A stretch of 64,000 nt of DNA from Arthrobacter crystallopoietes (GTDB lineage: Bacteria > Actinomycetota > Actinomycetes > Actinomycetales > Micrococcaceae). Of this stretch, positions 1 to 64,000 are shown piece after piece (within the stretch, counting starts at the first letter, position 1; every line of letters starts with the position of its first letter). The stretch covers positions 372,001-436,000 of the forward strand of contig NZ_CP072014.1 of NCBI RefSeq assembly GCF_017603825.1, written 5' to 3'. A program made the translations under genes and the position numbers. The notes under the pieces were generated by a model. That model ran no database searches, was not told the origin of the DNA, and saw only the letters and a program-made list of their open reading frames with translations.

Positions 1-27
1 ATACGGTTCCCGAATTGACATACGTGT

Positions 28-750
28 GTGACCCGTGACATATTTCTCTGCGTGAACCTGTCAGACAGCTGGACAGCAGGACAGCCCATTGTCCGCGTCG
101 GTGCCGCCGAGGCCGTACTGCGCTCCCTCCGCGCCGCCATTGAAGAAGGCAAGCTCCCGGTCGGCACCAAGCTCAGCTCCGAGGCCGCGCTGGCCCAGCA
201 GTACGCCGTCAGCCGTTCCGTGATCCGCGAGGCGCTGCGGTCCTGCGCGTCCCTCGGGCTGACCGTGACGCGGACAGGCAAAGGCACCTTCGTGATCTCG
301 GACCGTGTGGCCTCGGACCTCACTCTTGGCCAGTACTCCGCCCGGGAACTGACCGAGGCCCGCCCGCACATCGAAGTTCCGGCCGCCGGGCTGGCCGCCG
401 AACGCCGGAGCGATGAGGAGCTCGCGTTCCTGCGGGACGTGGTCCAGTCGATGTGCACCGAGGATGATCCGGAAGCCTGGGTCAGCCTCGATGCCAGCTT
501 CCATTCCGCCATCGCCCGCGCCAGCGGCAACCGCGTGTTCGAGTCGGTGGTGGCCGACATCCGCGACGCACTCGCCCACCAGTCCGAGACGCTGAACATG
601 GTGGCCGGCCGCCAACAGAAATCCGATGTGGAGCACCGCCGCATCCTCGACGCCATCGAGGCGGGTTCCGCCGAGGAGGCCAGCGCCGCCATGCGCGAAC
701 ATCTGGCCGCGGTGGGCGTCGCACTGGACCGGCTGCTGAACGCCAACTGA
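28..750 (+). CDS. GntR-family (FadR subfamily) transcriptional regulator
   Basis: A 240-residue DNA-binding regulator. A winged helix-turn-helix lies at about residues 25-90, with the typical SRSVIREALRSC recognition-helix region and a GTGKGTFV-like wing (TRTGKGTFV). An all-helical FCD effector domain follows at about 100-230, with the HIEVPAAGLAAERR, DASFHSAIARASGN and EHRRILDAIEAG blocks. The frame opens after a stop at 16-18. GTG at 28 is the longest start; GTG at 52 is also possible and would suit a leaderless transcript from the TTGACA at 15-20. It lies just upstream of asparaginase, aspartase and an amino-acid permease, so I infer that it controls them. The effector is unknown and could be aspartate, asparagine or fumarate. 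Confidence 0.88.
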   Translation: MTRDIFLCVNLSDSWTAGQPIVRVGAAEAVLRSLRAAIEEGKLPVGTKLSSEAALAQQYAVSRSVIREALRSCASLGLTVTRTGKGTFVISDRVASDLTLGQYSARELTEARPHIEVPAAGLAAERRSDEELAFLRDVVQSMCTEDDPEAWVSLDASFHSAIARASGNRVFESVVADIRDALAHQSETLNMVAGRQQKSDVEHRRILDAIEAGSAEEASAAMREHLAAVGVALDRLLNAN

Positions 751-757
751 TTCACCC

Positions 758-781
758 AGGCGGTTTCCGCCTCGCTCTTTT
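758..781 (+). terminator. Short hairpin plus T-run after the FadR-type regulator
   Basis: AGGCGG (758-763), a TTT loop and CCGCCT (767-772) form a six-pair stem, followed shortly by a run of five T. It sits between the regulator stop and the asparaginase start. It could end the regulator transcript or act as a partial terminator before the catabolic genes. Confidence 0.5.
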
Positions 782-808
782 TGACCGCATTCCCAACAGA
801 AAGCTGCC

Positions 809-1819
809 ATGCTGCCCTCGATGTCCCAGGCTGAACCCGGCCAGCCCTGCGCCGTGCCCCGGCCAAACCATGTCCCGCTCGCCGAGCAGACCCGCGACGG
901 ACTGGTGGAAAGCGTCCACTATGGTTCCCTCATCGCCCTGGATTACGACGGCGGCACCCGGCTTTCTGCCGGCGACCCCCTTGCGCTGTTCTATCCGCGC
1001 TCCTCGCTCAAGCCCCTGCAGGCAGTGGCGATGGTCCGTGCCGGCCTGGATCTGCCGCCGGACCTGCTGGCCCTGGCCGCGGCGAGCCACTCGGGCTCCG
1101 GTGAGCATCAGGAAGGGGCGATGCGCATCCTCCAATTGCACGGCCTCACCGAAGCGGCGCTCGAGAATACGGTCGACCTGCCCTACGGGGATGCGGAGCG
1201 GCAGAGCTGGCTCCGCGCCGGCGGCGAAGCGTCGCAGCTGGCCCAGAACTGCTCGGGCAAACACGCCGCCATGGCGGCTACCTGCGTGATCAATGGCTGG
1301 CCGGTAGCCGGGTATCTCGATCCGGAACATCCGCTGCAGGTGGCGATTGCCGCCGTCGTTCTTGAGCTGACCGGCGAGGAATCCCCGCTGACCAGCACGG
1401 ACGGTTGCGGCACGCCGCTCTTTGCCCTGACCCTGCGCGGCATGGCCCGCGCGTTTGGACGGCTTGCCTCCGCTAGGCCGGACACGGCCGAGGCCGCCGT
1501 GGCCAACGCGATGATGGCGCACCCGGAACAGGTCGCGGGTGCCGGGCGGGATGTCACCGCGCTGATGCGGCTGGTTCCCGGTTTGCTGGCCAAGGACGGT
1601 TTTGAGGGCCTGCAGCTGGTGGGGCTCCGCGACGGCCGTGCCGTCGCCGTCAAAATTTCGGACGGCGCCGACCGCGCCCGCATGCCGGTCACCCTCCAGG
1701 CGCTGGCAGCCCTGGGCCTCGACGGCGGCCTGCTGCAAACTCTTGCCCCCGCGCCCGTCCTGGGCGGCGGACGCCCGGTGGGAGAGCTCCGCGCCATCGA
1801 TTTCAGCACCTCGAACTAA
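809..1819 (+). CDS. L-asparaginase II family protein (asparagine to aspartate and ammonia)
   Basis: A 336-residue cytoplasmic protein without a signal peptide. It has the conserved blocks of the Asparaginase_II family: VESVHYGS near residue 33, YPRSSLKPLQA at 62-72, SGKHAAM at 149-155 and DGCGTPLFAL at 198-207. It is expected to hydrolyse asparagine to aspartate, which the aspartase encoded 15 bp downstream would deaminate. ATG at 809 has only a weak ribosome site; ATG at 824 is an alternative. Bases 945-962 (Asp-Tyr-Asp-Gly-Gly-Thr-Arg region) are identical over 18 bases to the intergenic repeat at 8388-8405, so a copy of the dispersed element may lie inside this gene. Confidence 0.9.
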   Translation: MLPSMSQAEPGQPCAVPRPNHVPLAEQTRDGLVESVHYGSLIALDYDGGTRLSAGDPLALFYPRSSLKPLQAVAMVRAGLDLPPDLLALAAASHSGSGEHQEGAMRILQLHGLTEAALENTVDLPYGDAERQSWLRAGGEASQLAQNCSGKHAAMAATCVINGWPVAGYLDPEHPLQVAIAAVVLELTGEESPLTSTDGCGTPLFALTLRGMARAFGRLASARPDTAEAAVANAMMAHPEQVAGAGRDVTALMRLVPGLLAKDGFEGLQLVGLRDGRAVAVKISDGADRARMPVTLQALAALGLDGGLLQTLAPAPVLGGGRPVGELRAIDFSTSN

Positions 1820-1834
1820 GGAAAAAGGAAAACA

Positions 1835-3238
1835 GTGACAGCTTCGTCATTCCGTACCGACCACGATCTGCTGGGTTACCGGGACGTTCCCGCGGACGCC
1901 TACTGGGGCGTCCACTCCCTGCGGGCGCTGGAGAACTTCCCCATTACCGGCCAGCCGCTCTCGAGCAACGCCCACCTGGTCAAGGGCCTAGCGGCCGTCA
2001 AACTCGCAGCAGCGCGCACCAACGAAGAACTGGGCCTGCTGGACAGCGTCCGTGCCAATGCCATTGCCCAGGCCTGCCAGGAAATCATCGACGGCAAGCT
2101 GCACGAGCAGTTCGTCGTCGACGTGGTGCAGGGCGGTGCCGGTACTTCCTCGAACATGAACGCCAACGAGGTCATCGCCAACCGCGCGCTGGAAATCCTC
2201 GGCCACGCAAAGGGCGATTACTCGCAGCTGCACCCGAACGACCATGTGAACCTGAGCCAGTCCACCAACGACGTGTATCCCACTGCGGTCCGGGTGGCCA
2301 CCATCAACAGCGTGCGCAGCCTGCTGGACGCCCTGGCCACGATGGAAGAATCCTTCGCTGACAAGGCCGCGGAGTTCCGCACCGTGGTCAAGATGGGCCG
2401 CACCCAGCTGCAGGACGCCGTGCCCATGACCCTGGGCCAGGAATTCGGCACCTATGCGGTCACCGTTGGCGAAGACCGGGAACGCCTCGCCGAAGCCACG
2501 TTGCTGATCCACGAGATCAACCTCGGCGCCACCGCCATCGGCACCGGGCTGAACGCCCCGGCCGGGTACAGCGAAACGGCCTGCCGCCACCTGGCAGAAG
2601 TGACCGGCCTGCCCCTGGTTACCTCGGTGGACCTGATCGAAGCGACCCAGGACGTGGGCGCCTTCGTCCACCTCTCCGGCGTGCTCAAGCGGGTGGCCGT
2701 GAAGCTCTCCAAGATCTGCAACGATCTGCGGCTGCTCTCCTCCGGCCCGCGCGCCGGGTTCGGCGAGATCAACCTGCCGGCCGTGCAGTCCGGCTCCTCC
2801 ATCATGCCCGGCAAGATCAACCCGGTGATCCCCGAGGTAGTTAGCCAGGTAGCGTACGAGGTGGTCGGCAACGACGTCACCATCACGATGGCGGCCGAAT
2901 CCGGCCAGCTGCAGCTCAACGCGTTCGAGCCGATCATCGTGCACAGCCTGGACAAGAGCATCTCCCACCTCGAGGCCGCCTGCCGGACCCTGACCGAGCG
3001 CTGCATCCGCGGCATCACGGCCAACACCGAACGGCTCCGGCTCACCGTGCAGCAGTCCATCGGCCTGGTCACCGCCCTGAACCCGCGGCTCGGTTATGCC
3101 GCCGCAACGGCCATTGCCCAGGAAGCGCAGGCCACCGGCCGCGGCGTTGCCGAACTCGTCCTTGAGCACCAGCTGCTCACCGGCGCCGAACTCGACGAGC
3201 TGCTCTCACCCGAGCGGCTCGCCAACCTCAGCAACTAA
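1835..3238 (+). CDS. aspA: Aspartate ammonia-lyase (aspartase)
   Basis: A 467-residue member of the aspartase/fumarase superfamily, converting L-aspartate to fumarate and ammonia as a homotetramer in the cytoplasm. The superfamily signature [11 protein letters not shown] lies at about residues 320-330 and its serine is the expected catalytic base. [13 protein letters not shown] (about 101-113) and [13 protein letters not shown] (about 141-153) are the other two conserved active-site regions. Aspartase rather than fumarase is favoured by its position between asparaginase and an asparagine permease. The start is GTG preceded by the purine-rich AAAAAGGAAAA. It is 15 bp behind asparaginase, so the two are almost certainly co-transcribed. 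Confidence 0.93.
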
Positions 3239-3294
3239 GTCCCCTCCCCGCAATCCGTAACAGCAATCCAAGTCCCCCATCCAGAAGGACAACT

Positions 3295-4809
3295 ATGACT
3301 CCCCCACCCCAGGGACTCCAGAACGCCAAACCCGTTCACACCGACCACCCCTCGGACACCGCGCTGCACGCCGAAGACCAGGGCTACCATAAGGGTCTCA
3401 AACCCCGGCAGATCCAGATGATCGCCATCGGCGGCGCCATCGGCACCGGCCTGTTCATGGGCGCCGGCGGCCGCTTGGCCAATGCCGGGCCGGCGCTGGT
3501 CCTGACCTACGCCGTCTGCGGCTTCTTCGCCTTCCTGATCCTCCGGGCCCTCGGCGAACTGATTATGCACCGGCCGTCGTCGGGCTCCTTTGTCTCCTAT
3601 GCCCGCGAGTTCTTCGGCGAGAAAGCGGCCTTCGCCACCGGCTGGCTGTACTGGCTCAACTGGGTCATGACGGCCATTGTGGACGTCACGGCCGTGGCGT
3701 TGTACATGAACTTCTTCGCCAAATACTGGGCGCCCATCGGCGACGTGCCGCAGTGGGTCTTCGCCCTCGGCGCCCTGGTGCTGGTGCTGGGCCTGAACCT
3801 GGTCTCCGTCAAGGTCTTCGGCGAGCTGGAATTCTGGTTCGCGCTGATCAAGGTCGTCTCCCTGGTCGCGTTCCTGCTGGTGGGCATCTACTTCGTCATC
3901 TTCGGTACTCCGCTGGAAGGCCAAGAAGTCGGCTTCAGCCTGATCTCGGGCAACGGCGGGATCTTCCCCAACGGCCTGATGCCGGCCATTGTGGTTATCC
4001 AGGGCGTGGTCTTCGCCTATGCCTCAATCGAACTCATCGGCACCGCCGCCGGCGAGACCAAGAACCCGGACAAGGTCATCCCGCGGGCCATCAACACCGT
4101 GATCCTGCGCATCGCGGTCTTCTATGTCGGTTCGCTCGTGCTGCTCTCCCTGCTGCTGCCGTACACCGCCTACAAAGCCGGCGAAAGCCCGTTCGTGACG
4201 TTCTTCGGCACCATCGGGGTGGCCGGGGTCGACGCCATCATGAACCTGGTAGTCCTCACCGCCGCACTCTCCTCGCTGAACGCCGGCCTTTACTCCACCG
4301 GCCGCATCATGCGCTCCATGTCCGTGTCCGGATCCGCCCCCAAATTCGCCGGCCGGATGAACAAGTCCGGCGTACCCTACGGCGGCATCGCCCTGACCGC
4401 CGTCGTGGCCCTGCTGGGCGTGGCGCTGAACGCGATCGTGCCGGCGAAGGCCTTCGAGATTGTTCTCAACGCCGCCGCGATCGGCATCATCAGCGCGTGG
4501 GGCATGATCATCCTGTGCCAGCTGAAGCTGGGCCACTGGGCGAAGAAGGGCCTACTCTCCCGGCCGGCATTCCGGCTCCCCGGCGCGCCGTTCACCGGCT
4601 ACCTGACACTGGCCTTCCTCGCCGCAGTGCTGGTGCTGATGGCCTTCGACTCCCCGGTAGGAACCTGGACGGTGGCCTCACTGGTCATCATCATCCCGGC
4701 GCTCATCCTGGGCTGGTACCGCTGCCGCGACAACATCTACGCGATCGCGGCTCGTCGCGAGGAGGAAGAGGCGCGGTCCCAGGCTGTGTCAGCCTCTTCC
4801 GACATCTGA
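3295..4809 (+). CDS. ansP: Amino-acid permease of the APC superfamily, probably L-asparagine permease
   Basis: A 504-residue integral membrane protein with about 12 predicted helices. The N-terminal [19 protein letters not shown]-like block is diagnostic of the amino-acid transporter family and contains the unwound helix-1 GAIGTG substrate motif. The following [18 protein letters not shown] matches AnsP/GabP-type carriers. The SD AGAAGGAC precedes ATG by six bases. It is 56 bp downstream of aspartase, on the same strand and before a strong terminator, so it is the last gene of the asparagine/aspartate operon. Asparagine as substrate is inferred from this context. Confidence 0.87.
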
Positions 4810-4830
4810 CGCCGGCCCCACCGCGGATCC

Positions 4831-4873
4831 AAGGTCCGGCAGCGGCGCCCAACCGGGCCCGCTGCCGGACCTT
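4831..4873. terminator. Strong bidirectional terminator between the asparagine operon and the metal-efflux genes
   Basis: A perfect 15-bp inverted repeat: arm 4831-4845 starts AAGGTCCGGC, arm 4859-4873 ends GCCGGACCTT. Further G/C pairing is possible inside the loop. It lies between convergent genes (permease stop 4809, CDF stop 4942), so it can serve both strands. Confidence 0.85.
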
Positions 4874-4941
4874 TGCCTTACCCGTCCTGATCGGGGGCGC
4901 CAAGGGACACGGCTGCATTTCCATATGTGCGCGCCGCCAGC

Positions 4942-5961
4942 TCAGGGGCGTTCCCGTCCCGCCGGGACAGGAGTGAGGGAAATGTACTCGACGCCCGGCA
5001 GCCCTTGCTGCAGTTTGGCTACCAGCCGGCTTTCGAGTTGGGAGTAGCCGTCGATTGTCATCGCTGCATCCAGTTGGACGGCTGCGCTGACGTTGAGCCG
5101 GTGCCCGCTCCAGCGCAGGCGCAAGTCGGGCAGCTCCTGCACGGCCTCGTCCGCCAACAGGATCCTCTCGGCGCGGTCCACGAGATCAGGATCGATGCCG
5201 TCGAGCAGCCGGCGGCCGATGTCGCGGGCCGTGCCCCAGAGCAGGATGACAATCGCGATCGTGATGATCAGCCCAACGATCGGATCCGCCAGCGGGAAAC
5301 CGAGCCAGACTCCGATCACGCCCAGGACCACGGCCAGCGACGTGAAGCCGTCCGTTCTGGCGTGGATTCCGTCCGCCACAAGGGCAGCGGACCCAATGTT
5401 GCGGCCCACTTTGATGCGGTACATCGCCACCAGTTCATTGCCTGCGAAACCAACCAGTCCGGCGGCAAGGACCCAGCCTAGGTTCTGCAGCGGCTGCGGA
5501 TTAAGGAGCCGGTCGACGGACTGCCACCCTGCGCCGAGGGCGGACAGCGCAATCATGGCCACGATGAACAGTCCCGCCAGATCCTCAGCCCGGCCGTAGC
5601 CGAAGGTATAGCGGCGGGTGGCCTTCCGGCGCCCCAGGATGAAAGCGATCCACAAAGGAATGGCGGTCAGCGCGTCTGAGAAATTATGGATGGTGTCGGC
5701 CAGCAGTGCCACGGAACCGCTGATGACGACGACGACCAGTTGCAGCAGGGCCGTGATGCCCAGTCCCACCAGGCTGATCTTGACCGCCCGGATGCCACGG
5801 ATGCTGGACTCCAGTGCATCGTCGATGGAATCGGCGGCGTCATGGCTGTGCGGCACGAAGAGATCATGGAAAAAGCCACGGATGCCGGTTGGGTGGTGAT
5901 GGCCCGGGTTTTCATGGCCATGCTGATGGCTGGCGACATCGCCAGGTGTCACGCGTGTCAT
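4942..5961 (-). CDS. Cation diffusion facilitator (CDF) metal efflux pump, probably Ni/Co/Zn
   Basis: A 339-residue inner-membrane metal/proton antiporter. The N-terminus is histidine-rich (His 12, 14, 16, 21-23, 32, 38, 40) and could buffer metal. The two transport-site motifs of CDF proteins are visible: ADTIHNFSDA in helix 2 (His92, Asp96) and ADGIHARTDG in helix 5 (His200, Asp204). A soluble C-terminal domain follows from about residue 255. ATG overlaps the stop of the upstream KmtR-like regulator by 4 bp (5958-5961), so the two are translationally coupled. The sensor's ligand set suggests that nickel or cobalt induces the pump. Confidence 0.9.
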   Translation of the reverse strand: MTRVTPGDVASHQHGHENPGHHHPTGIRGFFHDLFVPHSHDAADSIDDALESSIRGIRAVKISLVGLGITALLQLVVVVISGSVALLADTIHNFSDALTAIPLWIAFILGRRKATRRYTFGYGRAEDLAGLFIVAMIALSALGAGWQSVDRLLNPQPLQNLGWVLAAGLVGFAGNELVAMYRIKVGRNIGSAALVADGIHARTDGFTSLAVVLGVIGVWLGFPLADPIVGLIITIAIVILLWGTARDIGRRLLDGIDPDLVDRAERILLADEAVQELPDLRLRWSGHRLNVSAAVQLDAAMTIDGYSQLESRLVAKLQQGLPGVEYISLTPVPAGRERP

Positions 5962-6323
5962 GAGGCCTCCGCAGGCCTGATCCGATGATGGCGGGGCGTG
6001 TCGCCCAATGCATGCTCGGCCTGGAAGATTGCATCCGCGACGAGTTGCCGGGCGTGTTCGTTCTCGAGGCGGTAGAACACACGGGTCCCGTCCTGGCGGG
6101 TGGCGACGATGCGGGCCATCCGCAGTTTTGCCAAGTGCTGGGAGACGGCGGCCGGTGACTTGCTGACCGTTTCCGCCAGTTCGTTGACCGACAGTTCCTT
6201 ATCCCGGAGGGCGAGGATGATCCGGACCCGTGTGGCATCGGCCAGCATGGAAAACACTTCGACGGCCAGCTCGACATACTGGCTGTCCACATCAAGCCCG
6301 CATATCTGCTTATCTTCATTCAT
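5958..6323 (-). CDS. kmtR: ArsR/SmtB-family Ni(II)/Co(II)-sensing repressor, KmtR-like
   Basis: A 121-residue winged-helix repressor. The DNA-binding helix region is SKSPAAVSQHLAKLRMARIV (about 54-73). His90, Glu103, His104, His112 and His113 reproduce the metal ligands described for Mycobacterium tuberculosis KmtR (His88, Glu101, His102, His110, His111, quoted from memory) with a constant +2 offset; the motifs are EHARQLV, QAEHAL and PRHHR. This argues for nickel/cobalt sensing rather than arsenic. It is co-transcribed with the CDF pump, which it should repress when metal is low. A palindrome overlaps its own start codon, consistent with autoregulation. Confidence 0.9.
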   Translation of the reverse strand: MNEDKQICGLDVDSQYVELAVEVFSMLADATRVRIILALRDKELSVNELAETVSKSPAAVSQHLAKLRMARIVATRQDGTRVFYRLENEHARQLVADAIFQAEHALGDTPRHHRIRPAEAS

Positions 6324-6333
6324 GCGCAGATAA
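6310..6333. promoter_or_regulatory. Candidate KmtR operator
   Basis: TTATCT (6310-6315) and AGATAA (6328-6333) form an inverted repeat with a 12-base spacer in an AT-rich island. It covers the start codon of the KmtR-like gene (6323-6321) and faces the divergent MFS gene. ArsR-family repressors commonly bind such 6-12-6 palindromes. Confidence 0.6.
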
Positions 6334-6453
6334 TTGCATAGAACTTGGCTGCCCGCAATGCCCCTTCACGCCGGCAGTCGTTCCTCAGGGGGCATAATCG
6401 AAGGGTGCGGCCGCAGACCGGCCGGTGTGTCGCTGGAATCTGCGGGAGGGCCT

Positions 6454-7653
6454 TTGCGCGAGAAACTGTGGACCAGGAATTTCACGCTGGCCATCGGTAC
6501 CAACCTGTTCCTCTACATGGTTTTCTACCTGCTGATGACCTCGATGGCGCTGTACGCACTGGAACGGTTCCAGGCGGCGGACAGTGCCGCCGGCTTCGCC
6601 TCCAGCGCATTCATCGTCGGGGCCCTCGTGTCACGGTTCTTCGCCGGCATGCTGATGGATAGGGTTGGCCGGCGCCGGATCCTGGTACTGGCCCTGCTCG
6701 TATTCGTCGCCGTGTCCGTCCTGTACATCCCCGCAGGATCGCTCCAACTGCTGATCGTGCTGCGTCTCGTCCACGGTGCCACCTTCGGACTGGCCCACAC
6801 TGCCGTAACCACCGGCGCGCAGGCCCTGATCCCACAGGCCCGGCGCAGTGAGGGCACCGGCTATTTCGCTTCTTCGACGACCATCGCCACCGCCCTGGGT
6901 CCGTTCCTGGCCGTGCTGCTCGCCGACGGAGCGGATTTCGAGGCCGTGTTCTGGTTCAGCGCCGGCTGCTCGGCGGCAGCCTTCGCCGTCGCCCTTGCCC
7001 TGCGTCTGCCCGAGAACGACGACGATGGCGCCATTGATGCAGAACCGGAACCGGAGGGGCGGGCAGTCCGCATGCTGGCCGCCGTCATCGAACCACGGGC
7101 TCTGCCGCTGGCCAGCATCGTGCTGGTGGCGGGGCTGGCATACTCGGGCGTGCTGTCCTTCCTGACCTCGTATGCCGCATCAAGCGGTGAGCCCTCGTCT
7201 GCCGCCCTGTATTTTCTGGTTTTCGCCGCCGCGGTACTGGTTTCGCGGCTGTGCGTGGGGCGGCTGCATGACCGCAGGGGCGACAACGTTGTCATGTATC
7301 CGGCACTGCTGATCTTCGCGATCGGGCTCGCCATGCTGGCCGCCGGTTCCTCGCCGGCCACGGTGACCGCGGCCGGGATCCTGACGGGGCTCGGCTTCGG
7401 CACCTTGGTCCCCTGCAGCCAGGCGATCGTGGTCAACGCTGTGCCGGCGCGGCGGCTGGGCACGGCCATCGCCACCTACTACCTGATGTTCGACGTCGGC
7501 ACAGGTTTCGGCCCGGTACTGCTGGGCCTCCTGGTACCGTTCGCCGGCTATCAGGGCATGTATGTGGCCACGGGTGTCATCATGGTCGCCTGCATCGGGC
7601 TGTACTTCGCAGTGCACGGCCGCAGGGCTCTGAGTGAAACGACGCGCGTGTAG
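6454..7653 (+). CDS. Major facilitator superfamily transporter, drug/arabinose-efflux type
   Basis: A 12-helix MFS permease of about 399 residues. The loop-2/3 signature appears as GMLMDRVGRRRIL, and the two halves are joined by an acidic loop (ENDDDGAIDAEPE). I chose TTG at 6454 because GGGAGGG lies just before it and the first helix follows directly; GTG at 6427 and ATG at 6334 are possible, but their extra residues look non-coding and the ATG falls next to the regulator's operator. It is divergent from the KmtR-like gene and might share its control. The substrate cannot be read from the sequence. Confidence 0.8.
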   Translation: MREKLWTRNFTLAIGTNLFLYMVFYLLMTSMALYALERFQAADSAAGFASSAFIVGALVSRFFAGMLMDRVGRRRILVLALLVFVAVSVLYIPAGSLQLLIVLRLVHGATFGLAHTAVTTGAQALIPQARRSEGTGYFASSTTIATALGPFLAVLLADGADFEAVFWFSAGCSAAAFAVALALRLPENDDDGAIDAEPEPEGRAVRMLAAVIEPRALPLASIVLVAGLAYSGVLSFLTSYAASSGEPSSAALYFLVFAAAVLVSRLCVGRLHDRRGDNVVMYPALLIFAIGLAMLAAGSSPATVTAAGILTGLGFGTLVPCSQAIVVNAVPARRLGTAIATYYLMFDVGTGFGPVLLGLLVPFAGYQGMYVATGVIMVACIGLYFAVHGRRALSETTRV

Positions 7654-7721
7654 CAGCCTCTCCGTTCGCTGATTGCATGAGTCGTTCTCCCTGACAGTGG
7701 CGCGGCGTAAAGTCTGAAGAC

Positions 7722-8375
7722 ATGAGCGAACATGCTGGCCATAACCATGGCGATACGGAAGTACCGGACGATTTTTGGGAATCCTTCTACGCCGAACGGG
7801 ACCAGATCTGGAGCGGCAACCCGAACGCGATGCTGGTCCGCGAGGCCTCGGACCTGCAGCCAGGCAAGGCCTTGGAGCTGGGCTGCGGAGAAGGCGCGGA
7901 TGCCATTTGGCTGGCCGCCCGGGGCTGGCAGGTTACCGGCGTCGACGTCTCCGCACTGGCACTCGAGCGGGCGGCGAAACATGCCGAGGACGCCGGAGTG
8001 GCGGAGCAGATCCTGTGGCTGAAGCGGGATCTGTCCAGTTGGGAGCCGGAGGCCCAGTACGACCTGGTTTCGGCGCAGTTCCTGCATTCACCGATCGAAT
8101 TGCCGCGTAACAGCATTCTCGCTGCGGCGGCCCGTGCGGTGGCGCCCGGCGGCGCCTTGCTGGTGGTCGGCCACGAATCCTTCCCGTCCTGGTCCAAGCA
8201 CCCCGAACCCCACGAACCGCTGCCCACTGCCGCGGAGCTTGCAGTGGAACTCGGGCTCAAGGCCCCGGACTGGTCGCTGGAAACGGTTGACTCGGTGGTC
8301 CGCGACATCACCGGGCCGGAGGGACAGATCGGCACGCTGACCGACAGCGTCCTGCTGGCCCGCCGCACCGGATAA
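7722..8375 (+). CDS. Class I SAM-dependent methyltransferase (TehB-like group)
   Basis: A 217-residue Rossmann-fold methyltransferase. Motif I is ALELGCGEGADA (about residues 49-60), followed by the acidic end of strand 2 in VTGVDVSALAL (about 71-81) and the motif-IV-like QYDLVSAQFLHSP. The N-terminus has a short His-containing stretch (HAGHNHGD) and the DDFWESFYAERDQIWSGNPN block found in small cytosolic methyltransferases of the tellurite/thiopurine type. The substrate is unknown. It follows the metal-efflux and MFS genes on its own and ends in a hairpin. Confidence 0.8.
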   Translation: MSEHAGHNHGDTEVPDDFWESFYAERDQIWSGNPNAMLVREASDLQPGKALELGCGEGADAIWLAARGWQVTGVDVSALALERAAKHAEDAGVAEQILWLKRDLSSWEPEAQYDLVSAQFLHSPIELPRNSILAAAARAVAPGGALLVVGHESFPSWSKHPEPHEPLPTAAELAVELGLKAPDWSLETVDSVVRDITGPEGQIGTLTDSVLLARRTG

Positions 8376-8387
8376 AACACCTGATTA

Positions 8388-8432
8388 ACGACGGCGGCAC
8401 CCGGCCAGGTTCTTAGCCTTGGCCGGGTGCCG
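8388..8432. terminator. Hairpin terminator built from the ACGACGGCGG dispersed repeat
   Basis: The sequence opens with the repeat core ACGACGGCGGCACCCGGC (8388-8405). CGGCACCCGGCCAGG (8395-8409) pairs with CCTTGGCCGGGTGCCG (8417-8432) with one bulged T. It sits between two convergent stops (8375 and 8451). The first 18 bases are identical to bases 945-962 inside the asparaginase gene. Confidence 0.8.
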
Positions 8433-8450
8433 CTCATCAGTTACTGAGGC

Positions 8451-9887
8451 TTAGCTCCACGGGATGGCGCCGAGCAGGATGCCCACGGCGAGCATCACCA
8501 GCGAGACTACTGCGGCACGCCAGAGAACCTTCTTGTGGTGGTCGCCCAGCTCAACGCTGGCCAGTGAAACCAGCAGCAGGATCGCCGGAACCAGCGGGCT
8601 CTGCATGTGCACCGGCTGCCCGGTGATGGACGCGCGGGCCATCTCGGCCGGGGAGATGCCGAAGTGGCTGGCAGTTTCGCTCAGCACCGGCAGCACGCCG
8701 AAGTAGAACGCGTCATTGCTCATGAAGAAGGTCATCGGGATGCTGAGCAGTCCGGTGATCACGGCCATGAACGGGCCCATCGAGTCGGGGATGATGTCGA
8801 CCAGCCAGGCAGCCATCGCGTCCACCATGCCGGTACCGTTCAGCACGCCGGTCAGCACACCGGCGGCCATGACCATGGACACCACGGCCAGCACACTCTG
8901 GGCATGGGCCACCAGCTGCGTCGCCTGGTCCTTGACCTTGGGGAAGTTCACCAGCAGGGCGATCGCGGCGCCAACCATGAAGACGAAGGCCAGCGGCACG
9001 ATGTCCAGCACAAGCACCACCATGACAGCGGTGGTCAGGGCCAGGTTGAACCAGAACAGCTTGGGGCGCAGGGTGGCTCGGTTGGGATCCAGTGCGGAAT
9101 CAACCAGTGCCAAGTCGGCGTCGATGGCCGGCTCCGGCGCGTCGAGCACGGCAACGGAACCGCCGCCGCCCTGACCGCTCGAAGAACCAACGACGGCAGT
9201 GCCTCCGTTGTTTGCGCTGCCTTTGGCGCTGCCTTTGGCGTTGCCGCCGGCGTTCCAGAACTCCGGCTTGACGTTGGCCAGGCGCTTGCGCTCGTGCAGG
9301 CCGAGGGTCCAGGCGAAGACCATGACTACCAGAATGCCGGCGATCAGGGACGGGATCATGGGGACAAAAACGTCGGTGGGCGAGACGTCCAAGGCGGCGG
9401 CGGCACGTGCGGTGGGGCCGCCCCAGGGGACGATGTTCATGGTGCCGTTGGCCAGGCCGGCCACACAGGTGAGCACTACCGGGCTCAGGCCAAGGCGCAG
9501 GTAGATCGGCAGCATCGCAGCGGTGGTGAGGATGAAGGTGGTGGAACCGTCGCCGTCCAGCGACACGACGGCGGCCAGCACGGCCGTGCCCAGGACTACC
9601 TTGGCCGGGTCGTTGCCCAGCGTGCGCAGAATGAAGCGCACCAGCGGGTCGAACAGGCCGACGTCGATCATCAATCCGAAGAAGATGATGGCGAACATCA
9701 GCAGGGCGGCCGTGGAAGTCAGGGACTTCATCGACTCCAGGACCATTTCGCCGATGCCGAGGCCGGCGCCGGCGAAGAGACCAAAGATGGTGGGGACCAG
9801 GATAAGCGCCAACACCGGCGTCAGCTTCTTGGTCATGATCAGTGCCATAAAGACCGCGATCATCGCGAATCCGAGGAATACCAGCAC
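8451..9887 (-). CDS. CitMHS-family citrate (metal-citrate):H+ symporter
   Basis: A 478-residue membrane carrier with about 11-12 helices. The N-terminal MTKKLTPVLALILVPTIFGL region and the SLDGDGSTTFILTTAAMLPIY block with NIVPWGGPTARA are typical of CitMHS proteins such as Bacillus CitM/CitH. These take up citrate complexed with Mg2+ or Ca2+. Translation starts at GTG with AAGGAG five bases upstream. A central hydrophilic loop of about 50 residues is rich in Gly/Ser/Asn and includes NNGGTAVVGSSSG; the DNA there resembles the dispersed ACGACGGCGG element. It diverges from the sensor kinase/response regulator pair that probably induces it. Confidence 0.9.
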   Translation of the reverse strand: MLVFLGFAMIAVFMALIMTKKLTPVLALILVPTIFGLFAGAGLGIGEMVLESMKSLTSTAALLMFAIIFFGLMIDVGLFDPLVRFILRTLGNDPAKVVLGTAVLAAVVSLDGDGSTTFILTTAAMLPIYLRLGLSPVVLTCVAGLANGTMNIVPWGGPTARAAAALDVSPTDVFVPMIPSLIAGILVVMVFAWTLGLHERKRLANVKPEFWNAGGNAKGSAKGSANNGGTAVVGSSSGQGGGGSVAVLDAPEPAIDADLALVDSALDPNRATLRPKLFWFNLALTTAVMVVLVLDIVPLAFVFMVGAAIALLVNFPKVKDQATQLVAHAQSVLAVVSMVMAAGVLTGVLNGTGMVDAMAAWLVDIIPDSMGPFMAVITGLLSIPMTFFMSNDAFYFGVLPVLSETASHFGISPAEMARASITGQPVHMQSPLVPAILLLVSLASVELGDHHKKVLWRAAVVSLVMLAVGILLGAIPWS

Positions 9888-9967
9888 AACAACTCCTTAA
9901 AACAGCAGGCCGGGGTAGGTGTGACCGGCCTTACAAACTGTAGGGTGGGCCGGATCACGGATGGCGC

Positions 9968-10024
9968 TTTAGTTCACTTGAGGTGCATACTGCTTATTGC
10001 GCACGTTTTGCTCATTTAGCTCAC
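9968..10024. promoter_or_regulatory. Direct repeats in the citrate divergent intergenic region
   Basis: TTTAGTTCAC (9968-9977) and TTTAGCTCAC (10015-10024) match at 9 of 10 bases, 47 bp apart, in an AT-richer patch between the citrate carrier and the sensor kinase. They are plausible response-regulator sites; no experiment supports this. Confidence 0.4.
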
Positions 10025-10083
10025 AGGCCTGCCGATCTGCCCGATCCGCAGGCGCTGCATCCACCGGATCCACAGGAGGAATG

Positions 10084-11904
10084 ATGAAATCCTCCCCCAC
10101 ACGCACCCTGCGGCCGGGCTTTTCGGCCCGCATGCTGCTGATGCAGCTGGGCGTGGTGGCGCTGGTGGTGCTGCTCTCGGCGGTTGTCTACGGCTGGCTG
10201 ACGTATGAGCGGCTCGGCGACGAAGCGGAAGACCAGGCGCTGGCTGTCGCGCGCACCGTGGCCGCATCCGGAGACGTCCGCGCGGGTGTTTCGGCGTTGG
10301 CCGACGCCGGTCCGGAAGAACTCACCGCCGAGGTGCTGGCCGACGGGGAGCTACAGCCGCTTGCCGAGGACGTACGGCTGCGGACCGGCGCGCTGTTCGT
10401 AGTGATTACCGACGACGCCGGGCTGCGGCTCTCGCACCCGGATCCGGACCTGTTGGGCCAGCGGGTCAGCACCGACCCGAGCGAAGCGCTGGGCGGGCGC
10501 GAAGTGACGGAGCAGGAGCAGGGCACACTGGGCCATTCCGCCCGGGCCAAGGTGCCGGTCTACGCGCCCGGCTCCGACAGGGTGGTCGGGGAGGTCAGCG
10601 TGGGCTTCTCCAGCAAGGACATTCTCGAAGGTCTCGGCGGCAGCATCCTGCCCATCGCCCTCACCGCAGCCGGGGCACTGGGCCTGGGTACGCTGGCTTC
10701 GCTGTTGCTGGGGCGCCGGCTGAAGCGGTTGACCCTCGGTCTGGAGCCGGAGGAGATCGCCGCCCTGACGCAGGACCAGGAAGCGGTGCTGCGCGGCGTC
10801 GACGAAGGCGTCATCGGCGTCTCCGCGGACCGCCGCATCACGGTATTCAACCGCGAGGCCAAGCGGCTGCTCGGGATGGATATCGCCGCGGAAATCGTCG
10901 GCTTGCCGCTGGACAAAGCCAGCCTCCCGCCGTCGTTCTCCGCGCTGCTGGAGGCTGCCACGCCGCAGTCCCCCACGGTGGAACAGGTGGTCGGGTCCCG
11001 GGTGCTGATCCTGACCGCCCGGGCCGTACAGCCCAGCCGCAAACCGGGCCGCCGCGGCTACCGCCCGTGGGCCGCTGCAGAAGGGGCCGCTGCGCAGGGG
11101 GCCGCCGCGCCGGAGCTCGGCTGGGTGATCATGCTGCGCGACCGGACCGAGCTGCAGTCCCTCACCCGCCAGCTCGACGCGGTCGGTGCGCTCACCACGG
11201 CCCTGCGCGCGCAGCGGCATGAATTCGCCAACCGCCTGCACACCGTCTCGGGTCTGCTGGGCATCGGCGACTATGCCGCGGCGCAGAACTACATGGGCTC
11301 GATCATGAAAACCGGGCCGCTGAACTATCCGGCCGAGCAGTCCGAGCTGCTGCGCGACCCGTACCTGCAGGCATTCATCGGCGCCAAGAGCGTGGAGGCG
11401 GCCGAACGCGGCGTCACGCTGCGGATCGGCCCGGAGACCCTGATCCGCGGCCGCATCACTGACCCGCAGGACGTGACCACGGTGATTGGCAACCTGATCG
11501 ACAATGCCGTGCGGGCGGCGGTGCACGGCAGCAACCCCGAGCGCTGGGCCGAGGTCGAACTGCTGGACGAACTGACCGAGGACGGCGGCGTGCTGCACCT
11601 GGTGGTCGCGGACTCGGGCGACGGCCTGGCGGAGGCAACCGCGTCAAACAACGACGGCGGCGGCTCGGCCTTCGAGCGCATCTTCACCGAGGGATTCTCC
11701 ACCACCGAAACCGGCGGAGACAGCCTGCAGGATGTGCACGGCCAGGGCTTCGGCCTGCCGCTGAGCAGGCAGCTGGCCCGCCGCCGCGGCGGCGATGTCT
11801 GGGTGGCCGAACCCGGCCAGCCCGGCGGCCCCGGCGCAGTCTTCTGCGCCAGACTGCCCGGAACAGTTGCCCCGAAGGAACCAGGAGAGATGCATGACGA
11901 ATGA
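10084..11904 (+). CDS. Sensor histidine kinase of the CitA/DcuS type
   Basis: A 606-residue membrane sensor. TM1 is at about 18-38. An extracytoplasmic PDC/PAS-like ligand domain (about 45-180) includes GALFVVITDDAGLRLSHPDPDLLG-type sequence typical of citrate/C4-dicarboxylate sensors. TM2 is at about 188-209, a cytoplasmic PAS domain at about 232-320, the SpoB-type H-box RAQRHEFANRLHTVSGLL has the phospho-acceptor His379, and the ATPase domain contains VIGNLIDNAVRAA. ATG at 10084 fits the AGGAGG SD better than ATG at 10081. The end overlaps the response regulator by 11 bp. NNDGGGS in the ATP-lid region may derive from the ACGACGGCGG repeat. Confidence 0.9.
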   Translation: MKSSPTRTLRPGFSARMLLMQLGVVALVVLLSAVVYGWLTYERLGDEAEDQALAVARTVAASGDVRAGVSALADAGPEELTAEVLADGELQPLAEDVRLRTGALFVVITDDAGLRLSHPDPDLLGQRVSTDPSEALGGREVTEQEQGTLGHSARAKVPVYAPGSDRVVGEVSVGFSSKDILEGLGGSILPIALTAAGALGLGTLASLLLGRRLKRLTLGLEPEEIAALTQDQEAVLRGVDEGVIGVSADRRITVFNREAKRLLGMDIAAEIVGLPLDKASLPPSFSALLEAATPQSPTVEQVVGSRVLILTARAVQPSRKPGRRGYRPWAAAEGAAAQGAAAPELGWVIMLRDRTELQSLTRQLDAVGALTTALRAQRHEFANRLHTVSGLLGIGDYAAAQNYMGSIMKTGPLNYPAEQSELLRDPYLQAFIGAKSVEAAERGVTLRIGPETLIRGRITDPQDVTTVIGNLIDNAVRAAVHGSNPERWAEVELLDELTEDGGVLHLVVADSGDGLAEATASNNDGGGSAFERIFTEGFSTTETGGDSLQDVHGQGFGLPLSRQLARRRGGDVWVAEPGQPGGPGAVFCARLPGTVAPKEPGEMHDE

Positions 11905-12556
11905 CCTGCAGGTGCTCATTGTCGACGACGACTTCCACGTTGGCCGCCTGCACGCCAGCTACGTGGAGGCCGTCCCCGGCTTCACCGCCCTGCCGCCGGC
12001 CGGCACTGCGGAGCAGGCGCTGCGCGTGGTGCACGCCAGGGAACCGGATCTCATCCTGCTGGATGTCTACCTTCCCGATGCCCTCGGCCTGGACCTACTG
12101 CGGACCCTGGACGTTGACGTCATCATGCTGACCGCCGCTGCCGATGCCGCCTCGGTCCGCAAGGCGCTGCGCCGCGGCGCGCTCGGCTACCTGATCAAGC
12201 CCTTTACCGCCGAGCAGCTGACCCGGAAACTGCGCGCCTATGCCCGCTACCGCCGGCTGCTCGCCAACCAAAGCGCCGTGGACCAGGACACGGTGGAACG
12301 CGCCCTGCATGCCCTCCACCCCGGCGAGGCCCCGGGGTCGGGCCGGGCCCGTTCCGCCACGGAGACGTCGGTACTGGAAGCACTGGAGCCCGGAACGCAG
12401 AAATCCGCCGCGGACGTGGCCCGGCAGGTGGGCATCTCGCGGGCTACCGCCCAACGCTACCTTTCCGCGCTGGCCGACGACGGCGCCGTCGAAATCCATC
12501 TTCGCTACGGCAGCACCGGACGCCCCGAACACCGCTATGGCCCGGTGGGACCCTAA
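11894..12556 (+). CDS. Response regulator of the CitB/DcuR (MalR) family
   Basis: A 220-residue regulator. The receiver domain (1-120) has the acidic pair Asp11/Asp12, phospho-acceptor Asp57 in LILLDVYLPD, Thr80 and Lys102. A C-terminal helix-turn-helix (about 160-205) contains KSAADVARQVGISRATAQRYL. The start was chosen from the CAGGAG SD and the onset of the receiver domain; it overlaps the kinase gene by 11 bp. It probably activates the divergent CitMHS gene in response to citrate, as in other CitA/CitB pairs, which is inferred from proximity and family. Confidence 0.9.
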   Translation: MTNDLQVLIVDDDFHVGRLHASYVEAVPGFTALPPAGTAEQALRVVHAREPDLILLDVYLPDALGLDLLRTLDVDVIMLTAAADAASVRKALRRGALGYLIKPFTAEQLTRKLRAYARYRRLLANQSAVDQDTVERALHALHPGEAPGSGRARSATETSVLEALEPGTQKSAADVARQVGISRATAQRYLSALADDGAVEIHLRYGSTGRPEHRYGPVGP

Positions 12557-12614
12557 CCACGGACCACCGGCTGGCGTTGCCTTGGTGCGCTGGCCCCTGC
12601 TGCTCCCCGGCACG

Positions 12615-12654
12615 CAGCGAGGCCCCCTGCCGGTAGTGGCAGGAGGCCTCGCTG
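12615..12654. terminator. Bidirectional terminator after the response regulator
   Basis: CAGCGAGGCC (12615-12624) pairs perfectly with GGCCTCGCTG (12645-12654), with an inner CCTGCC/GGCAGG stem. It lies between convergent stops at 12556 and 12677. Confidence 0.8.
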
Positions 12655-12676
12655 TGGTGTTCCGGTCGGATCAGGT

Positions 12677-15600
12677 TCAGAGGATGTTGTTCATCATGTT
12701 CCAGCCCCAGCCGATCTTCTTCTTCGGCTCGTAGCTGCCCTTGCCGTCACCGACGTAGAGGAACAGATCTCCCCTGCGGTCCCGGGTTACCAGGTCGGCC
12801 TTGCCGTCACCGCTGAAGTCCCCCGGCCCGACGATCATGGTCATGCTGTTCCAACCCCAGCCAATCTTCTTCTTCGGCTCGTAGCTGCCCTTGCCGTCGC
12901 CGACGTAAAGGAACAGATCTCCCCTGCGGTCCCGGGTTACCAGGTCAGCCTTGCCGTCACCGCTGAAGTCCCCCGGCCCGACGATCATGGTCATGCTGTT
13001 CCAACCCCAGCCAATCTTGTGCTTCGGGGCGTACCAGCCGTTACCGTGGCCGGCGTAGAGCCACAGAACGCCTGCCTTGTCGCGGGCAACCAGGTCGTTC
13101 TTGTCGTCCCCGTTGAAGTCACCGGGTCCAACGATGCTGGTCATGATGTTCCAGCCCCACCCGATCTGCTTCCGCGGTGCGAACCAGCCGGTTCCTTTGC
13201 CGGCGTAATGCCAGAGCTTTCCGGCCTTGTCACGGGCAACCAGGTCGGCTTTGCCGTCACCGTCGGTATCGCCGGTGCTGATCAGGCTGGTCATGCTGTT
13301 CCAACCCCTTCCGACCTGCTTCCGCGGTTCGTAGCCGCCGTTGTTCTTGCCCACGTAGAGCCAGAGCTTGCCGGAGCGGTCCGTGGTGATCAGATCGGCC
13401 TTGCCGTCAGAGGTGAAATCATTGCTCGACTGCGTCTGAGCGGGCTCCTCCTCAACCGGCGTCTCCGAGTCGGCCGGCGGCTCCTCCGTATCAACCGGCG
13501 GCTCCTCCGTATCGACCGGCGGTTCCTCGCCCGGCGTCTCTTCACCCGGCGTCTCCACGTTCGCCGCAGTGGTCCAGGTGCCGATCGCGCTGGTGTTGCC
13601 GGCTTCATCGATCGCTACGGCCCGCAGCGTCTGTCCTGCGGAGAGCTGCACCGGTGCCGCGTAGAGGGTGCTGGCCTTGCTCGGCTCAGTTCCATCGAGC
13701 GTGTAGAAGATGGCCGCATTCCCATCCGCGGTCAAGGTAATCGCGGTGCCCGCAGCCATCTCGCCCTCCGGGGTACCGGTGAGCGCCGGTGCGGTCTTGT
13801 CCAGCGTGAAGGTCTCCGTGACCACCTCGGACGGAATGCCGAAGTTGAACGCGATGAACTTCAGTGTGGTGACCCCCTCATTAGTGATGGCGATCGGCTC
13901 CTCGTACAAGGTGCTGTCCTCGGTCGGCTCCGTACCGTCAGTGGTGAAGAAGATCTGCGCGGTGTCCGGAGTCGCCGTCAGCGTTACCAACTGGTCGGCG
14001 GCGAAGAGTCCTCCGGCGGTCGCGGCGGTTGCCGTCGGCGCCTCCGGCGGAGTTGCGTTCGTCATCTTGCCCTGCACCACGAACTCATCGGTCTCGCCCA
14101 GTACCTCCGGGGTCAATATCTCACCGCCGTCGGCCTCGGTCACCTGCTCGACCTTGAAGAAGTTCGTATCGTAGGGGCTGCCGACGACGGCGTGCGGCGT
14201 GTTGCCGTCGCCGAGGTAGCCTGCCGGAGCGCCCTCGTCCCACCGCAGGAACGGCCCGATCTTGGCCTCCAGCAGATGGGAGAAGTCGCCCGTGCCGTTC
14301 AGCGCGCCGAGGTCCTCGGTGTAGTTGATGTTGCCATCGACGTCCGCCGTCAGCTCCAGCACGCCGTAGGGATGTGTGAACTTGTAGGTTGCACCCGGCT
14401 CGAAGACGCCATCACCGCGGACCCGTATCCGGCCGAAGGCCACCTGGTCCCCGTCACGTACCATGTCGGCGCCGAAGGCAGCTTCCGAGGCCAGGGTCAG
14501 CTGGACCTCTTCGCCATCGACATCGAGCACTGACTCGGAAGCGAACCAGAACGCCTCTCCGGGGAAGTTATCCGGGAAAGAGGTTGGTGCCAGCGGGTTC
14601 GGCCGTTCTTCGACGACGGGGCACAGCGGGTCCTCCAGGCACAGGTCCAGCTGGACCGGTTCCTGGCCTTCCCAGCCGTTGTCCCGCAGCCACTCCGGGA
14701 AGCCATGCTCTTCGCTCGTCGGACCAACTTCCTGCAGGTTGTGGATCTTGAACGGGAAGGACCGGATTTCACCGGCTGTTCCGGTAGCTGGATCTACGGC
14801 GACGGCCCGAATAGTGGTGGAAGTTCCGACCTGCATCGGTTCGGTGTACTCCCAGGTGTTGCCCTGCGGCTCCCCCGCCTCAGAGAACGACGGCATGGAG
14901 CCGTCCGTGGTGTAGTAAATCTCCGGAGCAACAGCGGGATCGTTGGTATTCCCGCTCAGTGTCACCAGTTGCGGCCCTGCCAGCGGGCCGGCAGCAGCGT
15001 CCGGAGTTGCGTCCAGCCACGGGCGTGTGGCGTCCAGGTCGTACTCTTCGGTGTAGACCTCCGTGGTGTCCCCGGTTGCCGGGTCGATGGATATGTACTT
15101 CAGCGCTGTGACCCCGGGGGTACCCAGTTCGACGGCTACTTCCGAGACGGCTGCCCCGGCTTCCGGCACGTATTCGGTACCGTTGACGGTCCCGTCCGCG
15201 TTGACGGTTGGATCCGAACCATCCGTGGTGTAAATGATCTTCCCTTCCGGGAAGGATGAGTGAATCTTCACCGTTTGAGCGGAGCTGTAGCGGCCGCCAG
15301 GTTTGTCCACGCCGGCTTCCACTGTCGCGATCTTGCCTTGGACGGCGAACAGATTCGTCTCTGCCGTCTGGACGTCACCCCCTGCCGGCCCTGAAACCCG
15401 GAAGAAGTTCGTATCGTGAGGGCTGCCCACAACCTCGTGTTCCACGTTCGGGTCGCCAATGAAGCCCTCCGGCGCTTCGGGACCAGCCGCTGGGTCCCAG
15501 CGCAGGAACGGGCCGATCCGGCCATCGGATGGCTCTTCCCAGGAACATGGTTGCTGCATGCAGCCGATGTCCTCCGTGAAGCGGATCCGGCCGCGGTCAT

Positions 15601-16213
15601 CGGCGGTCAGGACGTCCACACCGTAGGGGTGCGTGAAGGTGTACTGCTGGCCTGGTTCGCCGTCTTCGAGCCGGATGCGCAGCCGGGCGAACCCGTTTTG
15701 CTGGCCGGCAGCCACGTCGCCGGCTCCGCCGAAGGCTGCTTCCTGGGCCATGATCAGCCGGGCCTCGGCCCCGTCAGGCATGGTCAGGGACGCTTCACCC
15801 GACCACCAGAAGGATTCTTCCGGGAAGTTCTCCGGAATGGACAGCGGCGCCGATGGATCATAGTCAACACCGATGACCGGGCAGTCCTGGGCAGTGACGC
15901 ACAGTTCCAGCCGTATCGGCGCCAACCCCTTGGCCGCGTCTCCGCTGTCGCCGTACCAGTACGGATAGCCGTTGTTCGGATTGATCGGGCCCACCCCGGT
16001 CGGGCCTTTCGGCAAAGCCGCTGGCAGCATGCCTGCGAGCGCGGACTGCGAGAGCCCGGCGCCGCCTGCGGGAAGCGAAGCCGCCGAAGCCGGCGGCAGA
16101 ACGGACAGGCCAGAGAGCAGGACGGCGCCTGCCGCCGCCATCCCCACCGCCCGCCGTCGTTGTTGCTTACGGCCGCTTGGCGGCCTCAGCTTGATTTCAG
16201 GATCGGATGTCAT
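12677..16213 (-). CDS. Large secreted protein with duplicated unknown modules, chitobiase-C-like domains and FG-GAP repeats
   Basis: About 1178 residues, exported: a twin-arginine-like basic stretch, a hydrophobic core and a probable cleavage after ASA near residue 44. Two homologous modules of unknown function follow (about 84-297 and 504-717), sharing HPYGV, IGPFLRWD, GDxNxxHxVVGSPxDTNFF and VQGK. Each is followed by two Ig-like domains with YYTTDG/FTTDGTEP motifs (chitobiase C-terminal type). Then come a Pro/Glu linker (884-930) and five FG-GAP/VCBS units with DxDGDGKADLV calcium-binding loops (931-1178). ATG at 16213 is preferred over GTG at 16231 because GAGGGGG lies before it. The role is unknown; surface binding or degradation of a polymer is possible. 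No catalytic motif is apparent. Confidence 0.8.
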   Translation of the reverse strand: MTSDPEIKLRPPSGRKQQRRRAVGMAAAGAVLLSGLSVLPPASAASLPAGGAGLSQSALAGMLPAALPKGPTGVGPINPNNGYPYWYGDSGDAAKGLAPIRLELCVTAQDCPVIGVDYDPSAPLSIPENFPEESFWWSGEASLTMPDGAEARLIMAQEAAFGGAGDVAAGQQNGFARLRIRLEDGEPGQQYTFTHPYGVDVLTADDRGRIRFTEDIGCMQQPCSWEEPSDGRIGPFLRWDPAAGPEAPEGFIGDPNVEHEVVGSPHDTNFFRVSGPAGGDVQTAETNLFAVQGKIATVEAGVDKPGGRYSSAQTVKIHSSFPEGKIIYTTDGSDPTVNADGTVNGTEYVPEAGAAVSEVAVELGTPGVTALKYISIDPATGDTTEVYTEEYDLDATRPWLDATPDAAAGPLAGPQLVTLSGNTNDPAVAPEIYYTTDGSMPSFSEAGEPQGNTWEYTEPMQVGTSTTIRAVAVDPATGTAGEIRSFPFKIHNLQEVGPTSEEHGFPEWLRDNGWEGQEPVQLDLCLEDPLCPVVEERPNPLAPTSFPDNFPGEAFWFASESVLDVDGEEVQLTLASEAAFGADMVRDGDQVAFGRIRVRGDGVFEPGATYKFTHPYGVLELTADVDGNINYTEDLGALNGTGDFSHLLEAKIGPFLRWDEGAPAGYLGDGNTPHAVVGSPYDTNFFKVEQVTEADGGEILTPEVLGETDEFVVQGKMTNATPPEAPTATAATAGGLFAADQLVTLTATPDTAQIFFTTDGTEPTEDSTLYEEPIAITNEGVTTLKFIAFNFGIPSEVVTETFTLDKTAPALTGTPEGEMAAGTAITLTADGNAAIFYTLDGTEPSKASTLYAAPVQLSAGQTLRAVAIDEAGNTSAIGTWTTAANVETPGEETPGEEPPVDTEEPPVDTEEPPADSETPVEEEPAQTQSSNDFTSDGKADLITTDRSGKLWLYVGKNNGGYEPRKQVGRGWNSMTSLISTGDTDGDGKADLVARDKAGKLWHYAGKGTGWFAPRKQIGWGWNIMTSIVGPGDFNGDDKNDLVARDKAGVLWLYAGHGNGWYAPKHKIGWGWNSMTMIVGPGDFSGDGKADLVTRDRRGDLFLYVGDGKGSYEPKKKIGWGWNSMTMIVGPGDFSGDGKADLVTRDRRGDLFLYVGDGKGSYEPKKKIGWGWNMMNNIL
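12691..13440 (-). repeat. Five tandem 150-bp units encoding FG-GAP repeats
   Basis: The ten bases TCATG(C/A)TGTT recur at 12841, 12991, 13141 and 13291 (TCATCATGTT at 12691), an exact 150-bp period encoding 50 residues per unit. The two units nearest the stop codon are almost identical in DNA sequence, which suggests recent duplication or gene conversion. Confidence 0.9.
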
Positions 16214-16313
16214 GAGTTCCCCCTCGTGCACAGTTTCCTCGTCAAAGGCGCGATGTCAGTGCGTGCCCCGCAACCAGCTTCCTGAGCGAGCGTTGGGAAA
16301 AACTTATGAACGG

Positions 16314-18125
16314 TTATCCTTCGGACTCACGCAGGGCCAAGGCGGCCTGGACCAGCGCGGCATGGGTCAGCGCCTGCGGGAAGTTCCCCAGCTGGGCGTG
16401 GGTTTGCGGATCCATCTCCTCGGCGAAGAGGCCCAGAGCATTCGCCAGCCCGAGCATTTCCTCGAACAGCTGCGCAGCTTCGGGACGGCGGCCCGTTTCG
16501 GCGAGCGCCTGGACCAGCCAGAAGGAGCACGGCAGGAACGCACCCTCCACCCCGGGCAGGCCGTCGCGTCCGGGCGGGTAGCGGTACAGCAGGGGCCCAC
16601 CCGCGGAGAGCTTGCGGCGGATGGCGTCCACGGTGCCGCGGGTCCGCTCCGAATCCCGCTCCTCGATACCCAGAAGCGGCAGGATGAGCACGGCCGCATC
16701 GAGGTCGCTGGATCCGTAGCTGCGGGTATAGGTGTTCCCGTCCGGGTCGAAGCCCTTGAGCCTGACCTCGGCGGCGAGGGCTTCCCGCGCTGCGTGCCAC
16801 CGTTGCTGCTGCCGCTGCGAGACGCGGTGGGTACGCCCGATGTTCAGCGCGCGGTCGAGGGCAAGCCAGCCCATCATCTTGGAGTGCACGTGGTGCGCGG
16901 CGTCGTCGCGGATCTCCCAGATTCCCGCATCGGGTTCCTGCCATCGACGGGCCACCAGGTCGGCGAATCCGCGCATGGCCCGCCAAGTCTCCGAGTAGAG
17001 CTTGTGCCCTGCTTCCACCAGCACCCAAGCCCCATCGAGGACCCAGCCGTAACCGTCGAGCTGATGCTGTGTGGCCGCGCCGTTACCCACGCGGACCGGC
17101 GTGCTTTCGGCGTATCCCGGCCATCCCGTCAGAGTGCGTTCCGGCGGAACATGTCTGCCGGTCAGCGTGAGCATCGCGGGCAGCCGGGGCCGTTCCAGTC
17201 GGCTCGCATGCAGCAGCCAGCGAAGGAAGCTGCGGGCCTCGCCGGCTTTCCCGACGCCAAGGAACGCCCCGACCCCGATGCTGGCGTCACGGGGCCAGGC
17301 GTAGCGGTAGTCCCAGTTGCGGATCCCGCCCGGGAACTCGGGGAGCGAGGTTGTCGGCGCAGCCACGGGAGCCCCGGAAGGCGAATAGGTCAGCAGCCGC
17401 AGCGTCAGCAGACTGCGCACCACCGCATCCCGGTAGGGTGTTCCGCCGTCGATCTCCGCTGCCCAAGCCCGCCACAGCTCCTCGTCCGCCGTCAGCAACT
17501 CCACCGCCGCATCCGGCTCCACTTGCACCAGCGGTTCCCCGTACGCCACGGCCAGCACCAGAGTGACGGGCTGGCCCGGGATTACTACGAACGACGACGG
17601 GATGCCGGTTTCGATCGTCAGTTCCGGACCGCTGCCCAGACTCAGCGCCAGCGGGCCCCACTCGCAGACCAGGCTCCGGCCGGAACGGACCCGCGGCCGG
17701 ACGTGCCTTTCGCCAAGACGCGGATCAAACTCCACCACTGCTTCCACCGGCTGGCCCACGGCCGTCAGCCGCCGCACCAGCAACGTGGTGGGCAGCAGCT
17801 GTCCGCGAACTTCGGCCACCATGGCATCCGTGAGGACGAGCGTGCCCTCGCCCACCGCCCAGGTTGTTTCCAGCGTGGCAGTTTCCGGGCGGTAGCGGCG
17901 CTGCGCGGGTACCGTTGGCACGGCCGGACCCAGCCGGTAGGTCCCTGCTTCGGGCCCGCCGACCAGGCGCCCGAAGACGGGTTCGCCGTCGAAGCTGGGA
18001 ACGCACATCCAGTCGATCGCGCCGGCGCCGGACACCAGCGCAGCAGTCCGGGTATCGCCGATCAGCCCGTAGTCTCCGATGTCCGGTTGCCGGGCGTTCT
18101 CTGGACCCCGCTGTTCCGCCTCCAT
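16314..18125 (-). CDS. Glycoside hydrolase family 15 protein (glucoamylase/trehalase-like)
   Basis: A 603-residue cytoplasmic enzyme without a signal peptide. The N-terminal beta-sandwich begins DYGLIGDTRTAALVS and GAIDWMCVPSFDG. The (alpha/alpha)6 catalytic domain has GIRNWDYRYAWPRDAS, GIWEIRDDAAHHVHSKMMGWLALDRAL (Glu of WEIR is the likely general acid) and AEEMDPQTHAQLGNFPQALTH (second glutamate). Actinobacterial relatives include trehalases and glucan-hydrolysing enzymes, so the substrate (trehalose or an alpha-glucan) is open. ATG at 18125 shares a base with the stop of the upstream gene (TGATG), showing translational coupling. A longer frame upstream of this ATG only shadows that gene. 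Confidence 0.88.
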   Translation of the reverse strand: MEAEQRGPENARQPDIGDYGLIGDTRTAALVSGAGAIDWMCVPSFDGEPVFGRLVGGPEAGTYRLGPAVPTVPAQRRYRPETATLETTWAVGEGTLVLTDAMVAEVRGQLLPTTLLVRRLTAVGQPVEAVVEFDPRLGERHVRPRVRSGRSLVCEWGPLALSLGSGPELTIETGIPSSFVVIPGQPVTLVLAVAYGEPLVQVEPDAAVELLTADEELWRAWAAEIDGGTPYRDAVVRSLLTLRLLTYSPSGAPVAAPTTSLPEFPGGIRNWDYRYAWPRDASIGVGAFLGVGKAGEARSFLRWLLHASRLERPRLPAMLTLTGRHVPPERTLTGWPGYAESTPVRVGNGAATQHQLDGYGWVLDGAWVLVEAGHKLYSETWRAMRGFADLVARRWQEPDAGIWEIRDDAAHHVHSKMMGWLALDRALNIGRTHRVSQRQQQRWHAAREALAAEVRLKGFDPDGNTYTRSYGSSDLDAAVLILPLLGIEERDSERTRGTVDAIRRKLSAGGPLLYRYPPGRDGLPGVEGAFLPCSFWLVQALAETGRRPEAAQLFEEMLGLANALGLFAEEMDPQTHAQLGNFPQALTHAALVQAALALRESEG

Positions 18126-18601
18126 CAGCGGACCTGGAAGAGCAGCCCGAGCATGACGCCGTAGACCAGATGCGCGGCCACTGCCACGGCGGGGGTCTGG
18201 ATGCCGTAGTTCAAAGCCAGCAGGCCCGGGGGCTCGAGTGCGGCGCGGTTTGACGGTCCTGCCCGGTGCGAGGCCATCCGCGGGTGGACGCCGGGCAGCA
18301 GCGGAAGCACTATTGTCAGGGCGACTGCCACGTGCAGCAGGCCCAGCAGTCCCCCAAGCCACCAGGTCGCCTGCCCCAGCAGCGCGAACGTGGCCGCGTA
18401 GCCCAAAGCGAAGATTTGGCCGGCCGCGAGATGGATAAAGAAGCCTGCCACCCGCGCGTGGTCCGGATCCGGGGTGACCAGCGTCCCCAGCACCAAAGGC
18501 AGGTCGAGCCGGGTCAGGCCAGCCATCTGCGCGGCGATCATGACCATCGTGAGTGCACCTGTTGCGAGCAGTCCGAACACCGCCCAGCCTGCCCAGTCCA
18601 T
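18125..18601 (-). CDS. Small integral membrane protein of unknown function
   Basis: 158 residues with four predicted membrane helices (WAVFGLLATGALTMVMI; FFIHLAAGQIFALGYAATFAL; LLGLLHVAVALTIVLPLLP; VAVAAHLVYGVMLGLLF). I do not recognise a catalytic motif. ATG at 18601 was chosen because GGGAGG and GGAG lie upstream and the first helix starts there; an earlier start adding 23 Gly/Ala-rich residues is possible. It is coupled to the GH15 gene by a TGATG junction, so the pair form an operon. The link to sugar metabolism is by neighbourhood only. Confidence 0.7.
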   Translation of the reverse strand: MDWAGWAVFGLLATGALTMVMIAAQMAGLTRLDLPLVLGTLVTPDPDHARVAGFFIHLAAGQIFALGYAATFALLGQATWWLGGLLGLLHVAVALTIVLPLLPGVHPRMASHRAGPSNRAALEPPGLLALNYGIQTPAVAVAAHLVYGVMLGLLFQVR

Positions 18602-18805
18602 CTCGTCTCCGCCTCCCGACGCCGCCCCGCGGCGTCCTGCCGACACGCCAGTTTTCCCGCCGGCAGACACCGAAGAGGATCTGGGTGGAAGTATGCACGG
18701 CGAGGCTTGTGGAAAGACTATGGTTCCCTCGGCAGCCCCGGCAACGGCTATCGGCGGAACTTCCGTCCAGGAAGTCCCGCCGGAGAGCCCGTAGCGCGGA
18801 AGCCC

Positions 18806-19333
18806 CTATTGCCCGCTGTCCGGAAAATGGGCGTTAAGACCGTCCCTGCGAATATGTGAAGCGGTCTTCCGCCGATTGCGCAGTGCCTTGAAAGCGGGCA
18901 GGGCCACGGCGGCAGCAGCGGCAATGAACACCAATTGCATCAGAGTTCGCGGCAGCAGTGCGGTGGCAGGTTCCCCGCCGAACTCGATTCCCGCAACAGC
19001 CGCGTAGACGTTGGCCGGGAACATAACCACCAGCAGCAGCGTCAATCCTGCTCCAGCCCAGGGAGCCGTCCGCCGGTGCAGTAGACCAAGGGCCGCAGCG
19101 AGCTCCAGCACGCCAGTCAGCGTGACCAGAAACCCGGGGTAAGGAAGCACAGGGGGCACCATGTCGATGAGGTCCGCGCGCATTCCGTTGAAGTGGGCCG
19201 TTCCGGTCAGGACCAGCATGGCGGCCAACCCGCCGCGCAGGCTCACCAGCCAGGATCGGAGGGGCTTGACGCCGAGAGCCCCGGCCAGGCGCAGCAGCAG
19301 TGTGACGGCCAACAGGGTGATAAGCGGTGCCAT
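18806..19333 (-). CDS. DoxX-family membrane protein
   Basis: A 175-residue protein with about four to five helices: a LRGGLAAMLVLTGTAHFNGMRADLIDMVPPVLPYPGFLV block and GVLELAAALGLLHRRTAPWAGAGL, both typical of the DoxX/DoxD-like group (often listed as redox-associated membrane proteins). ATG at 19333 has the SD GGAAGGAC; earlier in-frame starts would overlap the promoter. It is transcribed divergently from a TetR regulator with interlocked promoters, so it is probably that regulator's target. Its substrate is unknown. Confidence 0.8.
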   Translation of the reverse strand: MAPLITLLAVTLLLRLAGALGVKPLRSWLVSLRGGLAAMLVLTGTAHFNGMRADLIDMVPPVLPYPGFLVTLTGVLELAAALGLLHRRTAPWAGAGLTLLLVVMFPANVYAAVAGIEFGGEPATALLPRTLMQLVFIAAAAAVALPAFKALRNRRKTASHIRRDGLNAHFPDSGQ

Positions 19334-19365
19334 GGGAAGTCCTTCCATCGGACATTCTACGTATC

Positions 19366-19427
19366 TTGACACTGACTAGATTACTCTGATGATCGAACTT
19401 GTCAATGACTAGATAGCAACTAATCTA
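19366..19427. promoter_or_regulatory. Interlocked divergent doxX/tetR promoters with a duplicated 16-bp operator-like site
   Basis: On the minus strand TTGACA (19405-19400), 16 bases and TAATCT (19383-19378) make a good promoter for doxX. On the plus strand TTGTCA (19399-19404), 16 bases and TAATCT (19421-19426) make one for tetR, placing +1 at about its ATG (leaderless). A 16-bp site TTGaCAcTGACTAGAT (19366-19381) recurs as TTGtCAaTGACTAGAT (19399-19414), 14 of 16 identical and 33 bp apart. This is the likely TetR binding pair. Confidence 0.7.
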
Positions 19428-19432
19428 AGAGG

Positions 19433-20017
19433 ATGGAAACCTCGACCTACCACCACGGCGATCTGCGCCGTGCCATCATCGATGCCGCGCTGGAGGCGAT
19501 TCGCGAGTCCAGCCCCGCCGCTGTCAGCCTCCGCGATCTGGCCCGGCGCGCCGGCGTCTCCCATGCGGCCCCGGCACACCATTTCGGTGACAAAGCCGGC
19601 CTCTTGACCGCCGTCGCCGCGCAGGGGTTCGGCCTGCTCGGCGATGTCCTGCAAAAGGCTGCGGGCCAGCCCGACGGGTATCTGGCTGTTGGCGTCGCCT
19701 ACGTGGGTTTCGCCGTCGAGCACCGCGCGCACTTCGAGGTAATGTTCCGCCCTGAGCTCTACCATGCGGACGATCCGGAACTGCTCGAGGCCCAGGCCAG
19801 AACATCGCGGATGCTCTACGAGGGTGCCGCGCCGTACGCGCAGGACGGTGGCACCACGCCTCGGGACGCTGCACTGGCAGCCTGGTCGCTGGTGCACGGA
19901 TTCGCTTCCCTGTGGCTCAGCGGTAACCTGCCGGCGGATCTGCCGGCCGACCCGCAGGACGCGGCGCGGAGAGTGGCGCGTGTCCTCTTCCCTCACAAAG
20001 CCGGCGATATCGCCTGA
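19433..20017 (+). CDS. TetR-family transcriptional repressor
   Basis: 194 residues. The N-terminal helix-turn-helix (about 10-55) begins YHHGDLRRAIIDAALEAI and contains VSLRDLARRAGVSHAAPAHHFGDKAGLL, the form with HHGDLR and the APxHHF recognition helix. The C-terminal ligand domain resembles TetR_C_33 (WAG-type) proteins, including GVAYVGFAVEHRAHFEVMF. ATG coincides with the predicted transcription start, so the mRNA is probably leaderless. Two copies of a 16-bp site upstream suggest control of itself and of the divergent DoxX gene. The inducer is unknown. Confidence 0.88.
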   Translation: METSTYHHGDLRRAIIDAALEAIRESSPAAVSLRDLARRAGVSHAAPAHHFGDKAGLLTAVAAQGFGLLGDVLQKAAGQPDGYLAVGVAYVGFAVEHRAHFEVMFRPELYHADDPELLEAQARTSRMLYEGAAPYAQDGGTTPRDAALAAWSLVHGFASLWLSGNLPADLPADPQDAARRVARVLFPHKAGDIA

Positions 20018-20058
20018 ATTACGGCCCGGCGTCGTACTTTGGCACTAGTCTGGGCAGC

Positions 20059-21063
20059 ATGGAATTCAGATACCTGGGCAACAGCGGCCTGAAAATATCC
20101 GAAATCACCTACGGCAACTGGCTTACCCACGGCTCGCAGGTGGAAAACGACACGGCAACGCAATGCGTTCGGGCGGCGTTGGACGCCGGCATCACCACCT
20201 TCGACACCGCCGACGTCTACGCCAACACCGCCGCGGAGGAAGTCCTCGGCGCCGCTTTGAAGGGCGAACGGCGGCAGTCGCTGGAGATCTTCACCAAGGT
20301 GTACTTCCCCACCGGACCCAAGGGGCACAACGACACGGGGCTGTCGCGCAAGCACATCATGGAATCGATCGACGGGTCCCTGCGCCGGCTGCAAACGGAC
20401 TATGTGGACCTCTACCAGGCCCACCGGTACGACGTCGAAACCCCGCTTGAGGAGACCATGCAGGCCTTTGCCGACGTGGTCCGCGCGGGCAAGGCACTGT
20501 ACATCGGTGTCAGCGAGTGGAACGCCGGGCAACTGCGCGCCGGGCACGCGCTCGCGAAGGAGCTGGGCATCCAGCTGATCTCCAACCAGCCGCAGTATTC
20601 CATGCTGTGGCGGGTCATCGAGGGCGAGGTCATTCCCGCCTCCGAGGAGCTGGGTATCTCTCAGATCGTCTGGTCGCCGATGGCCCAGGGAGTGCTGAGC
20701 GGCAAGTACCTGCCGGGCGCCGAACCACCTGCCGGGAGCCGCGCAACGGATGAAAAGGGCGGCGCCCAGATGATCGAGCGCTGGATGTCCGACGACGTGC
20801 TCGAAGGCGTCCAGCAACTGGCGCCGCTGGCGGAGGAAGCCGGGCTGACCATGGCCCAACTGGCCATTGCCTGGGTCCTGCAGAATCCCAATGTCGCCTC
20901 CGCAATCATCGGAGCGTCCCGGCCGGAGCAGGTGGTCTCCAATGTGGCCGCTGCCGGCGTGCGGCTGGACGATGCCGTGATGGGCAAGATTGAAGACGTC
21001 ATCGGCGGCCTCGCCGAGCGTGACCCGGCCAAGACCCGGGCCCCGAAAGAGCGGCTGACCTGA
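20059..21063 (+). CDS. Aldo/keto reductase (Kv-beta/YghZ-like group)
   Basis: A 334-residue NADPH-dependent oxidoreductase with a TIM barrel. The AKR tetrad fits: Asp and Tyr in FDTADVYANTAAEE (around residues 48-61), Lys in IFTKVYFPTG (about 79-88) and His in LYQAHRYD (about 116-123). SPMAQGVLSGKYLPG and the C-terminal VASAIIGASRPEQV nucleotide-binding part match the potassium-channel-beta-like subgroup. The substrate is unknown. It follows tetR by 41 bp on the same strand and could be co-transcribed with it. Confidence 0.9.
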   Translation: MEFRYLGNSGLKISEITYGNWLTHGSQVENDTATQCVRAALDAGITTFDTADVYANTAAEEVLGAALKGERRQSLEIFTKVYFPTGPKGHNDTGLSRKHIMESIDGSLRRLQTDYVDLYQAHRYDVETPLEETMQAFADVVRAGKALYIGVSEWNAGQLRAGHALAKELGIQLISNQPQYSMLWRVIEGEVIPASEELGISQIVWSPMAQGVLSGKYLPGAEPPAGSRATDEKGGAQMIERWMSDDVLEGVQQLAPLAEEAGLTMAQLAIAWVLQNPNVASAIIGASRPEQVVSNVAAAGVRLDDAVMGKIEDVIGGLAERDPAKTRAPKERLT

Positions 21064-21068
21064 CGGCC

Positions 21069-22127
21069 CTAGCGCGACCGGTTCTGCCGGTGGACCTCCT
21101 CAATAATCCTGACGACGGCGAGTGACTCCGCCGGGTCCACCGGTACCGGCGCGCCGGCCGTGATGCTGGCGGCCAGCTGCCGGTAGAACTCCGGATACGC
21201 CCCGCGCTCGGCCTTGACCGGCCGCACCTCGCCGGGCACACCGGTGGCCCCCCAGGTCTCTTCCGGCTCCTCGCCGTACCCTGCCGCGGAAGGCAACATA
21301 CCGCCGTCGAGCGCTGCCTCCTGCCCGTCCGTCCCCCACTTGGTGAAGGCGGCTTTGGAGCCGAGCACATGGAAGCGCGGCGCCGGCAGCCCGGAGATCA
21401 GGTTCATGGACAGCCGCGAGCGCACGCCGGACTCGTGCAGCAGGGACACAAACGCGTCCTCATCCGCTTCCGAGGCACCAGCGTCCGTGTGTCGGGCGGT
21501 CTCGCCATAGACCGTGGCGACGGGACCGAAGAGTTGCAGCGCCTGGTCGATCAAGTGCGAGCCGAGATCCGAGAGGATGCCCCCGCCCTCGGCGGTCCCG
21601 GCAGTCGCCTTCCAAGCCCGCAGGCCCGCCGGCTTCCACCGCTCAAAACGCGACTCAAAGATATGCACCTGGCCGAGCCCGCCGTCGGCAAGCAGTTTTT
21701 TGAGGGTAAGGAAATCCGAGTCCCAACGCCGGTTCTGGAAGACCGAGAGTACGACGCCGGCCTGCCGTGCCTTCTCAATCAGCGTCTCGCCTTCGGCGGA
21801 TGTGGGAACGAACGGCTTGTCCACCACTACATTCAGCCCGAGTTCCAGTGCAGTGCCTGCGAGCGCGAAGTGGCTGGCGGGCGGGGTTCCGATGACCACC
21901 AGGTCCAGGTCGGCGGCGCGGCCGAACAGCTCCTGCGTGCCAGCGAGGACTTCCGCATCCGGGTAGGTTGCGCGGGCGAGGACGGCGCGCTCGGGGTTGC
22001 CGGTGACAATGAAGTCCAGCGAGTATTCGCCGCTGGCTTCGAGGAACGGCGTATGGAAGACCCGGCCTGAGAGGCCGAAGCCGATGACTGCGGTACGGAG
22101 TGGTTCAACGTGGGTCACGAGCGCCAT
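21069..22127 (-). CDS. Gfo/Idh/MocA-family NAD(P)-dependent oxidoreductase
   Basis: A 352-residue dehydrogenase. An N-terminal Rossmann fold carries VIGFGLSGRVFHTPFL (about 15-30), followed by DLVVIGTPPASHFALA and the conserved VVVDKPFVPTSAEGETL, whose Lys is the usual catalytic/cofactor residue. The C-terminal sheet domain contains GGGILSDLGSHLIDQALQLFG, with the typical D/H pair. Relatives act on sugars or inositols; the substrate is not evident. It ends 5 bp from the convergent aldo/keto reductase stop. No clear SD precedes ATG; GTG at 22118 is an alternative. Confidence 0.88.
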   Translation of the reverse strand: MALVTHVEPLRTAVIGFGLSGRVFHTPFLEASGEYSLDFIVTGNPERAVLARATYPDAEVLAGTQELFGRAADLDLVVIGTPPASHFALAGTALELGLNVVVDKPFVPTSAEGETLIEKARQAGVVLSVFQNRRWDSDFLTLKKLLADGGLGQVHIFESRFERWKPAGLRAWKATAGTAEGGGILSDLGSHLIDQALQLFGPVATVYGETARHTDAGASEADEDAFVSLLHESGVRSRLSMNLISGLPAPRFHVLGSKAAFTKWGTDGQEAALDGGMLPSAAGYGEEPEETWGATGVPGEVRPVKAERGAYPEFYRQLAASITAGAPVPVDPAESLAVVRIIEEVHRQNRSR

Positions 22128-22148
22128 CTTACGGGGAAGGGAGCGCTG

Positions 22149-22832
22149 TTAGCGCGGCTCGCGGGCCGTTGTGTAGGAAGGCTCGCGCAGGGATCGGGTC
22201 CAACGGTAGGTGCCGGCGCCGGGCAGTGGATGCAGTAGCGGATCGAACCGCCGGTCCGTGTCCTGCTGGGTTGCATCAAGCGACAAGGACATAGTGGCGA
22301 ACCGGGTCCATGGCCCGCGGAGTGCGGAATGGTAAAGCCCCAGCGTCCAGACGCGGTCCCCGAGTGCCCGCCGGAAGGCCTCCGGTTTCGCGGGGAGCCT
22401 GAACGCGGAGTCCAGAGTACGGGCCGCCAGCAGCACCGGCCCGCGGCTGCTCTGATACGGCATCAAGGTGGTGAATGCTGGCTCCGACGCGAATCTGTGC
22501 GGCGTCAGGATGAAACGGCTGGCTCCGGACATCCCCGTGGATGCGAGCAGTACATCGAAGGGTCCTGGGTCTGCCAGTACCCGCAGGGCCAGCCCGATGA
22601 TGTCCGGCAGCGGTTCGGGCAGGCCGATCGATCGCGACAGCCGTGCCTGGACTTGGACGGTACCGGGAGTATCGAGCCACGATATCCCGCTTCGCCGTCC
22701 GGGCGGAAGCCTGTCGGCCGACCCGGTGAGGCTGACGCCTTCCGGATGGATCGGGCGCTCGGGGCGGAGGGCTTTGATTCCTCGGAACAGGAGCGCAAAG
22801 CCGCGTCCCGCCGTCGTAGCTATCTGTTCCAA
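22149..22832 (-). CDS. Conserved hypothetical protein, possibly catalase-fold
   Basis: A 227-residue soluble protein I cannot assign firmly. It starts at TTG with AAGGAG seven bases upstream. The order HPEGVSLTGSA, GISWLDTPGTVQVQARLSRSIGLPEPLPDIIGLALRV, DVLLASTG and RFILTPHRFASEPAF loosely follows the beta-barrel core of catalase-related heme proteins (conserved His, then Arg-Ser and Gly-Leu-Pro, then LLAST). That is a weak analogy, and no proximal heme Tyr motif was recognised. It lies 21 bp upstream of the Gfo/Idh gene's 5' end on the same strand, so the two may be co-transcribed. Confidence 0.6.
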   Translation of the reverse strand: MEQIATTAGRGFALLFRGIKALRPERPIHPEGVSLTGSADRLPPGRRSGISWLDTPGTVQVQARLSRSIGLPEPLPDIIGLALRVLADPGPFDVLLASTGMSGASRFILTPHRFASEPAFTTLMPYQSSRGPVLLAARTLDSAFRLPAKPEAFRRALGDRVWTLGLYHSALRGPWTRFATMSLSLDATQQDTDRRFDPLLHPLPGAGTYRWTRSLREPSYTTAREPR

Positions 22833-23086
22833 TTCCAGCTCCTTCCGTCACCGCCTCGAGTTAGCTCTGGCCGGCCGGCCCGTCGGCCCGTCGAAACGTC
22901 CCCTTGGGAGGAAATATACGCTGGCTGGCGCCCGGGGGAGGCATCCACAACGTATGTCGACCCCTTGCTAAATGCAGGCGGCTGGCTAGGCTGAAGGTCA
23001 GGGGAAGCGCAGCGAGGCATTCCCCGTTCCGGCCGATCGGATCTTTCTGCGGCCTAGGCCGCATGGTCCAGGAAGGTGGCTTGCTG

Positions 23087-23572
23087 GTGGATTCCCATGC
23101 CCCGGTAACCGCACGCGACATCATGACAACGCCGGTCATTAGCGTTGTCGCCGAAGCACTGATCGAAGACGTCGCCCAGCTGCTGGGCAAACACCGCATC
23201 AGCGCCGTACCGGTAGTGGACGATGAGCAGCATGTGGTCGGGCTGGTCAGCGAGTACGACCTGCTGGCGACTCCGGGCGTCACCGCGGCCCAGGTCATGA
23301 CCAGCTCCGTGATCAGCGTGACCACGGACACCGCCATCTCGGACATCCGGAAGTTGCTGGTCAACCAATGGATCGTGCGCGTTCCGGTGCTGGAGAACGG
23401 GCGCCTGGTCGGGATCGTCAGCCGCGCGGACATCGTGGCGCTGCTGGCAACCGAGTGGATGTGCGGAGCCTGCGGCGAACCGGTGAGGGGTGAACACCCG
23501 CCCAAGGCCTGCCCCAAATGCGGGGCGGACAGCGAGAGGTTCGTCCTGCACGAGCAGCCCACGGGCCCCTGA
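23087..23572 (+). CDS. Two-CBS-domain protein with a C-terminal rubredoxin-like zinc ribbon
   Basis: About 161 residues. CBS1 begins ARDIMTTPVISVVAEALIEDVAQLLGKHRISAVPVV and CBS2 begins AAQVMTSSVISVTTDTAISDIRKLL; together they form a Bateman module that normally binds adenine nucleotides. The tail WMCGACGEPV... CPKCGADSERF has two CxxC pairs and resembles the rubredoxin-type domain of rubrerythrins, so it should bind Zn or Fe. GTG at 23087 was chosen because GAAGGTGG precedes it and the CBS fold starts just after; TTG at 23081 and ATG at 23063 are alternatives. Its role could be energy, redox or metal sensing; no partner is obvious. Confidence 0.82.
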   Translation: MDSHAPVTARDIMTTPVISVVAEALIEDVAQLLGKHRISAVPVVDDEQHVVGLVSEYDLLATPGVTAAQVMTSSVISVTTDTAISDIRKLLVNQWIVRVPVLENGRLVGIVSRADIVALLATEWMCGACGEPVRGEHPPKACPKCGADSERFVLHEQPTGP

Positions 23573-23696
23573 ACCGGTCCCGGCGCGCCGGCGCTGCGTC
23601 CTCGACGTTTGGGAAGACGCAGAACCCTGACCGGCCGGCCGCCTGATGCCAACGCAAGAGCTTTAAGGTCTAGTACCGGCCTCGAGCATCAAACGT

Positions 23697-24485
23697 TCAG
23701 CGCCCACTGGCGTGCTCGCCCAGTTGTTGGGTGATCTTGTGCGCCTCCTCAAGCAGAAGCTTCCCGAGGAATTCCTGCCGTTCCGGGCGGAACCGCTGCT
23801 CGATGCCGGTGAGGGACAGAGCCCATGCCGGGTTGCCGTGGCGGTCGAAAACGGCGGCCCCCATCCCCCAACTGCCCTCAAGGATGAGTCCGGGATTCAC
23901 CGTGTAGCCGTTGCGACGGGTCGCTTCCAAGTTCGCCCGGATCCGTTCTGCGGTATGGGCCGGTCCAAAACGCGCGGCGCGCACACCGCCGTCGTCAAGC
24001 AACCGGTCCACCTCCTCTTCCGGGAGGAAGGCCATGATGGCTAGTCCGGCGGAAGCAACTCCCAGTGGAAAGCGGACACCTTCATGCAAAACGAATGAGC
24101 GCACCGGAAAGCTGCCTTCGACCCGGAGCAGACACACCGTTTCGTCACCGCGCCTGATGGAAAGGAATGCGCTCTCGCCGGTTTCATCCGCCAACCGCTG
24201 CAGGCTCGGCCGCGCCAGGTCCTCAATGGCGTACCGGTTGGAGGCGACAGCTCCGAGGACATAGATCTCCGGGCCCAAATGCCAGGTGCCCGTCTCGGCA
24301 TGATGGTCCAGCAGCCCCTCGGCCGCCAGCGAGTTCAGTAGCCGGTAGACCGTGGGCCGCGTCAGCCCCGATGCCTCAACGATAGCCGGAAGCGCCGCAC
24401 CTCCTTCAGGGGAGCGTCCAACGATGCGCAACAACTGAGCCACACGCCCGACCACTTGCGCCCCTTGCACAGTTTTCTCCGCCAT
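23697..24485 (-). CDS. IclR-family transcriptional regulator
   Basis: 262 residues. The N-terminal winged helix (about 10-70) contains AIVEASGLTRPTVYRLLNSLAAEGLL. The C-terminal GAF-like effector domain has LADETGESAFLSIRRGDETVCL, the FPLGVASAGLAIMAFLP block and a final GAAVFDRHGNPAWALSLTG. ATG at 24485 has AAGGGAG five bases before it. It is divergent from CoA-transferase and thiolase genes, and the space between holds three TGGACA/TGTCCA half-site pairs. By analogy with PcaR/CatR-type IclR proteins it probably responds to a pathway acid such as 3-oxoadipate or acetoacetate. Confidence 0.88.
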   Translation of the reverse strand: MAEKTVQGAQVVGRVAQLLRIVGRSPEGGAALPAIVEASGLTRPTVYRLLNSLAAEGLLDHHAETGTWHLGPEIYVLGAVASNRYAIEDLARPSLQRLADETGESAFLSIRRGDETVCLLRVEGSFPVRSFVLHEGVRFPLGVASAGLAIMAFLPEEEVDRLLDDGGVRAARFGPAHTAERIRANLEATRRNGYTVNPGLILEGSWGMGAAVFDRHGNPAWALSLTGIEQRFRPERQEFLGKLLLEEAHKITQQLGEHASGR

Positions 24486-24499
24486 TTCACTCCCTTCGA

Positions 24500-24533
24500 T
24501 CCACAATATGGACAGTCTACTGGCGCTTGTCCA
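24500..24533. promoter_or_regulatory. TGGACA/TGTCCA inverted repeats upstream of the IclR gene
   Basis: TCCA (24500-24503) and TGGA (24509-24512) form one small palindrome; TGGACA (24509-24514) and TGTCCA (24528-24533) form a wider inverted repeat. They lie 15-48 bp upstream of the regulator's start and share half-sites with the palindrome at 24606-24622. Confidence 0.55.
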
Positions 24534-24605
24534 CAGTGTGAAATGCACGAAAACAATCCTCTTGACGCCTCGGTGACACCCCCGCTAGCCTGCAGGTAAA
24601 CCACA

Positions 24606-24622
24606 TGTCCACTACATGGACA
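24606..24622. promoter_or_regulatory. Candidate IclR operator before the CoA-transferase operon
   Basis: TGTCCA (24606-24611), spacer CTACA, TGGACA (24617-24622): a perfect 6-5-6 palindrome 42 bp upstream of the CoA-transferase ATG. An ATG inside it (24616) is in frame with that gene but has no ribosome site, so it is not the start. Confidence 0.65.
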
Positions 24623-24663
24623 ACAAGGCGTTCAGGGCGTCAGACACTCAACGAGGAGGAAGC

Positions 24664-25380
24664 ATGTCCAAACTGGCAGCAGGACCCACGGCGGCACTGG
24701 AAGGTGTGCTGCATGACGGAATGACCATCGCTGTGGGCGGTTTCGGACTCAGCGGCATCCCGGCCGACCTGATCGATGCCGTCCGCGACTCCGGCGTCAA
24801 GGACCTCACAGTCGTTTCCAACAACATGGGCATCGACGGCAAGGGGCTGGGTGTGCTGATCGAGTCCGGCCAGGTCCGTAAAGTCCTCGCCTCCTATGTG
24901 GGTGAAAACAAGCTCTTCGCCGAGCAGTTCCTCGCCGGGACCCTGGATGTGGAGTTCAATCCACAAGGCACGCTGGCCGAACGGCTGCGCGCCGGCGGGG
25001 CCGGCATCCCCGCGTTCTACACCAAGACCGGCGTCGGCACCCAGATCGCCGAGGGCAAGCCGCACGCAGAATTCGACGGCGAACTGTACGTCCAGGAACG
25101 CGGCATCGTCGCCGACCTGGCCTTAGTCCACGCGCACACCGCAGACACTGACGGCAACCTGATCTACCGTTACACGGCCCGCAACTTCAATCCGGTGGTA
25201 GCCACCGCCGGCCGCGTCACCATCGCCGAGGCCGAAGTCATCGTCGAACCCGGCCAGCTGGACCCCAACCACATCATCACCCCGGGTGTCTACGTCCAGC
25301 ACCTCGTCCAGGCCAGCGGACGCGCCAAGGACATCGAAAAGCTCACTGTCCGCCCGCGGCCCGCCGCCGTCGGCGCCTGA
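24664..25380 (+). CDS. scoA: 3-oxoacid CoA-transferase subunit A (ScoA/PcaI type)
   Basis: A 238-residue alpha subunit of a succinyl-CoA:3-oxoacid CoA-transferase. It carries the glycine-rich [17 protein letters not shown] near the N-terminus, [21 protein letters not shown] and [25 protein letters not shown], all standard for this subunit. ATG at 24664 has GAGGAGGAA upstream. It moves CoA from succinyl-CoA to acetoacetate or 3-oxoadipate, and the thiolase downstream would cleave the product. Sequence alone does not decide between ketone-body use and the beta-ketoadipate pathway; the nearby 3-hydroxybutyrate dehydrogenase favours the first. Confidence 0.9.
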
Positions 25381-25414
25381 GCAGACCACCGGACACGAAC
25401 TTAAGGAGAAAACC

Positions 25415-26131
25415 ATGGCTTGGACACGAGACGAGATGGCCGCTATCGCTGCCACCGAACTTAACGACGGCGACTACGTCAACCTCGGCATCGGCATCCC
25501 CACCCTGGTGGCGAACAACCTGCCCGAGGGCGTGCGGGTGGTGCTGCAAAGCGAGAACGGCCTGCTCGGCATGGGTCCGTTCCCCTACGAGGGTGAGGAA
25601 GACGCGGACCTGATCAACGCCGGCAAGCAAACCGTTACCGTGCTGCCCGGCGGGTCAATCTTCGATTCGGCCACGTCCTTCGGCATGATCCGCGGCGGGC
25701 ATGTGAAGGTCGCCATCCTCGGCGCCATGGAGGTCTCCGGAGCCGGCGACCTGGCCAACTGGACCATTCCGGGCAAGATGGTCAAGGGTATGGGCGGTGC
25801 CATGGACCTGGTGGCCGGCACACCTCGCGTGGTCGTACTGACCGACCACGTATCCAAGGACGGCACACCCAAGATCGTCAGGGAATGCTCGCTGCCGCTC
25901 ACCGGCGTCCGCGTAGTCAACCGCATCATCACTGATCTGGCCGTCTTCGACATCACTAACGACGGCGGCGACACCGCAAACAACGACGGCGGCAACCTGT
26001 CACTGGTACTGACGCAACTGGCGCCCGGAGTCACCCTCGAAGAGGTCCGGGACAAGACCGAGGCCCCCTTCACGGTCGCTCCTGGGCTCGAGGCGGAGCT
26101 AGCCGCAGCCTTGGAAGGAGCACAGCGATGA
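25415..26131 (+). CDS. scoB: 3-oxoacid CoA-transferase subunit B (ScoB/PcaJ type)
   Basis: A 238-residue beta subunit. It has [15 protein letters not shown] and [13 protein letters not shown]; the Glu of SENG is the residue that forms the enzyme-CoA thioester in the family. [29 protein letters not shown] follows. AAGGAG lies before ATG. Near residues 183-196 the chain reads [13 protein letters not shown], encoded by two copies of AACGACGGCGG (25963-25995); other family members run more directly from DLAVFD to the LAPG segment, so this looks like an in-frame expansion by the dispersed repeat. The end overlaps the thiolase start (ATGA). Confidence 0.9.
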
Positions 26132-27318
26132 GCCTGCAGGAACAGTTCGGCAAGGACATTCTGCTCACCGGCTGGGGACACTCCCGGTTCGGCAAACTGA
26201 CCGACGAGACGCTGGAATCCCTGATCGTCCAGGTCTCCAGCGAAGCCATCGCCAACGCCGGACTGGAACCGGGACAGATCGACGAGATCTATCTGGGCCA
26301 GTTCAACTCCGGCATGCTGCCCCTGGGCTTCGCCTCGTCGCTGGCCCTGCAGGTCTCCGACGACCTGGCCAACGTCCCGGCAACGCGGGTGGAGAATGCC
26401 TGCGCTTCCGGTTCGGCAGCCGTGCAGCAGGGCGCCAAGTCGCTGCTGGCCGGCACCGCGAGGAACGTGCTGGTCATCGGGGCCGAAAAAATGACGCAGG
26501 CAGGTCCGGACGTAGTCGGAGCGGCGCTGCTCGGTGCCGACTACGACATGGCCGGCAAGTCCTCCACCACCGGCTTCGCCGGACTCTTCGCCGAGACCGC
26601 CAAGCACTACGAGAAACGCTACGGCTCGGCGGGGGATGTGCTCGGCTCGATCGCCGCCAAGAACCACCGCAACGGCGTGCTGAACCCCTACGCCCAGCTG
26701 CGCAAGGACCTCGGCGAAGAGTTCTGCCGGAGAGTCTCGGACAAGAACCCGATGGTCGCCGAACCGCTGCGCCGCACGGACTGCTCCCCCGTATCCGACG
26801 GCGCCGCCGCCCTCGTGCTAACAACAGGCACCGCGCCGTCGTCGTCGGCAACTGCACCGGTACGGCTCACAGGATTCGGCCAAGCCAATGACTTCATGCC
26901 CGTGGAAAAGCGCGATCCCACCGCGTTCGCGGGCAGCGTCGCCGCTTGGCAGCGCGCCCTGGCGATGGCAGGTACCGAGCAGGACGGGCTGGACTTCGCC
27001 GAAGTACACGACTGCTTCACCATCGCAGAACTGATCATGTACGAAGTCATGGGCCTCACTCCTGCCGGCGAAGGCCGCCGCGCCATCGAAGAAGGCTGGG
27101 TCTACCGGGACGGCAAACTGCCCGTAAACCTCTCCGGCGGACTCAAGGCCAAGGGCCACCCCGTCGGCGCCACGGGTGTCTCCCAGCACGTAGTCACTGC
27201 CATGCAGCTCAGCGGCACCGCCGGCGAAATGCAGTTGCCCGGTGCGCGCCGTGCAGCCGTACACAACATGGGCGGCCTCGCCATCGCCAACTACGTCAGC
27301 GTGCTCGAAGCGGTATAG
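26128..27318 (+). CDS. Thiolase of the SCP-x type (acetyl-CoA acetyltransferase / 3-oxoacyl-CoA thiolase)
   Basis: A 396-residue enzyme. The acylated cysteine is Cys92 in NACASGSAA. The second motif is EVHDCFT rather than NEAFA, the mark of the SCP2/SCP-x thiolase branch. [14 protein letters not shown] supplies the active-site His. It starts within the ATGA overlap with scoB, so all three genes are one operon. It should cleave acetoacetyl-CoA or a related 3-oxoacyl-CoA to acetyl-CoA. A variable stretch [15 protein letters not shown] near residues 231-245 lies in DNA that resembles the dispersed repeat (GCGCCGTCGTCG). Confidence 0.9.
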
Positions 27319-27340
27319 GACCCGGGTCGTTTGCAAAAGT

Positions 27341-27383
27341 AAGAGCCGCCATCCCCCCTTGCCCAGGCGGGATGGCGGCTCTT
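27341..27383. terminator. Bidirectional terminator between thiolase and cytochrome b genes
   Basis: A perfect 15-bp inverted repeat: AAGAGCCGCCATCCC (27341-27355) and GGGATGGCGGCTCTT (27369-27383), with a 13-base loop, between convergent stops at 27318 and 27404. Confidence 0.88.
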
Positions 27384-27403
27384 CGCCCTTCAGCTACTTG
27401 TCT

Positions 27404-29176
27404 TTACTTGGAGACCTTGCCCATCCGGGCGGCGACGGGTGTGGTGCAAAGCGGTTTCGTTAGGAACCAGGCTGCCGCGATGGCCACCAGGGAGAGTACG
27501 AAGATGATCAGCCCCCACCAGTCCACGATGTCCCGCGAGGTGTACATATGGTTCAGGTTGCGCAGGGCCCCGGTAAAGAAGACCAGGAACACGTGCACGA
27601 GGGTGAAGGCTACGAAGTAGATCATCACCGGGAAATGGATCGCCCGGGCCCACTCCACCGGGTACGCCTGGTTGAGCCCGGCAGCCTTCTCCGGCCACCA
27701 GGTCGAGATCCGGATACCGGAGATGATCGCCAGCGGCGCGGCAATGAACACGGTGATGAAGTACGTCATGACCTGCAGCGCGTTGTAATGCACCCACCCG
27801 TTCTCTGTCGGCCAGTCCAGGGAAACGTATTGGATGCCGGCCGAGAGCATATTCGGGAAAATGTCCCAGCTGGTGGGCACGATGCGCATCCACTGCCCGG
27901 TGGCCAACAGCAGGACGATGAACACCAGCCCGTTGAGCACCCAAAGCACGTCCAGGCTCTGGTGCAGCCACTGGGACAGGGAAACCTTCTTCGGGATGTT
28001 GCCCTTCGGAGAGAAGAACGAGTCCTGCTTCGCCGTCCAGTAACCCGGAGGCTTGCGCTCGGTACGGACCTGCAGACCCGTCCGGATAATGAGCACGATG
28101 AAGAACATGTTCAAGAAGTGCTGCCAGCCCAGCCATGCCGGCAACCCCACCGGCGCGCCATCCGGCTGGGACGCATGGCCGTCGTAGGCCGCGATGAACT
28201 CCTGCACCGGCCCCATGCTCCGCAGCCAGCGGGCAGCGAGCACCGCGACCAGAGCTAGCACCAGTACGACGGCGGTCACGACCACCGGCTTAAGCCATGC
28301 CGGGCGTTCGCCCGCATTGGTGGCTCCACCGGACGGGGCGGGCCGGTTCGAGCTTGTAGGCGGAGCCGATCCGGAACCGCTCTTGGCCGCCCCTCCTGCG
28401 GTCGGTGTGGAGGGCGGGGTCGGTGTCGGTGTCCCCATTCGCGCGCGGGTTGGCGCGGCAGAATCACGTTGGGCAGGAGCGGGGCTTGCGGCTGCGGTGG
28501 CTTCCTGCCCGTGGATAGCGCCCATACGCTGGCGGGTGCCGCCAGCGGTGCCGGGTTTGGTGTCAGCGGATCCGGCCGGTGCCGGGGCTGCTCCCATCCG
28601 GGTCTTGCCCGATGGTGTTGCTGCAGGTTCCTGCCCGGAAGTCGACGGCGTCATCCCCATGCGCTGCTTCCGCACAGGAGTAGCAGGCGGCGCATCGGCG
28701 GGTGCCGCACCCGGAGGTGCTGCAGTGGTGGAAGCGGCGGGCTGAGCCCCCATGCGCTGCTTGCGCACCGGGGCCACTGGCTGGGGTGTCTTCGGCGGCT
28801 CCGGCGCCTCGGCAGCCGGTCCGGCGTCGTCCGTACCCTGTTCCACATGCGGCGAGGGCCGATAGCCGCCCATTCGCTGTCTCTTCGCCGGGGCGGCCGC
28901 TGCTGCCTGAGTCCCCTGGAACGGCGCGGCAGTCGCATTCTGTGCAGGGGACGGGGCCGAGGCCTGACTCGCGGCCTGTTTCGGCGGCTGCAAGACTGGC
29001 GCCTCCGGTGCCGCCGGACTCTCAGTCGAGGCCGGCAGCGTGCCAGCGACGTCGACGTCGACGTCGTCAGCGGCTGCAGGCTGCTGATCCTGCCGAGTTG
29101 CCTGTGTCAGCGGCCGGTATCCGGCCATACGCTGACGTCGCGGGGCTGGGTCAGCCGCGCTGTTCTCATTGGTCAT
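27404..29176 (-). CDS. Membrane cytochrome b with a long disordered RMG-repeat N-terminus, downstream of etfBA
   Basis: About 590 residues. Residues 1-290 are Ala/Pro-rich, apparently disordered, with seven R-x-R-M-(A/G) or K-x-R-M-G motifs (Met 17, 102, 142, 173, 194, 218, 247); an eighth RMG is near the C-terminus (584-586). Residues 297-572 hold about six helices of the cytochrome b561 / formate-dehydrogenase gamma type, with histidines 353, 405, 463, 514 and 528 as possible heme ligands. ATG at 29176 has the SD GAGAGGC. It lies 55 bp after etfA on the same strand. I infer that it passes electrons from ETF, perhaps through another protein, to the quinone pool; this is not established. Confidence 0.78.
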
Positions 29177-29230
29177 CGTGCCTCTCGCCTCCGGGACGGT
29201 CATTCAGCTACAGCAGGTCCGGCCGCGCCC

Positions 29231-30211
29231 TCAGCCACGGCGGGCGTTGATCTCGTCGATCAGCTGCGGTACCACGGTGAAGACATCGCCGACCACACCG
29301 AAGTCGGCGATCTCGAAAATCGGCGCGTCCCCGTCCTTGTTGATGGCCACAATCGTCTTAGCCGTCTGCATGCCGGAGCGGTGCTGGATGGCACCAGAGA
29401 TCCCCAGTGCCACATAGAGGTCCGGGGTCACTGAGACGCCGGTCTGCCCCACCTGGAACGACTGGGGCACGTAGCCCGAGTCCACGGCTGCCCGGGACGC
29501 ACCGACCGCGGCGCCGAGACTGTCTGCGAGCTGCTCGACCAGGGCGAAGTTCTCCTTCGAGCCAAGTCCGCGCCCGCCGGAGACCACAGCCTGGGCACCC
29601 CGCAGCGCTGGCCGGTCAGTCTGGGCCGGCGCGTCCAGAATCTGGTCGATCCGCGCTCCCGGGGCAACCGCGGTAGACACTGGAGCGGTTTTGACCTGCG
29701 GATCGGACACTGCCTCGGCCCGTGCATCGATCGATCCCGGCCGCACCGTGACGATCATGAGTCCGCCTTCGATCGTGGACTCCGTGGTGAAGTCGCCGCC
29801 GAACACCGAGTGCTGAACGATGACCTCCTGCCCTTCTTCGTCGTAGCGCACTCCGACCGCGTCGGCGGCCACGGAGCCGCCGGCGACGATCGCCAGCCTC
29901 CCGGCGACAGTCTTGGAGTCATTGGTATTCGACACCAACACCGTCTGGGCAGAGTACTCCTTTATGGCGTCGGCGAGGGCCCCGACCTCCGCGGTGCCCA
30001 GCTCGGTGTTCGCCGTGTCGGATTCGGCCAGGTAGACATGGGCTGCGCCCAGCGAGCCCAGCTGCGCGGCCAGCTCCGCGCCCTGCCCGGGCGGGGTCAC
30101 CGCCACGGCCACCGGCGTGCCGATGGTTGCGGCTGCGCCGAGCAGGCTGGCCGCTGTCGGCTTCGACGCACCGGCGCCGGTGGTTTCGATCAGTACCAGG
30201 ATGTTTCCCAT
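29231..30211 (-). CDS. etfA: Electron transfer flavoprotein alpha subunit
   Basis: A 326-residue FAD-binding subunit. The C-terminal FAD domain is clear: [39 protein letters not shown], then [29 protein letters not shown] and [23 protein letters not shown]. It collects electrons from acyl-CoA dehydrogenases as a heterodimer with EtfB. ATG at 30211 has GAAGGGC before it; a longer frame begins seven residues earlier without a better site. It is 46 bp downstream of etfB, with the cytochrome b gene following. Confidence 0.95.
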
Positions 30212-30257
30212 AATGCTTGCCCTTCCGGTCATTCAAGTCATCAAGTCAGGTGTGCGG

Positions 30258-31037
30258 TCAGATCAACCGCTGGGCGGCGAGGAACTCGGCCAGCTGGCTG
30301 GCCGCCGTGCCGTCGTCGACGACCTTCGGACCGGCTTCCTTCGGTGGGCGCGCCGCGGCGGAGACCATCACGGAGCGAACCGGGGCCGCATCAGGGCCAG
30401 CCTCAATGCCCAGCTCAGCCAGGGACCAAGTTTCCATCGGCTTCTTCTTGGCCTGCATGATGCCCTTGAAATTCGGGAAACGCGCCTCCGCGGACTTCTC
30501 CGTGACAGAGATGGCTGCCGGCAGTCCGGAGCTGAGGCTGAGCGATCCGCCGTCGACCTGCGTTGTCCCGGAGACACCCTCGGCGGTGATAGTCACCTCA
30601 TCCAGGCTAGGCAGCACCGGCCAGCCCAGAATCTCCGCGACCATCGCCGGGATCATTCCACCGCGGCCGTCTGTGGCCTCATTGCCGGCCACCAGCAGGT
30701 CCGGGGCGATCCGCTGCACTGCAGCCGCCAGCACCCGCGAGGTCTGGACCATGTCCGATCCTGCCAGCGCGGCGTCGGTGACCAACACGGCCGAGTCGGC
30801 GCCCATCGACAGCAGTTTGCGCAGCGTCTTGGTCGTGTCTTCCAGTCCCATGGACAGCGCGACGATCTCGGCGTCGGGGTTCGCGTCCTTGAACTGCAGC
30901 GCGACTTCCAGGGCACGCTCGTTAATCTCATCCGGCACCGGTTCGGAGGCTTCCCGGTCCAGCATGCCGGTTTCCAGGTTGATCTTGCGGTCCGACCAAG
31001 TGTCCGGCACCTGCTTGGCCAACACGACAATCTTCAT
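30258..31037 (-). CDS. etfB: Electron transfer flavoprotein beta subunit
   Basis: A 259-residue AMP-binding partner of EtfA. MKIVVLAKQVPDTW at the N-terminus, NEATDGRGGMIPAMVAEILGWPVLPSL and the ARFPNFKGIMQAKKKPMETWSLAELG recognition-loop region are typical. AAGGAGAG lies before ATG. It is the first gene of etfB-etfA-cytochrome b. A terminator-like palindrome separates it from the 3-hydroxybutyrate dehydrogenase gene further upstream, so it probably has its own promoter in the 31038-31127 interval. Confidence 0.95.
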   Translation of the reverse strand: MKIVVLAKQVPDTWSDRKINLETGMLDREASEPVPDEINERALEVALQFKDANPDAEIVALSMGLEDTTKTLRKLLSMGADSAVLVTDAALAGSDMVQTSRVLAAAVQRIAPDLLVAGNEATDGRGGMIPAMVAEILGWPVLPSLDEVTITAEGVSGTTQVDGGSLSLSSGLPAAISVTEKSAEARFPNFKGIMQAKKKPMETWSLAELGIEAGPDAAPVRSVMVSAAARPPKEAGPKVVDDGTAASQLAEFLAAQRLI

Positions 31038-31127
31038 GACGGGCTCTCCTTACTCACGAGTTGGTCCGGTTTATCAGCAGTCTATCTGCCCCTGCCCGGC
31101 GCACTCGACGAGCTCCAGAGCGTGACC

Positions 31128-31201
31128 GCAACAAAACGACGCCGGCACTCAGGTAGGTGGAAAACCCAGCTAAGTGCCGACGTCGTACGTAACTTTGTTG
31201 C
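31128..31201 (-). terminator. Two-part palindrome (dispersed-repeat type) after 3-hydroxybutyrate dehydrogenase
   Basis: The outer arms GCAACAAA (31128-31135) and TTTGTTGC (31194-31201) pair perfectly. Inner arms ACGACGCCGGCACT (31136-31149) and AGTGCCGACGTCGT (31173-31186) pair with one mismatch. The inner part resembles the ACGACGGCGG family. On the minus strand it ends in a T-rich stretch 12 bp past the dehydrogenase stop. Confidence 0.75.
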
Positions 31202-31212
31202 AGGAAGCGCGT

Positions 31213-32010
31213 TTACCGCGCGGACCAGCCGCCGTCCATGGTGTAGCTGGCGCCCGTGACCATGGCCGCCTCGTCGCTGGCGAGCCAGGCCACCAGCGAG
31301 GCCACTTCCTTCGGCTCGACCAAGCGTTTGATGGCGCTTTCCGTCAGCATGATCTTTGCCAGCACCTCGGATTCCGGGATGCCGTGGACCCGAGCTTGGT
31401 CCGCCAACTGCTTTTCCACCAGCGGCGTGCGGACGTAGCCGGGGTTGACGCAGTTGCTGGTCACGCCGTACTCGCCGCCTTCCAGGGCGGTGACCTTGGA
31501 CAGGCCTTCGAGCCCGTGCTTGGCGGTGACGTAGGCGGACTTGAACGGGGAGGCACGCAGCCCGTGCACGGAGGAGACGTTGATGATCCGGCCGAATCCC
31601 TGCGCATACATCTTCGGCAGTGCCGCGCGGACCAACAGGAACGGGACCTCCAGCATCAGCGTCAGGATCCGCCGGAAGTCCTCCGGGTTGAAGTCCTGGA
31701 TCGGGCTGACATGCTGGATGCCGGCGTTGTTCACCAGGATGTCCACGCCGTCGAGCGCCTCAGTGAGCCGATCGTCGGTGACGGCCGACGGGTCCAACAA
31801 GTCGACTGCCCAGCTTGAGCCGCCGACTTCCTTGGCCACCGCGTCGGCGCCGGCCTGGTCCACGTCCGCGACGACCACGTGGGCGCCGCGGGCCGCGAGT
31901 GCATGCACCACGGCCAGACCGATCCCGCTGGCGCCGCCGGTAACCAGGGCCCGTTTGCCCGCCAGTTGTTGGGCGGCGGGCTCGTTGGTCTGGTCGGTTT
32001 CCTTGGTCAT
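31213..32010 (-). CDS. bdhA: 3-hydroxybutyrate dehydrogenase (short-chain dehydrogenase)
   Basis: A 265-residue NAD-dependent SDR. The cofactor motif is TGGASGIG (about 25-32), with NNAG (about 94-97), the catalytic Ser in INVSSVHG and the YVTAKHG Tyr/Lys pair. The VNPGYVRTPLVEKQLADQARVHGIPESEV segment and the LTESAIKRLVEPKEVA ending are characteristic of 3-hydroxybutyrate dehydrogenases. It oxidises 3-hydroxybutyrate to acetoacetate, which the ScoAB and thiolase proteins encoded 4-7 kb away could convert to acetyl-CoA. AAGGGAAC precedes ATG. It lies 52 bp from the MHS transporter gene on the same strand and may be co-transcribed with it. Confidence 0.9.
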   Translation of the reverse strand: MTKETDQTNEPAAQQLAGKRALVTGGASGIGLAVVHALAARGAHVVVADVDQAGADAVAKEVGGSSWAVDLLDPSAVTDDRLTEALDGVDILVNNAGIQHVSPIQDFNPEDFRRILTLMLEVPFLLVRAALPKMYAQGFGRIINVSSVHGLRASPFKSAYVTAKHGLEGLSKVTALEGGEYGVTSNCVNPGYVRTPLVEKQLADQARVHGIPESEVLAKIMLTESAIKRLVEPKEVASLVAWLASDEAAMVTGASYTMDGGWSAR

Positions 32011-32062
32011 GAAAGTTCCCTTACGTAGAGCAGGTTGGTGCTTATTGCGAGCGTGGAGGGGC

Positions 32063-33433
32063 TCAGTTGCTGACCCGGGCCGTGTTCAGTCCATGCTTGC
32101 GGGCGTCGGCGTCGTCAATGTCGTGCAGGGAAGCGCCCCGGGTTTCCTTCAGCGTGATCACCGCGACCGCGGTAATGGCACAGGCCACCGCCACGTAGAT
32201 GGCCACCGGGACCCAGGAACCGAAGTCCTGCAGCAACGCGGTCGCGATGATCGGCGCCATCGAGCCGGCAACAATCGAGGTGACCTGGTAGCCCAGGGAG
32301 ACGCCGGAGTAGCGCATGCGGGTGGGGAACATCTCGGCCATGATGGCCGGCTGGCCCGCGTACATCAGCGCGTGGAAGCACAGGCCGATAGTCACGGCGG
32401 CGATGATGATGAACGGGTTCTGCGTATCGAACATCGGGAAGGCGAAGAACGCCCAGCTGGCTCCGAGCACCGCACCGGCCAGGTAGACCGGTTTGCGGCC
32501 GAAGGCATCGGAGAGCCGGCCGACCTGCGGAATCACAATGAAGTGAATGACGTGGGCCACCAGCAGCGCCAGCAGCAACTGGCTCGTATCGTACTCGTGC
32601 ACGGTTTTCAGGTACACAATGGTGAAGCTGACGATGATGTAGTACAGGATGTTCTCGGCGAAGCGCAGGCCCATGGCGCCGAAGATGCCCTTGGGGTACT
32701 TCTTCACAACTTCCATCACGCCGTAGCTGACGGCCTTGTCGGCTTCCACCTGGGCGCGTGCCTCCAGGAAGATCGGTGCCTCGTTGACGTGGGTGCGGAT
32801 GTAGTAGCCGATGATGACGATGAACGCGGACACCCAGAAGGCCACGCGCCAGCCCCAGCTCAGGAACTGGTCCGAGGGGAGGATCCAGGACATGCCCAGC
32901 AGCACCAGGGTGGCCAGCAGGTTGCCCACCGGAACGGCGGCCTGCGGCCAGCTGGACCAGAACCCGCGCGACTTGTTCGGGCTGTGCTCGGCCACGAGCA
33001 GGACGGCTCCGCCCCACTCGCCGCCCACGGCGAAGCCCTGGACGAAGCGCAGGATCACCAGCAGGGCCGGCGCCCAGTAGCCAATGGAGTTGAAGCCGGG
33101 CAGGCAGCCCATCAGGAACGTGGCCACGCCGACCATGATGATGGTGACCTGCAGGGTGTGCTTGCGACCGAGCTTGTCGCCGATCTGGCCGAAGACGATG
33201 CCGCCGAGCGGACGGGCGATGAAGCCCACCGCGTAGGTCAGGAAGGCCGCGATGATGCCGTCCAGCTCCGTGTTGGCATTGGGGAAGAAGAACTGGCCGA
33301 AGACCAGCGAGGCGGCCGTGGCGTAGAGAAAGAACTCGTACCACTCCACCACCGTGCCCACCATTGAGGCGGCCACAATCTTTTTCAGTCCCGATTTCTC
33401 CGTTTCCGGGGATGTCGGCTTGTTGACGCTCAT
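32063..33433 (-). CDS. Metabolite:H+ symporter (MHS family of the MFS)
   Basis: A 456-residue, 12-helix permease. The N-terminal AASMVGTVVEWYEFFLYATAASLVF is the MHS signature. GGIVFGQIGDKLGRKHTLQ gives the MFS loop motif, and RFVQGFAVGGEWGGAVLLVAEHSP is highly conserved in ShiA/ProP/KgtP-type carriers. AAAGGAG lies before ATG at 33433; a longer upstream frame only shadows the divergent LysR gene. The substrate is probably an organic or aromatic acid. Neighbours allow 3-hydroxybutyrate (bdhA downstream) or homoprotocatechuate/4-hydroxyphenylacetate (mndD/hpaE further along). Confidence 0.88.
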   Translation of the reverse strand: MSVNKPTSPETEKSGLKKIVAASMVGTVVEWYEFFLYATAASLVFGQFFFPNANTELDGIIAAFLTYAVGFIARPLGGIVFGQIGDKLGRKHTLQVTIIMVGVATFLMGCLPGFNSIGYWAPALLVILRFVQGFAVGGEWGGAVLLVAEHSPNKSRGFWSSWPQAAVPVGNLLATLVLLGMSWILPSDQFLSWGWRVAFWVSAFIVIIGYYIRTHVNEAPIFLEARAQVEADKAVSYGVMEVVKKYPKGIFGAMGLRFAENILYYIIVSFTIVYLKTVHEYDTSQLLLALLVAHVIHFIVIPQVGRLSDAFGRKPVYLAGAVLGASWAFFAFPMFDTQNPFIIIAAVTIGLCFHALMYAGQPAIMAEMFPTRMRYSGVSLGYQVTSIVAGSMAPIIATALLQDFGSWVPVAIYVAVACAITAVAVITLKETRGASLHDIDDADARKHGLNTARVSN

Positions 33434-33556
33434 CGGCGCACTCCTTTGTTCTGCAGGTGTCAGCGTTGACATCGGCGTTGCGGGGGTCCTGTGTTCCAGC
33501 ACACAGGACGGCTCTACCGAGTATGGACACAGCCAGTGCTGTGCATCAATGACCAG

Positions 33557-33579
33557 TTGCGCAGAGATCGAGTGCACAA
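33557..33579. promoter_or_regulatory. LysR-type operator candidate
   Basis: TTGCGCA (33557-33563), nine bases, TGCACAA (33573-33579): an inverted repeat with one mismatch, just upstream of the LysR start at 33588 and in the divergent interval with the MHS gene. The dyad is of the T-N11-A type that LysR proteins use, and another TGTGCA lies at 33539-33544. Confidence 0.55.
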
Positions 33580-33587
33580 TTGCAGAT

Positions 33588-34520
33588 ATGAACCACCAGT
33601 CCCCCGGTGCCGCCGCCCCGAACCCCCATGATCTGCTGATCCTGCTTGCCGTGGCGCGGACCGGAAGATTTACGACGGCGGCCGAGAGCCTGGGTTTGAA
33701 CCACACCACCGTGTCGCGCCGGATTGCCGCGCTGGAGAAGAGCCTCGGCGGCCGGACGCTCGCCCGCACCGTGGGAGGCTGGGAACTGACCGATCTGGGT
33801 CGCCGGGCCGTGCGGGCCGCCGAGGACGTAGAGTCCGCGGTGGCCACCATCAACGAAGGCGAGGAAGAAGCGGACCAGATCGCCGGCGTCGTACGCATTT
33901 CCGCTACCGATGGCTTCAGCGCGTTCATCATCGCGCCGGCGGTGGCACAGCTGCGCAGGAAGCATCCGAACCTCAGCGTGGAAATCGTGAACGTGACCCG
34001 ACGAGCGCTGCAGCACCGCTCCGGGCTGGACCTGGAAGTGGTGGTCGGCGAGCCGCAGGTGCACCGCGCCGAAGCGATCCAGCTGGGCTACTACATGCTG
34101 GGAATGTATGCCTCGCGCCGCTATTTAGAGGACTTTGGCACGCCCGCGAGCGTCGCGGAACTCAGCGAGCATGGACTGGTGTACTTCGTCGATTCGATGC
34201 TGCAGGTGGATGATCTGGATGCGCCGCGGCGACTGGTTCCCGGCATGCTGGATTCACTCAGTTCCACCAACGTTTTCGTCCACGTCGAGGCCACCCGTGC
34301 TGGCGCTGGGATCGGCTTCCTGCCCTGTTTTATGGCCGACCGCCACCCGGACCTGGTGCGGTTGCTGCCCGAGGACTTCCAGGAACGTCTCCCCTACTGG
34401 ATGGTGCTGCGCCCGGACTCGTTGCGCCAGCCCGCCGTCGCTGCTGTAGCCGAGGCCCTGCGCCGCCGAACGGCCGCCGTCGAAGACGCCCTGCTGGGCC
34501 GCGAACCTCTGGATTACTGA
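33588..34520 (+). CDS. LysR-family transcriptional regulator
   Basis: 310 residues. The winged helix-turn-helix (about 15-75) contains LLAVARTGRFTTAAESLGLNHTTVSRRIAALEKSLGGRTL. The effector-binding domain (about 95-295) includes GVVRISATDGFSAFIIAPAVAQL. ATG at 33588 starts right before the DNA-binding domain; longer in-frame starts would overlap the divergent transporter. It lies between the MHS transporter and the aromatic-degradation genes, and probably controls the transporter through the palindrome next to its start. The co-inducer is unknown. Confidence 0.88.
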   Translation: MNHQSPGAAAPNPHDLLILLAVARTGRFTTAAESLGLNHTTVSRRIAALEKSLGGRTLARTVGGWELTDLGRRAVRAAEDVESAVATINEGEEEADQIAGVVRISATDGFSAFIIAPAVAQLRRKHPNLSVEIVNVTRRALQHRSGLDLEVVVGEPQVHRAEAIQLGYYMLGMYASRRYLEDFGTPASVAELSEHGLVYFVDSMLQVDDLDAPRRLVPGMLDSLSSTNVFVHVEATRAGAGIGFLPCFMADRHPDLVRLLPEDFQERLPYWMVLRPDSLRQPAVAAVAEALRRRTAAVEDALLGREPLDY

Positions 34521-34568
34521 CTACGACGGCGGGCACCTCGCCGGCCGCAGAAGCGGTTAAGTGCACGA

Positions 34569-34601
34569 CGGCGGGGTGCGGCTGTGTGCCGCATCCCGCC
34601 G
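34569..34601. terminator. Bidirectional terminator of the dispersed-repeat type
   Basis: A 14-bp stem (34569-34582 with 34588-34601, one G-T pair) with a TGTGT loop, between convergent lysR and mndD. The left arm is the repeat core (ACGACGGCGGGG from 34565). A second core, ACGACGGCGGGCACC, lies at 34523-34537. Confidence 0.82.
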
Positions 34602-34622
34602 CCGGACCGTGCTACAGCTTTG

Positions 34623-35696
34623 TTACAGCTGGGCACCGACCTTGAAGCCGCGTTCTTCGCCCGGCTCGCGGGTGTAGGAGAAGCCGTCGGCCCCGATGGT
34701 GACGGCCATTTCGGACGCGTCGGTCCGCTTGATGACCTGCTGGGGGTTGCCGTCCAGGTCCAGGACCAGGGAGGCCTCGGTGTACCAGGAGGGGACTACC
34801 GGGTTGCCCCACCAGTCGCGGCGCTGGTTGTCGTGGACGTCCCAGGTGACGGTGGGGTTGTCCGGGTCGCCGGTGTAGTAGTCCTGGGTGTAGATCTCGA
34901 TGCGGTGGCCGTCCGGATCGAGGATGTACAGGTAGAACGCGTTGGAGACGCCGTGGCGGCCGGGGCCGCGTTCGATCCGGTCCGAAATGCGCAGGGCGCC
35001 CATCTTGTCGCAGATCTGGATGATGTTGTGCTTCTCGTGCGTGGCGAAGGCAACGTGGTGCATGCGCGGGCCGTCGCCGCCGGTGAGGGCGGTGTCGTGC
35101 ACGGTCTGCTTGCGGTGCATCCAGGCGGCGTAGGTGACGCCGTCGGAATCCTTGATGTCTTCGGAGACTCGGAAGCCCAGGTCCTCAAGGTATTTGCGGC
35201 CGCGGGGCACGTCCGGGGTGACCTGGTTGAAGTGGTCCAGGCGGACCAGTTCGCCGGCGCTGTAGAGGTCGTAGCGCTGGGTGAGGCGCTCGACGTGCTC
35301 GACGTCGTAGAAGAATTCGTACGGGAAGCCCAGCGGGTCCTCCACGCGGACGGAGTCGCCGATGCCCTTGGAGAAGCCGTCCTTGCGGCGTTCGGTGCGG
35401 CAGCCGAGTTCCTTGTAGTAGGCCTCGGCGGCGTCCACTTCGGCCGGGGACTTCACCCGGTAGGCAAACGAAGCCACGGCGGCGACCGGGCCCTTGCGCA
35501 GCACCAGGTTGTGGTGGATGAACTCCTCCAGGGAGCGCAGGTAGATGGTGTTCTCGTCCTCTTCGGTCACGTGCAGGCCGAGGACGTCCACGTAGAACTC
35601 GCGGGACTTGGCCAGATCGGTGACGACCAGATCCATGTACGCGCAGCGGACAATGTCCGGAGCAGGGACACTGGGCTTGGGAATTTCGTTGCTCAT
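34623..35696 (-). CDS. mndD: Homoprotocatechuate (3,4-dihydroxyphenylacetate) 2,3-dioxygenase, extradiol type
   Basis: A 357-residue enzyme of the vicinal-oxygen-chelate superfamily that cleaves the ring of 3,4-dihydroxyphenylacetate next to the diol. Residue numbering matches the well-studied Brevibacterium fuscum enzyme (as I recall it): metal ligands His155, His214 and Glu267, and second-sphere His200, Arg243, His248 and Tyr257 all fall at the same positions. The Arthrobacter globiformis orthologue MndD uses Mn(II) and the Brevibacterium one Fe(II); the metal cannot be read from sequence. AAGGAATC lies before ATG. HpaE, encoded just upstream on the same strand, takes the product onward. 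Confidence 0.95.
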   Translation of the reverse strand: MSNEIPKPSVPAPDIVRCAYMDLVVTDLAKSREFYVDVLGLHVTEEDENTIYLRSLEEFIHHNLVLRKGPVAAVASFAYRVKSPAEVDAAEAYYKELGCRTERRKDGFSKGIGDSVRVEDPLGFPYEFFYDVEHVERLTQRYDLYSAGELVRLDHFNQVTPDVPRGRKYLEDLGFRVSEDIKDSDGVTYAAWMHRKQTVHDTALTGGDGPRMHHVAFATHEKHNIIQICDKMGALRISDRIERGPGRHGVSNAFYLYILDPDGHRIEIYTQDYYTGDPDNPTVTWDVHDNQRRDWWGNPVVPSWYTEASLVLDLDGNPQQVIKRTDASEMAVTIGADGFSYTREPGEERGFKVGAQL

Positions 35697-35837
35697 GATG
35701 ATTCCTTAGAATTTTTGGATTGGTGAGGGAGTGGGCCCATGGACCTTGGCCCACTCCCCTCGGGGGCCGACGCTAGCGACGGAGGTCTGGACTCGGCGTC
35801 AGCCCCGTCAAGCGGCCGGAGCAAGCCGGACAGGCAA

Positions 35838-37358
35838 TTAGGCGTCGCCGGTTTCCCGGCTGACCTCAACGCCGAACTTGGGTGAGTGGGCCTCGTTGAG
35901 GGTGATCTGCACCGACTGCTGAGTGGTGTAGAAGTCCACCGAGCGGTAGCCGCCCTCGCGTCCGAGGCCCGAGGCCTTGACGCCACCGAACGGGGTGCGC
36001 AGGTCGCGCACGTTGTTCGAGTTCAGCCACACCATGCCCGATTCGATGGCGTGCGCGAAGTTGTGCGCGCGCTTCAAGTTCGTCGTCCAGACGTAGGCCG
36101 CGAGGCCGTACTTGGTGTTGTTCGCGAGCTCGAGCGCCTCTTCATCGGTGTCGAAGGGGGTGATTGCGACGACCGGCCCGAAGATTTCCTCCTGGAAGAT
36201 CCGGGCATCAGGGGCGACGTCGGCGAACACTGTCGGTGCAACGTAATTGCCCGTGGGGAAACCCTCGGGACGACCGCCGCCGGCGAGGAGGCGGCCCTCG
36301 GACTTGCCGATCTCGATGTAGCTCATGACCTTGTCGAAGTGGTTCGGGTGCACGAGCGAACCGACCTCAGTCGCGGGATCGCTCGGGAGACCCACCACGA
36401 TGTTCTTCGCACGCTCGGCGAAGCGAGCTACGAAGTCGTCGTAGATGTCGCGCTGCACGAGCACGCGGCTGCCGGCGGTGCAACGCTCGCCGTTCAGGCT
36501 GAACACACCGAAAACAGTGGCGTCGAGGGCGGCCTCGATGTCGGCATCGGCGAAGACAACAGCCGGGCTCTTGCCGCCAAGCTCGAGCGAGAGGCTCTTG
36601 AACTGGGGGGCGGCCGCGGTCGAGATGGTGGCACCGGTCGAGCTGTCACCGGTGAACGAGACGATCGGCACATCCGGGTGCTTCACGAGGTAGTCGCCCG
36701 CGACGCCACCGGATCCGAAGATCAGGTTGAAGACTCCCTCGGGCACACCCGCCTCGCGGAAAATCTCGGGCCACAGCGCGGCGGAGAGCGGCGTGTAGCT
36801 GGCCGGCTTCATGACCACGGTGTTGCCAGTCGCGAGTGCCGGGGCGAGCTTCCACGACTCCTGCATGAAAGGAACGTTCCACGGCGTGATCAGGGCGGCG
36901 ACGCCGATCGGCTTGCGGTTCACGTAGTTGATCTGGCGACCGGGCACCTTGAACGCGTTGTCCTCCAGCCCGACGATAAGGTCGGCGAAGAAGCGGAAGT
37001 TCTCTGCGGCGCGGCGGGCCTGGCCCTTGGCCTGGGTGATCGGCAGGCCGGAGTCGTAGCTCTCGAGGTAGGCGAGTTCGTCGTCACGCGATTCGACGAT
37101 ATCGGCGATCTTGTGCAGCACTCGCGAGCGTTCGCGGGGCAGCATCTTCGGCCAGGGGCCTTCCTTGAAGGCGTGCTTGGCGGCCGCGACGGCGAGGTCA
37201 ACGTCTTCCGTCTGGCCGGAGGCGGCCGTGGCGTAGGTCTGGTTGGATACCGGATCCAGGACCTCGAAGGTCTCGCCACCGATGGAGTCGACGAACTTGC
37301 CATCGATGTAGTGCTGGATGTGGTCGGGCAGGTTCTCCGGGACAAAGTGCTTGCTCAC
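35838..37358 (-). CDS. hpaE: 5-carboxymethyl-2-hydroxymuconate semialdehyde dehydrogenase (HpaE type)
   Basis: A 506-residue NAD-dependent aldehyde dehydrogenase. Active-site Cys293 is in [10 protein letters not shown] and Glu259 in [26 protein letters not shown] (about 153-170) and [23 protein letters not shown] are typical of HpaE/XylG-like enzymes. It oxidises the ring-cleavage product of mndD. GTG at 37358 has GGGGAAGG upstream; an ATG 14 codons earlier is possible. In the stretches I read its Ser codons are mostly TCG, while mndD uses mostly TCC, which hints at a different origin. A palindrome of FadR-subfamily type lies upstream. Confidence 0.9.
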
Positions 37359-37424
37359 GGGCGTGATCCTTCCCCCCTCGTTCAAGGGGTTTTCTTCCAA
37401 GGGCGAGAACGTTTCGGATTTGAA

Positions 37425-37436
37425 ATCGTATACGAT
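37425..37436. promoter_or_regulatory. Perfect palindrome upstream of hpaE, GntR/FadR-type operator candidate
   Basis: ATCGTATACGAT is a perfect 12-bp palindrome 67 bp upstream of the GTG start. It fits the T-N-GT-N3-AC-N-A pattern bound by FadR-subfamily GntR proteins. No GntR gene is adjacent; the only one in the window is at 28-750. Confidence 0.6.
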
Positions 37437-37567
37437 CCATGGTGACCGAACACACGCGTTGCTGTCAATAGCTCACGACGCCTATGCCATGGAGACACTC
37501 AGTCTCCTACGAGTCTCAGCACTGTCTTTCCGGCGCTTTGCGGTCAGCTTGCCCTATTCCGGCCCTT

Positions 37568-37590
37568 CCGTCTGTCCGTCTGTCCGTCTG
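37568..37590 (+). repeat. Short tandem repeat CCGTCTGT
   Basis: The 8-bp unit CCGTCTGT is repeated almost three times, with further TCTG beyond. It lies about 35 bp before the point where CCS-transporter homology begins and may mark a slipped or deleted junction. Confidence 0.7.
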
Positions 37591-37622
37591 CACGTTGGAA
37601 TGTGCGTTTCGTCGTCGCAGCC

Positions 37623-37822
37623 TGTTGGTGAAGTTCAACTTCGTGGAGGTGGCGATCGTCCCCGGACTCGTCAAGCCGGGCACCGGCGGATCCGGTGACC
37701 TCTCAGTCCTCAGCGGCTCCGAGCGTATGCACTTGATGCCGTTTGCGGCGATCACCAACCGCATCGGCGGCACCTTGGTGCTGTTCCTTACCTCCCTAAT
37801 GGTGCCAATGCTGGCCCTGTGA
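37623..37822 (+). pseudogene. 3' remnant of a 2-hydroxycarboxylate transporter (CCS family, CitS/MaeN-like)
   Basis: About 65 codons in one frame end at TGA 37820-37822. They read VEVAIVPGL, GTGGSGDLSVLSGSERMHLM, then FAAITNRIGGTLVLFLTSLM. In the CCS family the last 60 residues have the same order: an E-A-A-(I/V) helix, a GG(S/T)GD-x-x-VLS-x-x-x-RM-x-LM loop and a final A-x-I-x-x-RIGG helix. The remaining 350-400 N-terminal residues are absent; upstream is non-coding sequence with a tandem repeat. In-frame ATG at 37484 would add residues unlike any transporter. So this is a truncated relic of a citrate/malate:Na+ or H+ symporter. Confidence 0.72.
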
Positions 37823-37847
37823 AACGGAAATAAGAAACCGATGACTA

Positions 37848-38837
37848 CTAGGCGGCTACCAGACCGCTCACCTCGGCCGTAAGCTCCACCGAGCGGAGCC
37901 GCTGCGCCGTCGTCGGCGACTGGTGCGCGACAATCAGCTCGTCGGCGTCGGCATGCTTGGCGAAGCCGTCCAAGTACTCCTTGACCGCTTCCGGCGTGCC
38001 GACCGCGGAGTACTTCACCATCTGTTCGATGTGCTGGCCCTGCGGGGACTCGAGGATCATGTCCGCTTCCTCGTCGGTGAACGTCCGGTCGCGGCCGAAG
38101 AGCAGCGAGACGCGGGAGCGCTTAGTGATGTGGAGCTGCGCCTGGGCATCTTCGTTGGAATCGGCGGCGATGACGTTCACGCCCGCGATCACGTACGGTT
38201 CGGCCAGCTGCTCGGAGGGCTGGAATTCGCGGCGGTACGCAGCCACCGCATCCCGCAGCGCGTTCGGCGCGAAGTGGGAGGCAAAGGAGTAAGGCAGGCC
38301 CAGCGCGGCGGCCAGCTTGGCGCCGAAAAGGGAGGACCCGAGAATGTACAGCGGCACATTGGTGCCCTTGCCCGGCGTCGCCTCCACGCCGGGAATGCGC
38401 GTCTGCCCGATCAGGTAGCCCTGGAGCTCCTGCACGTCCTGCGGAAAACTCTCGGCGCTCATCGGGTCACGGCGCATCGCGCGCATGGTGTTCTGGTCGC
38501 TGCCCGGCGCGCGGCCCAGGCCAAGATCGATCCGCCCCGGGTGCAGTGTCTCCAGCGTGCCGAACTGCTCGGCGATGGTCAACGGCGCGTGGTTGGGCAG
38601 CATAATGCCGCCGGCGCCCAGCCGGATGATCTCCGTGTGCGCGGCAACATGGGCAATCAGCACGCTGGTCGCCGAGGACGCGATCGAGGACATGTTGTGG
38701 TGCTCGGCGTACCAGATGCGGCGGTAGCCCAGCTCTTCGGCCCGTTGCGCGAGGGCGACGCTGCCCTCAAGGCTGTCCCGCACCGTCTCACCCTTGCCAA
38801 TGGTTGCCAGATCGAGGATGGAAAGAGGAACAGTCAC
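37848..38837 (-). CDS. Luciferase-like flavin-dependent monooxygenase (LLM class, YhbW-like)
   Basis: A 329-residue TIM-barrel flavoprotein. It opens with [50 protein letters not shown], which is close to the YhbW/alkanal-monooxygenase-like group, and has [24 protein letters not shown]. It would use reduced FMN delivered by a separate reductase. GTG start, with AAAGG upstream. The substrate is unknown and no flavin reductase gene is nearby. Confidence 0.87.
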
Positions 38838-38948
38838 TGGTAAGCCAGCCTTTCGTCAGACGCGCATTTCCGGGCATGGTTGCCCGGGTACACCATGGAC
38901 AACGACGCCGGCGCCCAGCTTATTTCTGCGGCTGCACTTTGGAGCCGC

Positions 38949-39131
38949 TCAGGGTGCTTTGGGAATCATGATCCACAGCAGGATGTACACGAGTTCGCCG
39001 ATGCCCACCAGGCCAAAGATCACGAACCCGATCCGTACAAGCAGCTTTGGAATTCCGAACCGGGCGGCGAGCGCGGCGCAGACGCCGGCGATCATTTTGC
39101 CACTGCGGGGCCGAACCAACGTAGAGTTCAT
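38949..39131 (-). CDS. PspC-domain membrane protein
   Basis: A 60-residue protein that is almost entirely a PspC domain: RPRSGKMIAGVCAALAARFGIPKLLVRIGFVIFGLVGIG followed by a second hydrophobic run ELVYILLWIMIPK. Small stand-alone PspC proteins are common in actinobacteria and are linked to envelope stress. No clear ribosome site is visible and no partner gene (PspA) is adjacent. Confidence 0.85.
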   Translation of the reverse strand: MNSTLVRPRSGKMIAGVCAALAARFGIPKLLVRIGFVIFGLVGIGELVYILLWIMIPKAP

Positions 39132-39198
39132 GATTTCAGGCTACGCGCGTATTGCTATGCCGTGAACAATTGCCTCGGAACTACTGAACCGCAGCAGT

Positions 39199-40107
39199 TT
39201 AAGCCCGGATACGGATCCCAGTCGATGCCTGCGCGGACGCCGGATCATCTTTATCAGGGCCACCGAGCAGCAAGACACTTACGTTGGCACAGACGATCAG
39301 CACCGTGCCGAGCCACTCGGTTGCCCCGAAGGCCTGGCCCAACATGAGCATCCCGATCACCGCGGCGAAGACGGGGTTCACACTCATCAGCAGTCCGAAG
39401 ACGTGGGTTGATATGTGACGCAAGGCGATGAGGTCGGCTACGTAGGGCACGGCGGATGCCATGACGCCGGCAGTCGCTGCGCAGGCAATGGCGAAAAAGC
39501 TCGGCGGATTGTTCAGGAAGAGGATTATGCCCACCGGTACGAACAGCAGCGCCGACACTCCCGTCGCGGCCGCGGTTCCTTCGATCCCCGGAATGCGGTG
39601 TCCAATAGAGCGGTTTAGCAAAATGTACGATGCCCAACTGCACGCGGCAATGAGCGCCAGCCCGATGCCAAGGTAGTCGGTCGAAGGCTCGGGCCAGGTA
39701 ATGATCACCACGCCGGCCCCGGCGAAAAGGCCGGCGATTGCTGTGCCGACCTTCCGGGAGCTGAAGAGCGCAACGGCGAGCGGGCCGAGGAATTCGAGCG
39801 TAACGGCCAGACCGAGCCCAATACGCTCAATGGCGGAGTACAGGCTGAGGTTCATCGTGGCAAAAACCAGAGCCAGCAGCAGGACGGGCCACCATTGGCG
39901 GCGGGTGAAGTTGCGCAGGCGTGGCCGGACGGTCGGCAGCAACAGAGCAGCGGCGACAAACTGGCGCACTGCAACGACTCCCACCGGCCCAATCAGCGGA
40001 AAGCCGAGGGAAGCGACCGCGGCTCCGGTCTGGTTCGACAATGTGCTTCCGAGCAGGGTGAGCACGCCGGCCCACCCGCGCTTCTTCGTGCTGCCGTTTG
40101 CCGTCAT
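39199..40107 (-). CDS. EamA-family (DMT) transporter, RhtA-like
   Basis: A 302-residue, ten-helix drug/metabolite transporter with two EamA repeats. FATMNLSLYSAIERIGLGLAVTLEFLGPLAVAL in the first half and HVFGLLMSVNPVFAAVIGMLMLGQAFGATEWLG in the second are very similar to RhtA, a threonine/homoserine exporter. ATG at 40107 was chosen; a TTG eight codons earlier is possible. It is divergent from a LysR gene that probably controls it. The substrate, perhaps an amino acid, is inferred from the family. Confidence 0.87.
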   Translation of the reverse strand: MTANGSTKKRGWAGVLTLLGSTLSNQTGAAVASLGFPLIGPVGVVAVRQFVAAALLLPTVRPRLRNFTRRQWWPVLLLALVFATMNLSLYSAIERIGLGLAVTLEFLGPLAVALFSSRKVGTAIAGLFAGAGVVIITWPEPSTDYLGIGLALIAACSWASYILLNRSIGHRIPGIEGTAAATGVSALLFVPVGIILFLNNPPSFFAIACAATAGVMASAVPYVADLIALRHISTHVFGLLMSVNPVFAAVIGMLMLGQAFGATEWLGTVLIVCANVSVLLLGGPDKDDPASAQASTGIRIRA

Positions 40108-40175
40108 GTGGCCATCGTTCCCGTCCAGCAACGGTTCGAGAAATGCATGGGCCGGGCGACTTATACACTGAGCGC

Positions 40176-41027
40176 ATGAGTGTTGAGATCCGCCACTTGC
40201 GCTGTTTGGTTGCCCTCGCCGAAACGGGCAGCTTTACCGACGCGGCCATCGAGCTCGGAGTCTCGCAGGCTTCGGTCTCGCGCAATCTGGCCAGCCTTGA
40301 AGGCGAGCTCGGCGTCCGGCTTGTCGATCGCACAACACGTTCGCTGGAACTGTCTCCAGCCGGCGAGAAAACGCTCAATCAGGCTCGCCGCCTCCTGCTG
40401 GTCCTCGACGATCTGGAGCGGGACGCGCGGTCGGAAAATGCGGTCGTCCGGCTGGGGTACGCCTGGTCGGCCCTCGGGAAGCACACCGTGGAGTTTCAGC
40501 GCAGATGGGCGGATGCGCATCCACATACGGAGCTGCGGCTCATCCGCACCAATACCTCAACTGCCGGTCTAACCGAAGGGGTAGCCGACCTGGCAATTCT
40601 CCGGCGGGAGCCCGATCCCGAAGCCTTCGATATGGCGCGCATTGGCTTCGAAAAGCGCTACTGTGCGATGGCTTCGGACGACCCGTTGGTTTCACGCCGG
40701 ACCGTCACCCTGGCCCAGATCGCCGAGGGCACGGTTGCGCTCGACCTACGCACGGGCAGCACGAACATTGAATTGTGGCCGGCAGACGGGCGTCCCGAAT
40801 CCACCATCAGCATCAGCAACATCGATGACTGGCTGACGGTCATCAGCAGTGGCAAAGCCCGGGGCATCACCGCCGAGGCCACCATGCACCAGTACCGCAG
40901 ACCGGGATTGACCTACCGCCTGGTTCGGGACGCGCCCGCGCTGCCGGTCTATGCAGCCTGGCCGAAATCCCGCCCGTCGGGCGAAACAGGTGCCATCGTC
41001 AAACTGCTGACCGAGCTTTATAGCTGA
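40176..41027 (+). CDS. LysR-family transcriptional regulator
   Basis: 283 residues. The helix-turn-helix at the N-terminus (IRHLRCLVALAETGSFTDAAIELGVSQASVSRNLASLEGELGVRL) starts five residues from ATG. The substrate-binding domain follows, with LSPAGEKTLNQARRLL as linker helix. No strong SD is present; the ATG is 68 bp from the divergent transporter start. It probably regulates the EamA exporter. Its effector domain is on the short side for LysR proteins. Confidence 0.88.
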   Translation: MSVEIRHLRCLVALAETGSFTDAAIELGVSQASVSRNLASLEGELGVRLVDRTTRSLELSPAGEKTLNQARRLLLVLDDLERDARSENAVVRLGYAWSALGKHTVEFQRRWADAHPHTELRLIRTNTSTAGLTEGVADLAILRREPDPEAFDMARIGFEKRYCAMASDDPLVSRRTVTLAQIAEGTVALDLRTGSTNIELWPADGRPESTISISNIDDWLTVISSGKARGITAEATMHQYRRPGLTYRLVRDAPALPVYAAWPKSRPSGETGAIVKLLTELYS

Positions 41028-41080
41028 CCGCCGGACTCTCCGGGCCACCACCCACCCGCGCTCCACCGCCATCGTGTCCG

Positions 41081-41536
41081 TCAGAGCGGCAATCCCGCGC
41101 CCGCCTTGAGATTCTTCATGACGATGGTGGAGGTCAGTTGCTCCACCGCCGGAAGCGCGGAGAGCTCTTCATCGTAGAAGTGCTGGTAGGCGGGCAGATC
41201 TGCAGCGACCACTTTAAGCAGGTAGTCGATGTCGCCGAAGAGCCGCTCCGCTTCAATAATGTGCGTGTTCGCGATGACCTGGCGCTCGAACTCCGCCAGC
41301 GTGGCACGGTCCACCTGGCGCAGGGTGACAAACACGATGGCCTCAAAACCCAGACCGACGGCGGACGGCTCTATGTCCGCCCGGTAGCCGCGGATCACGC
41401 CGGAGGACTCCAGCTCGCGCAGCCTGCGGTGGCAGGGCGCTACGGTCAGTCCGATGTCGCTGGCGAGCGCGGTGGCAGTCCTTCGCCCATCCTGCTGGAG
41501 ACTGCGCAAAATACTTCTATCAATCTTGTCTATCAC
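41081..41536 (-). CDS. Lrp/AsnC-family transcriptional regulator
   Basis: 151 residues. The N-terminal helix-turn-helix reads DKIDRSILRSLQQDGRRTATALASDIGLTVAPCHRRLRELESSGVIRGYRA. The RAM ligand domain (about 68-150) has VFVTLRQVDRATLAEFERQVIANTHIIEAERLFGDIDYLLKVVAADLPAYQHF. Start is GTG. It is divergent from a LysE-family exporter, the classic arrangement in which an Lrp-type protein activates amino-acid export when the amino acid accumulates. Confidence 0.92.
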   Translation of the reverse strand: MIDKIDRSILRSLQQDGRRTATALASDIGLTVAPCHRRLRELESSGVIRGYRADIEPSAVGLGFEAIVFVTLRQVDRATLAEFERQVIANTHIIEAERLFGDIDYLLKVVAADLPAYQHFYDEELSALPAVEQLTSTIVMKNLKAGAGLPL

Positions 41537-41651
41537 GCAAGAATCTTACTCCATCCCTGCAGTTCGGCAATAAAAAGGTAAGCACTTCTCAACGGTTTTT
41601 CCATACGGTTATTCCAGCTAGCCAGTCACGCCTTCGAGCAGGAGTTTTCCC

Positions 41652-42302
41652 ATGGATCAGCAGCTGTTTTTCGGCTTCGCCATTGTTGCCTTTACGCTGG
41701 CCTGCACCCCGGGAGCCGATTGGGCCTATTCGATTGCGGCCGGCCTGGGCCAGCGCAGTTTCGCCCCGGCAGTTGCCGGGCTGTGCAGCGGCTACGTGCT
41801 GCACACCCTGCTGGTCGCCGCCGGACTCGCGGCCCTCATCGCCAGCCAGCCGTCCCTTCTGGGCTGGCTGACGGTCGCCGGCGCCGTGTATCTTCTCTGG
41901 CTGGGAATCAGCACGGCCAGGAACTGGCGCGCCGCCAGCTTCAGCAGCGGCGGAACGGACAACCCGCCCCGCACCACGGGCCGGGTGGCAACGTTCTTCC
42001 GCGGGATGGGGACCAGCGGCATTAACCCCAAGGGCCTGCTGCTCTATGTGGCGCTGGTACCGCAGTTCGTCAGCCCGCAGGCCTCACTGCCCGCATCCGT
42101 CCAGTCCGGCATCCTGGGTCTGTCCTTTGTCGCGGCTGCCGCCCTCGTCTACACCCTGGTTGCCCTGGCATCGCGGAAGCTGCTCGCCTCGCGTCCGGCC
42201 GCCGCCGGCCGGGTCACCCTGGCCAGCGGCACCATCATGATCGTCCTGGGCGCCGCCCTCCTGTGGGAGCAGGCCGGTCCTTTGCTGGCTTTCTTCGCCT
42301 AG
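41652..42302 (+). CDS. LysE/RhtB-family amino-acid exporter
   Basis: A 216-residue, six-helix protein. The N-terminal FAIVAFTLACTPGADWAYSIAAGLGQRS with its TPGAD/N loop and GYVLHTLLVAAGLAALIASQPSLLGWLTVAGAVYLLWLGI are the conserved core of the LysE superfamily. GGAG precedes ATG. Divergent Lrp/AsnC regulation is likely. Which amino acid it exports is unknown. Confidence 0.9.
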   Translation: MDQQLFFGFAIVAFTLACTPGADWAYSIAAGLGQRSFAPAVAGLCSGYVLHTLLVAAGLAALIASQPSLLGWLTVAGAVYLLWLGISTARNWRAASFSSGGTDNPPRTTGRVATFFRGMGTSGINPKGLLLYVALVPQFVSPQASLPASVQSGILGLSFVAAAALVYTLVALASRKLLASRPAAAGRVTLASGTIMIVLGAALLWEQAGPLLAFFA

Positions 42303-42320
42303 CCGCCACCCGCGATGTGC

Positions 42321-42350
42321 TGCCTTGCCAAGGCAGGCACCGCCGTCGTT
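42321..42350 (-). repeat. Intergenic copy of the ACGACGGCGG palindromic element
   Basis: The minus strand reads AACGACGGCGG, then a TGCCTGCCTTGGCA palindrome segment. 26 of 30 bases match the copy inside the alpha-mannosidase gene at 51208-51237. It sits between the LysE exporter and the CoA ligase, where the TGCCTTGCCAAGGCA centre can form a hairpin. Confidence 0.75.
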
Positions 42351-42431
42351 GTTGGAATCGTCCCGCAGTGCGCCCGCGACCTGGCTACGGTTGAGCCCAC
42401 GCCATGTCGGCGGTCACAAACGGAGTCCTTC

Positions 42432-44045
42432 ATGCCAGAGCCAGCCGCTGTGCCACAGTTGACCGAACCGGTGAAACCAGCCGAACTGCTCTGCGACCGG
42501 CACCCGGCGGCCGACACCGCGTTCACCGTAATCGAGCCGGATCTGGGCTCGACGGACCTGAGCTATGGCTGGCTGAAGGACCGCTCCGAGCAGGCCGCCG
42601 CCGCCTTTGCGGCCCTGGGTGTGCAGCCGGGCGACCGGGTGGCAACGCTGATGGGCAAGAGCGCGGATCTGGTCGCGGTTCTCCTGGGTTTGTGGCGGTT
42701 GGGCGCGGTGCACGTCCCGCTGTTCACCGCGTTCGCTACACCCGCCATCGAGGTGCGGCTGTCCCGCAGCGGCGCCTCCGTCGTAATCGCCGACGCGGCC
42801 CAGTTGCAGAAGCTCGATGGCCTGCGGGACAAGCTCGGATTGCAGGTGATCGTCGCCGGCGCCGGCGCCGAGACCGTAAATAACGACGACGGCGCGGCGC
42901 ACCTGAGCGCGTTGCTCGACGCGGAAAGCACGGGTTTCCCCGCCGTAGCACGCTCGCTCGATGACCCGCTGGTGGAGATCTTCACGTCCGGAACCACGGG
43001 CGAGCCCAAGGGCGTTCCTGTCCCCGTCAGGGCGCTGGAGGCCTTCCACGCCTACCTGCATTACGGGCTGGACGTGCGCGAGGACGATGTCTTCTGGAAC
43101 GTGGCGGATCCGGGCTGGGCCTACGGGTTGTACTACGGGCTGCTGGCGCCGCTGTATGCCGGCCGCCGCAACCTGCTGCTCCGCAGCGGCTTCGATCCGG
43201 AGCTGTGCTGGCAGATCCTGCGTGACTTCAAGGTCACCAACTTCGCCGCGGCCCCCACCATCTTCCGCTCCATGCGCGCCGCCCGGCCCGAGGGCATCGA
43301 GGGCCTCTCCGTCCGCCGCGCTTCCAGCGCCGGCGAACCCCTGGATGCGGACACCATCGCCTGGTCCGCAAAGTACCTTGGAGCGGCGGTCCGCGACCAC
43401 TACGGGCAGACCGAAATGGGCATGTGCATCATCAACTGCTGGGAGGAATCGGCCGCCCGTGAAGTCCGGCCGGGGTCCATGGGCTTTGCCATGCCCGGCT
43501 ACACCAGCACGGTGCTGGAGATGGACTCCGACGAGGCCGCGGCTCCCGGCGTGAAGGGTCGGGTGGCGCTGGATGTTCCGGCCAGCCCGCTGTTCTGGTT
43601 CAACGGCTACACCAACGATCCTGCCAAAACCGCCGGGCGGTTCAGCCCGGACGGCCGCTGGTACTACACCGGGGACACCGGGCAGCTGGACGAGGACGGC
43701 TACACCTATTTCTCCTCGCGCGACGACGACGTGATCATCATGGCCGGCTACAGGATCGGCCCGTTCGAGGTTGAATCCGTGCTCGCCACCCATCCGCTCG
43801 TGCAGGAAAGCGCTGTCATCGGTGTGCCGGACAAGCTCCGGGGCGAACGGCTGGAGGCATACGTGGTGCTGAGGGATCCTTTACGGGCCTCGGATGAACT
43901 GGAGGCCGAGCTGCAGCAGCTGGTCAAGCAGCAGTACGCCGCGCACGCCTACCCGCGGACGGTCCACTTCGTCGAAGAGCTGCCGAAAACCCCCAGCGGC
44001 AAGCTGCAGCGGTTCGTGCTCCGGGCCCAGCACGCCAAAGAATAA
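42432..44045 (+). CDS. AMP-forming acyl-CoA synthetase, acetyl/propionyl or medium-chain type
   Basis: A 537-residue ANL-superfamily enzyme. The P-loop-like A3 motif is EIFTSGTTGEPKG; YGQTE follows as A5; WYYTGDTGQLDEDGY and DVIIMAGYRIGPFEVE are A7/A8; the catalytic Lys is in PKTPSGKLQR. ADPGWAYGLYYGLLAPLYAG resembles acetyl-CoA synthetase-like and medium-chain ligases. ATG at 42432 was preferred because the longer frame covers the repeat element upstream. NNDDGAA near residue 155 is encoded by AATAACGACGACGGCG, which again resembles the dispersed repeat. The acid substrate is not determined. Confidence 0.88.
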   Translation: MPEPAAVPQLTEPVKPAELLCDRHPAADTAFTVIEPDLGSTDLSYGWLKDRSEQAAAAFAALGVQPGDRVATLMGKSADLVAVLLGLWRLGAVHVPLFTAFATPAIEVRLSRSGASVVIADAAQLQKLDGLRDKLGLQVIVAGAGAETVNNDDGAAHLSALLDAESTGFPAVARSLDDPLVEIFTSGTTGEPKGVPVPVRALEAFHAYLHYGLDVREDDVFWNVADPGWAYGLYYGLLAPLYAGRRNLLLRSGFDPELCWQILRDFKVTNFAAAPTIFRSMRAARPEGIEGLSVRRASSAGEPLDADTIAWSAKYLGAAVRDHYGQTEMGMCIINCWEESAAREVRPGSMGFAMPGYTSTVLEMDSDEAAAPGVKGRVALDVPASPLFWFNGYTNDPAKTAGRFSPDGRWYYTGDTGQLDEDGYTYFSSRDDDVIIMAGYRIGPFEVESVLATHPLVQESAVIGVPDKLRGERLEAYVVLRDPLRASDELEAELQQLVKQQYAAHAYPRTVHFVEELPKTPSGKLQRFVLRAQHAKE

Positions 44046-44102
44046 CCGCCGGGCGACCGGGCGAACGGGAGACGCGCACTCCGCCGTCGTCGTTAGAGGT
44101 CT

Positions 44103-44657
44103 TTACTTGAGCCAGGCGTGCGGCGCGGGGCGGCGGGTACTGGGCAGCGAGTTGTTGAGCCGCCACTCGTGGATCCATTCGGGCAGGACCAGTTCCGCCG
44201 GCGGCTGGCCCGTCTCCGCAAAGATCTCTTCGTTGCTGACCGGGCCCTCTTTGGAGACCAGGCGCGCGCAGATGTAGGCGCGGGCGTAGATTTCGCCGCC
44301 GCTGACCATGCGCTGCTCGAAGAAGATGGCCCGCTCGTCGAACCCGATGATCTTCGATTCGATGGTGTACTTGGCCCCCAGGTTCAGCGGCTTGCGGAAG
44401 CTGATGGTCTCCCCGCCGACGATCGGGTTCCAGCCGTTGCGGCGCATCACGGCCCACATTCCGCTGCGGACCATCAGGTCGAACCGGCCCAGATCCATCA
44501 GCGAGAAGTACATCCCGTTGTTAATGTGCAGGGCCATATCCACGTCAGAGGGCAGCACACGCAGCGGCAGCGAGGAGGTGTCCCAGATGCCGAGTTTCGG
44601 CCGGCGGCGGGAGCGGAACAAATGGAACAGGGTGCGCAGAAGCAGATGCATGCCCAT
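44103..44657 (-). CDS. HotDog-fold acyl-CoA thioesterase-like protein
   Basis: 184 residues. SDVDMALHINNGMYFSLMDLGRFDLMVRSG is the 4HBT/THEM6-type thioesterase motif (Asp and His/Asn positions), followed by the strand segments ETISFRKPLNLGAKYTIESKIIGFDERAIFFEQRMVSGGEIYARAYICARLV. It should hydrolyse an acyl-CoA. It is convergent with the acyl-CoA ligase. ATG at 44657 gives a short basic N-terminus (RSRRRPK); ATG two codons later is also possible. Confidence 0.85.
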   Translation of the reverse strand: MGMHLLLRTLFHLFRSRRRPKLGIWDTSSLPLRVLPSDVDMALHINNGMYFSLMDLGRFDLMVRSGMWAVMRRNGWNPIVGGETISFRKPLNLGAKYTIESKIIGFDERAIFFEQRMVSGGEIYARAYICARLVSKEGPVSNEEIFAETGQPPAELVLPEWIHEWRLNNSLPSTRRPAPHAWLK

Positions 44658-44764
44658 ATGCTACCCGTTGGTAACTTGGGGGGGTGCGAACTTGGCCATG
44701 GCCCTGTTGCGCCGGCCGCGCGCCGCGTAGGGTAAGGGCATCTGATTCCTTCAGGAGGGCCGCC

Positions 44765-45799
44765 ATGCGAGTCGCCGTGATCGGAGCTACCGGAAACGTG
44801 GGAACCGCGCTGCTGCGCCGCATGCAGCAGGCGAGGGCTGCAGACCCGGACGGTCTGGAGATCGTGGGGATCGCGCGCCGCCTGCCGGAGATGCCAAGGG
44901 AACCGTATGACGGCGTGACCTGGCATTCCGTCGACGTCGCCTCTGACACTGCGCGTGAACAGCTGGCCGAGGCACTCAACGGTTGCGACGCCGTCGTCCA
45001 TTTGGCCTGGGTACTTCAGCCCAACCACGATGAACCATTCATGCGCCGGGTCAACGTGCACGGCACTGCGAACGCGTTGGCGGCCGCCGCGGAGTCGGGA
45101 GTCCGGCACTTTGTCTGCGCTTCGTCGGTCGGCGCCTACAGCCCGGCGGACAAGGACCGGCCCGTGGATGAAAGCTGGCCTGCCCGCGGTATAGCTTCCT
45201 CGCATTACAGCCGGTTCAAGGGCGAGCAGGAGTTGCTGCTGGACGAATTCGAGCGGCGGCATCTGGAGGTGCTGGTGGCGCGGCTGCGGCCCGGCCTCAT
45301 CTTCCAGCACGACGCTGGCGCCCAGATTGGGCGCTATTTCCTCGGCCCGCTCATCCCCAAGGTCCTCCTGAACAAACTCCGGATTCCGCTGCTGCCGATC
45401 CCCAAGGCGTTCAAGTTCCAGGTGGTCCATGCGGACGACATTGCCGATGCCTACTGGCGGGTGGTTGACCAGCGCGCCGGCGGCGCGTTCAATGTCGCGG
45501 CTGATCCGGTGTTTACGTCCGAACTGCTCGGCGGCATGCTCGGCGCCCGGCGGGTGCTGAATGTACCGGTGGGACTGATCCGTGCTGCCGTGGGCCTCTC
45601 CTGGGCAGTGCGGCTGCAGGCCTCGGACCCGGGCTGGATCGACATGGCCCGGAACGCACCCATCATGAAGACGGACCGCGTACGCACCGAACTCGGCTGG
45701 ACCCCGCAGTACAGCTCCATCGAAGCGCTGCAGTCGGTGCTTGACGGGCTGGCTGCAGGCCAGGGCGTTACCGGCTCTCCATCGCTGCACCCACGCTAG
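44765..45799 (+). CDS. NAD-dependent epimerase/dehydratase (extended SDR)
   Basis: A 344-residue Rossmann protein. It begins VIGATGNVGTALLRRM (glycine motif), with VVHLAWVLQPNHDEPFMRRVNVHGTANAL, the catalytic Ser in VCASSVGAYSP and HYSRFKGEQE, where the YxxxK motif reads Y-S-R-F-K. ATG at 44765 has CAGGAGGG upstream. Substrate class is unknown; this branch resembles atypical sugar-nucleotide epimerases. It is monocistronic and ends in the palindrome at 45839-45913. Confidence 0.87.
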   Translation: MRVAVIGATGNVGTALLRRMQQARAADPDGLEIVGIARRLPEMPREPYDGVTWHSVDVASDTAREQLAEALNGCDAVVHLAWVLQPNHDEPFMRRVNVHGTANALAAAAESGVRHFVCASSVGAYSPADKDRPVDESWPARGIASSHYSRFKGEQELLLDEFERRHLEVLVARLRPGLIFQHDAGAQIGRYFLGPLIPKVLLNKLRIPLLPIPKAFKFQVVHADDIADAYWRVVDQRAGGAFNVAADPVFTSELLGGMLGARRVLNVPVGLIRAAVGLSWAVRLQASDPGWIDMARNAPIMKTDRVRTELGWTPQYSSIEALQSVLDGLAAGQGVTGSPSLHPR

Positions 45800-45838
45800 T
45801 CGCGCGGGGCCACCCCGTGAACACGCCTCCCAACCAGC

Positions 45839-45913
45839 AACAACGACGACGGCGGCATCCGCCCGGTCCCGGCAGTCCCCTTGGGGCTGGGGCCGGGTTC
45901 GGATGCCGCCGTT
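45839..45913. terminator. Large cruciform-like palindrome with dispersed-repeat core, between convergent genes
   Basis: AACAACGACGACGGCGGC opens the element at 45839. The 13-bp outer stem ACGGCGGCATCCG (45849-45861) pairs with CGGATGCCGCCGT (45900-45912). Inside, CCCGG/CCGGG and CCCC-TT-GGGG arms can form further stems. It lies between the epimerase stop (45799) and the BCCT stop (45957). Confidence 0.85.
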
Positions 45914-45956
45914 GAACTGTCTGTGCTACTCAAATACCGGTGCCTTCGGGCGGCCG

Positions 45957-47654
45957 TTACTTGTCGTGTGGTTCCCTCTTCGTCGGGCTGTCGACGATAT
46001 CGATGGAGCCCGTCTCTACAGGTTGGGCAAAGGGAACCGTGGTCGGTACGGCAGTTGCTCCCCGGACCGGCCCCATCCGGCGTTGCCGCAACGGGTCCTT
46101 CCGAAGGTCCGCATAGAGAGCGACGCAGAGACCCATGATGATCAGCACAAACGGCGTTGCTGCCAGAATGGTGAACGTCTGCAACGCGCCCAGCCCGCCG
46201 ACAAAGAGCAGGACCGCTGCCACCGCGCCGGTGAGGATTGCCCACATGATGACCAGCGGTTTCCAGGGTTCCTTCTTGCCCCGCGAGGACAACGTGCCAA
46301 GCACCAGGGAGCCGGCATCGGCGCCGCTGACGAAGAATACTGCGGTCAGGACCATGACCACAATCGCCGCGCCGATAAAGAACGGATACTGCTGCAGCAA
46401 CGCGAAGAACCCTGCCGCCTCGCTGCCGCTACCGGCGATGTCCAGCCCGCCCAACTGCGCGTTGATGCCGGCGCCGCCGAAAATGGTGAACCAGATGATA
46501 CTGACCGCGGTGGGAACCAGCAGCACGCCGAGGACAAATTCCTTGATAGTGCGGCCACGCGAGATCCGGGCGATGAAGGTGCCAACGAACGGCGTCCACG
46601 AAATCCACCAGGCCCAGTAGAAGATGGTCCAGCTTGCAAGCCACTCGTCGCCGCCGAAGACCGCCGAATGGAAGCTCATCGACATCAGGCTGGACAGGTA
46701 TGTACCGATGGAGTTAGGCAACAGGTCAAGGATGAACACCGTAGGCCCGACAACGAAAACGAACACCAGTAGGACGGCGGCCAGGATCATGTTGGTATTG
46801 CTCAGCCACTTAATGCCCTTGGAGACGCCGCTGGCCGCCGAGAAGACCACGCCTACAGTCAGGACACAGATGATGATGATGGGCAGCGCAGCCCCTGGGT
46901 CGTCGTCGAACTCGCCCGTCTGCAGCAGTGTCAGGCCCGCGGCAATCTGCAAAGCGCCCAGCCCCAGCGAGGTTGCCGAACCGAATTTCGTGCAGATGAT
47001 AGCGAGGATGTCGATCGGTTTGCCCCAGCCCTTCTCAATCCTTTCTTTGCCCAGCAGGGAGTGGAACGGCGAGCTCATCAGGTTGCCGCGGCCCATCCGG
47101 TAGGTGGAATAAGCCAATGCGAGGCCCACTACTGAGTAGATGGCCCACGGATGCAGTCCCCAGTGGAACAAGGTGTAGGCCATGGCCGAGCTCGCTGCCG
47201 CTTCGCTGCCCGGTTCCGCCGCCACAAACGGCGGCGGCGTGGCGAGGTGCGTGACCGGTTCATAGACACCGAAGAACATCAGGCCAATGCCCATGCCTGC
47301 GCTGAACATCATGGCGATCCAGGAAAGCGTCGAAAACTCCGGTCCCTCCCCTTCCCGGGCGAGCGGGATGTTGCCGTACCGCCCGAATGCAAGGACCAGG
47401 GAAAAGGCAACGAATCCGGTGGCGGCCAGGATGAAGAGCCAGCCGAAGGTACTGGTGATCCAGCCGAGGGCCGCGCCAGCAGCCCCCTCTATGGCCTCTG
47501 TGAAAAAGATGCCGAGAATACAGACGGCGACGACGATCACCAAGGAGACGCCGAAAACAGTTTTGTCTATGCCGGCCCATCCATGGGCCGGAGTGTCGGA
47601 GACTGCATCACCCAATCGCGCTTCCGGTGATTTACCCGCTTGATGTTCACGCAT
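45957..47654 (-). CDS. BCCT-family glycine betaine/choline/carnitine transporter
   Basis: A 565-residue, 12-helix carrier. MMFSAGMGIGLMFFGVYEPVTHL and the family signature WTIFYWAWWISWTPFVGTFIARISRGRT, with its tryptophan-rich helix 8, identify the family. GGAGxNAQLGG and the C-terminal RRMGPVRG tail follow. It takes up compatible solutes with Na+ or H+, so it probably serves osmoprotection. GAGGG lies before ATG. It diverges from the cobalamin adenosyltransferase homologue. Confidence 0.93.
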   Translation of the reverse strand: MREHQAGKSPEARLGDAVSDTPAHGWAGIDKTVFGVSLVIVVAVCILGIFFTEAIEGAAGAALGWITSTFGWLFILAATGFVAFSLVLAFGRYGNIPLAREGEGPEFSTLSWIAMMFSAGMGIGLMFFGVYEPVTHLATPPPFVAAEPGSEAAASSAMAYTLFHWGLHPWAIYSVVGLALAYSTYRMGRGNLMSSPFHSLLGKERIEKGWGKPIDILAIICTKFGSATSLGLGALQIAAGLTLLQTGEFDDDPGAALPIIIICVLTVGVVFSAASGVSKGIKWLSNTNMILAAVLLVFVFVVGPTVFILDLLPNSIGTYLSSLMSMSFHSAVFGGDEWLASWTIFYWAWWISWTPFVGTFIARISRGRTIKEFVLGVLLVPTAVSIIWFTIFGGAGINAQLGGLDIAGSGSEAAGFFALLQQYPFFIGAAIVVMVLTAVFFVSGADAGSLVLGTLSSRGKKEPWKPLVIMWAILTGAVAAVLLFVGGLGALQTFTILAATPFVLIIMGLCVALYADLRKDPLRQRRMGPVRGATAVPTTVPFAQPVETGSIDIVDSPTKREPHDK

Positions 47655-47761
47655 GGAAACCCTCGCTGGTCCGTGTTGTTCTGCTTTGCTGCAACGGGAC
47701 TAAGCCCTGTTCAACGCTTGCCACTTCTGCCCCGGAATCTATCGTTAGTATAGTTGCAGCC

Positions 47762-48370
47762 ATGAACGAGCTAGGCTACACGCACAGCGGCGACTCCGGC
47801 CAAACGGACTTCGGCGGACATGGCACGATTCCCAAGACGGATGTGAGGGTCGTCGCGTACGTGGAGTGCGATGCGGCGAACGCCTCGATCGCCGTGACGC
47901 TGGCCGGAGGCACCCTGCCGCCGCATCTGGCAGCAACGCTGGTCAGCGTGCAGAATGACCTGTTTGACCTGGCCACGGATCTCAGCATTCCGACCAACAG
48001 TCCCACGCCGGCCCTGGCCCGGATCATTCCCGGCCATACTGAGCGGATCGAGCGCGCCATTGAGCATTTCGAGCAGGAAGCCGGTGACTTGGGCGGCATG
48101 CTCCTGCCCGGCGGAACCTTGGCCGGAGCACACTTGTACCAGTCCCGCTCCGTTGTCCGGCGCGCCGAAGTTGCCGTCTGGCGTGCCGTCGAAGAACACC
48201 CGGACACGGTTAACGTGGAGTGCGCCCGCTACATGAACCGACTCTCCGGCCTGTTGTTCGTGATGGCGCGCGGGGCCAACGCCGAACATGGCGACGTGAT
48301 GTGGGTGCCGGAATCTTCCGTCTCGATGCCGGCCGAAAACCCGGAAGAGACCGATGGTGAAAGCCACTAG
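47762..48370 (+). CDS. PduO-type cob(I)alamin adenosyltransferase homologue with altered active site
   Basis: 202 residues along the whole PduO/MMAB fold: a THSGDSGQTDFGGHGTIPKTDVRVVAYVECDAANASIAV start, LFDLATDL, MLLPGGTLAGAHLYQSRSVVRRAEVAVWRAV and ECARYMNRLSGLLFVMARGAN. Several normally conserved positions differ: T-R-T-G-D-D-G becomes THSGDSG, D-E-L-N-A becomes DAANA, the R after R-A-E is Val, and NRLSD becomes NRLSG. ATP or corrin binding may be impaired, or the protein may have another role. A TATAGT box ends seven bases before ATG, so the mRNA may be leaderless. Confidence 0.78.
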   Translation: MNELGYTHSGDSGQTDFGGHGTIPKTDVRVVAYVECDAANASIAVTLAGGTLPPHLAATLVSVQNDLFDLATDLSIPTNSPTPALARIIPGHTERIERAIEHFEQEAGDLGGMLLPGGTLAGAHLYQSRSVVRRAEVAVWRAVEEHPDTVNVECARYMNRLSGLLFVMARGANAEHGDVMWVPESSVSMPAENPEETDGESH

Positions 48371-51300
48371 CGGCGGAACCGGAGGGTAGCCAGCTGGAAG
48401 GGCCTGAGCCGCAACCGGGCTCCGGAGTCCACGTCCTGGAGCCAGCCCGCCGGAACCTCGCGCTCCAGCAAGTCAGTGGCGGCCACGCCGTCGTAATCAA
48501 AGTCGGGCTGCAGCACTGCTTCGGCCCGGGCGCCGTGCGCCTCGTACAAGCGGATCACCACATCACCGCTGCGGTCTTCGGCCAGCTTGACCGCTTCGAT
48601 GACCACTGCGGGATTATCGACGGCGAACAGCGGCTTGAGCCCGACGCTTGCGTCATTGGCTTCGGCGCCCGCACCGGTGCCGCGCGCCGATCCGTTGACT
48701 ATGCGTAGCGGCAGGTTCAGCCGGTACCCTTCGGCCGCGGCTTCGGGTATCCCGGCGTTGGGCCGCAGCGAGAACCGGAAGGGATGCCGTCCCTGGTCCG
48801 CCCCCGGATCCGGGAACAGCGGCGCACGCAGCAGCGATGCCCGGACGGACGTGTACGTGCCGGCACCGTCAGCGAGCGCGGCGCGGCCGATGTCGTAACC
48901 GTACGTGGCGTCATTAGCCAGGGCCACGCCATAGCCGGGCTCGGCCACGTGGATCCAGCGGTGCGCCACCGTTTCGAAGCGGGAGGCGTCCCAGGACGTG
49001 TTGCTGTGGGTAGGCCGGTAGATATGGCCGAACTGGATTTCCGAGGCGGCGCGGTCCGCGTGCACGTCCAGCGGGAACATCAGCTTGAGCAGTTTCTGCT
49101 GCTCGTGCCAGTCCACCTCAATTTCGAGTTCGACGGCGGTTCCGTCCTGGCTTAGCCGGATCTGCTCGGTCAGCACGGAGTCCCCGAACGAATGGCGGAT
49201 CCGTAGCCCGGGCACCTCGTTTGTCTCGAGCGGTTCCACGAAGTCGGCTTTGCGCAGCTCTGCCACGGTCGATTTGTAGTGCTCGTCGAGGTCCCAAGCA
49301 TCCCACTGGTTGGGCATGTCGCGGAAGACCTGGAACAGGTTGCCCGCCAGCCCGGCCGGTACCAGCTCCCGCCCGGCGCCGCGGTCCAGCAGCGAGGTGA
49401 GCAGTCCGGCGTCGTCGATTGTCAGTTCCAGCGCTTCACTGCGCAGGGTCCATCCGCCCTCGCCGTGTTCCAGCCGGACCGGCACAGCCCCGGCTGGCGT
49501 GCCGCCGCCCAGCCCGGGCACCCCGGCTATTGGGTAGGGACCGGCGTTGACGCTGAGCCGGCCGCTGTCCGGATTGACGATGGCGGCGAGGGCGTCCGCG
49601 ATCAGCCCTTCCAGCGTTTCGGCCACCCACGCGTAGTTGCGCTCGGCCTCCTGATGGACCCAGGCGATCGATGAGCCGGGCAGGATGTCGTGGAACTGCT
49701 GCAACAGCACCGTCTGCCAGGCACGCTCCAGCTCGTCGTAGGGATACGGCGCACCTTTGCGGATGGCCGCCGTGGTGGCCCAGAGCTCGGCCTCGCGCAG
49801 CAGATGCTCGCTGCGCCGATTGCCCCGCTTGGTCCGCGCCTGCGAGGTATAGGTGCCGCGGTGGAACTCCAGGTACAGCTCGCCGGAGAAGACCGGCGGC
49901 TCCGGATACTCTGCCTCGGCCGTGCGGAAGAACGTTTCCGGACAGGAGAGCTGCACCCGCGGTGAACCCTCGAGATCTGCCGTCCGAAAGGCCGCCGCGA
50001 GCATTTCGCGCGTGGGCCCGCCGCCGCCGTCGCCCCAGCCGAAAGGCAACAGCGAGGTGTTGGCGGGGCCCTTTTCGCGGTAATTCCGCTGGGCATGGGC
50101 CAACTGTGCCGCGGAGATGTCCGAGCTGTACGTGTCCGCAGGCGGGAAGTGCGTGAAAATCCGGCTGCCGTCGATCCCCTCCCACTGGAAGGTGTGGTGC
50201 GGGAAGCGGTTGGTGTCGTTCCAGGAGATCTTCTGTGTCAGGAACCAGCGGGAACCGGCGGCCTTGACGATCTGCGGTAGCGCACCGGAGTAGCCGAAGG
50301 AATCCGGCAGCCACACCTCCAGTGGTTCCACCCCGAAGTTCTCCAGAAAGAAGCGCTTGCCGGCCACGAACTGCCGGGCCAAGGCCTCCCCGCCGGCCAT
50401 GTTGGTGTCCGGTTCCACCCACATGCCGCCGGCCGGCACAAAGCGGCCGCCGCGCACGGCTACGGCCACCCGCTCGAACAGTTCGGGATAGTGCTCCTTC
50501 AGCCACGCGTACTGCTGGGCCGACGAGGCGGTGAACACGAAATCCGGGTGCTCCTCGATCAGGTCCAGCACGTTGGAAAACGTCCTGGCCACTTTGCGCA
50601 CGGTCTCACGCACCGGCCAGAGCCAGGCGCTGTCGATGTGGGCATGGCCGACGGCATAAATGCGGTGCGCGCTGGCATACGCCGGCGCGCTGAGCACTTC
50701 GGCCAGGCAGGCCCTCACCGCCGAAGCCGTCGAGGCGAGGTCCTGCGGGTCGGCGGCATTGAGCGCCCGTTCCAGTGCCCGCAGGATTTCATGTCGGCGA
50801 GGCAGGTCCTCGGGCAGCTCTCGCATCAGCCCGTCCAGCGTCCGGAAGTCCTGCAGCAGTTCCCACACCTGCACATCCAGCAGCGCCAGGTCCGCCCGGG
50901 CCAGCACGTTCTGCGGCTCGCTCCCGGCGGTGGCCTTGTCCCCCAGCGGTGTGGGTGCGAAGAGGAATCCATCCGCGACGTTTGGGTTCGACGCCGCCTC
51001 CACATAAAACTCAATCCTGCCGTCAGGTCCAGGATCCAGCGGGACATGCATGTTCAGCGGTTCAACGCCCTTGATGATGCTGCCATCCGGGCGGTAGGCC
51101 ATTCCTTCGGCCTGGAAGCCGGGCAGCAGGGAAGTGCAACCGAGGTCGATCACCGCCTCCAGCCGCGCGGCGCCATCGATCTCCCCCGCGGGCAGCCCAA
51201 CGGAGCCTTCCCTGCCAAGGCGGGCACCGCCGTCGTACTTTCCGGCCCAGTCCGCGGGAACCTGGGCGGAGAACCGGAACCAGGTGGTCCCCCACGGCAG

Positions 51301-51489
51301 CCCCCAGGCCCCGCCCACGTCAAAGGGCTCGAATTGCTGCAGCATCGCCTCCGAGCAGGGAACCGGCTCGTCCGGGCAGGCCCACGCCTCGACGCGCAGC
51401 GGGACAGCTTCCCGGTAGAGCTGGGCTGCGAGCCGCTCCGTCATGAACCGCTGGATCCGCGCCTCGACCAGTAACCGGTTGTCGTGCAT
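48367..51489 (-). CDS. Alpha-mannosidase, glycoside hydrolase family 38
   Basis: 1040 residues. The catalytic domain starts around residue 260 with IYAVGHAHIDSAWLWPVRETVRKVARTFSN (zinc-binding His-x-Asp) and continues through WVEPDTNMAGGEALARQF, where the Asp is the likely nucleophile. DSFGYSGALPQI, HDILPGSSIAWVHQEAE and C-terminal beta domains follow as in bacterial GH38. AAGGAG lies five bases before ATG at 51489. It is the last gene behind an ABC importer, so it probably cleaves imported mannosides in the cytoplasm. KYDGGARLGREG near residues 86-97 is encoded by a copy of the dispersed repeat. Its stop and the convergent gene's stop share CTAG. Confidence 0.92.
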   Translation of the reverse strand: MHDNRLLVEARIQRFMTERLAAQLYREAVPLRVEAWACPDEPVPCSEAMLQQFEPFDVGGAWGLPWGTTWFRFSAQVPADWAGKYDGGARLGREGSVGLPAGEIDGAARLEAVIDLGCTSLLPGFQAEGMAYRPDGSIIKGVEPLNMHVPLDPGPDGRIEFYVEAASNPNVADGFLFAPTPLGDKATAGSEPQNVLARADLALLDVQVWELLQDFRTLDGLMRELPEDLPRRHEILRALERALNAADPQDLASTASAVRACLAEVLSAPAYASAHRIYAVGHAHIDSAWLWPVRETVRKVARTFSNVLDLIEEHPDFVFTASSAQQYAWLKEHYPELFERVAVAVRGGRFVPAGGMWVEPDTNMAGGEALARQFVAGKRFFLENFGVEPLEVWLPDSFGYSGALPQIVKAAGSRWFLTQKISWNDTNRFPHHTFQWEGIDGSRIFTHFPPADTYSSDISAAQLAHAQRNYREKGPANTSLLPFGWGDGGGGPTREMLAAAFRTADLEGSPRVQLSCPETFFRTAEAEYPEPPVFSGELYLEFHRGTYTSQARTKRGNRRSEHLLREAELWATTAAIRKGAPYPYDELERAWQTVLLQQFHDILPGSSIAWVHQEAERNYAWVAETLEGLIADALAAIVNPDSGRLSVNAGPYPIAGVPGLGGGTPAGAVPVRLEHGEGGWTLRSEALELTIDDAGLLTSLLDRGAGRELVPAGLAGNLFQVFRDMPNQWDAWDLDEHYKSTVAELRKADFVEPLETNEVPGLRIRHSFGDSVLTEQIRLSQDGTAVELEIEVDWHEQQKLLKLMFPLDVHADRAASEIQFGHIYRPTHSNTSWDASRFETVAHRWIHVAEPGYGVALANDATYGYDIGRAALADGAGTYTSVRASLLRAPLFPDPGADQGRHPFRFSLRPNAGIPEAAAEGYRLNLPLRIVNGSARGTGAGAEANDASVGLKPLFAVDNPAVVIEAVKLAEDRSGDVVIRLYEAHGARAEAVLQPDFDYDGVAATDLLEREVPAGWLQDVDSGARLRLRPFQLATLRFRR
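51208..51237 (-). repeat. Copy of the ACGACGGCGG element inside the alpha-mannosidase gene
   Basis: 26 of 30 bases match the intergenic copy at 42321-42350. On the coding strand it reads TACGACGGCGG, then TGCCCGCC. It lies in the N-terminal accessory domain, where extra Gly-rich residues are easily tolerated. Confidence 0.7.
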
Positions 51490-51516
51490 AAACACTCCTT
51501 AGGACTACGCGACGAA

Positions 51517-52449
51517 CTACCCCTTCATCGCACCGGCCATGGCGAACGAGCCGCCGATGCCGCGCGAGACCAGTACGTAAAGCAGGATCACGGGAATCGA
51601 ATAGAGAATGGAAAACGCGGCAAGCTGTCCGTACGCCACGGTGCCATACTGGCCGAAGAAGCGGAAGATGCTCACGGCTGCGGGCTGCTTGCCGGAGGAG
51701 AGCAGCAGGATGAACGGCACAAAAAAGTTCCCCCAGGCCTGGATGAAAACGAAGATAAAGACCACGGCCAGTCCCGGTCGCATCAGCGGCACCACCACAT
51801 GGGCGAGCGCCTTCATCGAGGACGCGCCGTCCATCCAGGCTGCCTCCTCCAGGCTGATGGGGACCGAATCCATGAAGTTCTTGGTCATCCAGATGGCCAT
51901 CGGCAGGAATGTCGCGGCCATGAAAAACGTGGTGGCCGGCAACGAGTCCAGCAGGTTCAGCTGCACAAACAGGCTGTAGACCGGGACCATGATGGCGGTG
52001 ATCGGCAGGCAGGTGCCGAACAGCACCGTGTAGAGGAACGGTTTGTTGAAGCGCAGCTGGTACCGGGACAGCGGGTAAGCGGCCAGCACTGCCGCAACCA
52101 CGGTGAGCGCAGCGGCCCCGGCCGAGAGCAGCAGGCTGTTCAGCAGCGGCACAAACGCCAGCTCCGGGGTCAGCACCGCGGCGAAGTTATCCAGCGTGAA
52201 AGTCTTCGGCAGCTCGGTGGTATAACCGGCCTCGGGGTCCAACGACGCCAACACCAGCCAGCTCAACGGGATCAGGAAACACAGCCCTAGCAGGATCAGC
52301 ACCGCATTGGCCAGCGTCTTTGACGCCGACCTGCGGGCGGAGGAAACGGACAAGCCGGGACGCGGCCGCCGCTCCCGTCCCATGGCAGGGGCGGGCGAAG
52401 TGGCGGCCGCAGTTGCCGGAGCAGGCGTTGCTGCCGGTGTCGGGGACAT
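51517..52449 (-). CDS. Sugar ABC transporter permease, MalG-like
   Basis: A 310-residue permease with six helices after a long Ala/Pro-rich N-terminus. The EAA loop that contacts the ATPase reads SLEEAAWMDGASSMKALAHVVVPLMRPGL (about 218-246), the form typical of carbohydrate (CUT1) importers. It follows the MalF-like gene by 3 bp and precedes the alpha-mannosidase by 27 bp. It should import a mannose-containing oligosaccharide. Confidence 0.9.
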   Translation of the reverse strand: MSPTPAATPAPATAAATSPAPAMGRERRPRPGLSVSSARRSASKTLANAVLILLGLCFLIPLSWLVLASLDPEAGYTTELPKTFTLDNFAAVLTPELAFVPLLNSLLLSAGAAALTVVAAVLAAYPLSRYQLRFNKPFLYTVLFGTCLPITAIMVPVYSLFVQLNLLDSLPATTFFMAATFLPMAIWMTKNFMDSVPISLEEAAWMDGASSMKALAHVVVPLMRPGLAVVFIFVFIQAWGNFFVPFILLLSSGKQPAAVSIFRFFGQYGTVAYGQLAAFSILYSIPVILLYVLVSRGIGGSFAMAGAMKG

Positions 52450-52452
52450 TGC

Positions 52453-53385
52453 TCACTTCTCCTTCAGCAGACGGATATACACAACGGAGAACACCGCTCC
52501 GATCAGGATCATCACGACGGCGATTGCCGTACCGTAGCCGATGTTGCTGTACCGGAAGGCTTCCTCATATGCCATGACCGGCAGCGTGGCACTGCGCCGG
52601 GACGGCCCGCCCGCGGTCATCACGTAGATCAAAGTGAAGACCGCCAGAGTCTGCAAGGTGATCAGCATCAGGTTCGTGGCGATGCTGCGCCGGATCATCG
52701 GCAGCGTGATGTACCAGAGCCGCAGCGCCCCGCCGGCGCCGTCGATCATCGCCGACTCGCTGATTTCCTGCGGCACATCGTTCAGCGCCGCCTGGTAGAC
52801 CATCATGGAGAACGCGGTTCCCCGCCAGATGTTGGCCAGGATAATTGCAAGCATGGGATGTTCGAAGAGCCAGTCCACCGGGGCGACCCCGACGGTTGCC
52901 GTCAACTGGTTCAGGGTGCCTTCCCGGAAGAAGAACGCGTAAGCCACAAAGGCCGCCACGATTTCCGGCAGCACCCATGCCGCCACCACACAGACACTGA
53001 CGACGGCGGCAACCGCCTTGGTTGCCTTGTTCACCAGCAGCGCGGTTCCTAGTCCAAGAAGGTTCTGCCCCACGATGGCCGAAGCGAACACAAACAGCAC
53101 TGTCAGCCAGAGGGACTGCGGAAAGTTCGGGTCGCGGAACAGGTCCGCGTAGTTTTCGGGCCCGATGAACTGCGGGTCCTTTGCATTTTTGCCCGTCAGC
53201 GCGGCGTTGGTGAAGGACCCGTAGACGGAGAAGATGATCGGCCCTGCCAGGAAAATCCCTAGCAGCGCGATCGCCGGGGCCAGAGGAAGTAGCTTCAACC
53301 ACAGCGAACCAGTCCTGCCGCTGTTCCCGTGTCCCGGTCCGGTGCCAGGCCGGCGCACGGGCCGCGTGCTGGTCCCGGCGGTCAT
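52453..53385 (-). CDS. Sugar ABC transporter permease, MalF-like
   Basis: A 310-residue permease with six helices. The EAA loop reads EISESAMIDGAGGALRLWYITLPMIRRSI; AFSMMVYQAALNDVP precedes it. A hydrophobic helix near residue 35 (LLPLAPAIALLGIFLAGPIIFSVYG) begins the membrane part. It starts 4 bp after the binding-protein gene. No ATPase gene accompanies the set, so a shared MsiK-type ATPase encoded elsewhere is expected, as in other actinobacteria. Confidence 0.9.
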   Translation of the reverse strand: MTAGTSTRPVRRPGTGPGHGNSGRTGSLWLKLLPLAPAIALLGIFLAGPIIFSVYGSFTNAALTGKNAKDPQFIGPENYADLFRDPNFPQSLWLTVLFVFASAIVGQNLLGLGTALLVNKATKAVAAVVSVCVVAAWVLPEIVAAFVAYAFFFREGTLNQLTATVGVAPVDWLFEHPMLAIILANIWRGTAFSMMVYQAALNDVPQEISESAMIDGAGGALRLWYITLPMIRRSIATNLMLITLQTLAVFTLIYVMTAGGPSRRSATLPVMAYEEAFRYSNIGYGTAIAVVMILIGAVFSVVYIRLLKEK

Positions 53386-53389
53386 GGGG

Positions 53390-54769
53390 TCACTCTTCGA
53401 CGACGTTGTCAGCTCCGACGATGTCCCGCACGGCAGCGTCGTAGTCCGCCGCGGCCTCGTCCGGACTGCGCTCCCCGGTGATCACCGCTTCCGTCGCTTG
53501 CTGCGCCGCCGTCGAGATTTCCGGGTAGTCGCTGGTGGCGGGGCGGTAATGCGTCACGTCCACCACTTCGGAGACGTCGGCCACGAACGGGTTCGACTCC
53601 AAATATGTTGAGTCTTCGGCGATGTCCGAACGAACGGCGATCTGCGAGTTGTCGACCGTGTACTTCAGCAGGTTCTCCTGGCTCATCGCCGTCTTGAGAA
53701 ATTCAAAAGCCAGGTCCGGATTCTGGGAGTTGGCTCCGATGGCCAGTGTCCAGCCCCCGGACATGCTGACCGCGCCGGGCTCCTGGCCGTTCTGCGTGGG
53801 GAACGGCGCCACGCCCATCACGTCACCGTAATCGGCCCATTCAAACATGCCTCCCTCCTGCCAGAAACTCGGCGAATAGGAGCCCTCAACCACGCCGCCC
53901 ATCCGGTCTTCGGGCAGGTATTCGCCGAAGACAGCCTGCCAGATGTTCGGATCCAGCGCCTGGGCCGGGGTCAGCGCGAGTTCCTCGTCGTAGAGCGTCT
54001 CCAAGAAGGACAGCGAATCCACAAAACCTTGTGAACCGACCACCCATTTCTGCTGGTCCTCGTTATAGAGCTGGCTGTCCGTGCCGTACAGCAATTCGTA
54101 GAAACTCTGCATGACGGTACCCTCGCCGGTGCCCGTACCGGCGTACATATTGAAGGGGACAACGTCCGGCTGGGACTCCTTGATCTGGCGTGCGGCTGCC
54201 AGGATGTCATCCCAGCTCTTCGGCGCCCATGGCACCTCCACCCCTGCGGCCTCCAGGACGTTCTTGTTGTACCAGATCACCCGCGTGTCGGTGCCGAGCG
54301 GGACTGCGTAAGTGGCACCGTCGTCGGCCACGCCCGCCGCTTTCGCGCCGTCGTTGAAGCGTTCCCAGTCCGGCCATTGTTCAAGGTACGGATCAAGGTT
54401 GAGCAGGTACCCGGCGTCGACGTCGGAGCGCACCTTGAATGTATCTTCGTAGAACACGTCCGGCGCGGTATCAGGCGATCGCTGCGAGAGCGCCAACCGG
54501 GTGGCGTAGTCCTCGTCGCTGCCTTCAACCGGTTCCAACTGGACGGTCACGTTCCCGTTTTCGGCTTCGAATTGGGTCTTGACGTCCTGCATCAAGGTGT
54601 CCAGCGGCGAACCTTCACCCGACTTCTGGTACACAATGCGCAGCGTGGCCTCGTCGCCTGCGCCCGCATCCCCTCCCCCGCCACCGGCAGAACAGCCGGA
54701 CAGCATCAGCAGGCCGGCTGCAATCAGTGACAACGATGATTTGACGGAGGTGCTCCTGGTGCCACGCAT
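53390..54769 (-). CDS. Extracellular sugar-binding lipoprotein of an ABC importer
   Basis: 459 residues, SBP family 1. The signal peptide ends in the lipobox LSGC (Cys near residue 25), so it is lipid-anchored. Then comes a Gly/Ala-rich linker and the binding domain, with LRIVYQKSGEGSPLDTLMQDVKTQFEAENGNVTVQLEPVEG, VPLGTDTRVIWYNKNVLEAAGVEVPWAPKSWDDILAAARQI and MSGGWTLAIGANSQNPDLAFEFLKTAM. ATG at 54769 has AAAGGAG before it; the frame continues far upstream, but that part is not protein-like. It heads the mannoside operon. Confidence 0.92.
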   Translation of the reverse strand: MRGTRSTSVKSSLSLIAAGLLMLSGCSAGGGGGDAGAGDEATLRIVYQKSGEGSPLDTLMQDVKTQFEAENGNVTVQLEPVEGSDEDYATRLALSQRSPDTAPDVFYEDTFKVRSDVDAGYLLNLDPYLEQWPDWERFNDGAKAAGVADDGATYAVPLGTDTRVIWYNKNVLEAAGVEVPWAPKSWDDILAAARQIKESQPDVVPFNMYAGTGTGEGTVMQSFYELLYGTDSQLYNEDQQKWVVGSQGFVDSLSFLETLYDEELALTPAQALDPNIWQAVFGEYLPEDRMGGVVEGSYSPSFWQEGGMFEWADYGDVMGVAPFPTQNGQEPGAVSMSGGWTLAIGANSQNPDLAFEFLKTAMSQENLLKYTVDNSQIAVRSDIAEDSTYLESNPFVADVSEVVDVTHYRPATSDYPEISTAAQQATEAVITGERSPDEAAADYDAAVRDIVGADNVVEE

Positions 54770-55191
54770 GGTTCTCCTTTGATCCGCAGGCTGGATGCCG
54801 GTCACGATCTCAAGGGCAGCGAAGCCTGATGCGCACGATGGCTCGATGCTACCTCCATCGAATGGAGTAACCAATGGCTGGATCCGAAACGTGATCTTGC
54901 AAAACCATCCGCATGTCCGCAGCGTCATGATGGATTTGGAGACACTGCTGGCACACAAGGAATTCCGGGGCACCGAAACCAAGCCCGCGGGCGGTCGTGA
55001 ACCGGTTATCCCCCAATGAAGCTGAGGTTTACGCCCGCGCTGGCGAACGACCGGGACTGCAGTGCAGCTGGAACAGGAGCACATTCAGTGGGAATGGGCA
55101 GACGGGTCATCGTTATTGGCGTCACATGCAAGTCGCTGGAATACTGGACAGGCTCACTCACCCACCCGGTCACCCCGGAAGGACGCACCTC
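54770..55191. other. Gene-free divergent interval between the mannoside operon and the PutP-like gene
   Basis: 422 bp without a convincing gene. Open frames of 70-100 codons exist here, but none looks like a protein or has a ribosome site. It should hold both promoters and contains the palindrome at 54853-54867. Confidence 0.7.
54853..54867. promoter_or_regulatory. Palindrome upstream of the mannoside ABC operon
   Basis: CTCCAT (54853-54858), CGA, ATGGAG (54862-54867), extended weakly by TAC/GTA-like flanks. It lies 84-98 bp upstream of the binding-protein ATG. It is a plausible sugar-regulator operator; no regulator gene is adjacent. Confidence 0.5.
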
Positions 55192-56700
55192 GTGAACGAC
55201 CAGATATATCAGATCATTGCCATGGCGCTGTACATGGCAGGGATGCTTGCCATCGGATGGTGGGCTTTCCGGCGCACCGACGACCTCGACGACTACATGC
55301 TCGCGGGCCGCGGCCTGCATCCGGGAGTGGCTGCCCTGAGCGCCGGCGCTTCCGACATGTCCGGCTGGCTCCTGATGGGCCTGCCGGGCGCACTTTACGT
55401 CGGAGGCCTGTTCGAAGCCTGGATCGCCATCGGCCTGACCATCGGAGCCTGGCTGAACTGGAAGTTCGTCGCTCCCCGGCTGCGCGCCTACACCGAGGTC
55501 TCCAATAACTCCATCACGGTGCCGAGCTTTTTCGATAACCGGCTCAAGGACAAGACCCATATCCTCAGGGTCGCCTCCGGCGTCATTATCCTCGCCTTCT
55601 TCACTTTCTACGTCTCCTCCGGCATGGTGGCCGGCGGCGTGTTCTTCGAGGCGTCCTTCGGCTCCAGCTACCTGACCGGCATGCTGGTTGTCAGCGGCGT
55701 CACCGTGTTGTACACGCTCTTCGGCGGCTTCATGGGCGCAACGTTCACGGATGTGGCCCAGGGCATCCTGATGTTCCTCGCCCTGCTGATCGTCCCGATC
55801 GTGGGCGTCTTCGCCACCGGTGGCATCGGCGCAACCTTCGACTCGATCCGCGAGGTGGATCCGAACTTCCTGAGCTTGTTCGCCGGCGGCACACTGGTAG
55901 CCGGCATATCGGCGGCTGCATGGGGGCTGGGCTACTTCGGCCAGCCGCACATCATTGTCCGCTTCATGGCGATGCGCTCGGCCGCCGACGCCAAGGCCGG
56001 CCGCCGCATCGGCATCGGCTGGATGATTCTGACCGTTCTTGGTGCCGTCGCCACGGCCCTCGTCGGCATCGCCTACTTCCAGCAGAATCCGGACGCCACG
56101 CTCGCGGATCCGGAATCCGTGTTCCTGGATCTCGCCCAGATCCTCTTCCACCCGTTCATCGCCGGCATGGTGCTCGCTGCCGTGCTGGCCGCGATCATGA
56201 GCACCCTGTCGTCCCAACTGATCGTCTGCTCGTCGGCTCTGGTCGAGGATCTGTACAAGATCATCAGCAAGAAGCAGGCCTCGGCCAAGGCCCAGGTGAT
56301 GCTGGGCCGGATGGGCGTACTGGTCGTCTCCCTCATCGCCATGGCCCTGGCCTGGAGCCAGAACGACACGATCCTTGGCTTGGTCGCCTTCGCCTGGGCC
56401 GGCTTCGGCGCCTCCTTCGGCCCCACAGTCATCCTCTCGCTCTACTGGCGCAAGCTCACCATGCCCGGCGCCCTTGCCGGCATGGTTGCCGGTGCGGTCA
56501 CCGTCTTCTGGTGGGGCAATTCGGCGCTGACGGAGACCATGTACGAGATTGTTCCGGGCTTCATCCTGAACGTGGTCGTCGCGGTGGTGGTCAGCCTGAT
56601 GACCTACAAGCCCAATGCCGAGATCGAGACGGAATTCGACGAAGCCGTGGGCCGGGCCAATGCCCCGGCTCCGGCACCCGTGGCCGCCGCGGAGCGGTAA
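55192..56700 (+). CDS. putP: Sodium:proline symporter (SSS family, PutP-like)
   Basis: A 502-residue, 13-helix sodium/solute symporter. DLDDYMLAGRGLHPGVAALSAGASDMSGWLLMGLPGALYVGG is the PutP signature region, and LGYFGQPHIIVRFMAMRSAADAKAGRRIG is another highly conserved stretch, as are the helix-8/9 residues around MSTLSSQLIVCSSALVEDLYK (Na+ site serines). GTG at 55192 has GGAAGG upstream; ATG at 54997 would add an unlikely 65-residue soluble leader. It is a single-gene unit ending in a strong terminator. Confidence 0.92.
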   Translation: MNDQIYQIIAMALYMAGMLAIGWWAFRRTDDLDDYMLAGRGLHPGVAALSAGASDMSGWLLMGLPGALYVGGLFEAWIAIGLTIGAWLNWKFVAPRLRAYTEVSNNSITVPSFFDNRLKDKTHILRVASGVIILAFFTFYVSSGMVAGGVFFEASFGSSYLTGMLVVSGVTVLYTLFGGFMGATFTDVAQGILMFLALLIVPIVGVFATGGIGATFDSIREVDPNFLSLFAGGTLVAGISAAAWGLGYFGQPHIIVRFMAMRSAADAKAGRRIGIGWMILTVLGAVATALVGIAYFQQNPDATLADPESVFLDLAQILFHPFIAGMVLAAVLAAIMSTLSSQLIVCSSALVEDLYKIISKKQASAKAQVMLGRMGVLVVSLIAMALAWSQNDTILGLVAFAWAGFGASFGPTVILSLYWRKLTMPGALAGMVAGAVTVFWWGNSALTETMYEIVPGFILNVVVAVVVSLMTYKPNAEIETEFDEAVGRANAPAPAPVAAAER

Positions 56701-56754
56701 CCGGTGGCGCCGGCCGCTCCCGCTGAAGCGGCTTCCGGCGCCTGAACCCAGCAG

Positions 56755-56798
56755 ACGTCCGACGGCGGCACTCACCAAGTGCCGCCGTCGGACGTTTT
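56755..56798 (+). terminator. Terminator after putP with dispersed-repeat core
   Basis: A perfect 18-bp stem: 56755-56772 (ACGTCCGACGGCGGCACT) with 56778-56795, a CACCA loop, and TTTT at 56795-56798. The stem contains the CGACGGCGGCAC repeat core. Confidence 0.92.
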
Positions 56799-56882
56799 CC
56801 CCGCCAGCGACAACCAGTGATTTTATTTTCCCAATCACTTGGGCGGATACTGGTACTCCGCTCAACCATCCGAGGAACACCC

Positions 56883-58166
56883 ATGTCCGTGCCGCGCGCC
56901 CTGCGCCTCTTTGCACACCACAACTACCGCGTGCTGATCGCAGCCCTGGCGATCTCCATTTTCGGCACCGGCATGTGGGCCGTCGCCATGGTGTACCAGG
57001 TCATCCACCTGGGCGGCGGTCCGGCCGAACTGTCCATCGTGGCCACCTGCTCGAGCGTCGGCTTGCTGGCTTTTGTGCTGCTGGGCGGCATCGCGGCCGA
57101 CCGGCTGCCGCGGCGCCGGCTCATCCTGGCCGTGGAGGCAGTCAACCTGGCCGCCATCGGCGCAGTCAGCTTTTTGGCGCTCACGGACCGGCTGCAGCTG
57201 TGGCATCTGGCGGCCGCCGCCTTCCTGCTGGGCGTGGGTGCTGCGTTCTTCTTCCCGGCCTACTCGGCGATCCTGCCCCGGATCCTGCCCGCGGATGACT
57301 TGCTGGCAGCCAACGGCATGGAAGGAACTATCCGGCCGCTGCTGCAGCAGGCCGCCGGTCCTGCCGCCGCAGGCATGGTGGTGGCGGCGTTCTCGCCTGC
57401 CGCAGCCATCGGCTGGATCAGCTTCTGCCATCTCGCAGCCTTGGTGATCCTGTCTTTCCTCGGCGCCGAACCTGTCCCGGAAGGCGGCCCGGCCACGCCG
57501 GTCAAGAGTTCCGTCCTGGCGGACCTGAAGGAAGGCGTCGCCTACACGGTCAAGACGCCCTGGCTGCTGTGGACACTGCTGTGGGCAGTGGTCGCGACGC
57601 TCATTTTCATCGGCCCAATCGAGGTGTTGCTGCCCTTCGCCGTGGCCGCACAGCTTGGCGGCGATGCCAGCACCTTCGGCTTCCTGCTGGGCATCTTCGG
57701 AGCAGGCGGGGCGGTCGGCGCCATGGTGACGGCCTCGCTGCCGCTCCCCCGCCGCTACCTCAGCGTGATGATCATGATGTGGGGTGCCGGCATCATGCCG
57801 CTGGCAATCCTCGGCTTCACCGACAGCTTCTGGGTCATGGCCGGCGCGTTGTTCGTCATGGGTGCTACCGGCAGCGCGGGCATGGTGATCTGGGGAACGC
57901 TGCTCCAGCGCCGCGTCCCGTCCCACCTCCTCGGCCGCATCTCCAGCCTCGACTTCTTCGTCTCGCTGGCGCTGATGCCGGTGTCCATGGCATTGGCCGG
58001 CCCACTGGGCGAGATCATTCCGATCTGGCTGATCTTCCTGCTGGTCGGGCTGGCGTCGCCGGTGCTGTCCGTGATCGCGATTGCCTGCGGCCGGATGCTG
58101 CGGAACGAAATCGAGCACCCGCTGGAACGGACGCTGGCCCCGGCAGACGAACCGGCCGAAGCGTAG
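56883..58166 (+). CDS. MFS exporter of the enterobactin/EntS-like (MFS_3) type
   Basis: A 427-residue permease with about 11-12 helices. It opens LRLFAHHNYRVLIAALAISIFGTGMWAVAMVYQVI, followed by LGGIAADRLPRRRLIL (MFS loop motif) and the RILPADDLLAANGMEGTIRPLLQQAAGPAAAGMVV block typical of this group. ATG at 56883 has GAGGAAC upstream. A siderophore or drug export role is possible; the substrate is unknown. Confidence 0.87.
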   Translation: MSVPRALRLFAHHNYRVLIAALAISIFGTGMWAVAMVYQVIHLGGGPAELSIVATCSSVGLLAFVLLGGIAADRLPRRRLILAVEAVNLAAIGAVSFLALTDRLQLWHLAAAAFLLGVGAAFFFPAYSAILPRILPADDLLAANGMEGTIRPLLQQAAGPAAAGMVVAAFSPAAAIGWISFCHLAALVILSFLGAEPVPEGGPATPVKSSVLADLKEGVAYTVKTPWLLWTLLWAVVATLIFIGPIEVLLPFAVAAQLGGDASTFGFLLGIFGAGGAVGAMVTASLPLPRRYLSVMIMMWGAGIMPLAILGFTDSFWVMAGALFVMGATGSAGMVIWGTLLQRRVPSHLLGRISSLDFFVSLALMPVSMALAGPLGEIIPIWLIFLLVGLASPVLSVIAIACGRMLRNEIEHPLERTLAPADEPAEA

Positions 58167-58193
58167 CCAGCCCACCCTCTATCCATAACGTCG

Positions 58194-58265
58194 ACGGCGG
58201 CCCTCGCCTGGATGCTGGCGAAGCCGGGGCTTCGCCCGCCAAAGGCGGGAGCCGCCGTTGTTTTT
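58194..58265. terminator. Bidirectional terminator with dispersed-repeat arms
   Basis: ACGGCGGC (58194-58201) pairs with GCCGCCGT (58251-58258), continued by CCTCGCC/GGCGGGA with one mismatch and one wobble. An inner stem GGCGAAGC/GCTTCGCC (58217-58236) completes it, and GTTTTTG follows. It lies between convergent stops at 58166 and 58284. Confidence 0.85.
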
Positions 58266-58283
58266 GTGTCTTTAACTGTTTGC

Positions 58284-59630
58284 CTATTTGGCGGAGGCGC
58301 GGGTCAGTTCGGAGCGGGCGGCGCTGCTCTCGCGGACCGGCCCGAGCAGGCGGACCGCGACGGCGGCAACCAGAACTACCGCGCCGACACCCAGGTACAA
58401 CTGGACCGGGCTCCAGTTGGCATCCAGCAGGGAACCCGTGATCATCGGGGCAACGATGGCGCCGATGCGCCCGATACCGATCGCCCAGCCCACGCCGGTG
58501 CTGCGCGTTTCGGTGGCGTAGAGTGCCGGCGTGACGGTGTAGAGGCCGGCGATGCAGCCGTTGATGAGCATGCCGACACCCACACCGGCGATGAACGCGA
58601 GCATCAGGATGCCCGCCGAGTTGATGAACAGCACCATGGCCACCGCCGACAGCACCGCGAAGCAGATGAACACGCCGCGGCTGCTCCATTTCGTCGCGAG
58701 CACGCCATACAGGATGGAGCCGAAGGTGCCGCCGAGCGTCAGCATCAGGCCGCCCACCACGCCCTGCTCGGCGGTCATGCCGGCTTCGACCAGCAGCCGG
58801 GGTGTCCAGCTGTTGACGAAGTAGAAACCGAACATCGTGGCGAAGAACGCCACCCAGATCAACAGCGTGGTCCGACGGTTCGCCGGAGCCAGCAGGTCGC
58901 CCACCTTGTTACGTCCCTTGGCCGGTCCCGCTGCCCCCTGGATGTCGGCGAGAGCCGTGATCGCAGGTTGGCCGACGCGGCGGGCAATCCGGTTCAGCCG
59001 GTCCACCACATTGCGCGGGCGACGGGTCAGCAGGAAGTCCACGGACTCGGGCAGCAGAACCGCCAGCAGCACCAGCGCCGCAGCGGTGGCAATGCCGCCG
59101 AAGACGAAGACCGACCGCCAGCCATAGCTGCCTTGCAGCGACACGGCCGCCATGCCGCCCAGCGTGGCACCGACACCGTAGCCGGCGGTATAGATGCCGA
59201 TGCTCAGGCCTCGCCAACGGTCGGAAGAGTACTCGCTCGCAATGACGTTGGTGCAGGCCAGGATGCCGCCAACCCCCAGACCGGTGACCACCCGCCACAA
59301 CCCCAGTTCCACGGCAGAGTTGGCCAGCGCGGACAGGAACATGCCGCCTGCCGCCAGGGCCAGCGAAACCAGGATCATCGGACGGCGTCCGACCACGTCG
59401 GCAAAGGGTGCCAGCACCAGGGAGCCGATGGCCATGCCCACGAGTCCGGCACTGAGCAGCAGGCCAAGCTCGGTGCCGCTGAGGCCGAAATCGTTGGTCA
59501 CGCTGGTGGCGGTGAAGGCCATGGCCATGACGTCAAAGCCGTCGAGTGCGTTCAGCAGGACGCACAGTCCGATGATCAGCCACTGATAAGGAGACATGGC
59601 TGACTTATTGATCCGCTCGCGCAGTTCCAT
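58284..59630 (-). CDS. vanK: Aromatic acid:H+ symporter (AAHS family), vanillate/protocatechuate uptake
   Basis: A 448-residue, 12-helix MFS permease. LLNALDGFDVMAMAFTATSV holds the D-G-(F/Y)-D motif of the AAHS family (PcaK, BenK, VanK). LAPFADVVGRRPMILVSLA and TNVIASEYSSDRWRGLSIGIYTAGYGVGATLGG follow. AGAAGGAC lies before ATG. It is third in line after vanA and vanB, 58 bp downstream of vanB, matching the vanABK order of Corynebacterium glutamicum. Vanillate as substrate is inferred from this. Confidence 0.88.
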   Translation of the reverse strand: MELRERINKSAMSPYQWLIIGLCVLLNALDGFDVMAMAFTATSVTNDFGLSGTELGLLLSAGLVGMAIGSLVLAPFADVVGRRPMILVSLALAAGGMFLSALANSAVELGLWRVVTGLGVGGILACTNVIASEYSSDRWRGLSIGIYTAGYGVGATLGGMAAVSLQGSYGWRSVFVFGGIATAAALVLLAVLLPESVDFLLTRRPRNVVDRLNRIARRVGQPAITALADIQGAAGPAKGRNKVGDLLAPANRRTTLLIWVAFFATMFGFYFVNSWTPRLLVEAGMTAEQGVVGGLMLTLGGTFGSILYGVLATKWSSRGVFICFAVLSAVAMVLFINSAGILMLAFIAGVGVGMLINGCIAGLYTVTPALYATETRSTGVGWAIGIGRIGAIVAPMITGSLLDANWSPVQLYLGVGAVVLVAAVAVRLLGPVRESSAARSELTRASAK

Positions 59631-59688
59631 TTACTACTGTCCTTCTCGAAAGGTGTCTCGAAATTGGGGGACGTCCCGCTGGCTTGGG

Positions 59689-60702
59689 TCAGGAGACTTC
59701 GATGGTCACGACTGCCGGACCCCGGCGCGGGTCGGCGTCCGATTTGGCTCCGGTCTTGGAGGTGACGGCGCGGGAGACGCAGCAGCACATCTTTGCCGCG
59801 GCGTGCTGCTGGCGTTCGGAGTAGAACACATCGCGGTGGTCCACGGCGCCGTCGAGTTCCAGGATCCTCACCTCGCACAAACCGCATTCCCCCTTGCGGC
59901 AGTCGAACATCATGTCCACGCCGGCGTCCTCCAAGGTCTCCAGCATGGAGCGGCCCTGGCCGACCTTGGCCTCGACGCCGAGCCGCGGGATCCGGACGAT
60001 GAACTCTTCCGGGTCGTACCAGCCGGAGTTGCCGAAAGTCTCGTAGCGCAGGTTCGGCAGGTTCAGCTCCCGCTCGGTCCAGGCGCGGCGGACCACGTCC
60101 ATCAGGCGGATGGGACCGCACATGTAGAGCTCGGTGTCCATGTCCGCCGAGGCGACCAGTTCGTCCACCTTCAGCGAGGTGCCTTCGTCATCGACGTGGA
60201 CTACCAGGTTGTCGCCGTGCAGTTCCTGCAGTTCGGTCAGGTATGCCATCGCTGCGCGGTTCCGCCCGGCGTAGACAAAGGTGTAGTTGGCCTTCAGGTT
60301 CTTCAGCACGCGCGCCATGTTGATCATTGCCGTGATGCCGATGCCACCGGCCAGCAGGATGTAGCGGCCGGCGCCCACACGGAGCGGGAAGTTCTGCAGC
60401 GGCTGGGTGATCTCCAGGATGTCCCCGGGCTTGAGCGTGTGCATGAAGAGCGAACCCCCGCGGGACTGCGGGGCCTTCATCACGCTGATGACCAGGCGTC
60501 TGCCGTCCTCGCTGGACTCGACAACGGAGTAGGAACGCTTGTCCTGTTCGCCATCGATCATGACCTTCAGGTCCACGTGCGAGCCCGGCTCCGCCTTCTT
60601 CGGCAGGGAGGGCTCCAGGACAATGCGCTGGATGTCGGTGGCGATGGCCCGGGCCTCGACCACGGTTGCCTGCTGCCAGACCTCGATGTTGGTTGCTGCC
60701 AT
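59689..60702 (-). CDS. vanB: Vanillate O-demethylase reductase subunit
   Basis: A 337-residue class IA reductase of the phthalate-dioxygenase-reductase family. An FMN domain (RSYSVVESS, about 56-64), an NAD domain (LLAGGIGITAMINMARVL, about 116-133; MCGPIRLMDVV) and a C-terminal plant-type 2Fe-2S domain are in that order. The cluster cysteines are Cys268, Cys273, Cys276 and Cys306 (C-x4-C-x2-C-x29-C), within FDCRKGECGLCEVRI. It passes electrons from NADH to VanA. Translation probably starts at ATG 60702. It is 33 bp behind vanA. Confidence 0.92.
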   Translation of the reverse strand: MAATNIEVWQQATVVEARAIATDIQRIVLEPSLPKKAEPGSHVDLKVMIDGEQDKRSYSVVESSEDGRRLVISVMKAPQSRGGSLFMHTLKPGDILEITQPLQNFPLRVGAGRYILLAGGIGITAMINMARVLKNLKANYTFVYAGRNRAAMAYLTELQELHGDNLVVHVDDEGTSLKVDELVASADMDTELYMCGPIRLMDVVRRAWTERELNLPNLRYETFGNSGWYDPEEFIVRIPRLGVEAKVGQGRSMLETLEDAGVDMMFDCRKGECGLCEVRILELDGAVDHRDVFYSERQQHAAAKMCCCVSRAVTSKTGAKSDADPRRGPAVVTIEVS

Positions 60703-60735
60703 TAGTTCATAACCTGTCTCAAGTGTGGCCTGCCC

Positions 60736-61830
60736 CTACGCGGTGGGGACCAGGCGTCCTTCGGCTTCGAGCATGCGTTCGATCAGGCGGCGCACCCACA
60801 TGCCGCCGGCGTCGATGTTGAGGTTGTAGAACTCGTAGTCCGGGTTGGCATCAATGGCCGCCTGCTGGGCCTTGAGCATTTCCTCGTCTTCGCCGAACAC
60901 TCCGTGCACGCCATTGCGCAACTGGGTGGTGATCAGCTGGCTCTCAAGCCGGTAGTTGCGCATGAATGCCCAAAAGTAGTGGCAGGAGCGGTCTGTCTCC
61001 GGGGTGATGGTGTTCATGACAAAGCCGTTGACACCCTGGCTGCGGTCGCCTTCCGGGGCACCGGTGCCGGCCTTGGCCACGCCGACGTCGATGTTGATGG
61101 TCGAGGGGGCCTGGAAGTTGATGATCTGCCAGCGGTCCACCTTGCCTTCGAACCCGGGGAACTTGTCCCGCATGTTCTTCAGCCAGAACGGCGGCGCATC
61201 GATGTTGTGCATCCAGCGGGAGACCGTGACGGTGCTGCCGTCGTGGGTGACCACGAAGTCGGATTCGCTGAGCTCTTCCTGGCCGATCGAGGACGAGTGC
61301 ACAAATTCCTCGTGCGTCAGGTCCATGAGGTTGTCCAGCACCAACTGGTAGTTGCAGTCGGCGTGGATGGTTTCGCCGTCGCCGGCCCACTCTTCGGAGG
61401 ACATCTGATGCATATCCGGCACCAAGTCCGGATCTGCCTTAGTGGGATCGCCCAGCCAGACCCAGACATAGCGGTAGCGCTCGACCACCGGGAAGGAGGG
61501 TACGGTGGCGCTGGGGTTGATGGTTTCCTGCGCCGGCATGGACACGCAGCGGCCGGCCGAGTTGTAGACGATGCCGTGGTACGGGCACTGGATCCCGTCC
61601 TTGCCCATGGTCTTGCCCATGGACAGCGGGGCCAGGCGGTGCCAGCAGGCATCCGCCAGGGCAACAGCCTTGCCGTCCTCGGTGCGGTACAGCGCAAGCG
61701 GACGGTTCGCGATGCGGCGGGACATGGGCTTGCGGGTTACTTCGTGGTCCCAGGCCGCGACGTACCAGGCGTTCAGGGGATGGCCCAGGACCTTGTTGGT
61801 CGTGGAACTGGTGGACTGCACTGCGGTCAC
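60736..61830 (-). CDS. vanA: Vanillate O-demethylase oxygenase subunit (Rieske oxygenase)
   Basis: 364 residues. Rieske cluster ligands are Cys62/His64 (ACWHRLAPLS) and Cys82/His85 (QCPYHG). The mononuclear iron site is Asp170, His173 and His178 in NLMDLTHEEFVHSS, the usual D-x2-H-x4-H form; the third ligand lies further on. It demethylates vanillate to protocatechuate and formaldehyde. Start is GTG with GGAAGGAA upstream. Vanillate is the best call from the family and the vanB-vanK-vanR setting, but other methoxybenzoates are possible. Confidence 0.92.
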   Translation of the reverse strand: MTAVQSTSSTTNKVLGHPLNAWYVAAWDHEVTRKPMSRRIANRPLALYRTEDGKAVALADACWHRLAPLSMGKTMGKDGIQCPYHGIVYNSAGRCVSMPAQETINPSATVPSFPVVERYRYVWVWLGDPTKADPDLVPDMHQMSSEEWAGDGETIHADCNYQLVLDNLMDLTHEEFVHSSSIGQEELSESDFVVTHDGSTVTVSRWMHNIDAPPFWLKNMRDKFPGFEGKVDRWQIINFQAPSTINIDVGVAKAGTGAPEGDRSQGVNGFVMNTITPETDRSCHYFWAFMRNYRLESQLITTQLRNGVHGVFGEDEEMLKAQQAAIDANPDYEFYNLNIDAGGMWVRRLIERMLEAEGRLVPTA

Positions 61831-61937
61831 GGTGATTCCTTCCGGTCACCGGGCCTCTAATCTGCTATGACAGAAGGGACCCGGAATTGAATAAGTACAA
61901 GGTGAATAAGAGTTGGGTCGGCACTATGCGGCTGATC

Positions 61938-61961
61938 CACTATCTATCTCCATAGTTAGTG
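61938..61961. promoter_or_regulatory. VanR (PadR-type) operator candidate
   Basis: CACTATCTAT (61938-61947), CTCC, ATAGTTAGTG (61952-61961): a 10-4-10 inverted repeat with one mismatch. C. glutamicum VanR is reported to bind a 24-bp element of the same 10-4-10 layout. It lies 108 bp before vanA and 66 bp before vanR. Confidence 0.75.
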
Positions 61962-61975
61962 CCGTGGGACACAGC

Positions 61976-61989
61976 ATATCTATGGATAT
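61976..61989. promoter_or_regulatory. Second small palindrome before vanR
   Basis: ATATC (61976-61980), TATG, GATAT (61985-61989). With the larger palindrome it shares the CTAT/ATAG half-site flavour and lies 38 bp before the vanR start, so it may be an autoregulatory site or overlap the promoter -10. Confidence 0.5.
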
Positions 61990-62026
61990 AGTGGTTTGCA
62001 ACACATCGACGAGAAAAGGTTGACGC

Positions 62027-62638
62027 GTGAGTCTTCGCTACGCCCTGCTGGCGCTGCTGACAGTTGAGCCGATGACCGGCTACGACCTCTACAAAGAGTT
62101 CGAATCGTCGGTGGGCCATGTCTGGCATGCACCGGATTCGCAGATCTACCCGGAGCTGCGGCGAATGGAGAAGGACGGACTGCTCGAAGGCGAGGAGATC
62201 AGCTGGGGCCAGCGCGGCAAGAAGCGGCAGTACCACATCACGGAAGCCGGCGTGGAGGCCTTCCGGACCTGGATGAACGGAACTTTGGACTACGCGCGAG
62301 TACGGGACCCGGCACACTTGAAGGCCGCATACCTGGAGTGGGCGGAGCCGGACGCGGCCCGAGAGCAGATACTGGCGCACATCCGGCACCATACGGAGCT
62401 GCTGCAGCAGTGGCACGACAAGGTACGCGAAATCGAAGAAGGCGGCAGCCCGATGCTCAACCGGCGCCTGGCCAAGGTCCCGCCGGAGCAGCGCCGGAAG
62501 ACAGCCGCCTTCAAGAAGTTCACTTATGAGGGCCTGATAGCGCAGGCCGAGCAGGAGATCGCCTGGGCCAACCGCGGCCTCGCCCTGATCGACGAGCTGT
62601 ATACGGAGCCGGAGACCGCAGACGCAAGGAAAAGCTGA
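62027..62638 (+). CDS. vanR: PadR-family repressor of the vanillate operon
   Basis: 203 residues. The N-terminal winged helix starts SLRYALLALLTVEPMTGYDLYKEFESSVGHVWHAPDSQIYPELRRMEKDGLLEGEE, with the PadR hallmarks GYDLYK and QIYPELxRMEKDGL. A helical C-terminal dimerisation domain (about 95-190) follows, as in Vir-type PadR proteins. Start is GTG. It is divergent from vanA with a palindromic operator between. It should repress vanABK until vanillate binds, by analogy with C. glutamicum VanR. Confidence 0.9.
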   Translation: MSLRYALLALLTVEPMTGYDLYKEFESSVGHVWHAPDSQIYPELRRMEKDGLLEGEEISWGQRGKKRQYHITEAGVEAFRTWMNGTLDYARVRDPAHLKAAYLEWAEPDAAREQILAHIRHHTELLQQWHDKVREIEEGGSPMLNRRLAKVPPEQRRKTAAFKKFTYEGLIAQAEQEIAWANRGLALIDELYTEPETADARKS

Positions 62639-62689
62639 CCCTGCCCGGCGGGCAGGATCAGCTGTCCTAGCTTCACTCCCCTGACGGAA

Positions 62690-64000
62690 TCAGCTGGAGT
62701 ACTGTTTGCGCAGGTCGGCCTTGCGGATCTTGCCGCTGGCGGTCCGCGGCAGGTCCTCCACGACCACCACGCTCTTGGGAATCTTGTAGCGGGCCAGCCG
62801 GTCCCGCAGATGGTTCTGGACGTCCGCTTCCGACAGGTTGAAACCTTCCCGGACGGTCACGATGGCCCGCGGCACCTCACCCCACTTCGGATCCGGAACA
62901 CCGATCACCGCAACGCTGCTGACGGCCTCAAGCTCCACAATGATCTGCTCGACCTCGGCGGGGTAGATGTTTTCGCCGCCGGAAATGATCATGTCCTTGA
63001 GCCGGTCCGAAATGAACAGGTAGCCCTCTTCGTCCACATAGCCCATATCCCCGGATTTGAACCAGACATCATCGGCATAACTCTCCGCCGTGGCATCCGG
63101 CCGGTTCCAGTACTCCTTGATGACATTCGGTCCGGAAATCTGGATTTCGCCGACTTCGCGGGCGGGCAGGATTTTACCGGCAGGATCCGCAATACGGATG
63201 TCACTGAAGAAATGCGGCAGTCCGGCCGACCCGGCCTTCTCGCGCGATTTGTTGGGCGCGAGGCTCGTGGCTCCCGGCGCCGTTTCCGTCATGCCGTAGC
63301 CGCCGGTGAAGGACAAGCCGCGCGATTCATAAGCTTCCAGCACCCGCATCGGCACCGCGGAGCCTCCACAGGTCAGCTTTTGCAGCGAACTGATGTCCGT
63401 CTTGTCCCAGTCCGGATGCTCACAGAGCAACTGGTACGTGGTGGGCACGCCGCTGATGCTCGTCGCCTTGTATTGTTCGATCAACTGCAAGGTCCGGCCG
63501 GGCTCGAACTTGGGCTCCAGGACCACCGTGGCCCCCTTCAGCAGGGCGGGCAGCACGCCCATGCCGAGCGAGGCGACATGGAACATCGGGGCGATCATCA
63601 GCGCCACATCCGTGCTGGCCATGTCATAGTCCACCAGAACGTTAAAGCTGTTCCAGGTCATGTTGCCGTGCGTCAGCAGGGCACCCTTGGGCCGGCCAGT
63701 GGTTCCCGAGGTGTAGAGAATCATCGCCGGGTCACCCAGCGAGACCTCCACATCGCGGTGCTCGTCGGAGCCCGCAGCGATGGCATCCTCGAAAAGCTCG
63801 ATGGCGGCGCCGGATTCGATCTCCTCGTCCGGCGACATGCCGGTCAGCCCGTCCTCGACGATCAACCGGTGCGTCACTGCCGTTTCCCTACCTCCGCGGA
63901 CGGCGAGGCCCTCGAGCGTGCGGGCATGGACCAGGACCCTGCTGCCGGAATCCTGCAGCGCGAACTGGATCTCCGGCGGTGCCAGGCGTGTGTTGAGCGG
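62690..64000 (-). CDS. AMP-dependent CoA ligase, 5' end beyond the window; candidate feruloyl-CoA synthetase
   Basis: The frame stays open to the window edge; the first readable residues are PLNTRLAPPEIQF, a conserved part of fatty-acid/4-coumarate-type ligases, so about 70-90 N-terminal residues are missing. Motifs: A3 ILYTSGTTGRPKG, A5 GGYGMTETA, A7 WFKSGDMGYVDEEGY, A8 RLKDMIISGGENIYPAEVEQ and the catalytic Lys in PRTASGKIRK. GTG at 63877 is only an internal codon. It is convergent with vanR. Ferulate activation, which would supply vanillin and then vanillate, is a reasonable guess from context; a fatty-acid ligase is equally possible on motifs. Confidence 0.82.
   Translation of the reverse strand, partial: PLNTRLAPPEIQFALQDSGSRVLVHARTLEGLAVRGGRETAVTHRLIVEDGLTGMSPDEEIESGAAIELFEDAIAAGSDEHRDVEVSLGDPAMILYTSGTTGRPKGALLTHGNMTWNSFNVLVDYDMASTDVALMIAPMFHVASLGMGVLPALLKGATVVLEPKFEPGRTLQLIEQYKATSISGVPTTYQLLCEHPDWDKTDISSLQKLTCGGSAVPMRVLEAYESRGLSFTGGYGMTETAPGATSLAPNKSREKAGSAGLPHFFSDIRIADPAGKILPAREVGEIQISGPNVIKEYWNRPDATAESYADDVWFKSGDMGYVDEEGYLFISDRLKDMIISGGENIYPAEVEQIIVELEAVSSVAVIGVPDPKWGEVPRAIVTVREGFNLSEADVQNHLRDRLARYKIPKSVVVVEDLPRTASGKIRKADLRKQYSS

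What the first reader, a model, noticed from the sequence alone, without database searches (positions are those of the whole stretch)
8388..58265. Dispersed palindromic repeat family with core ACGACGGCGG across the window
The same core or its complement recurs in intergenic hairpins at 8388-8432, 31128-31201 (variant), 34523-34601 (two cores), 42321-42350, 44083-44098, 45839-45913, 56755-56798 and 58194-58265, and again inside coding regions. Most intergenic copies lie between convergent stops and fold into terminator-like stems, but the cores are too alike to be independent terminators. This looks like a REP/MITE-like element that the genome uses as a bidirectional terminator.
Basis: partly seen in the sequence, partly recalled or inferred. 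Interest (0 to 1): 0.78.

Follow-up and report, generated by a model that had tools for sequence, protein, structure and literature searches.

The report
Uptake-signal-like DNA word in Arthrobacter
The repeated hairpin core is one visible face of a short DNA word scattered through the genes and gaps of this soil bacterium's chromosome and of many relatives; it behaves like the "self" tags that some unrelated bacteria use to choose which DNA to take up, although uptake itself has not been tested.

Summary
The core is real: 21 exact ACGACGGCGG in the window versus 0.44 expected, and 867 in the 4.38-Mb genome versus 107 for the letters reversed. It is not a REP/MITE. No Y1/RAYT transposase was found, paired elements share outer half-sites but rarely more, and sisters keep, lose or rebuild them in place. 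Nor is it mainly a terminator: 13 of 21 window copies are inside called genes. In 383 kb of coding DNA it is 66 versus 13 expected after shuffling that keeps protein, codons and junction dinucleotides, with excess in all six frames. Changes at positions 1-5, 7 or 8 lose the excess (one partial exception); positions 0, 6 and 9 are free. This gives CGACGNCG with an AAATTA-like left flank. A second genus shows the same tolerance pattern, a third a weaker one. Coding sites are kept in a sister at 81 of 96 versus 57 expected. Phages, two plasmids and codon-atypical genes are poor in it, and there is no replication-strand bias. Best reading: an uptake-signal-like word (DUS/USS style), partly reused as terminators. 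Uptake is untested.

The parts
8388..8432 (+). Intergenic core (8388-8397) plus hairpin between convergent genes; the ACGAC end of the core pairs only imperfectly
   Evidence: conserved in sister G120, the only relative comparable here
31128..31201 (.). Variant pair ACGACGCCGG / ACGACGTCGG in a long hairpin between two minus-strand genes
   Evidence: conserved in sister G120, the only relative comparable here
34523..34601 (+). Two direct cores (34523-34532, 34565-34574); the second opens a hairpin; convergent gap
   Evidence: gap not syntenic in the four relatives examined
42321..42350 (-). Core 42340-42349 next to a hairpin, tandem gap by my gene calls; sister G120 has a different hairpin ending in the same CCGCCGTCGTT; missing in G123 and G105
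44081..44098 (-). Single core between convergent genes; intact in G120, one base changed in G123 and in G105 (CGACGNCG kept in all three)
45839..45913 (.). Long full hairpin with core 45846-45855, convergent gap; hairpin kept in G123 with one core base changed, absent in G120, half remnant in G105
56755..56798 (.). Perfect inverted pair CCGACGGCGG...CCGCCGTCGG after a plus-strand gene (one of the 37 genomic pairs)
   Evidence: same pair in G120, G123, G105, not in G062
58191..58265 (.). Variant pair TCGACGGCGG / ACAACGGCGG hairpin with T-rich tail, convergent gap
   Evidence: kept with changes in G120, G123, G105
945..954 (+). Core inside a called gene
1350..1359 (-). Core inside a called gene
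4397..4406 (-). Core inside a called gene
9565..9574 (+). Core inside a called gene
10927..10936 (-). Core inside a called gene
11651..11660 (+). Core inside a called gene
16151..16160 (-). Core just upstream of the called start of 12677-16141 or inside its longer ORF
22808..22817 (-). Core in an ORF that my caller did not accept; unassigned
23986..23995 (-). Core inside a called gene
25959..25992 (+). Two direct cores, starts 24 nt apart, inside a called gene
28266..28275 (+). Core inside a called gene
33672..33681 (+). Core inside a called gene (LysR-type regulator)
51227..51236 (-). Core inside a called gene (GH38 alpha-mannosidase)
53000..53009 (+). Core inside a called gene

Best explanation
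The core belongs to a chromosome-wide DNA recognition word of this Arthrobacter lineage and of many other Micrococcaceae: CGACGNCG, preferably A before it, G or A after it, and an A/T-leaning left flank (roughly AAATTA or AACAA before CGACGNCGG). Shown: it is over-represented at the DNA level inside genes in all reading frames and on both strands, at roughly 1.1-1.2 excess sites per kb of coding DNA. It is conserved beyond codon expectation between sisters, is rare in the phages and two plasmids examined and weaker in codon-atypical genes, and its intergenic inverted pairs mostly stand just behind stop codons. Inferred: it works like the uptake sequences of Neisseriaceae and Pasteurellaceae. 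A surface DNA receptor tied to the competence machinery (ComEA-like, ComEC and T2SSE/T2SSF pilus-type genes are present) would prefer DNA bearing the word. Recombination of preferentially taken-up DNA would spread and keep the word on the chromosome, and chance inverted pairs behind genes would be kept as transcription terminators.
For: Six-frame excess in coding DNA under a null that keeps protein, codon usage and junction dinucleotides (66 vs 13.2; CGACGGCG 338 vs 129). Sharp position profile and a flank signal confined to -6..-1 and +8 apart from one weak column at +18. Similar, not identical, left-flank preferences in 64 intergenic half-sites (-1 A 0.91, -2 A 0.58, -3 A 0.02). Same tolerance pattern in G047, weaker in G044. 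Conservation of coding sites 81/96 vs 57.2, 39/44 vs 25.4, 32/44 vs 24.1 and 10/27 vs 4.9 in four relatives; permuted words 867/1465 vs 864.6 in G120. 12 phages: 14 copies in 589 kb (reversed control 8); two plasmids: 10 in 586 kb (control 8); own chromosome: 867 in 4,382 kb (control 107). Excess 1.65-fold in the most codon-atypical fifth of genes vs 2.65 in the most typical. No replication-strand bias, 374 vs 394. 32 of 37 exact pairs intergenic, median 20 nt from a stop. ComEA-like protein beside ComEC, ComEC in 120 of 120 family genomes, two of three T2SSE genes with T2SSF neighbours. Pairing of uptake words into terminators is the known behaviour of DUS/USS (passages of PMC1852404, PMC3630211).
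Against: No uptake or transformation data for this organism. ComEC is present in all 120 family genomes, including those without the word, so competence genes do not track it. In 200-kb samples G022 and G023 lack the word and show no replacement word. G044 and G148 show only a 1.37-fold excess of CGACGNCG, with other words about as strong. The exact intergenic core is intact in 6 of 6 aligned places in G120 but in 0 of 3 in G123 and 0 of 2 in G105. In G105 the control words are also above expectation (442/724 vs 402). The paper on Micrococcus luteus transformation has no hit for 'uptake sequence' or 'uptake signal' (find in PMC4322843). The host chromosomes of the phages and plasmids were not counted, and the 12 phages are not independent (W06 and W09 are one species with the same hit; W03-W05 one genus).
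Confidence: 0.45

Rival explanations
1. A chromosome-maintenance or recombination word: the binding site of a nucleoid or segregation protein, or a Chi-like recombination signal, kept because it helps repair or organise the core chromosome.
For: A localized word of about 15 bp conserved in coding DNA and rare in the phages and two plasmids examined fits any chromosome-marking protein equally well; lower excess in atypical genes.
Against: No leading/lagging bias (374 vs 394), which Chi and KOPS usually show (recalled). No clustering was seen: observed exceeds expected in all 21 sampled stretches, least where genes are atypical. The pairing into terminators is the documented habit of uptake words.
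Confidence: 0.33
2. Context-dependent mutation or repair bias that makes CGACGNCG appear often and decay slowly, with no function.
For: Such a bias would give enrichment in all frames and apparent conservation together.
Against: The signal includes specific bases 4-6 positions away, the phages and two plasmids examined lack it, and it is absent in the 200-kb samples of two genera of the family at similar G+C (G022 0.633, G023 0.661; own sample 0.637).
Confidence: 0.1
3. A terminator motif only: the shared stem base is a strong terminator solution selected behind genes.
For: 32 of 37 exact pairs intergenic, 27 of 32 within 60 nt of a stop, 16 of 32 with at least 4 T in the 8-nt tail.
Against: 13 of 21 window copies are single ones inside called genes, and the coding excess is flat along genes (deciles 1.93-2.54). 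Only 4 of 50 convergent gaps hold the exact core.
Confidence: 0.06
4. REP/MITE-like mobile palindromic element mobilised by a RAYT.
For: Dispersed palindromes with a shared core; one of 496 element pairs aligns at 84% over 51 nt.
Against: No Y1_Tnp match in the genome; inner arms mostly unrelated; most comparable positions kept in the closest sister, and a lost copy left a half remnant; single half-sites in all coding frames.
Confidence: 0.02
5. Ordinary GC-rich codon composition (Asp-Gly-Gly, Ala-Val-Val runs).
For: 47 of 67 coding copies lie in the two frames that read as common codons.
Against: Excess remains after codon- and junction-preserving shuffles, in those frames (26 vs 9.0, 21 vs 3.3) and in the others (8 vs 0.25, 6 vs 0.35).
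Confidence: 0.02

Closest known systems
DNA uptake sequence (DUS) of Neisseriaceae
   Same: Short word, many copies, in genes and gaps, inverted pairs associated with terminators (passages of PMC3630211 and PMC1852404); poor in the foreign DNA examined here.
   Different: Different sequence and phylum; uptake not shown; no receptor sought or identified here.
Uptake signal sequence (USS) of Pasteurellaceae
   Same: Core word with an A/T-leaning flank (flank of USS recalled), pairs in terminators.
   Different: No bias to gene ends here (flat deciles), whereas the abstract of PMC2346458 reports a bias to gene termini in Pasteurellaceae.
Chi and other polar chromosome motifs (KOPS)
   Same: Chromosome-wide short word, kept in coding DNA (properties of Chi and KOPS recalled).
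   Different: No replication-strand bias here; longer word; paired in palindromes.
REP elements / RAYT
   Same: Dispersed palindromes in gaps.
   Different: No Y1_Tnp match, little full-length homology between copies, most window copies single and in genes.

Membership tests
DUS/USS uptake sequences | A short word present hundreds to thousands of times, far more than composition allows, in coding and non-coding DNA | tested here: met
   867 exact 10-mers vs 107 for reversed letters; coding 66 vs 13.2 and CGACGGCG 338 vs 129; commonest intergenic 10-mer, 23 copies
DUS/USS uptake sequences | Inverted pairs behind genes, as terminators | tested here: met
   37 pairs vs 0 for the reversed pattern; 27 of 32 intergenic pairs within 60 nt of a stop; termination itself not tested
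DUS/USS uptake sequences | Scarce in foreign DNA (phages, plasmids, atypical genes) | tested here: met
   12 non-independent phages and 2 plasmids; a third, 1.0-Mb 'plasmid' is rich (149); host chromosomes not counted
DUS/USS uptake sequences | Competence genes present | tested here: met
   ComEC, HHH/SLBB ComEA-like neighbour, T2SSE with T2SSF; but ComEC is also in genomes without the word
DUS/USS uptake sequences | Word-bearing DNA is taken up or transforms preferentially | not testable with these tools
   needs experiment
DUS/USS uptake sequences | A cognate receptor on the uptake pilus | not tested
   no candidate sought beyond ComEA and the pilus ATPases
Chi | Orientation bias with replication | tested here: not met
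   374 leading vs 394 lagging; origin placed from the sign change of GC skew at about 1.0 Mb
REP/MITE with RAYT | Cognate Y1 transposase in the genome | tested here: not met
   0 matches of PF01797 at E <= 0.001
REP/MITE with RAYT | Copies homologous along their full length | tested here: not met
   inner arms 0.45 mean identity over 31 pairs; 15 of 496 element pairs align over 40 nt or more
REP/MITE with RAYT | Empty sites in sisters | tested here: inconclusive
   45839 empty in G120 but half present in G105, pointing to deletion; 42321 absent in G123 and G105 and different in G120; 34523 not comparable
Intrinsic terminators | Hairpin plus T-rich tail behind genes | tested here: inconclusive
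   hairpins rightly placed, but only 16 of 32 tails have at least 4 T in 8 nt

The most novel reading that the evidence does not exclude
Micrococcaceae use a genus-spanning DNA uptake word, CGACGNCG with an AAATTA/AACAA-like flank, read by a Tad/Flp-type or ComEA-linked receptor. As far as the searches here show, this would be the first uptake sequence outside Neisseriaceae and Pasteurellaceae and the first in a Gram-positive phylum, with some lineages having lost the preference and, over time, the word.
Probability: 0.4. Interest if true: 0.9.

Novelty: new variant of a known kind. Interest (0 to 1): 0.74.

Why it matters
Sequence-tagged DNA uptake is described as peculiar to Neisseria and Pasteurellaceae (passage of PMC3630211, a 2013 paper). 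A word with most of the same genomic habits in a Gram-positive family would mean that the trait arose more than once, give a new system in which to find a receptor, and make 'why do some bacteria prefer their own DNA' testable in soil Actinobacteria. If the word turns out to serve chromosome upkeep instead, it would still be a conserved chromosomal motif at about one excess site per kb that my searches found no report of. It also warns that GC-rich hairpins sharing a core need not be mobile elements.

Tried and rejected
Rejected: REP/MITE with RAYT; composition only; terminator only; replication-polar motif. Tried for a presence/absence link with competence: ComEC is in 120 of 120 family genomes, so it gives no contrast. 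Tried for replacement dialects in G022 and G023 (200 kb each): none stood out. Literature: searches returned no paper; one review; (the core's letters) 35 papers, 15 listed, none relevant by title; others (15 of 18 listed; 8; 8; 10 of 27; 6; 3) showed no report of such a word in Actinobacteria in titles and abstract starts. The library holds open-licence papers only. My gene finder is home-made (80% of the sample called coding, start sites often short), so some 'intergenic' sequence is really 5' coding; the coding counts are safer than the intergenic ones. Counts differ slightly between calls because shuffles, training sets, flank needs and the handling of the palindrome CGACGTCG differ: 866, 835 or 815 CGACGNCG and 67 or 66 cores, expectation 13.2 to 16.2 for the core.
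Full report
OBSERVATION. The core ACGACGGCGG is present 21 times in the 64-kb window against 0.44 expected from dinucleotide shuffles, and all eight quoted places hold it or a one-mismatch variant. The window lies in a single-contig 4.38-Mb genome in which the core occurs 459+408 times, against 58+49 for the same letters read backwards. The nearest named locus found is from Arthrobacter sp. VKM Ac-2550 (91% protein identity for the window's mannosidase; 90.5% DNA identity over 16.6 kb). Inverted pairs CGACGGCGG-N3-33-CCGCCGTCG number 37, against 0 for the reversed pattern.

MOST WINDOW COPIES ARE IN GENES. 13 of 21 window copies lie in called genes. I sampled 20 stretches of 20 kb evenly over the genome and, with the window (464 kb), counted words in called genes. 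With synonymous codons shuffled the core is 67 vs 15.0; with codon-junction dinucleotides also kept it is 66 vs 13.2 (14.3 in a repeat). The excess is in all six frames, including those using rarer codons (+0: 8 vs 0.25; -0: 6 vs 0.35; +2: 3 vs 0.05; -2: 2 vs 0.2). It is the strongest 10-mer by z in coding DNA and the commonest intergenic 10-mer. So it is selected, or driven, as DNA and not as protein.

THE REAL WORD. Single changes at positions 1-5, 7 and 8 of the 10-mer lose the excess (ratios 0-1.25, except G at position 3 with 1.5), while positions 0, 6 and 9 are tolerant (1.7-3.5) (summary). The word is therefore CGACGNCG: 866 vs 397 in coding DNA. Flank signals are confined to -6..-1 (A, A, A, T, T, A) and +8 (G), plus one weak column at +18. 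In 64 intergenic half-sites the same positions are constrained, in a similar but not identical way (-1 A 0.91; -2 A 0.58; -3 almost never A; -4 A or C; -5 purine). Two other genera were tested for the tolerance pattern: G047 shows it (changes at 0, 6 and 9 keep 2.05-2.17-fold, the others 0-1.32); G044 shows it more weakly (0, 6, 9: 1.66-2.40; but 1.55 and 1.36 at positions 1 and 8).

CONSERVATION. Against relatives, coding CGACGNCG sites of the window are intact in 81 of 96 (57.2 expected from codon-specific conservation; G120, 92% identity), 39 of 44 (25.4; G123), 32 of 44 (24.1; G105) and 10 of 27 (4.9; G062, 77%). Composition-permuted control words give 867 of 1465 (864.6), 426 of 724 (420.9), 442 of 724 (402.2) and 120 of 555 (115.6). 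In G105 the controls are also somewhat above expectation, so that comparison is the weakest. For the exact 10-mer numbers are small: coding 8 of 9, 1 of 2, 2 of 2 and 1 of 1; intergenic 6 of 6 in G120 but 0 of 3 in G123 and 0 of 2 in G105.

NOT MOBILE COPIES. No Y1_Tnp (RAYT) match in the genome. The 32 intergenic palindromes share the outer half-site; inner segments of equal length agree at 0.45 on average over 31 pairs (1 pair at 0.8 or more). Of 496 element pairs 66 gave an alignment and 15 one of 40 nt or more, the best 84% over 51 nt. At the eight window places: 8388 and 31128 are kept in G120, the only relative comparable there; 56755 is kept in G120, G123 and G105; 58194 is kept with changes in all three; 44083 is intact in G120 and has one base changed in G123 and in G105; 42321 is rebuilt as a different hairpin in G120 and missing in G123 and G105; 45839 is kept in G123 with one core base changed, gone in G120 and halved in G105; 34523 could not be compared. 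G062 has a different hairpin with AACGACGGCGGGG near 56755. That is turnover in place rather than transposition.

TERMINATORS. Of the 36 pairs outside the window, 31 are intergenic and 5 coding; with the window's pair at 56759, 32 are intergenic. Their median distance from the nearest upstream stop is 20 nt, 27 of 32 within 60 nt; tails are only moderately T-rich (16 of 32 with at least 4 T in 8). So paired copies probably terminate transcription. But they serve few gaps: the exact core is in 4 of 50 convergent, 6 of 160 tandem and 2 of 57 divergent gaps of 15-400 nt. Of 91 intergenic CGACGNCG sites, 45 are within 100 nt of a stop and 29 within 100 nt of a start.

CHROMOSOME-SPECIFIC. 12 Arthrobacter phages hold 14 cores in 589 kb (control 8), and two plasmids (FB24 plasmid 1, pACHL01) hold 10 in 586 kb (control 8), versus 867 in 4,382 kb (control 107) in the own chromosome; a 1.0-Mb 'plasmid' of strain StoSoilB13 holds 149 (control 15), like a chromosome. 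The phages are not independent (two are one species with the same hit, three are of one genus), and I did not count the host chromosomes. Within the own genome the excess is 1.65-fold in the most codon-atypical fifth of genes and 2.65-fold in the most typical; it is flat along genes, and even between leading and lagging strands (374 vs 394) with the origin taken from GC skew.

WHO HAS IT. Of 120 Micrococcaceae genomes (32 genera), the core/control ratio is at least 5 in 69, 2-5 in 31 and under 2 in 20; the inverted pairs follow (Spearman 0.73; genomes under 2 hold 0-2 pairs) (counts, tallied). Raw ratios depend on G+C, so I checked some with the codon-aware null, on samples of 100-464 kb. For CGACGNCG: own 2.15, G120 1.90, G047 1.59, G062 1.52, G044 1.37, G006 1.27, G022 1.09, G023 0.93; for the core: 4.62, 3.65, 3.79, 2.90, 2.58, 2.35, 1.22, 0.71. 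In G006 only 1 intergenic core was in the 200 kb read although the genome has 70 pairs. In the wider order (198 genomes) raw ratios are high in several other families too; the one checked, G148, gives 1.37 (core 2.09), with unrelated words as strong. So the word may be older than the family; it is clearest in the window's own lineage.

MECHANISM. What is shown: a DNA word kept on the chromosome, scarce in the foreign DNA examined, non-polar, paired behind genes. These are the genomic habits of DUS and USS: PMC1852404 says that uptake words of about 9-11 nt occur generally at least 1,000 times per genome and appear co-opted into terminators (passages), and PMC3630211 that transformation in Neisseria and Pasteurellaceae is unique in requiring such words (passage). 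Competence parts are present: ComEC with a ComEA-like HHH/SLBB neighbour and three T2SSE ATPases over the cut-off, two with Pfam-detected T2SSF neighbours; I did not test for Flp or TadE pilins. Micrococcus luteus, an actinobacterium (placing it in this family is recalled), transforms by a Flp/Tad pilus and has comEA and comEC (passages of PMC6370729). What is inferred: that a receptor reads the word during uptake. Against: ComEC is universal in the family, so it cannot explain the lineages without the word, and nothing here separates an uptake receptor from another chromosome-marking protein.

VERDICT. The best reading is an uptake-signal-like word (0.45), the main rival a chromosome-upkeep word (0.33). 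No paper reporting such a word in Actinobacteria turned up in the listings, within an open-licence library.

Noticed in passing
464-kb own sample (window, L001-L020): Palindromic CGGATCCG (54 vs 19.4) and CCGGATCC (95 vs 41) are also over-represented in coding DNA; G120 shows CGGATCCG 17 vs 5.2. Possibly a second word or a methylation-related site.
   Followed up: no
464-kb own sample; also G023 sample (L031-L040): CTTGAGC/GCTCAAG is enriched in coding DNA under the simple codon shuffle (104 vs 45; CTTGAGCA 20 vs 4.2 in G023); it was not among the listed top words once junction dinucleotides were kept.
   Followed up: partly
NZ_AP024649 (L063): The 1.0-Mb 'plasmid' of Arthrobacter sp. StoSoilB13 has core density 0.15/kb (149 copies), like a chromosome and unlike the two other plasmids; it may be a chromid or a piece of the chromosome.
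   Followed up: no
L228-L237 (G044): Overlapping intergenic 10-mers such as GTTTCCCGCA and TCCCGCACGA with 13-14 copies each in the 200-kb sample; possibly a CRISPR or other repeat array.
   Followed up: no
L212-L221 (G148): CGAGGTAGGC with 17 intergenic copies in 17 kb of gaps.
   Followed up: no
window 32943-33024: ARAGORN reports a tRNA without a readable anticodon inside the ORF 32063-33931; probably a false positive.
   Followed up: no
L012, L016, L017 (G000:C1 2409001-2429000, 3285001-3305000, 3504001-3524000): Stretches with atypical codon usage and little word excess (13 vs 8.7, 16 vs 13.1, 9 vs 7.9); likely acquired DNA, the last two near the terminus inferred from GC skew.
   Followed up: partly
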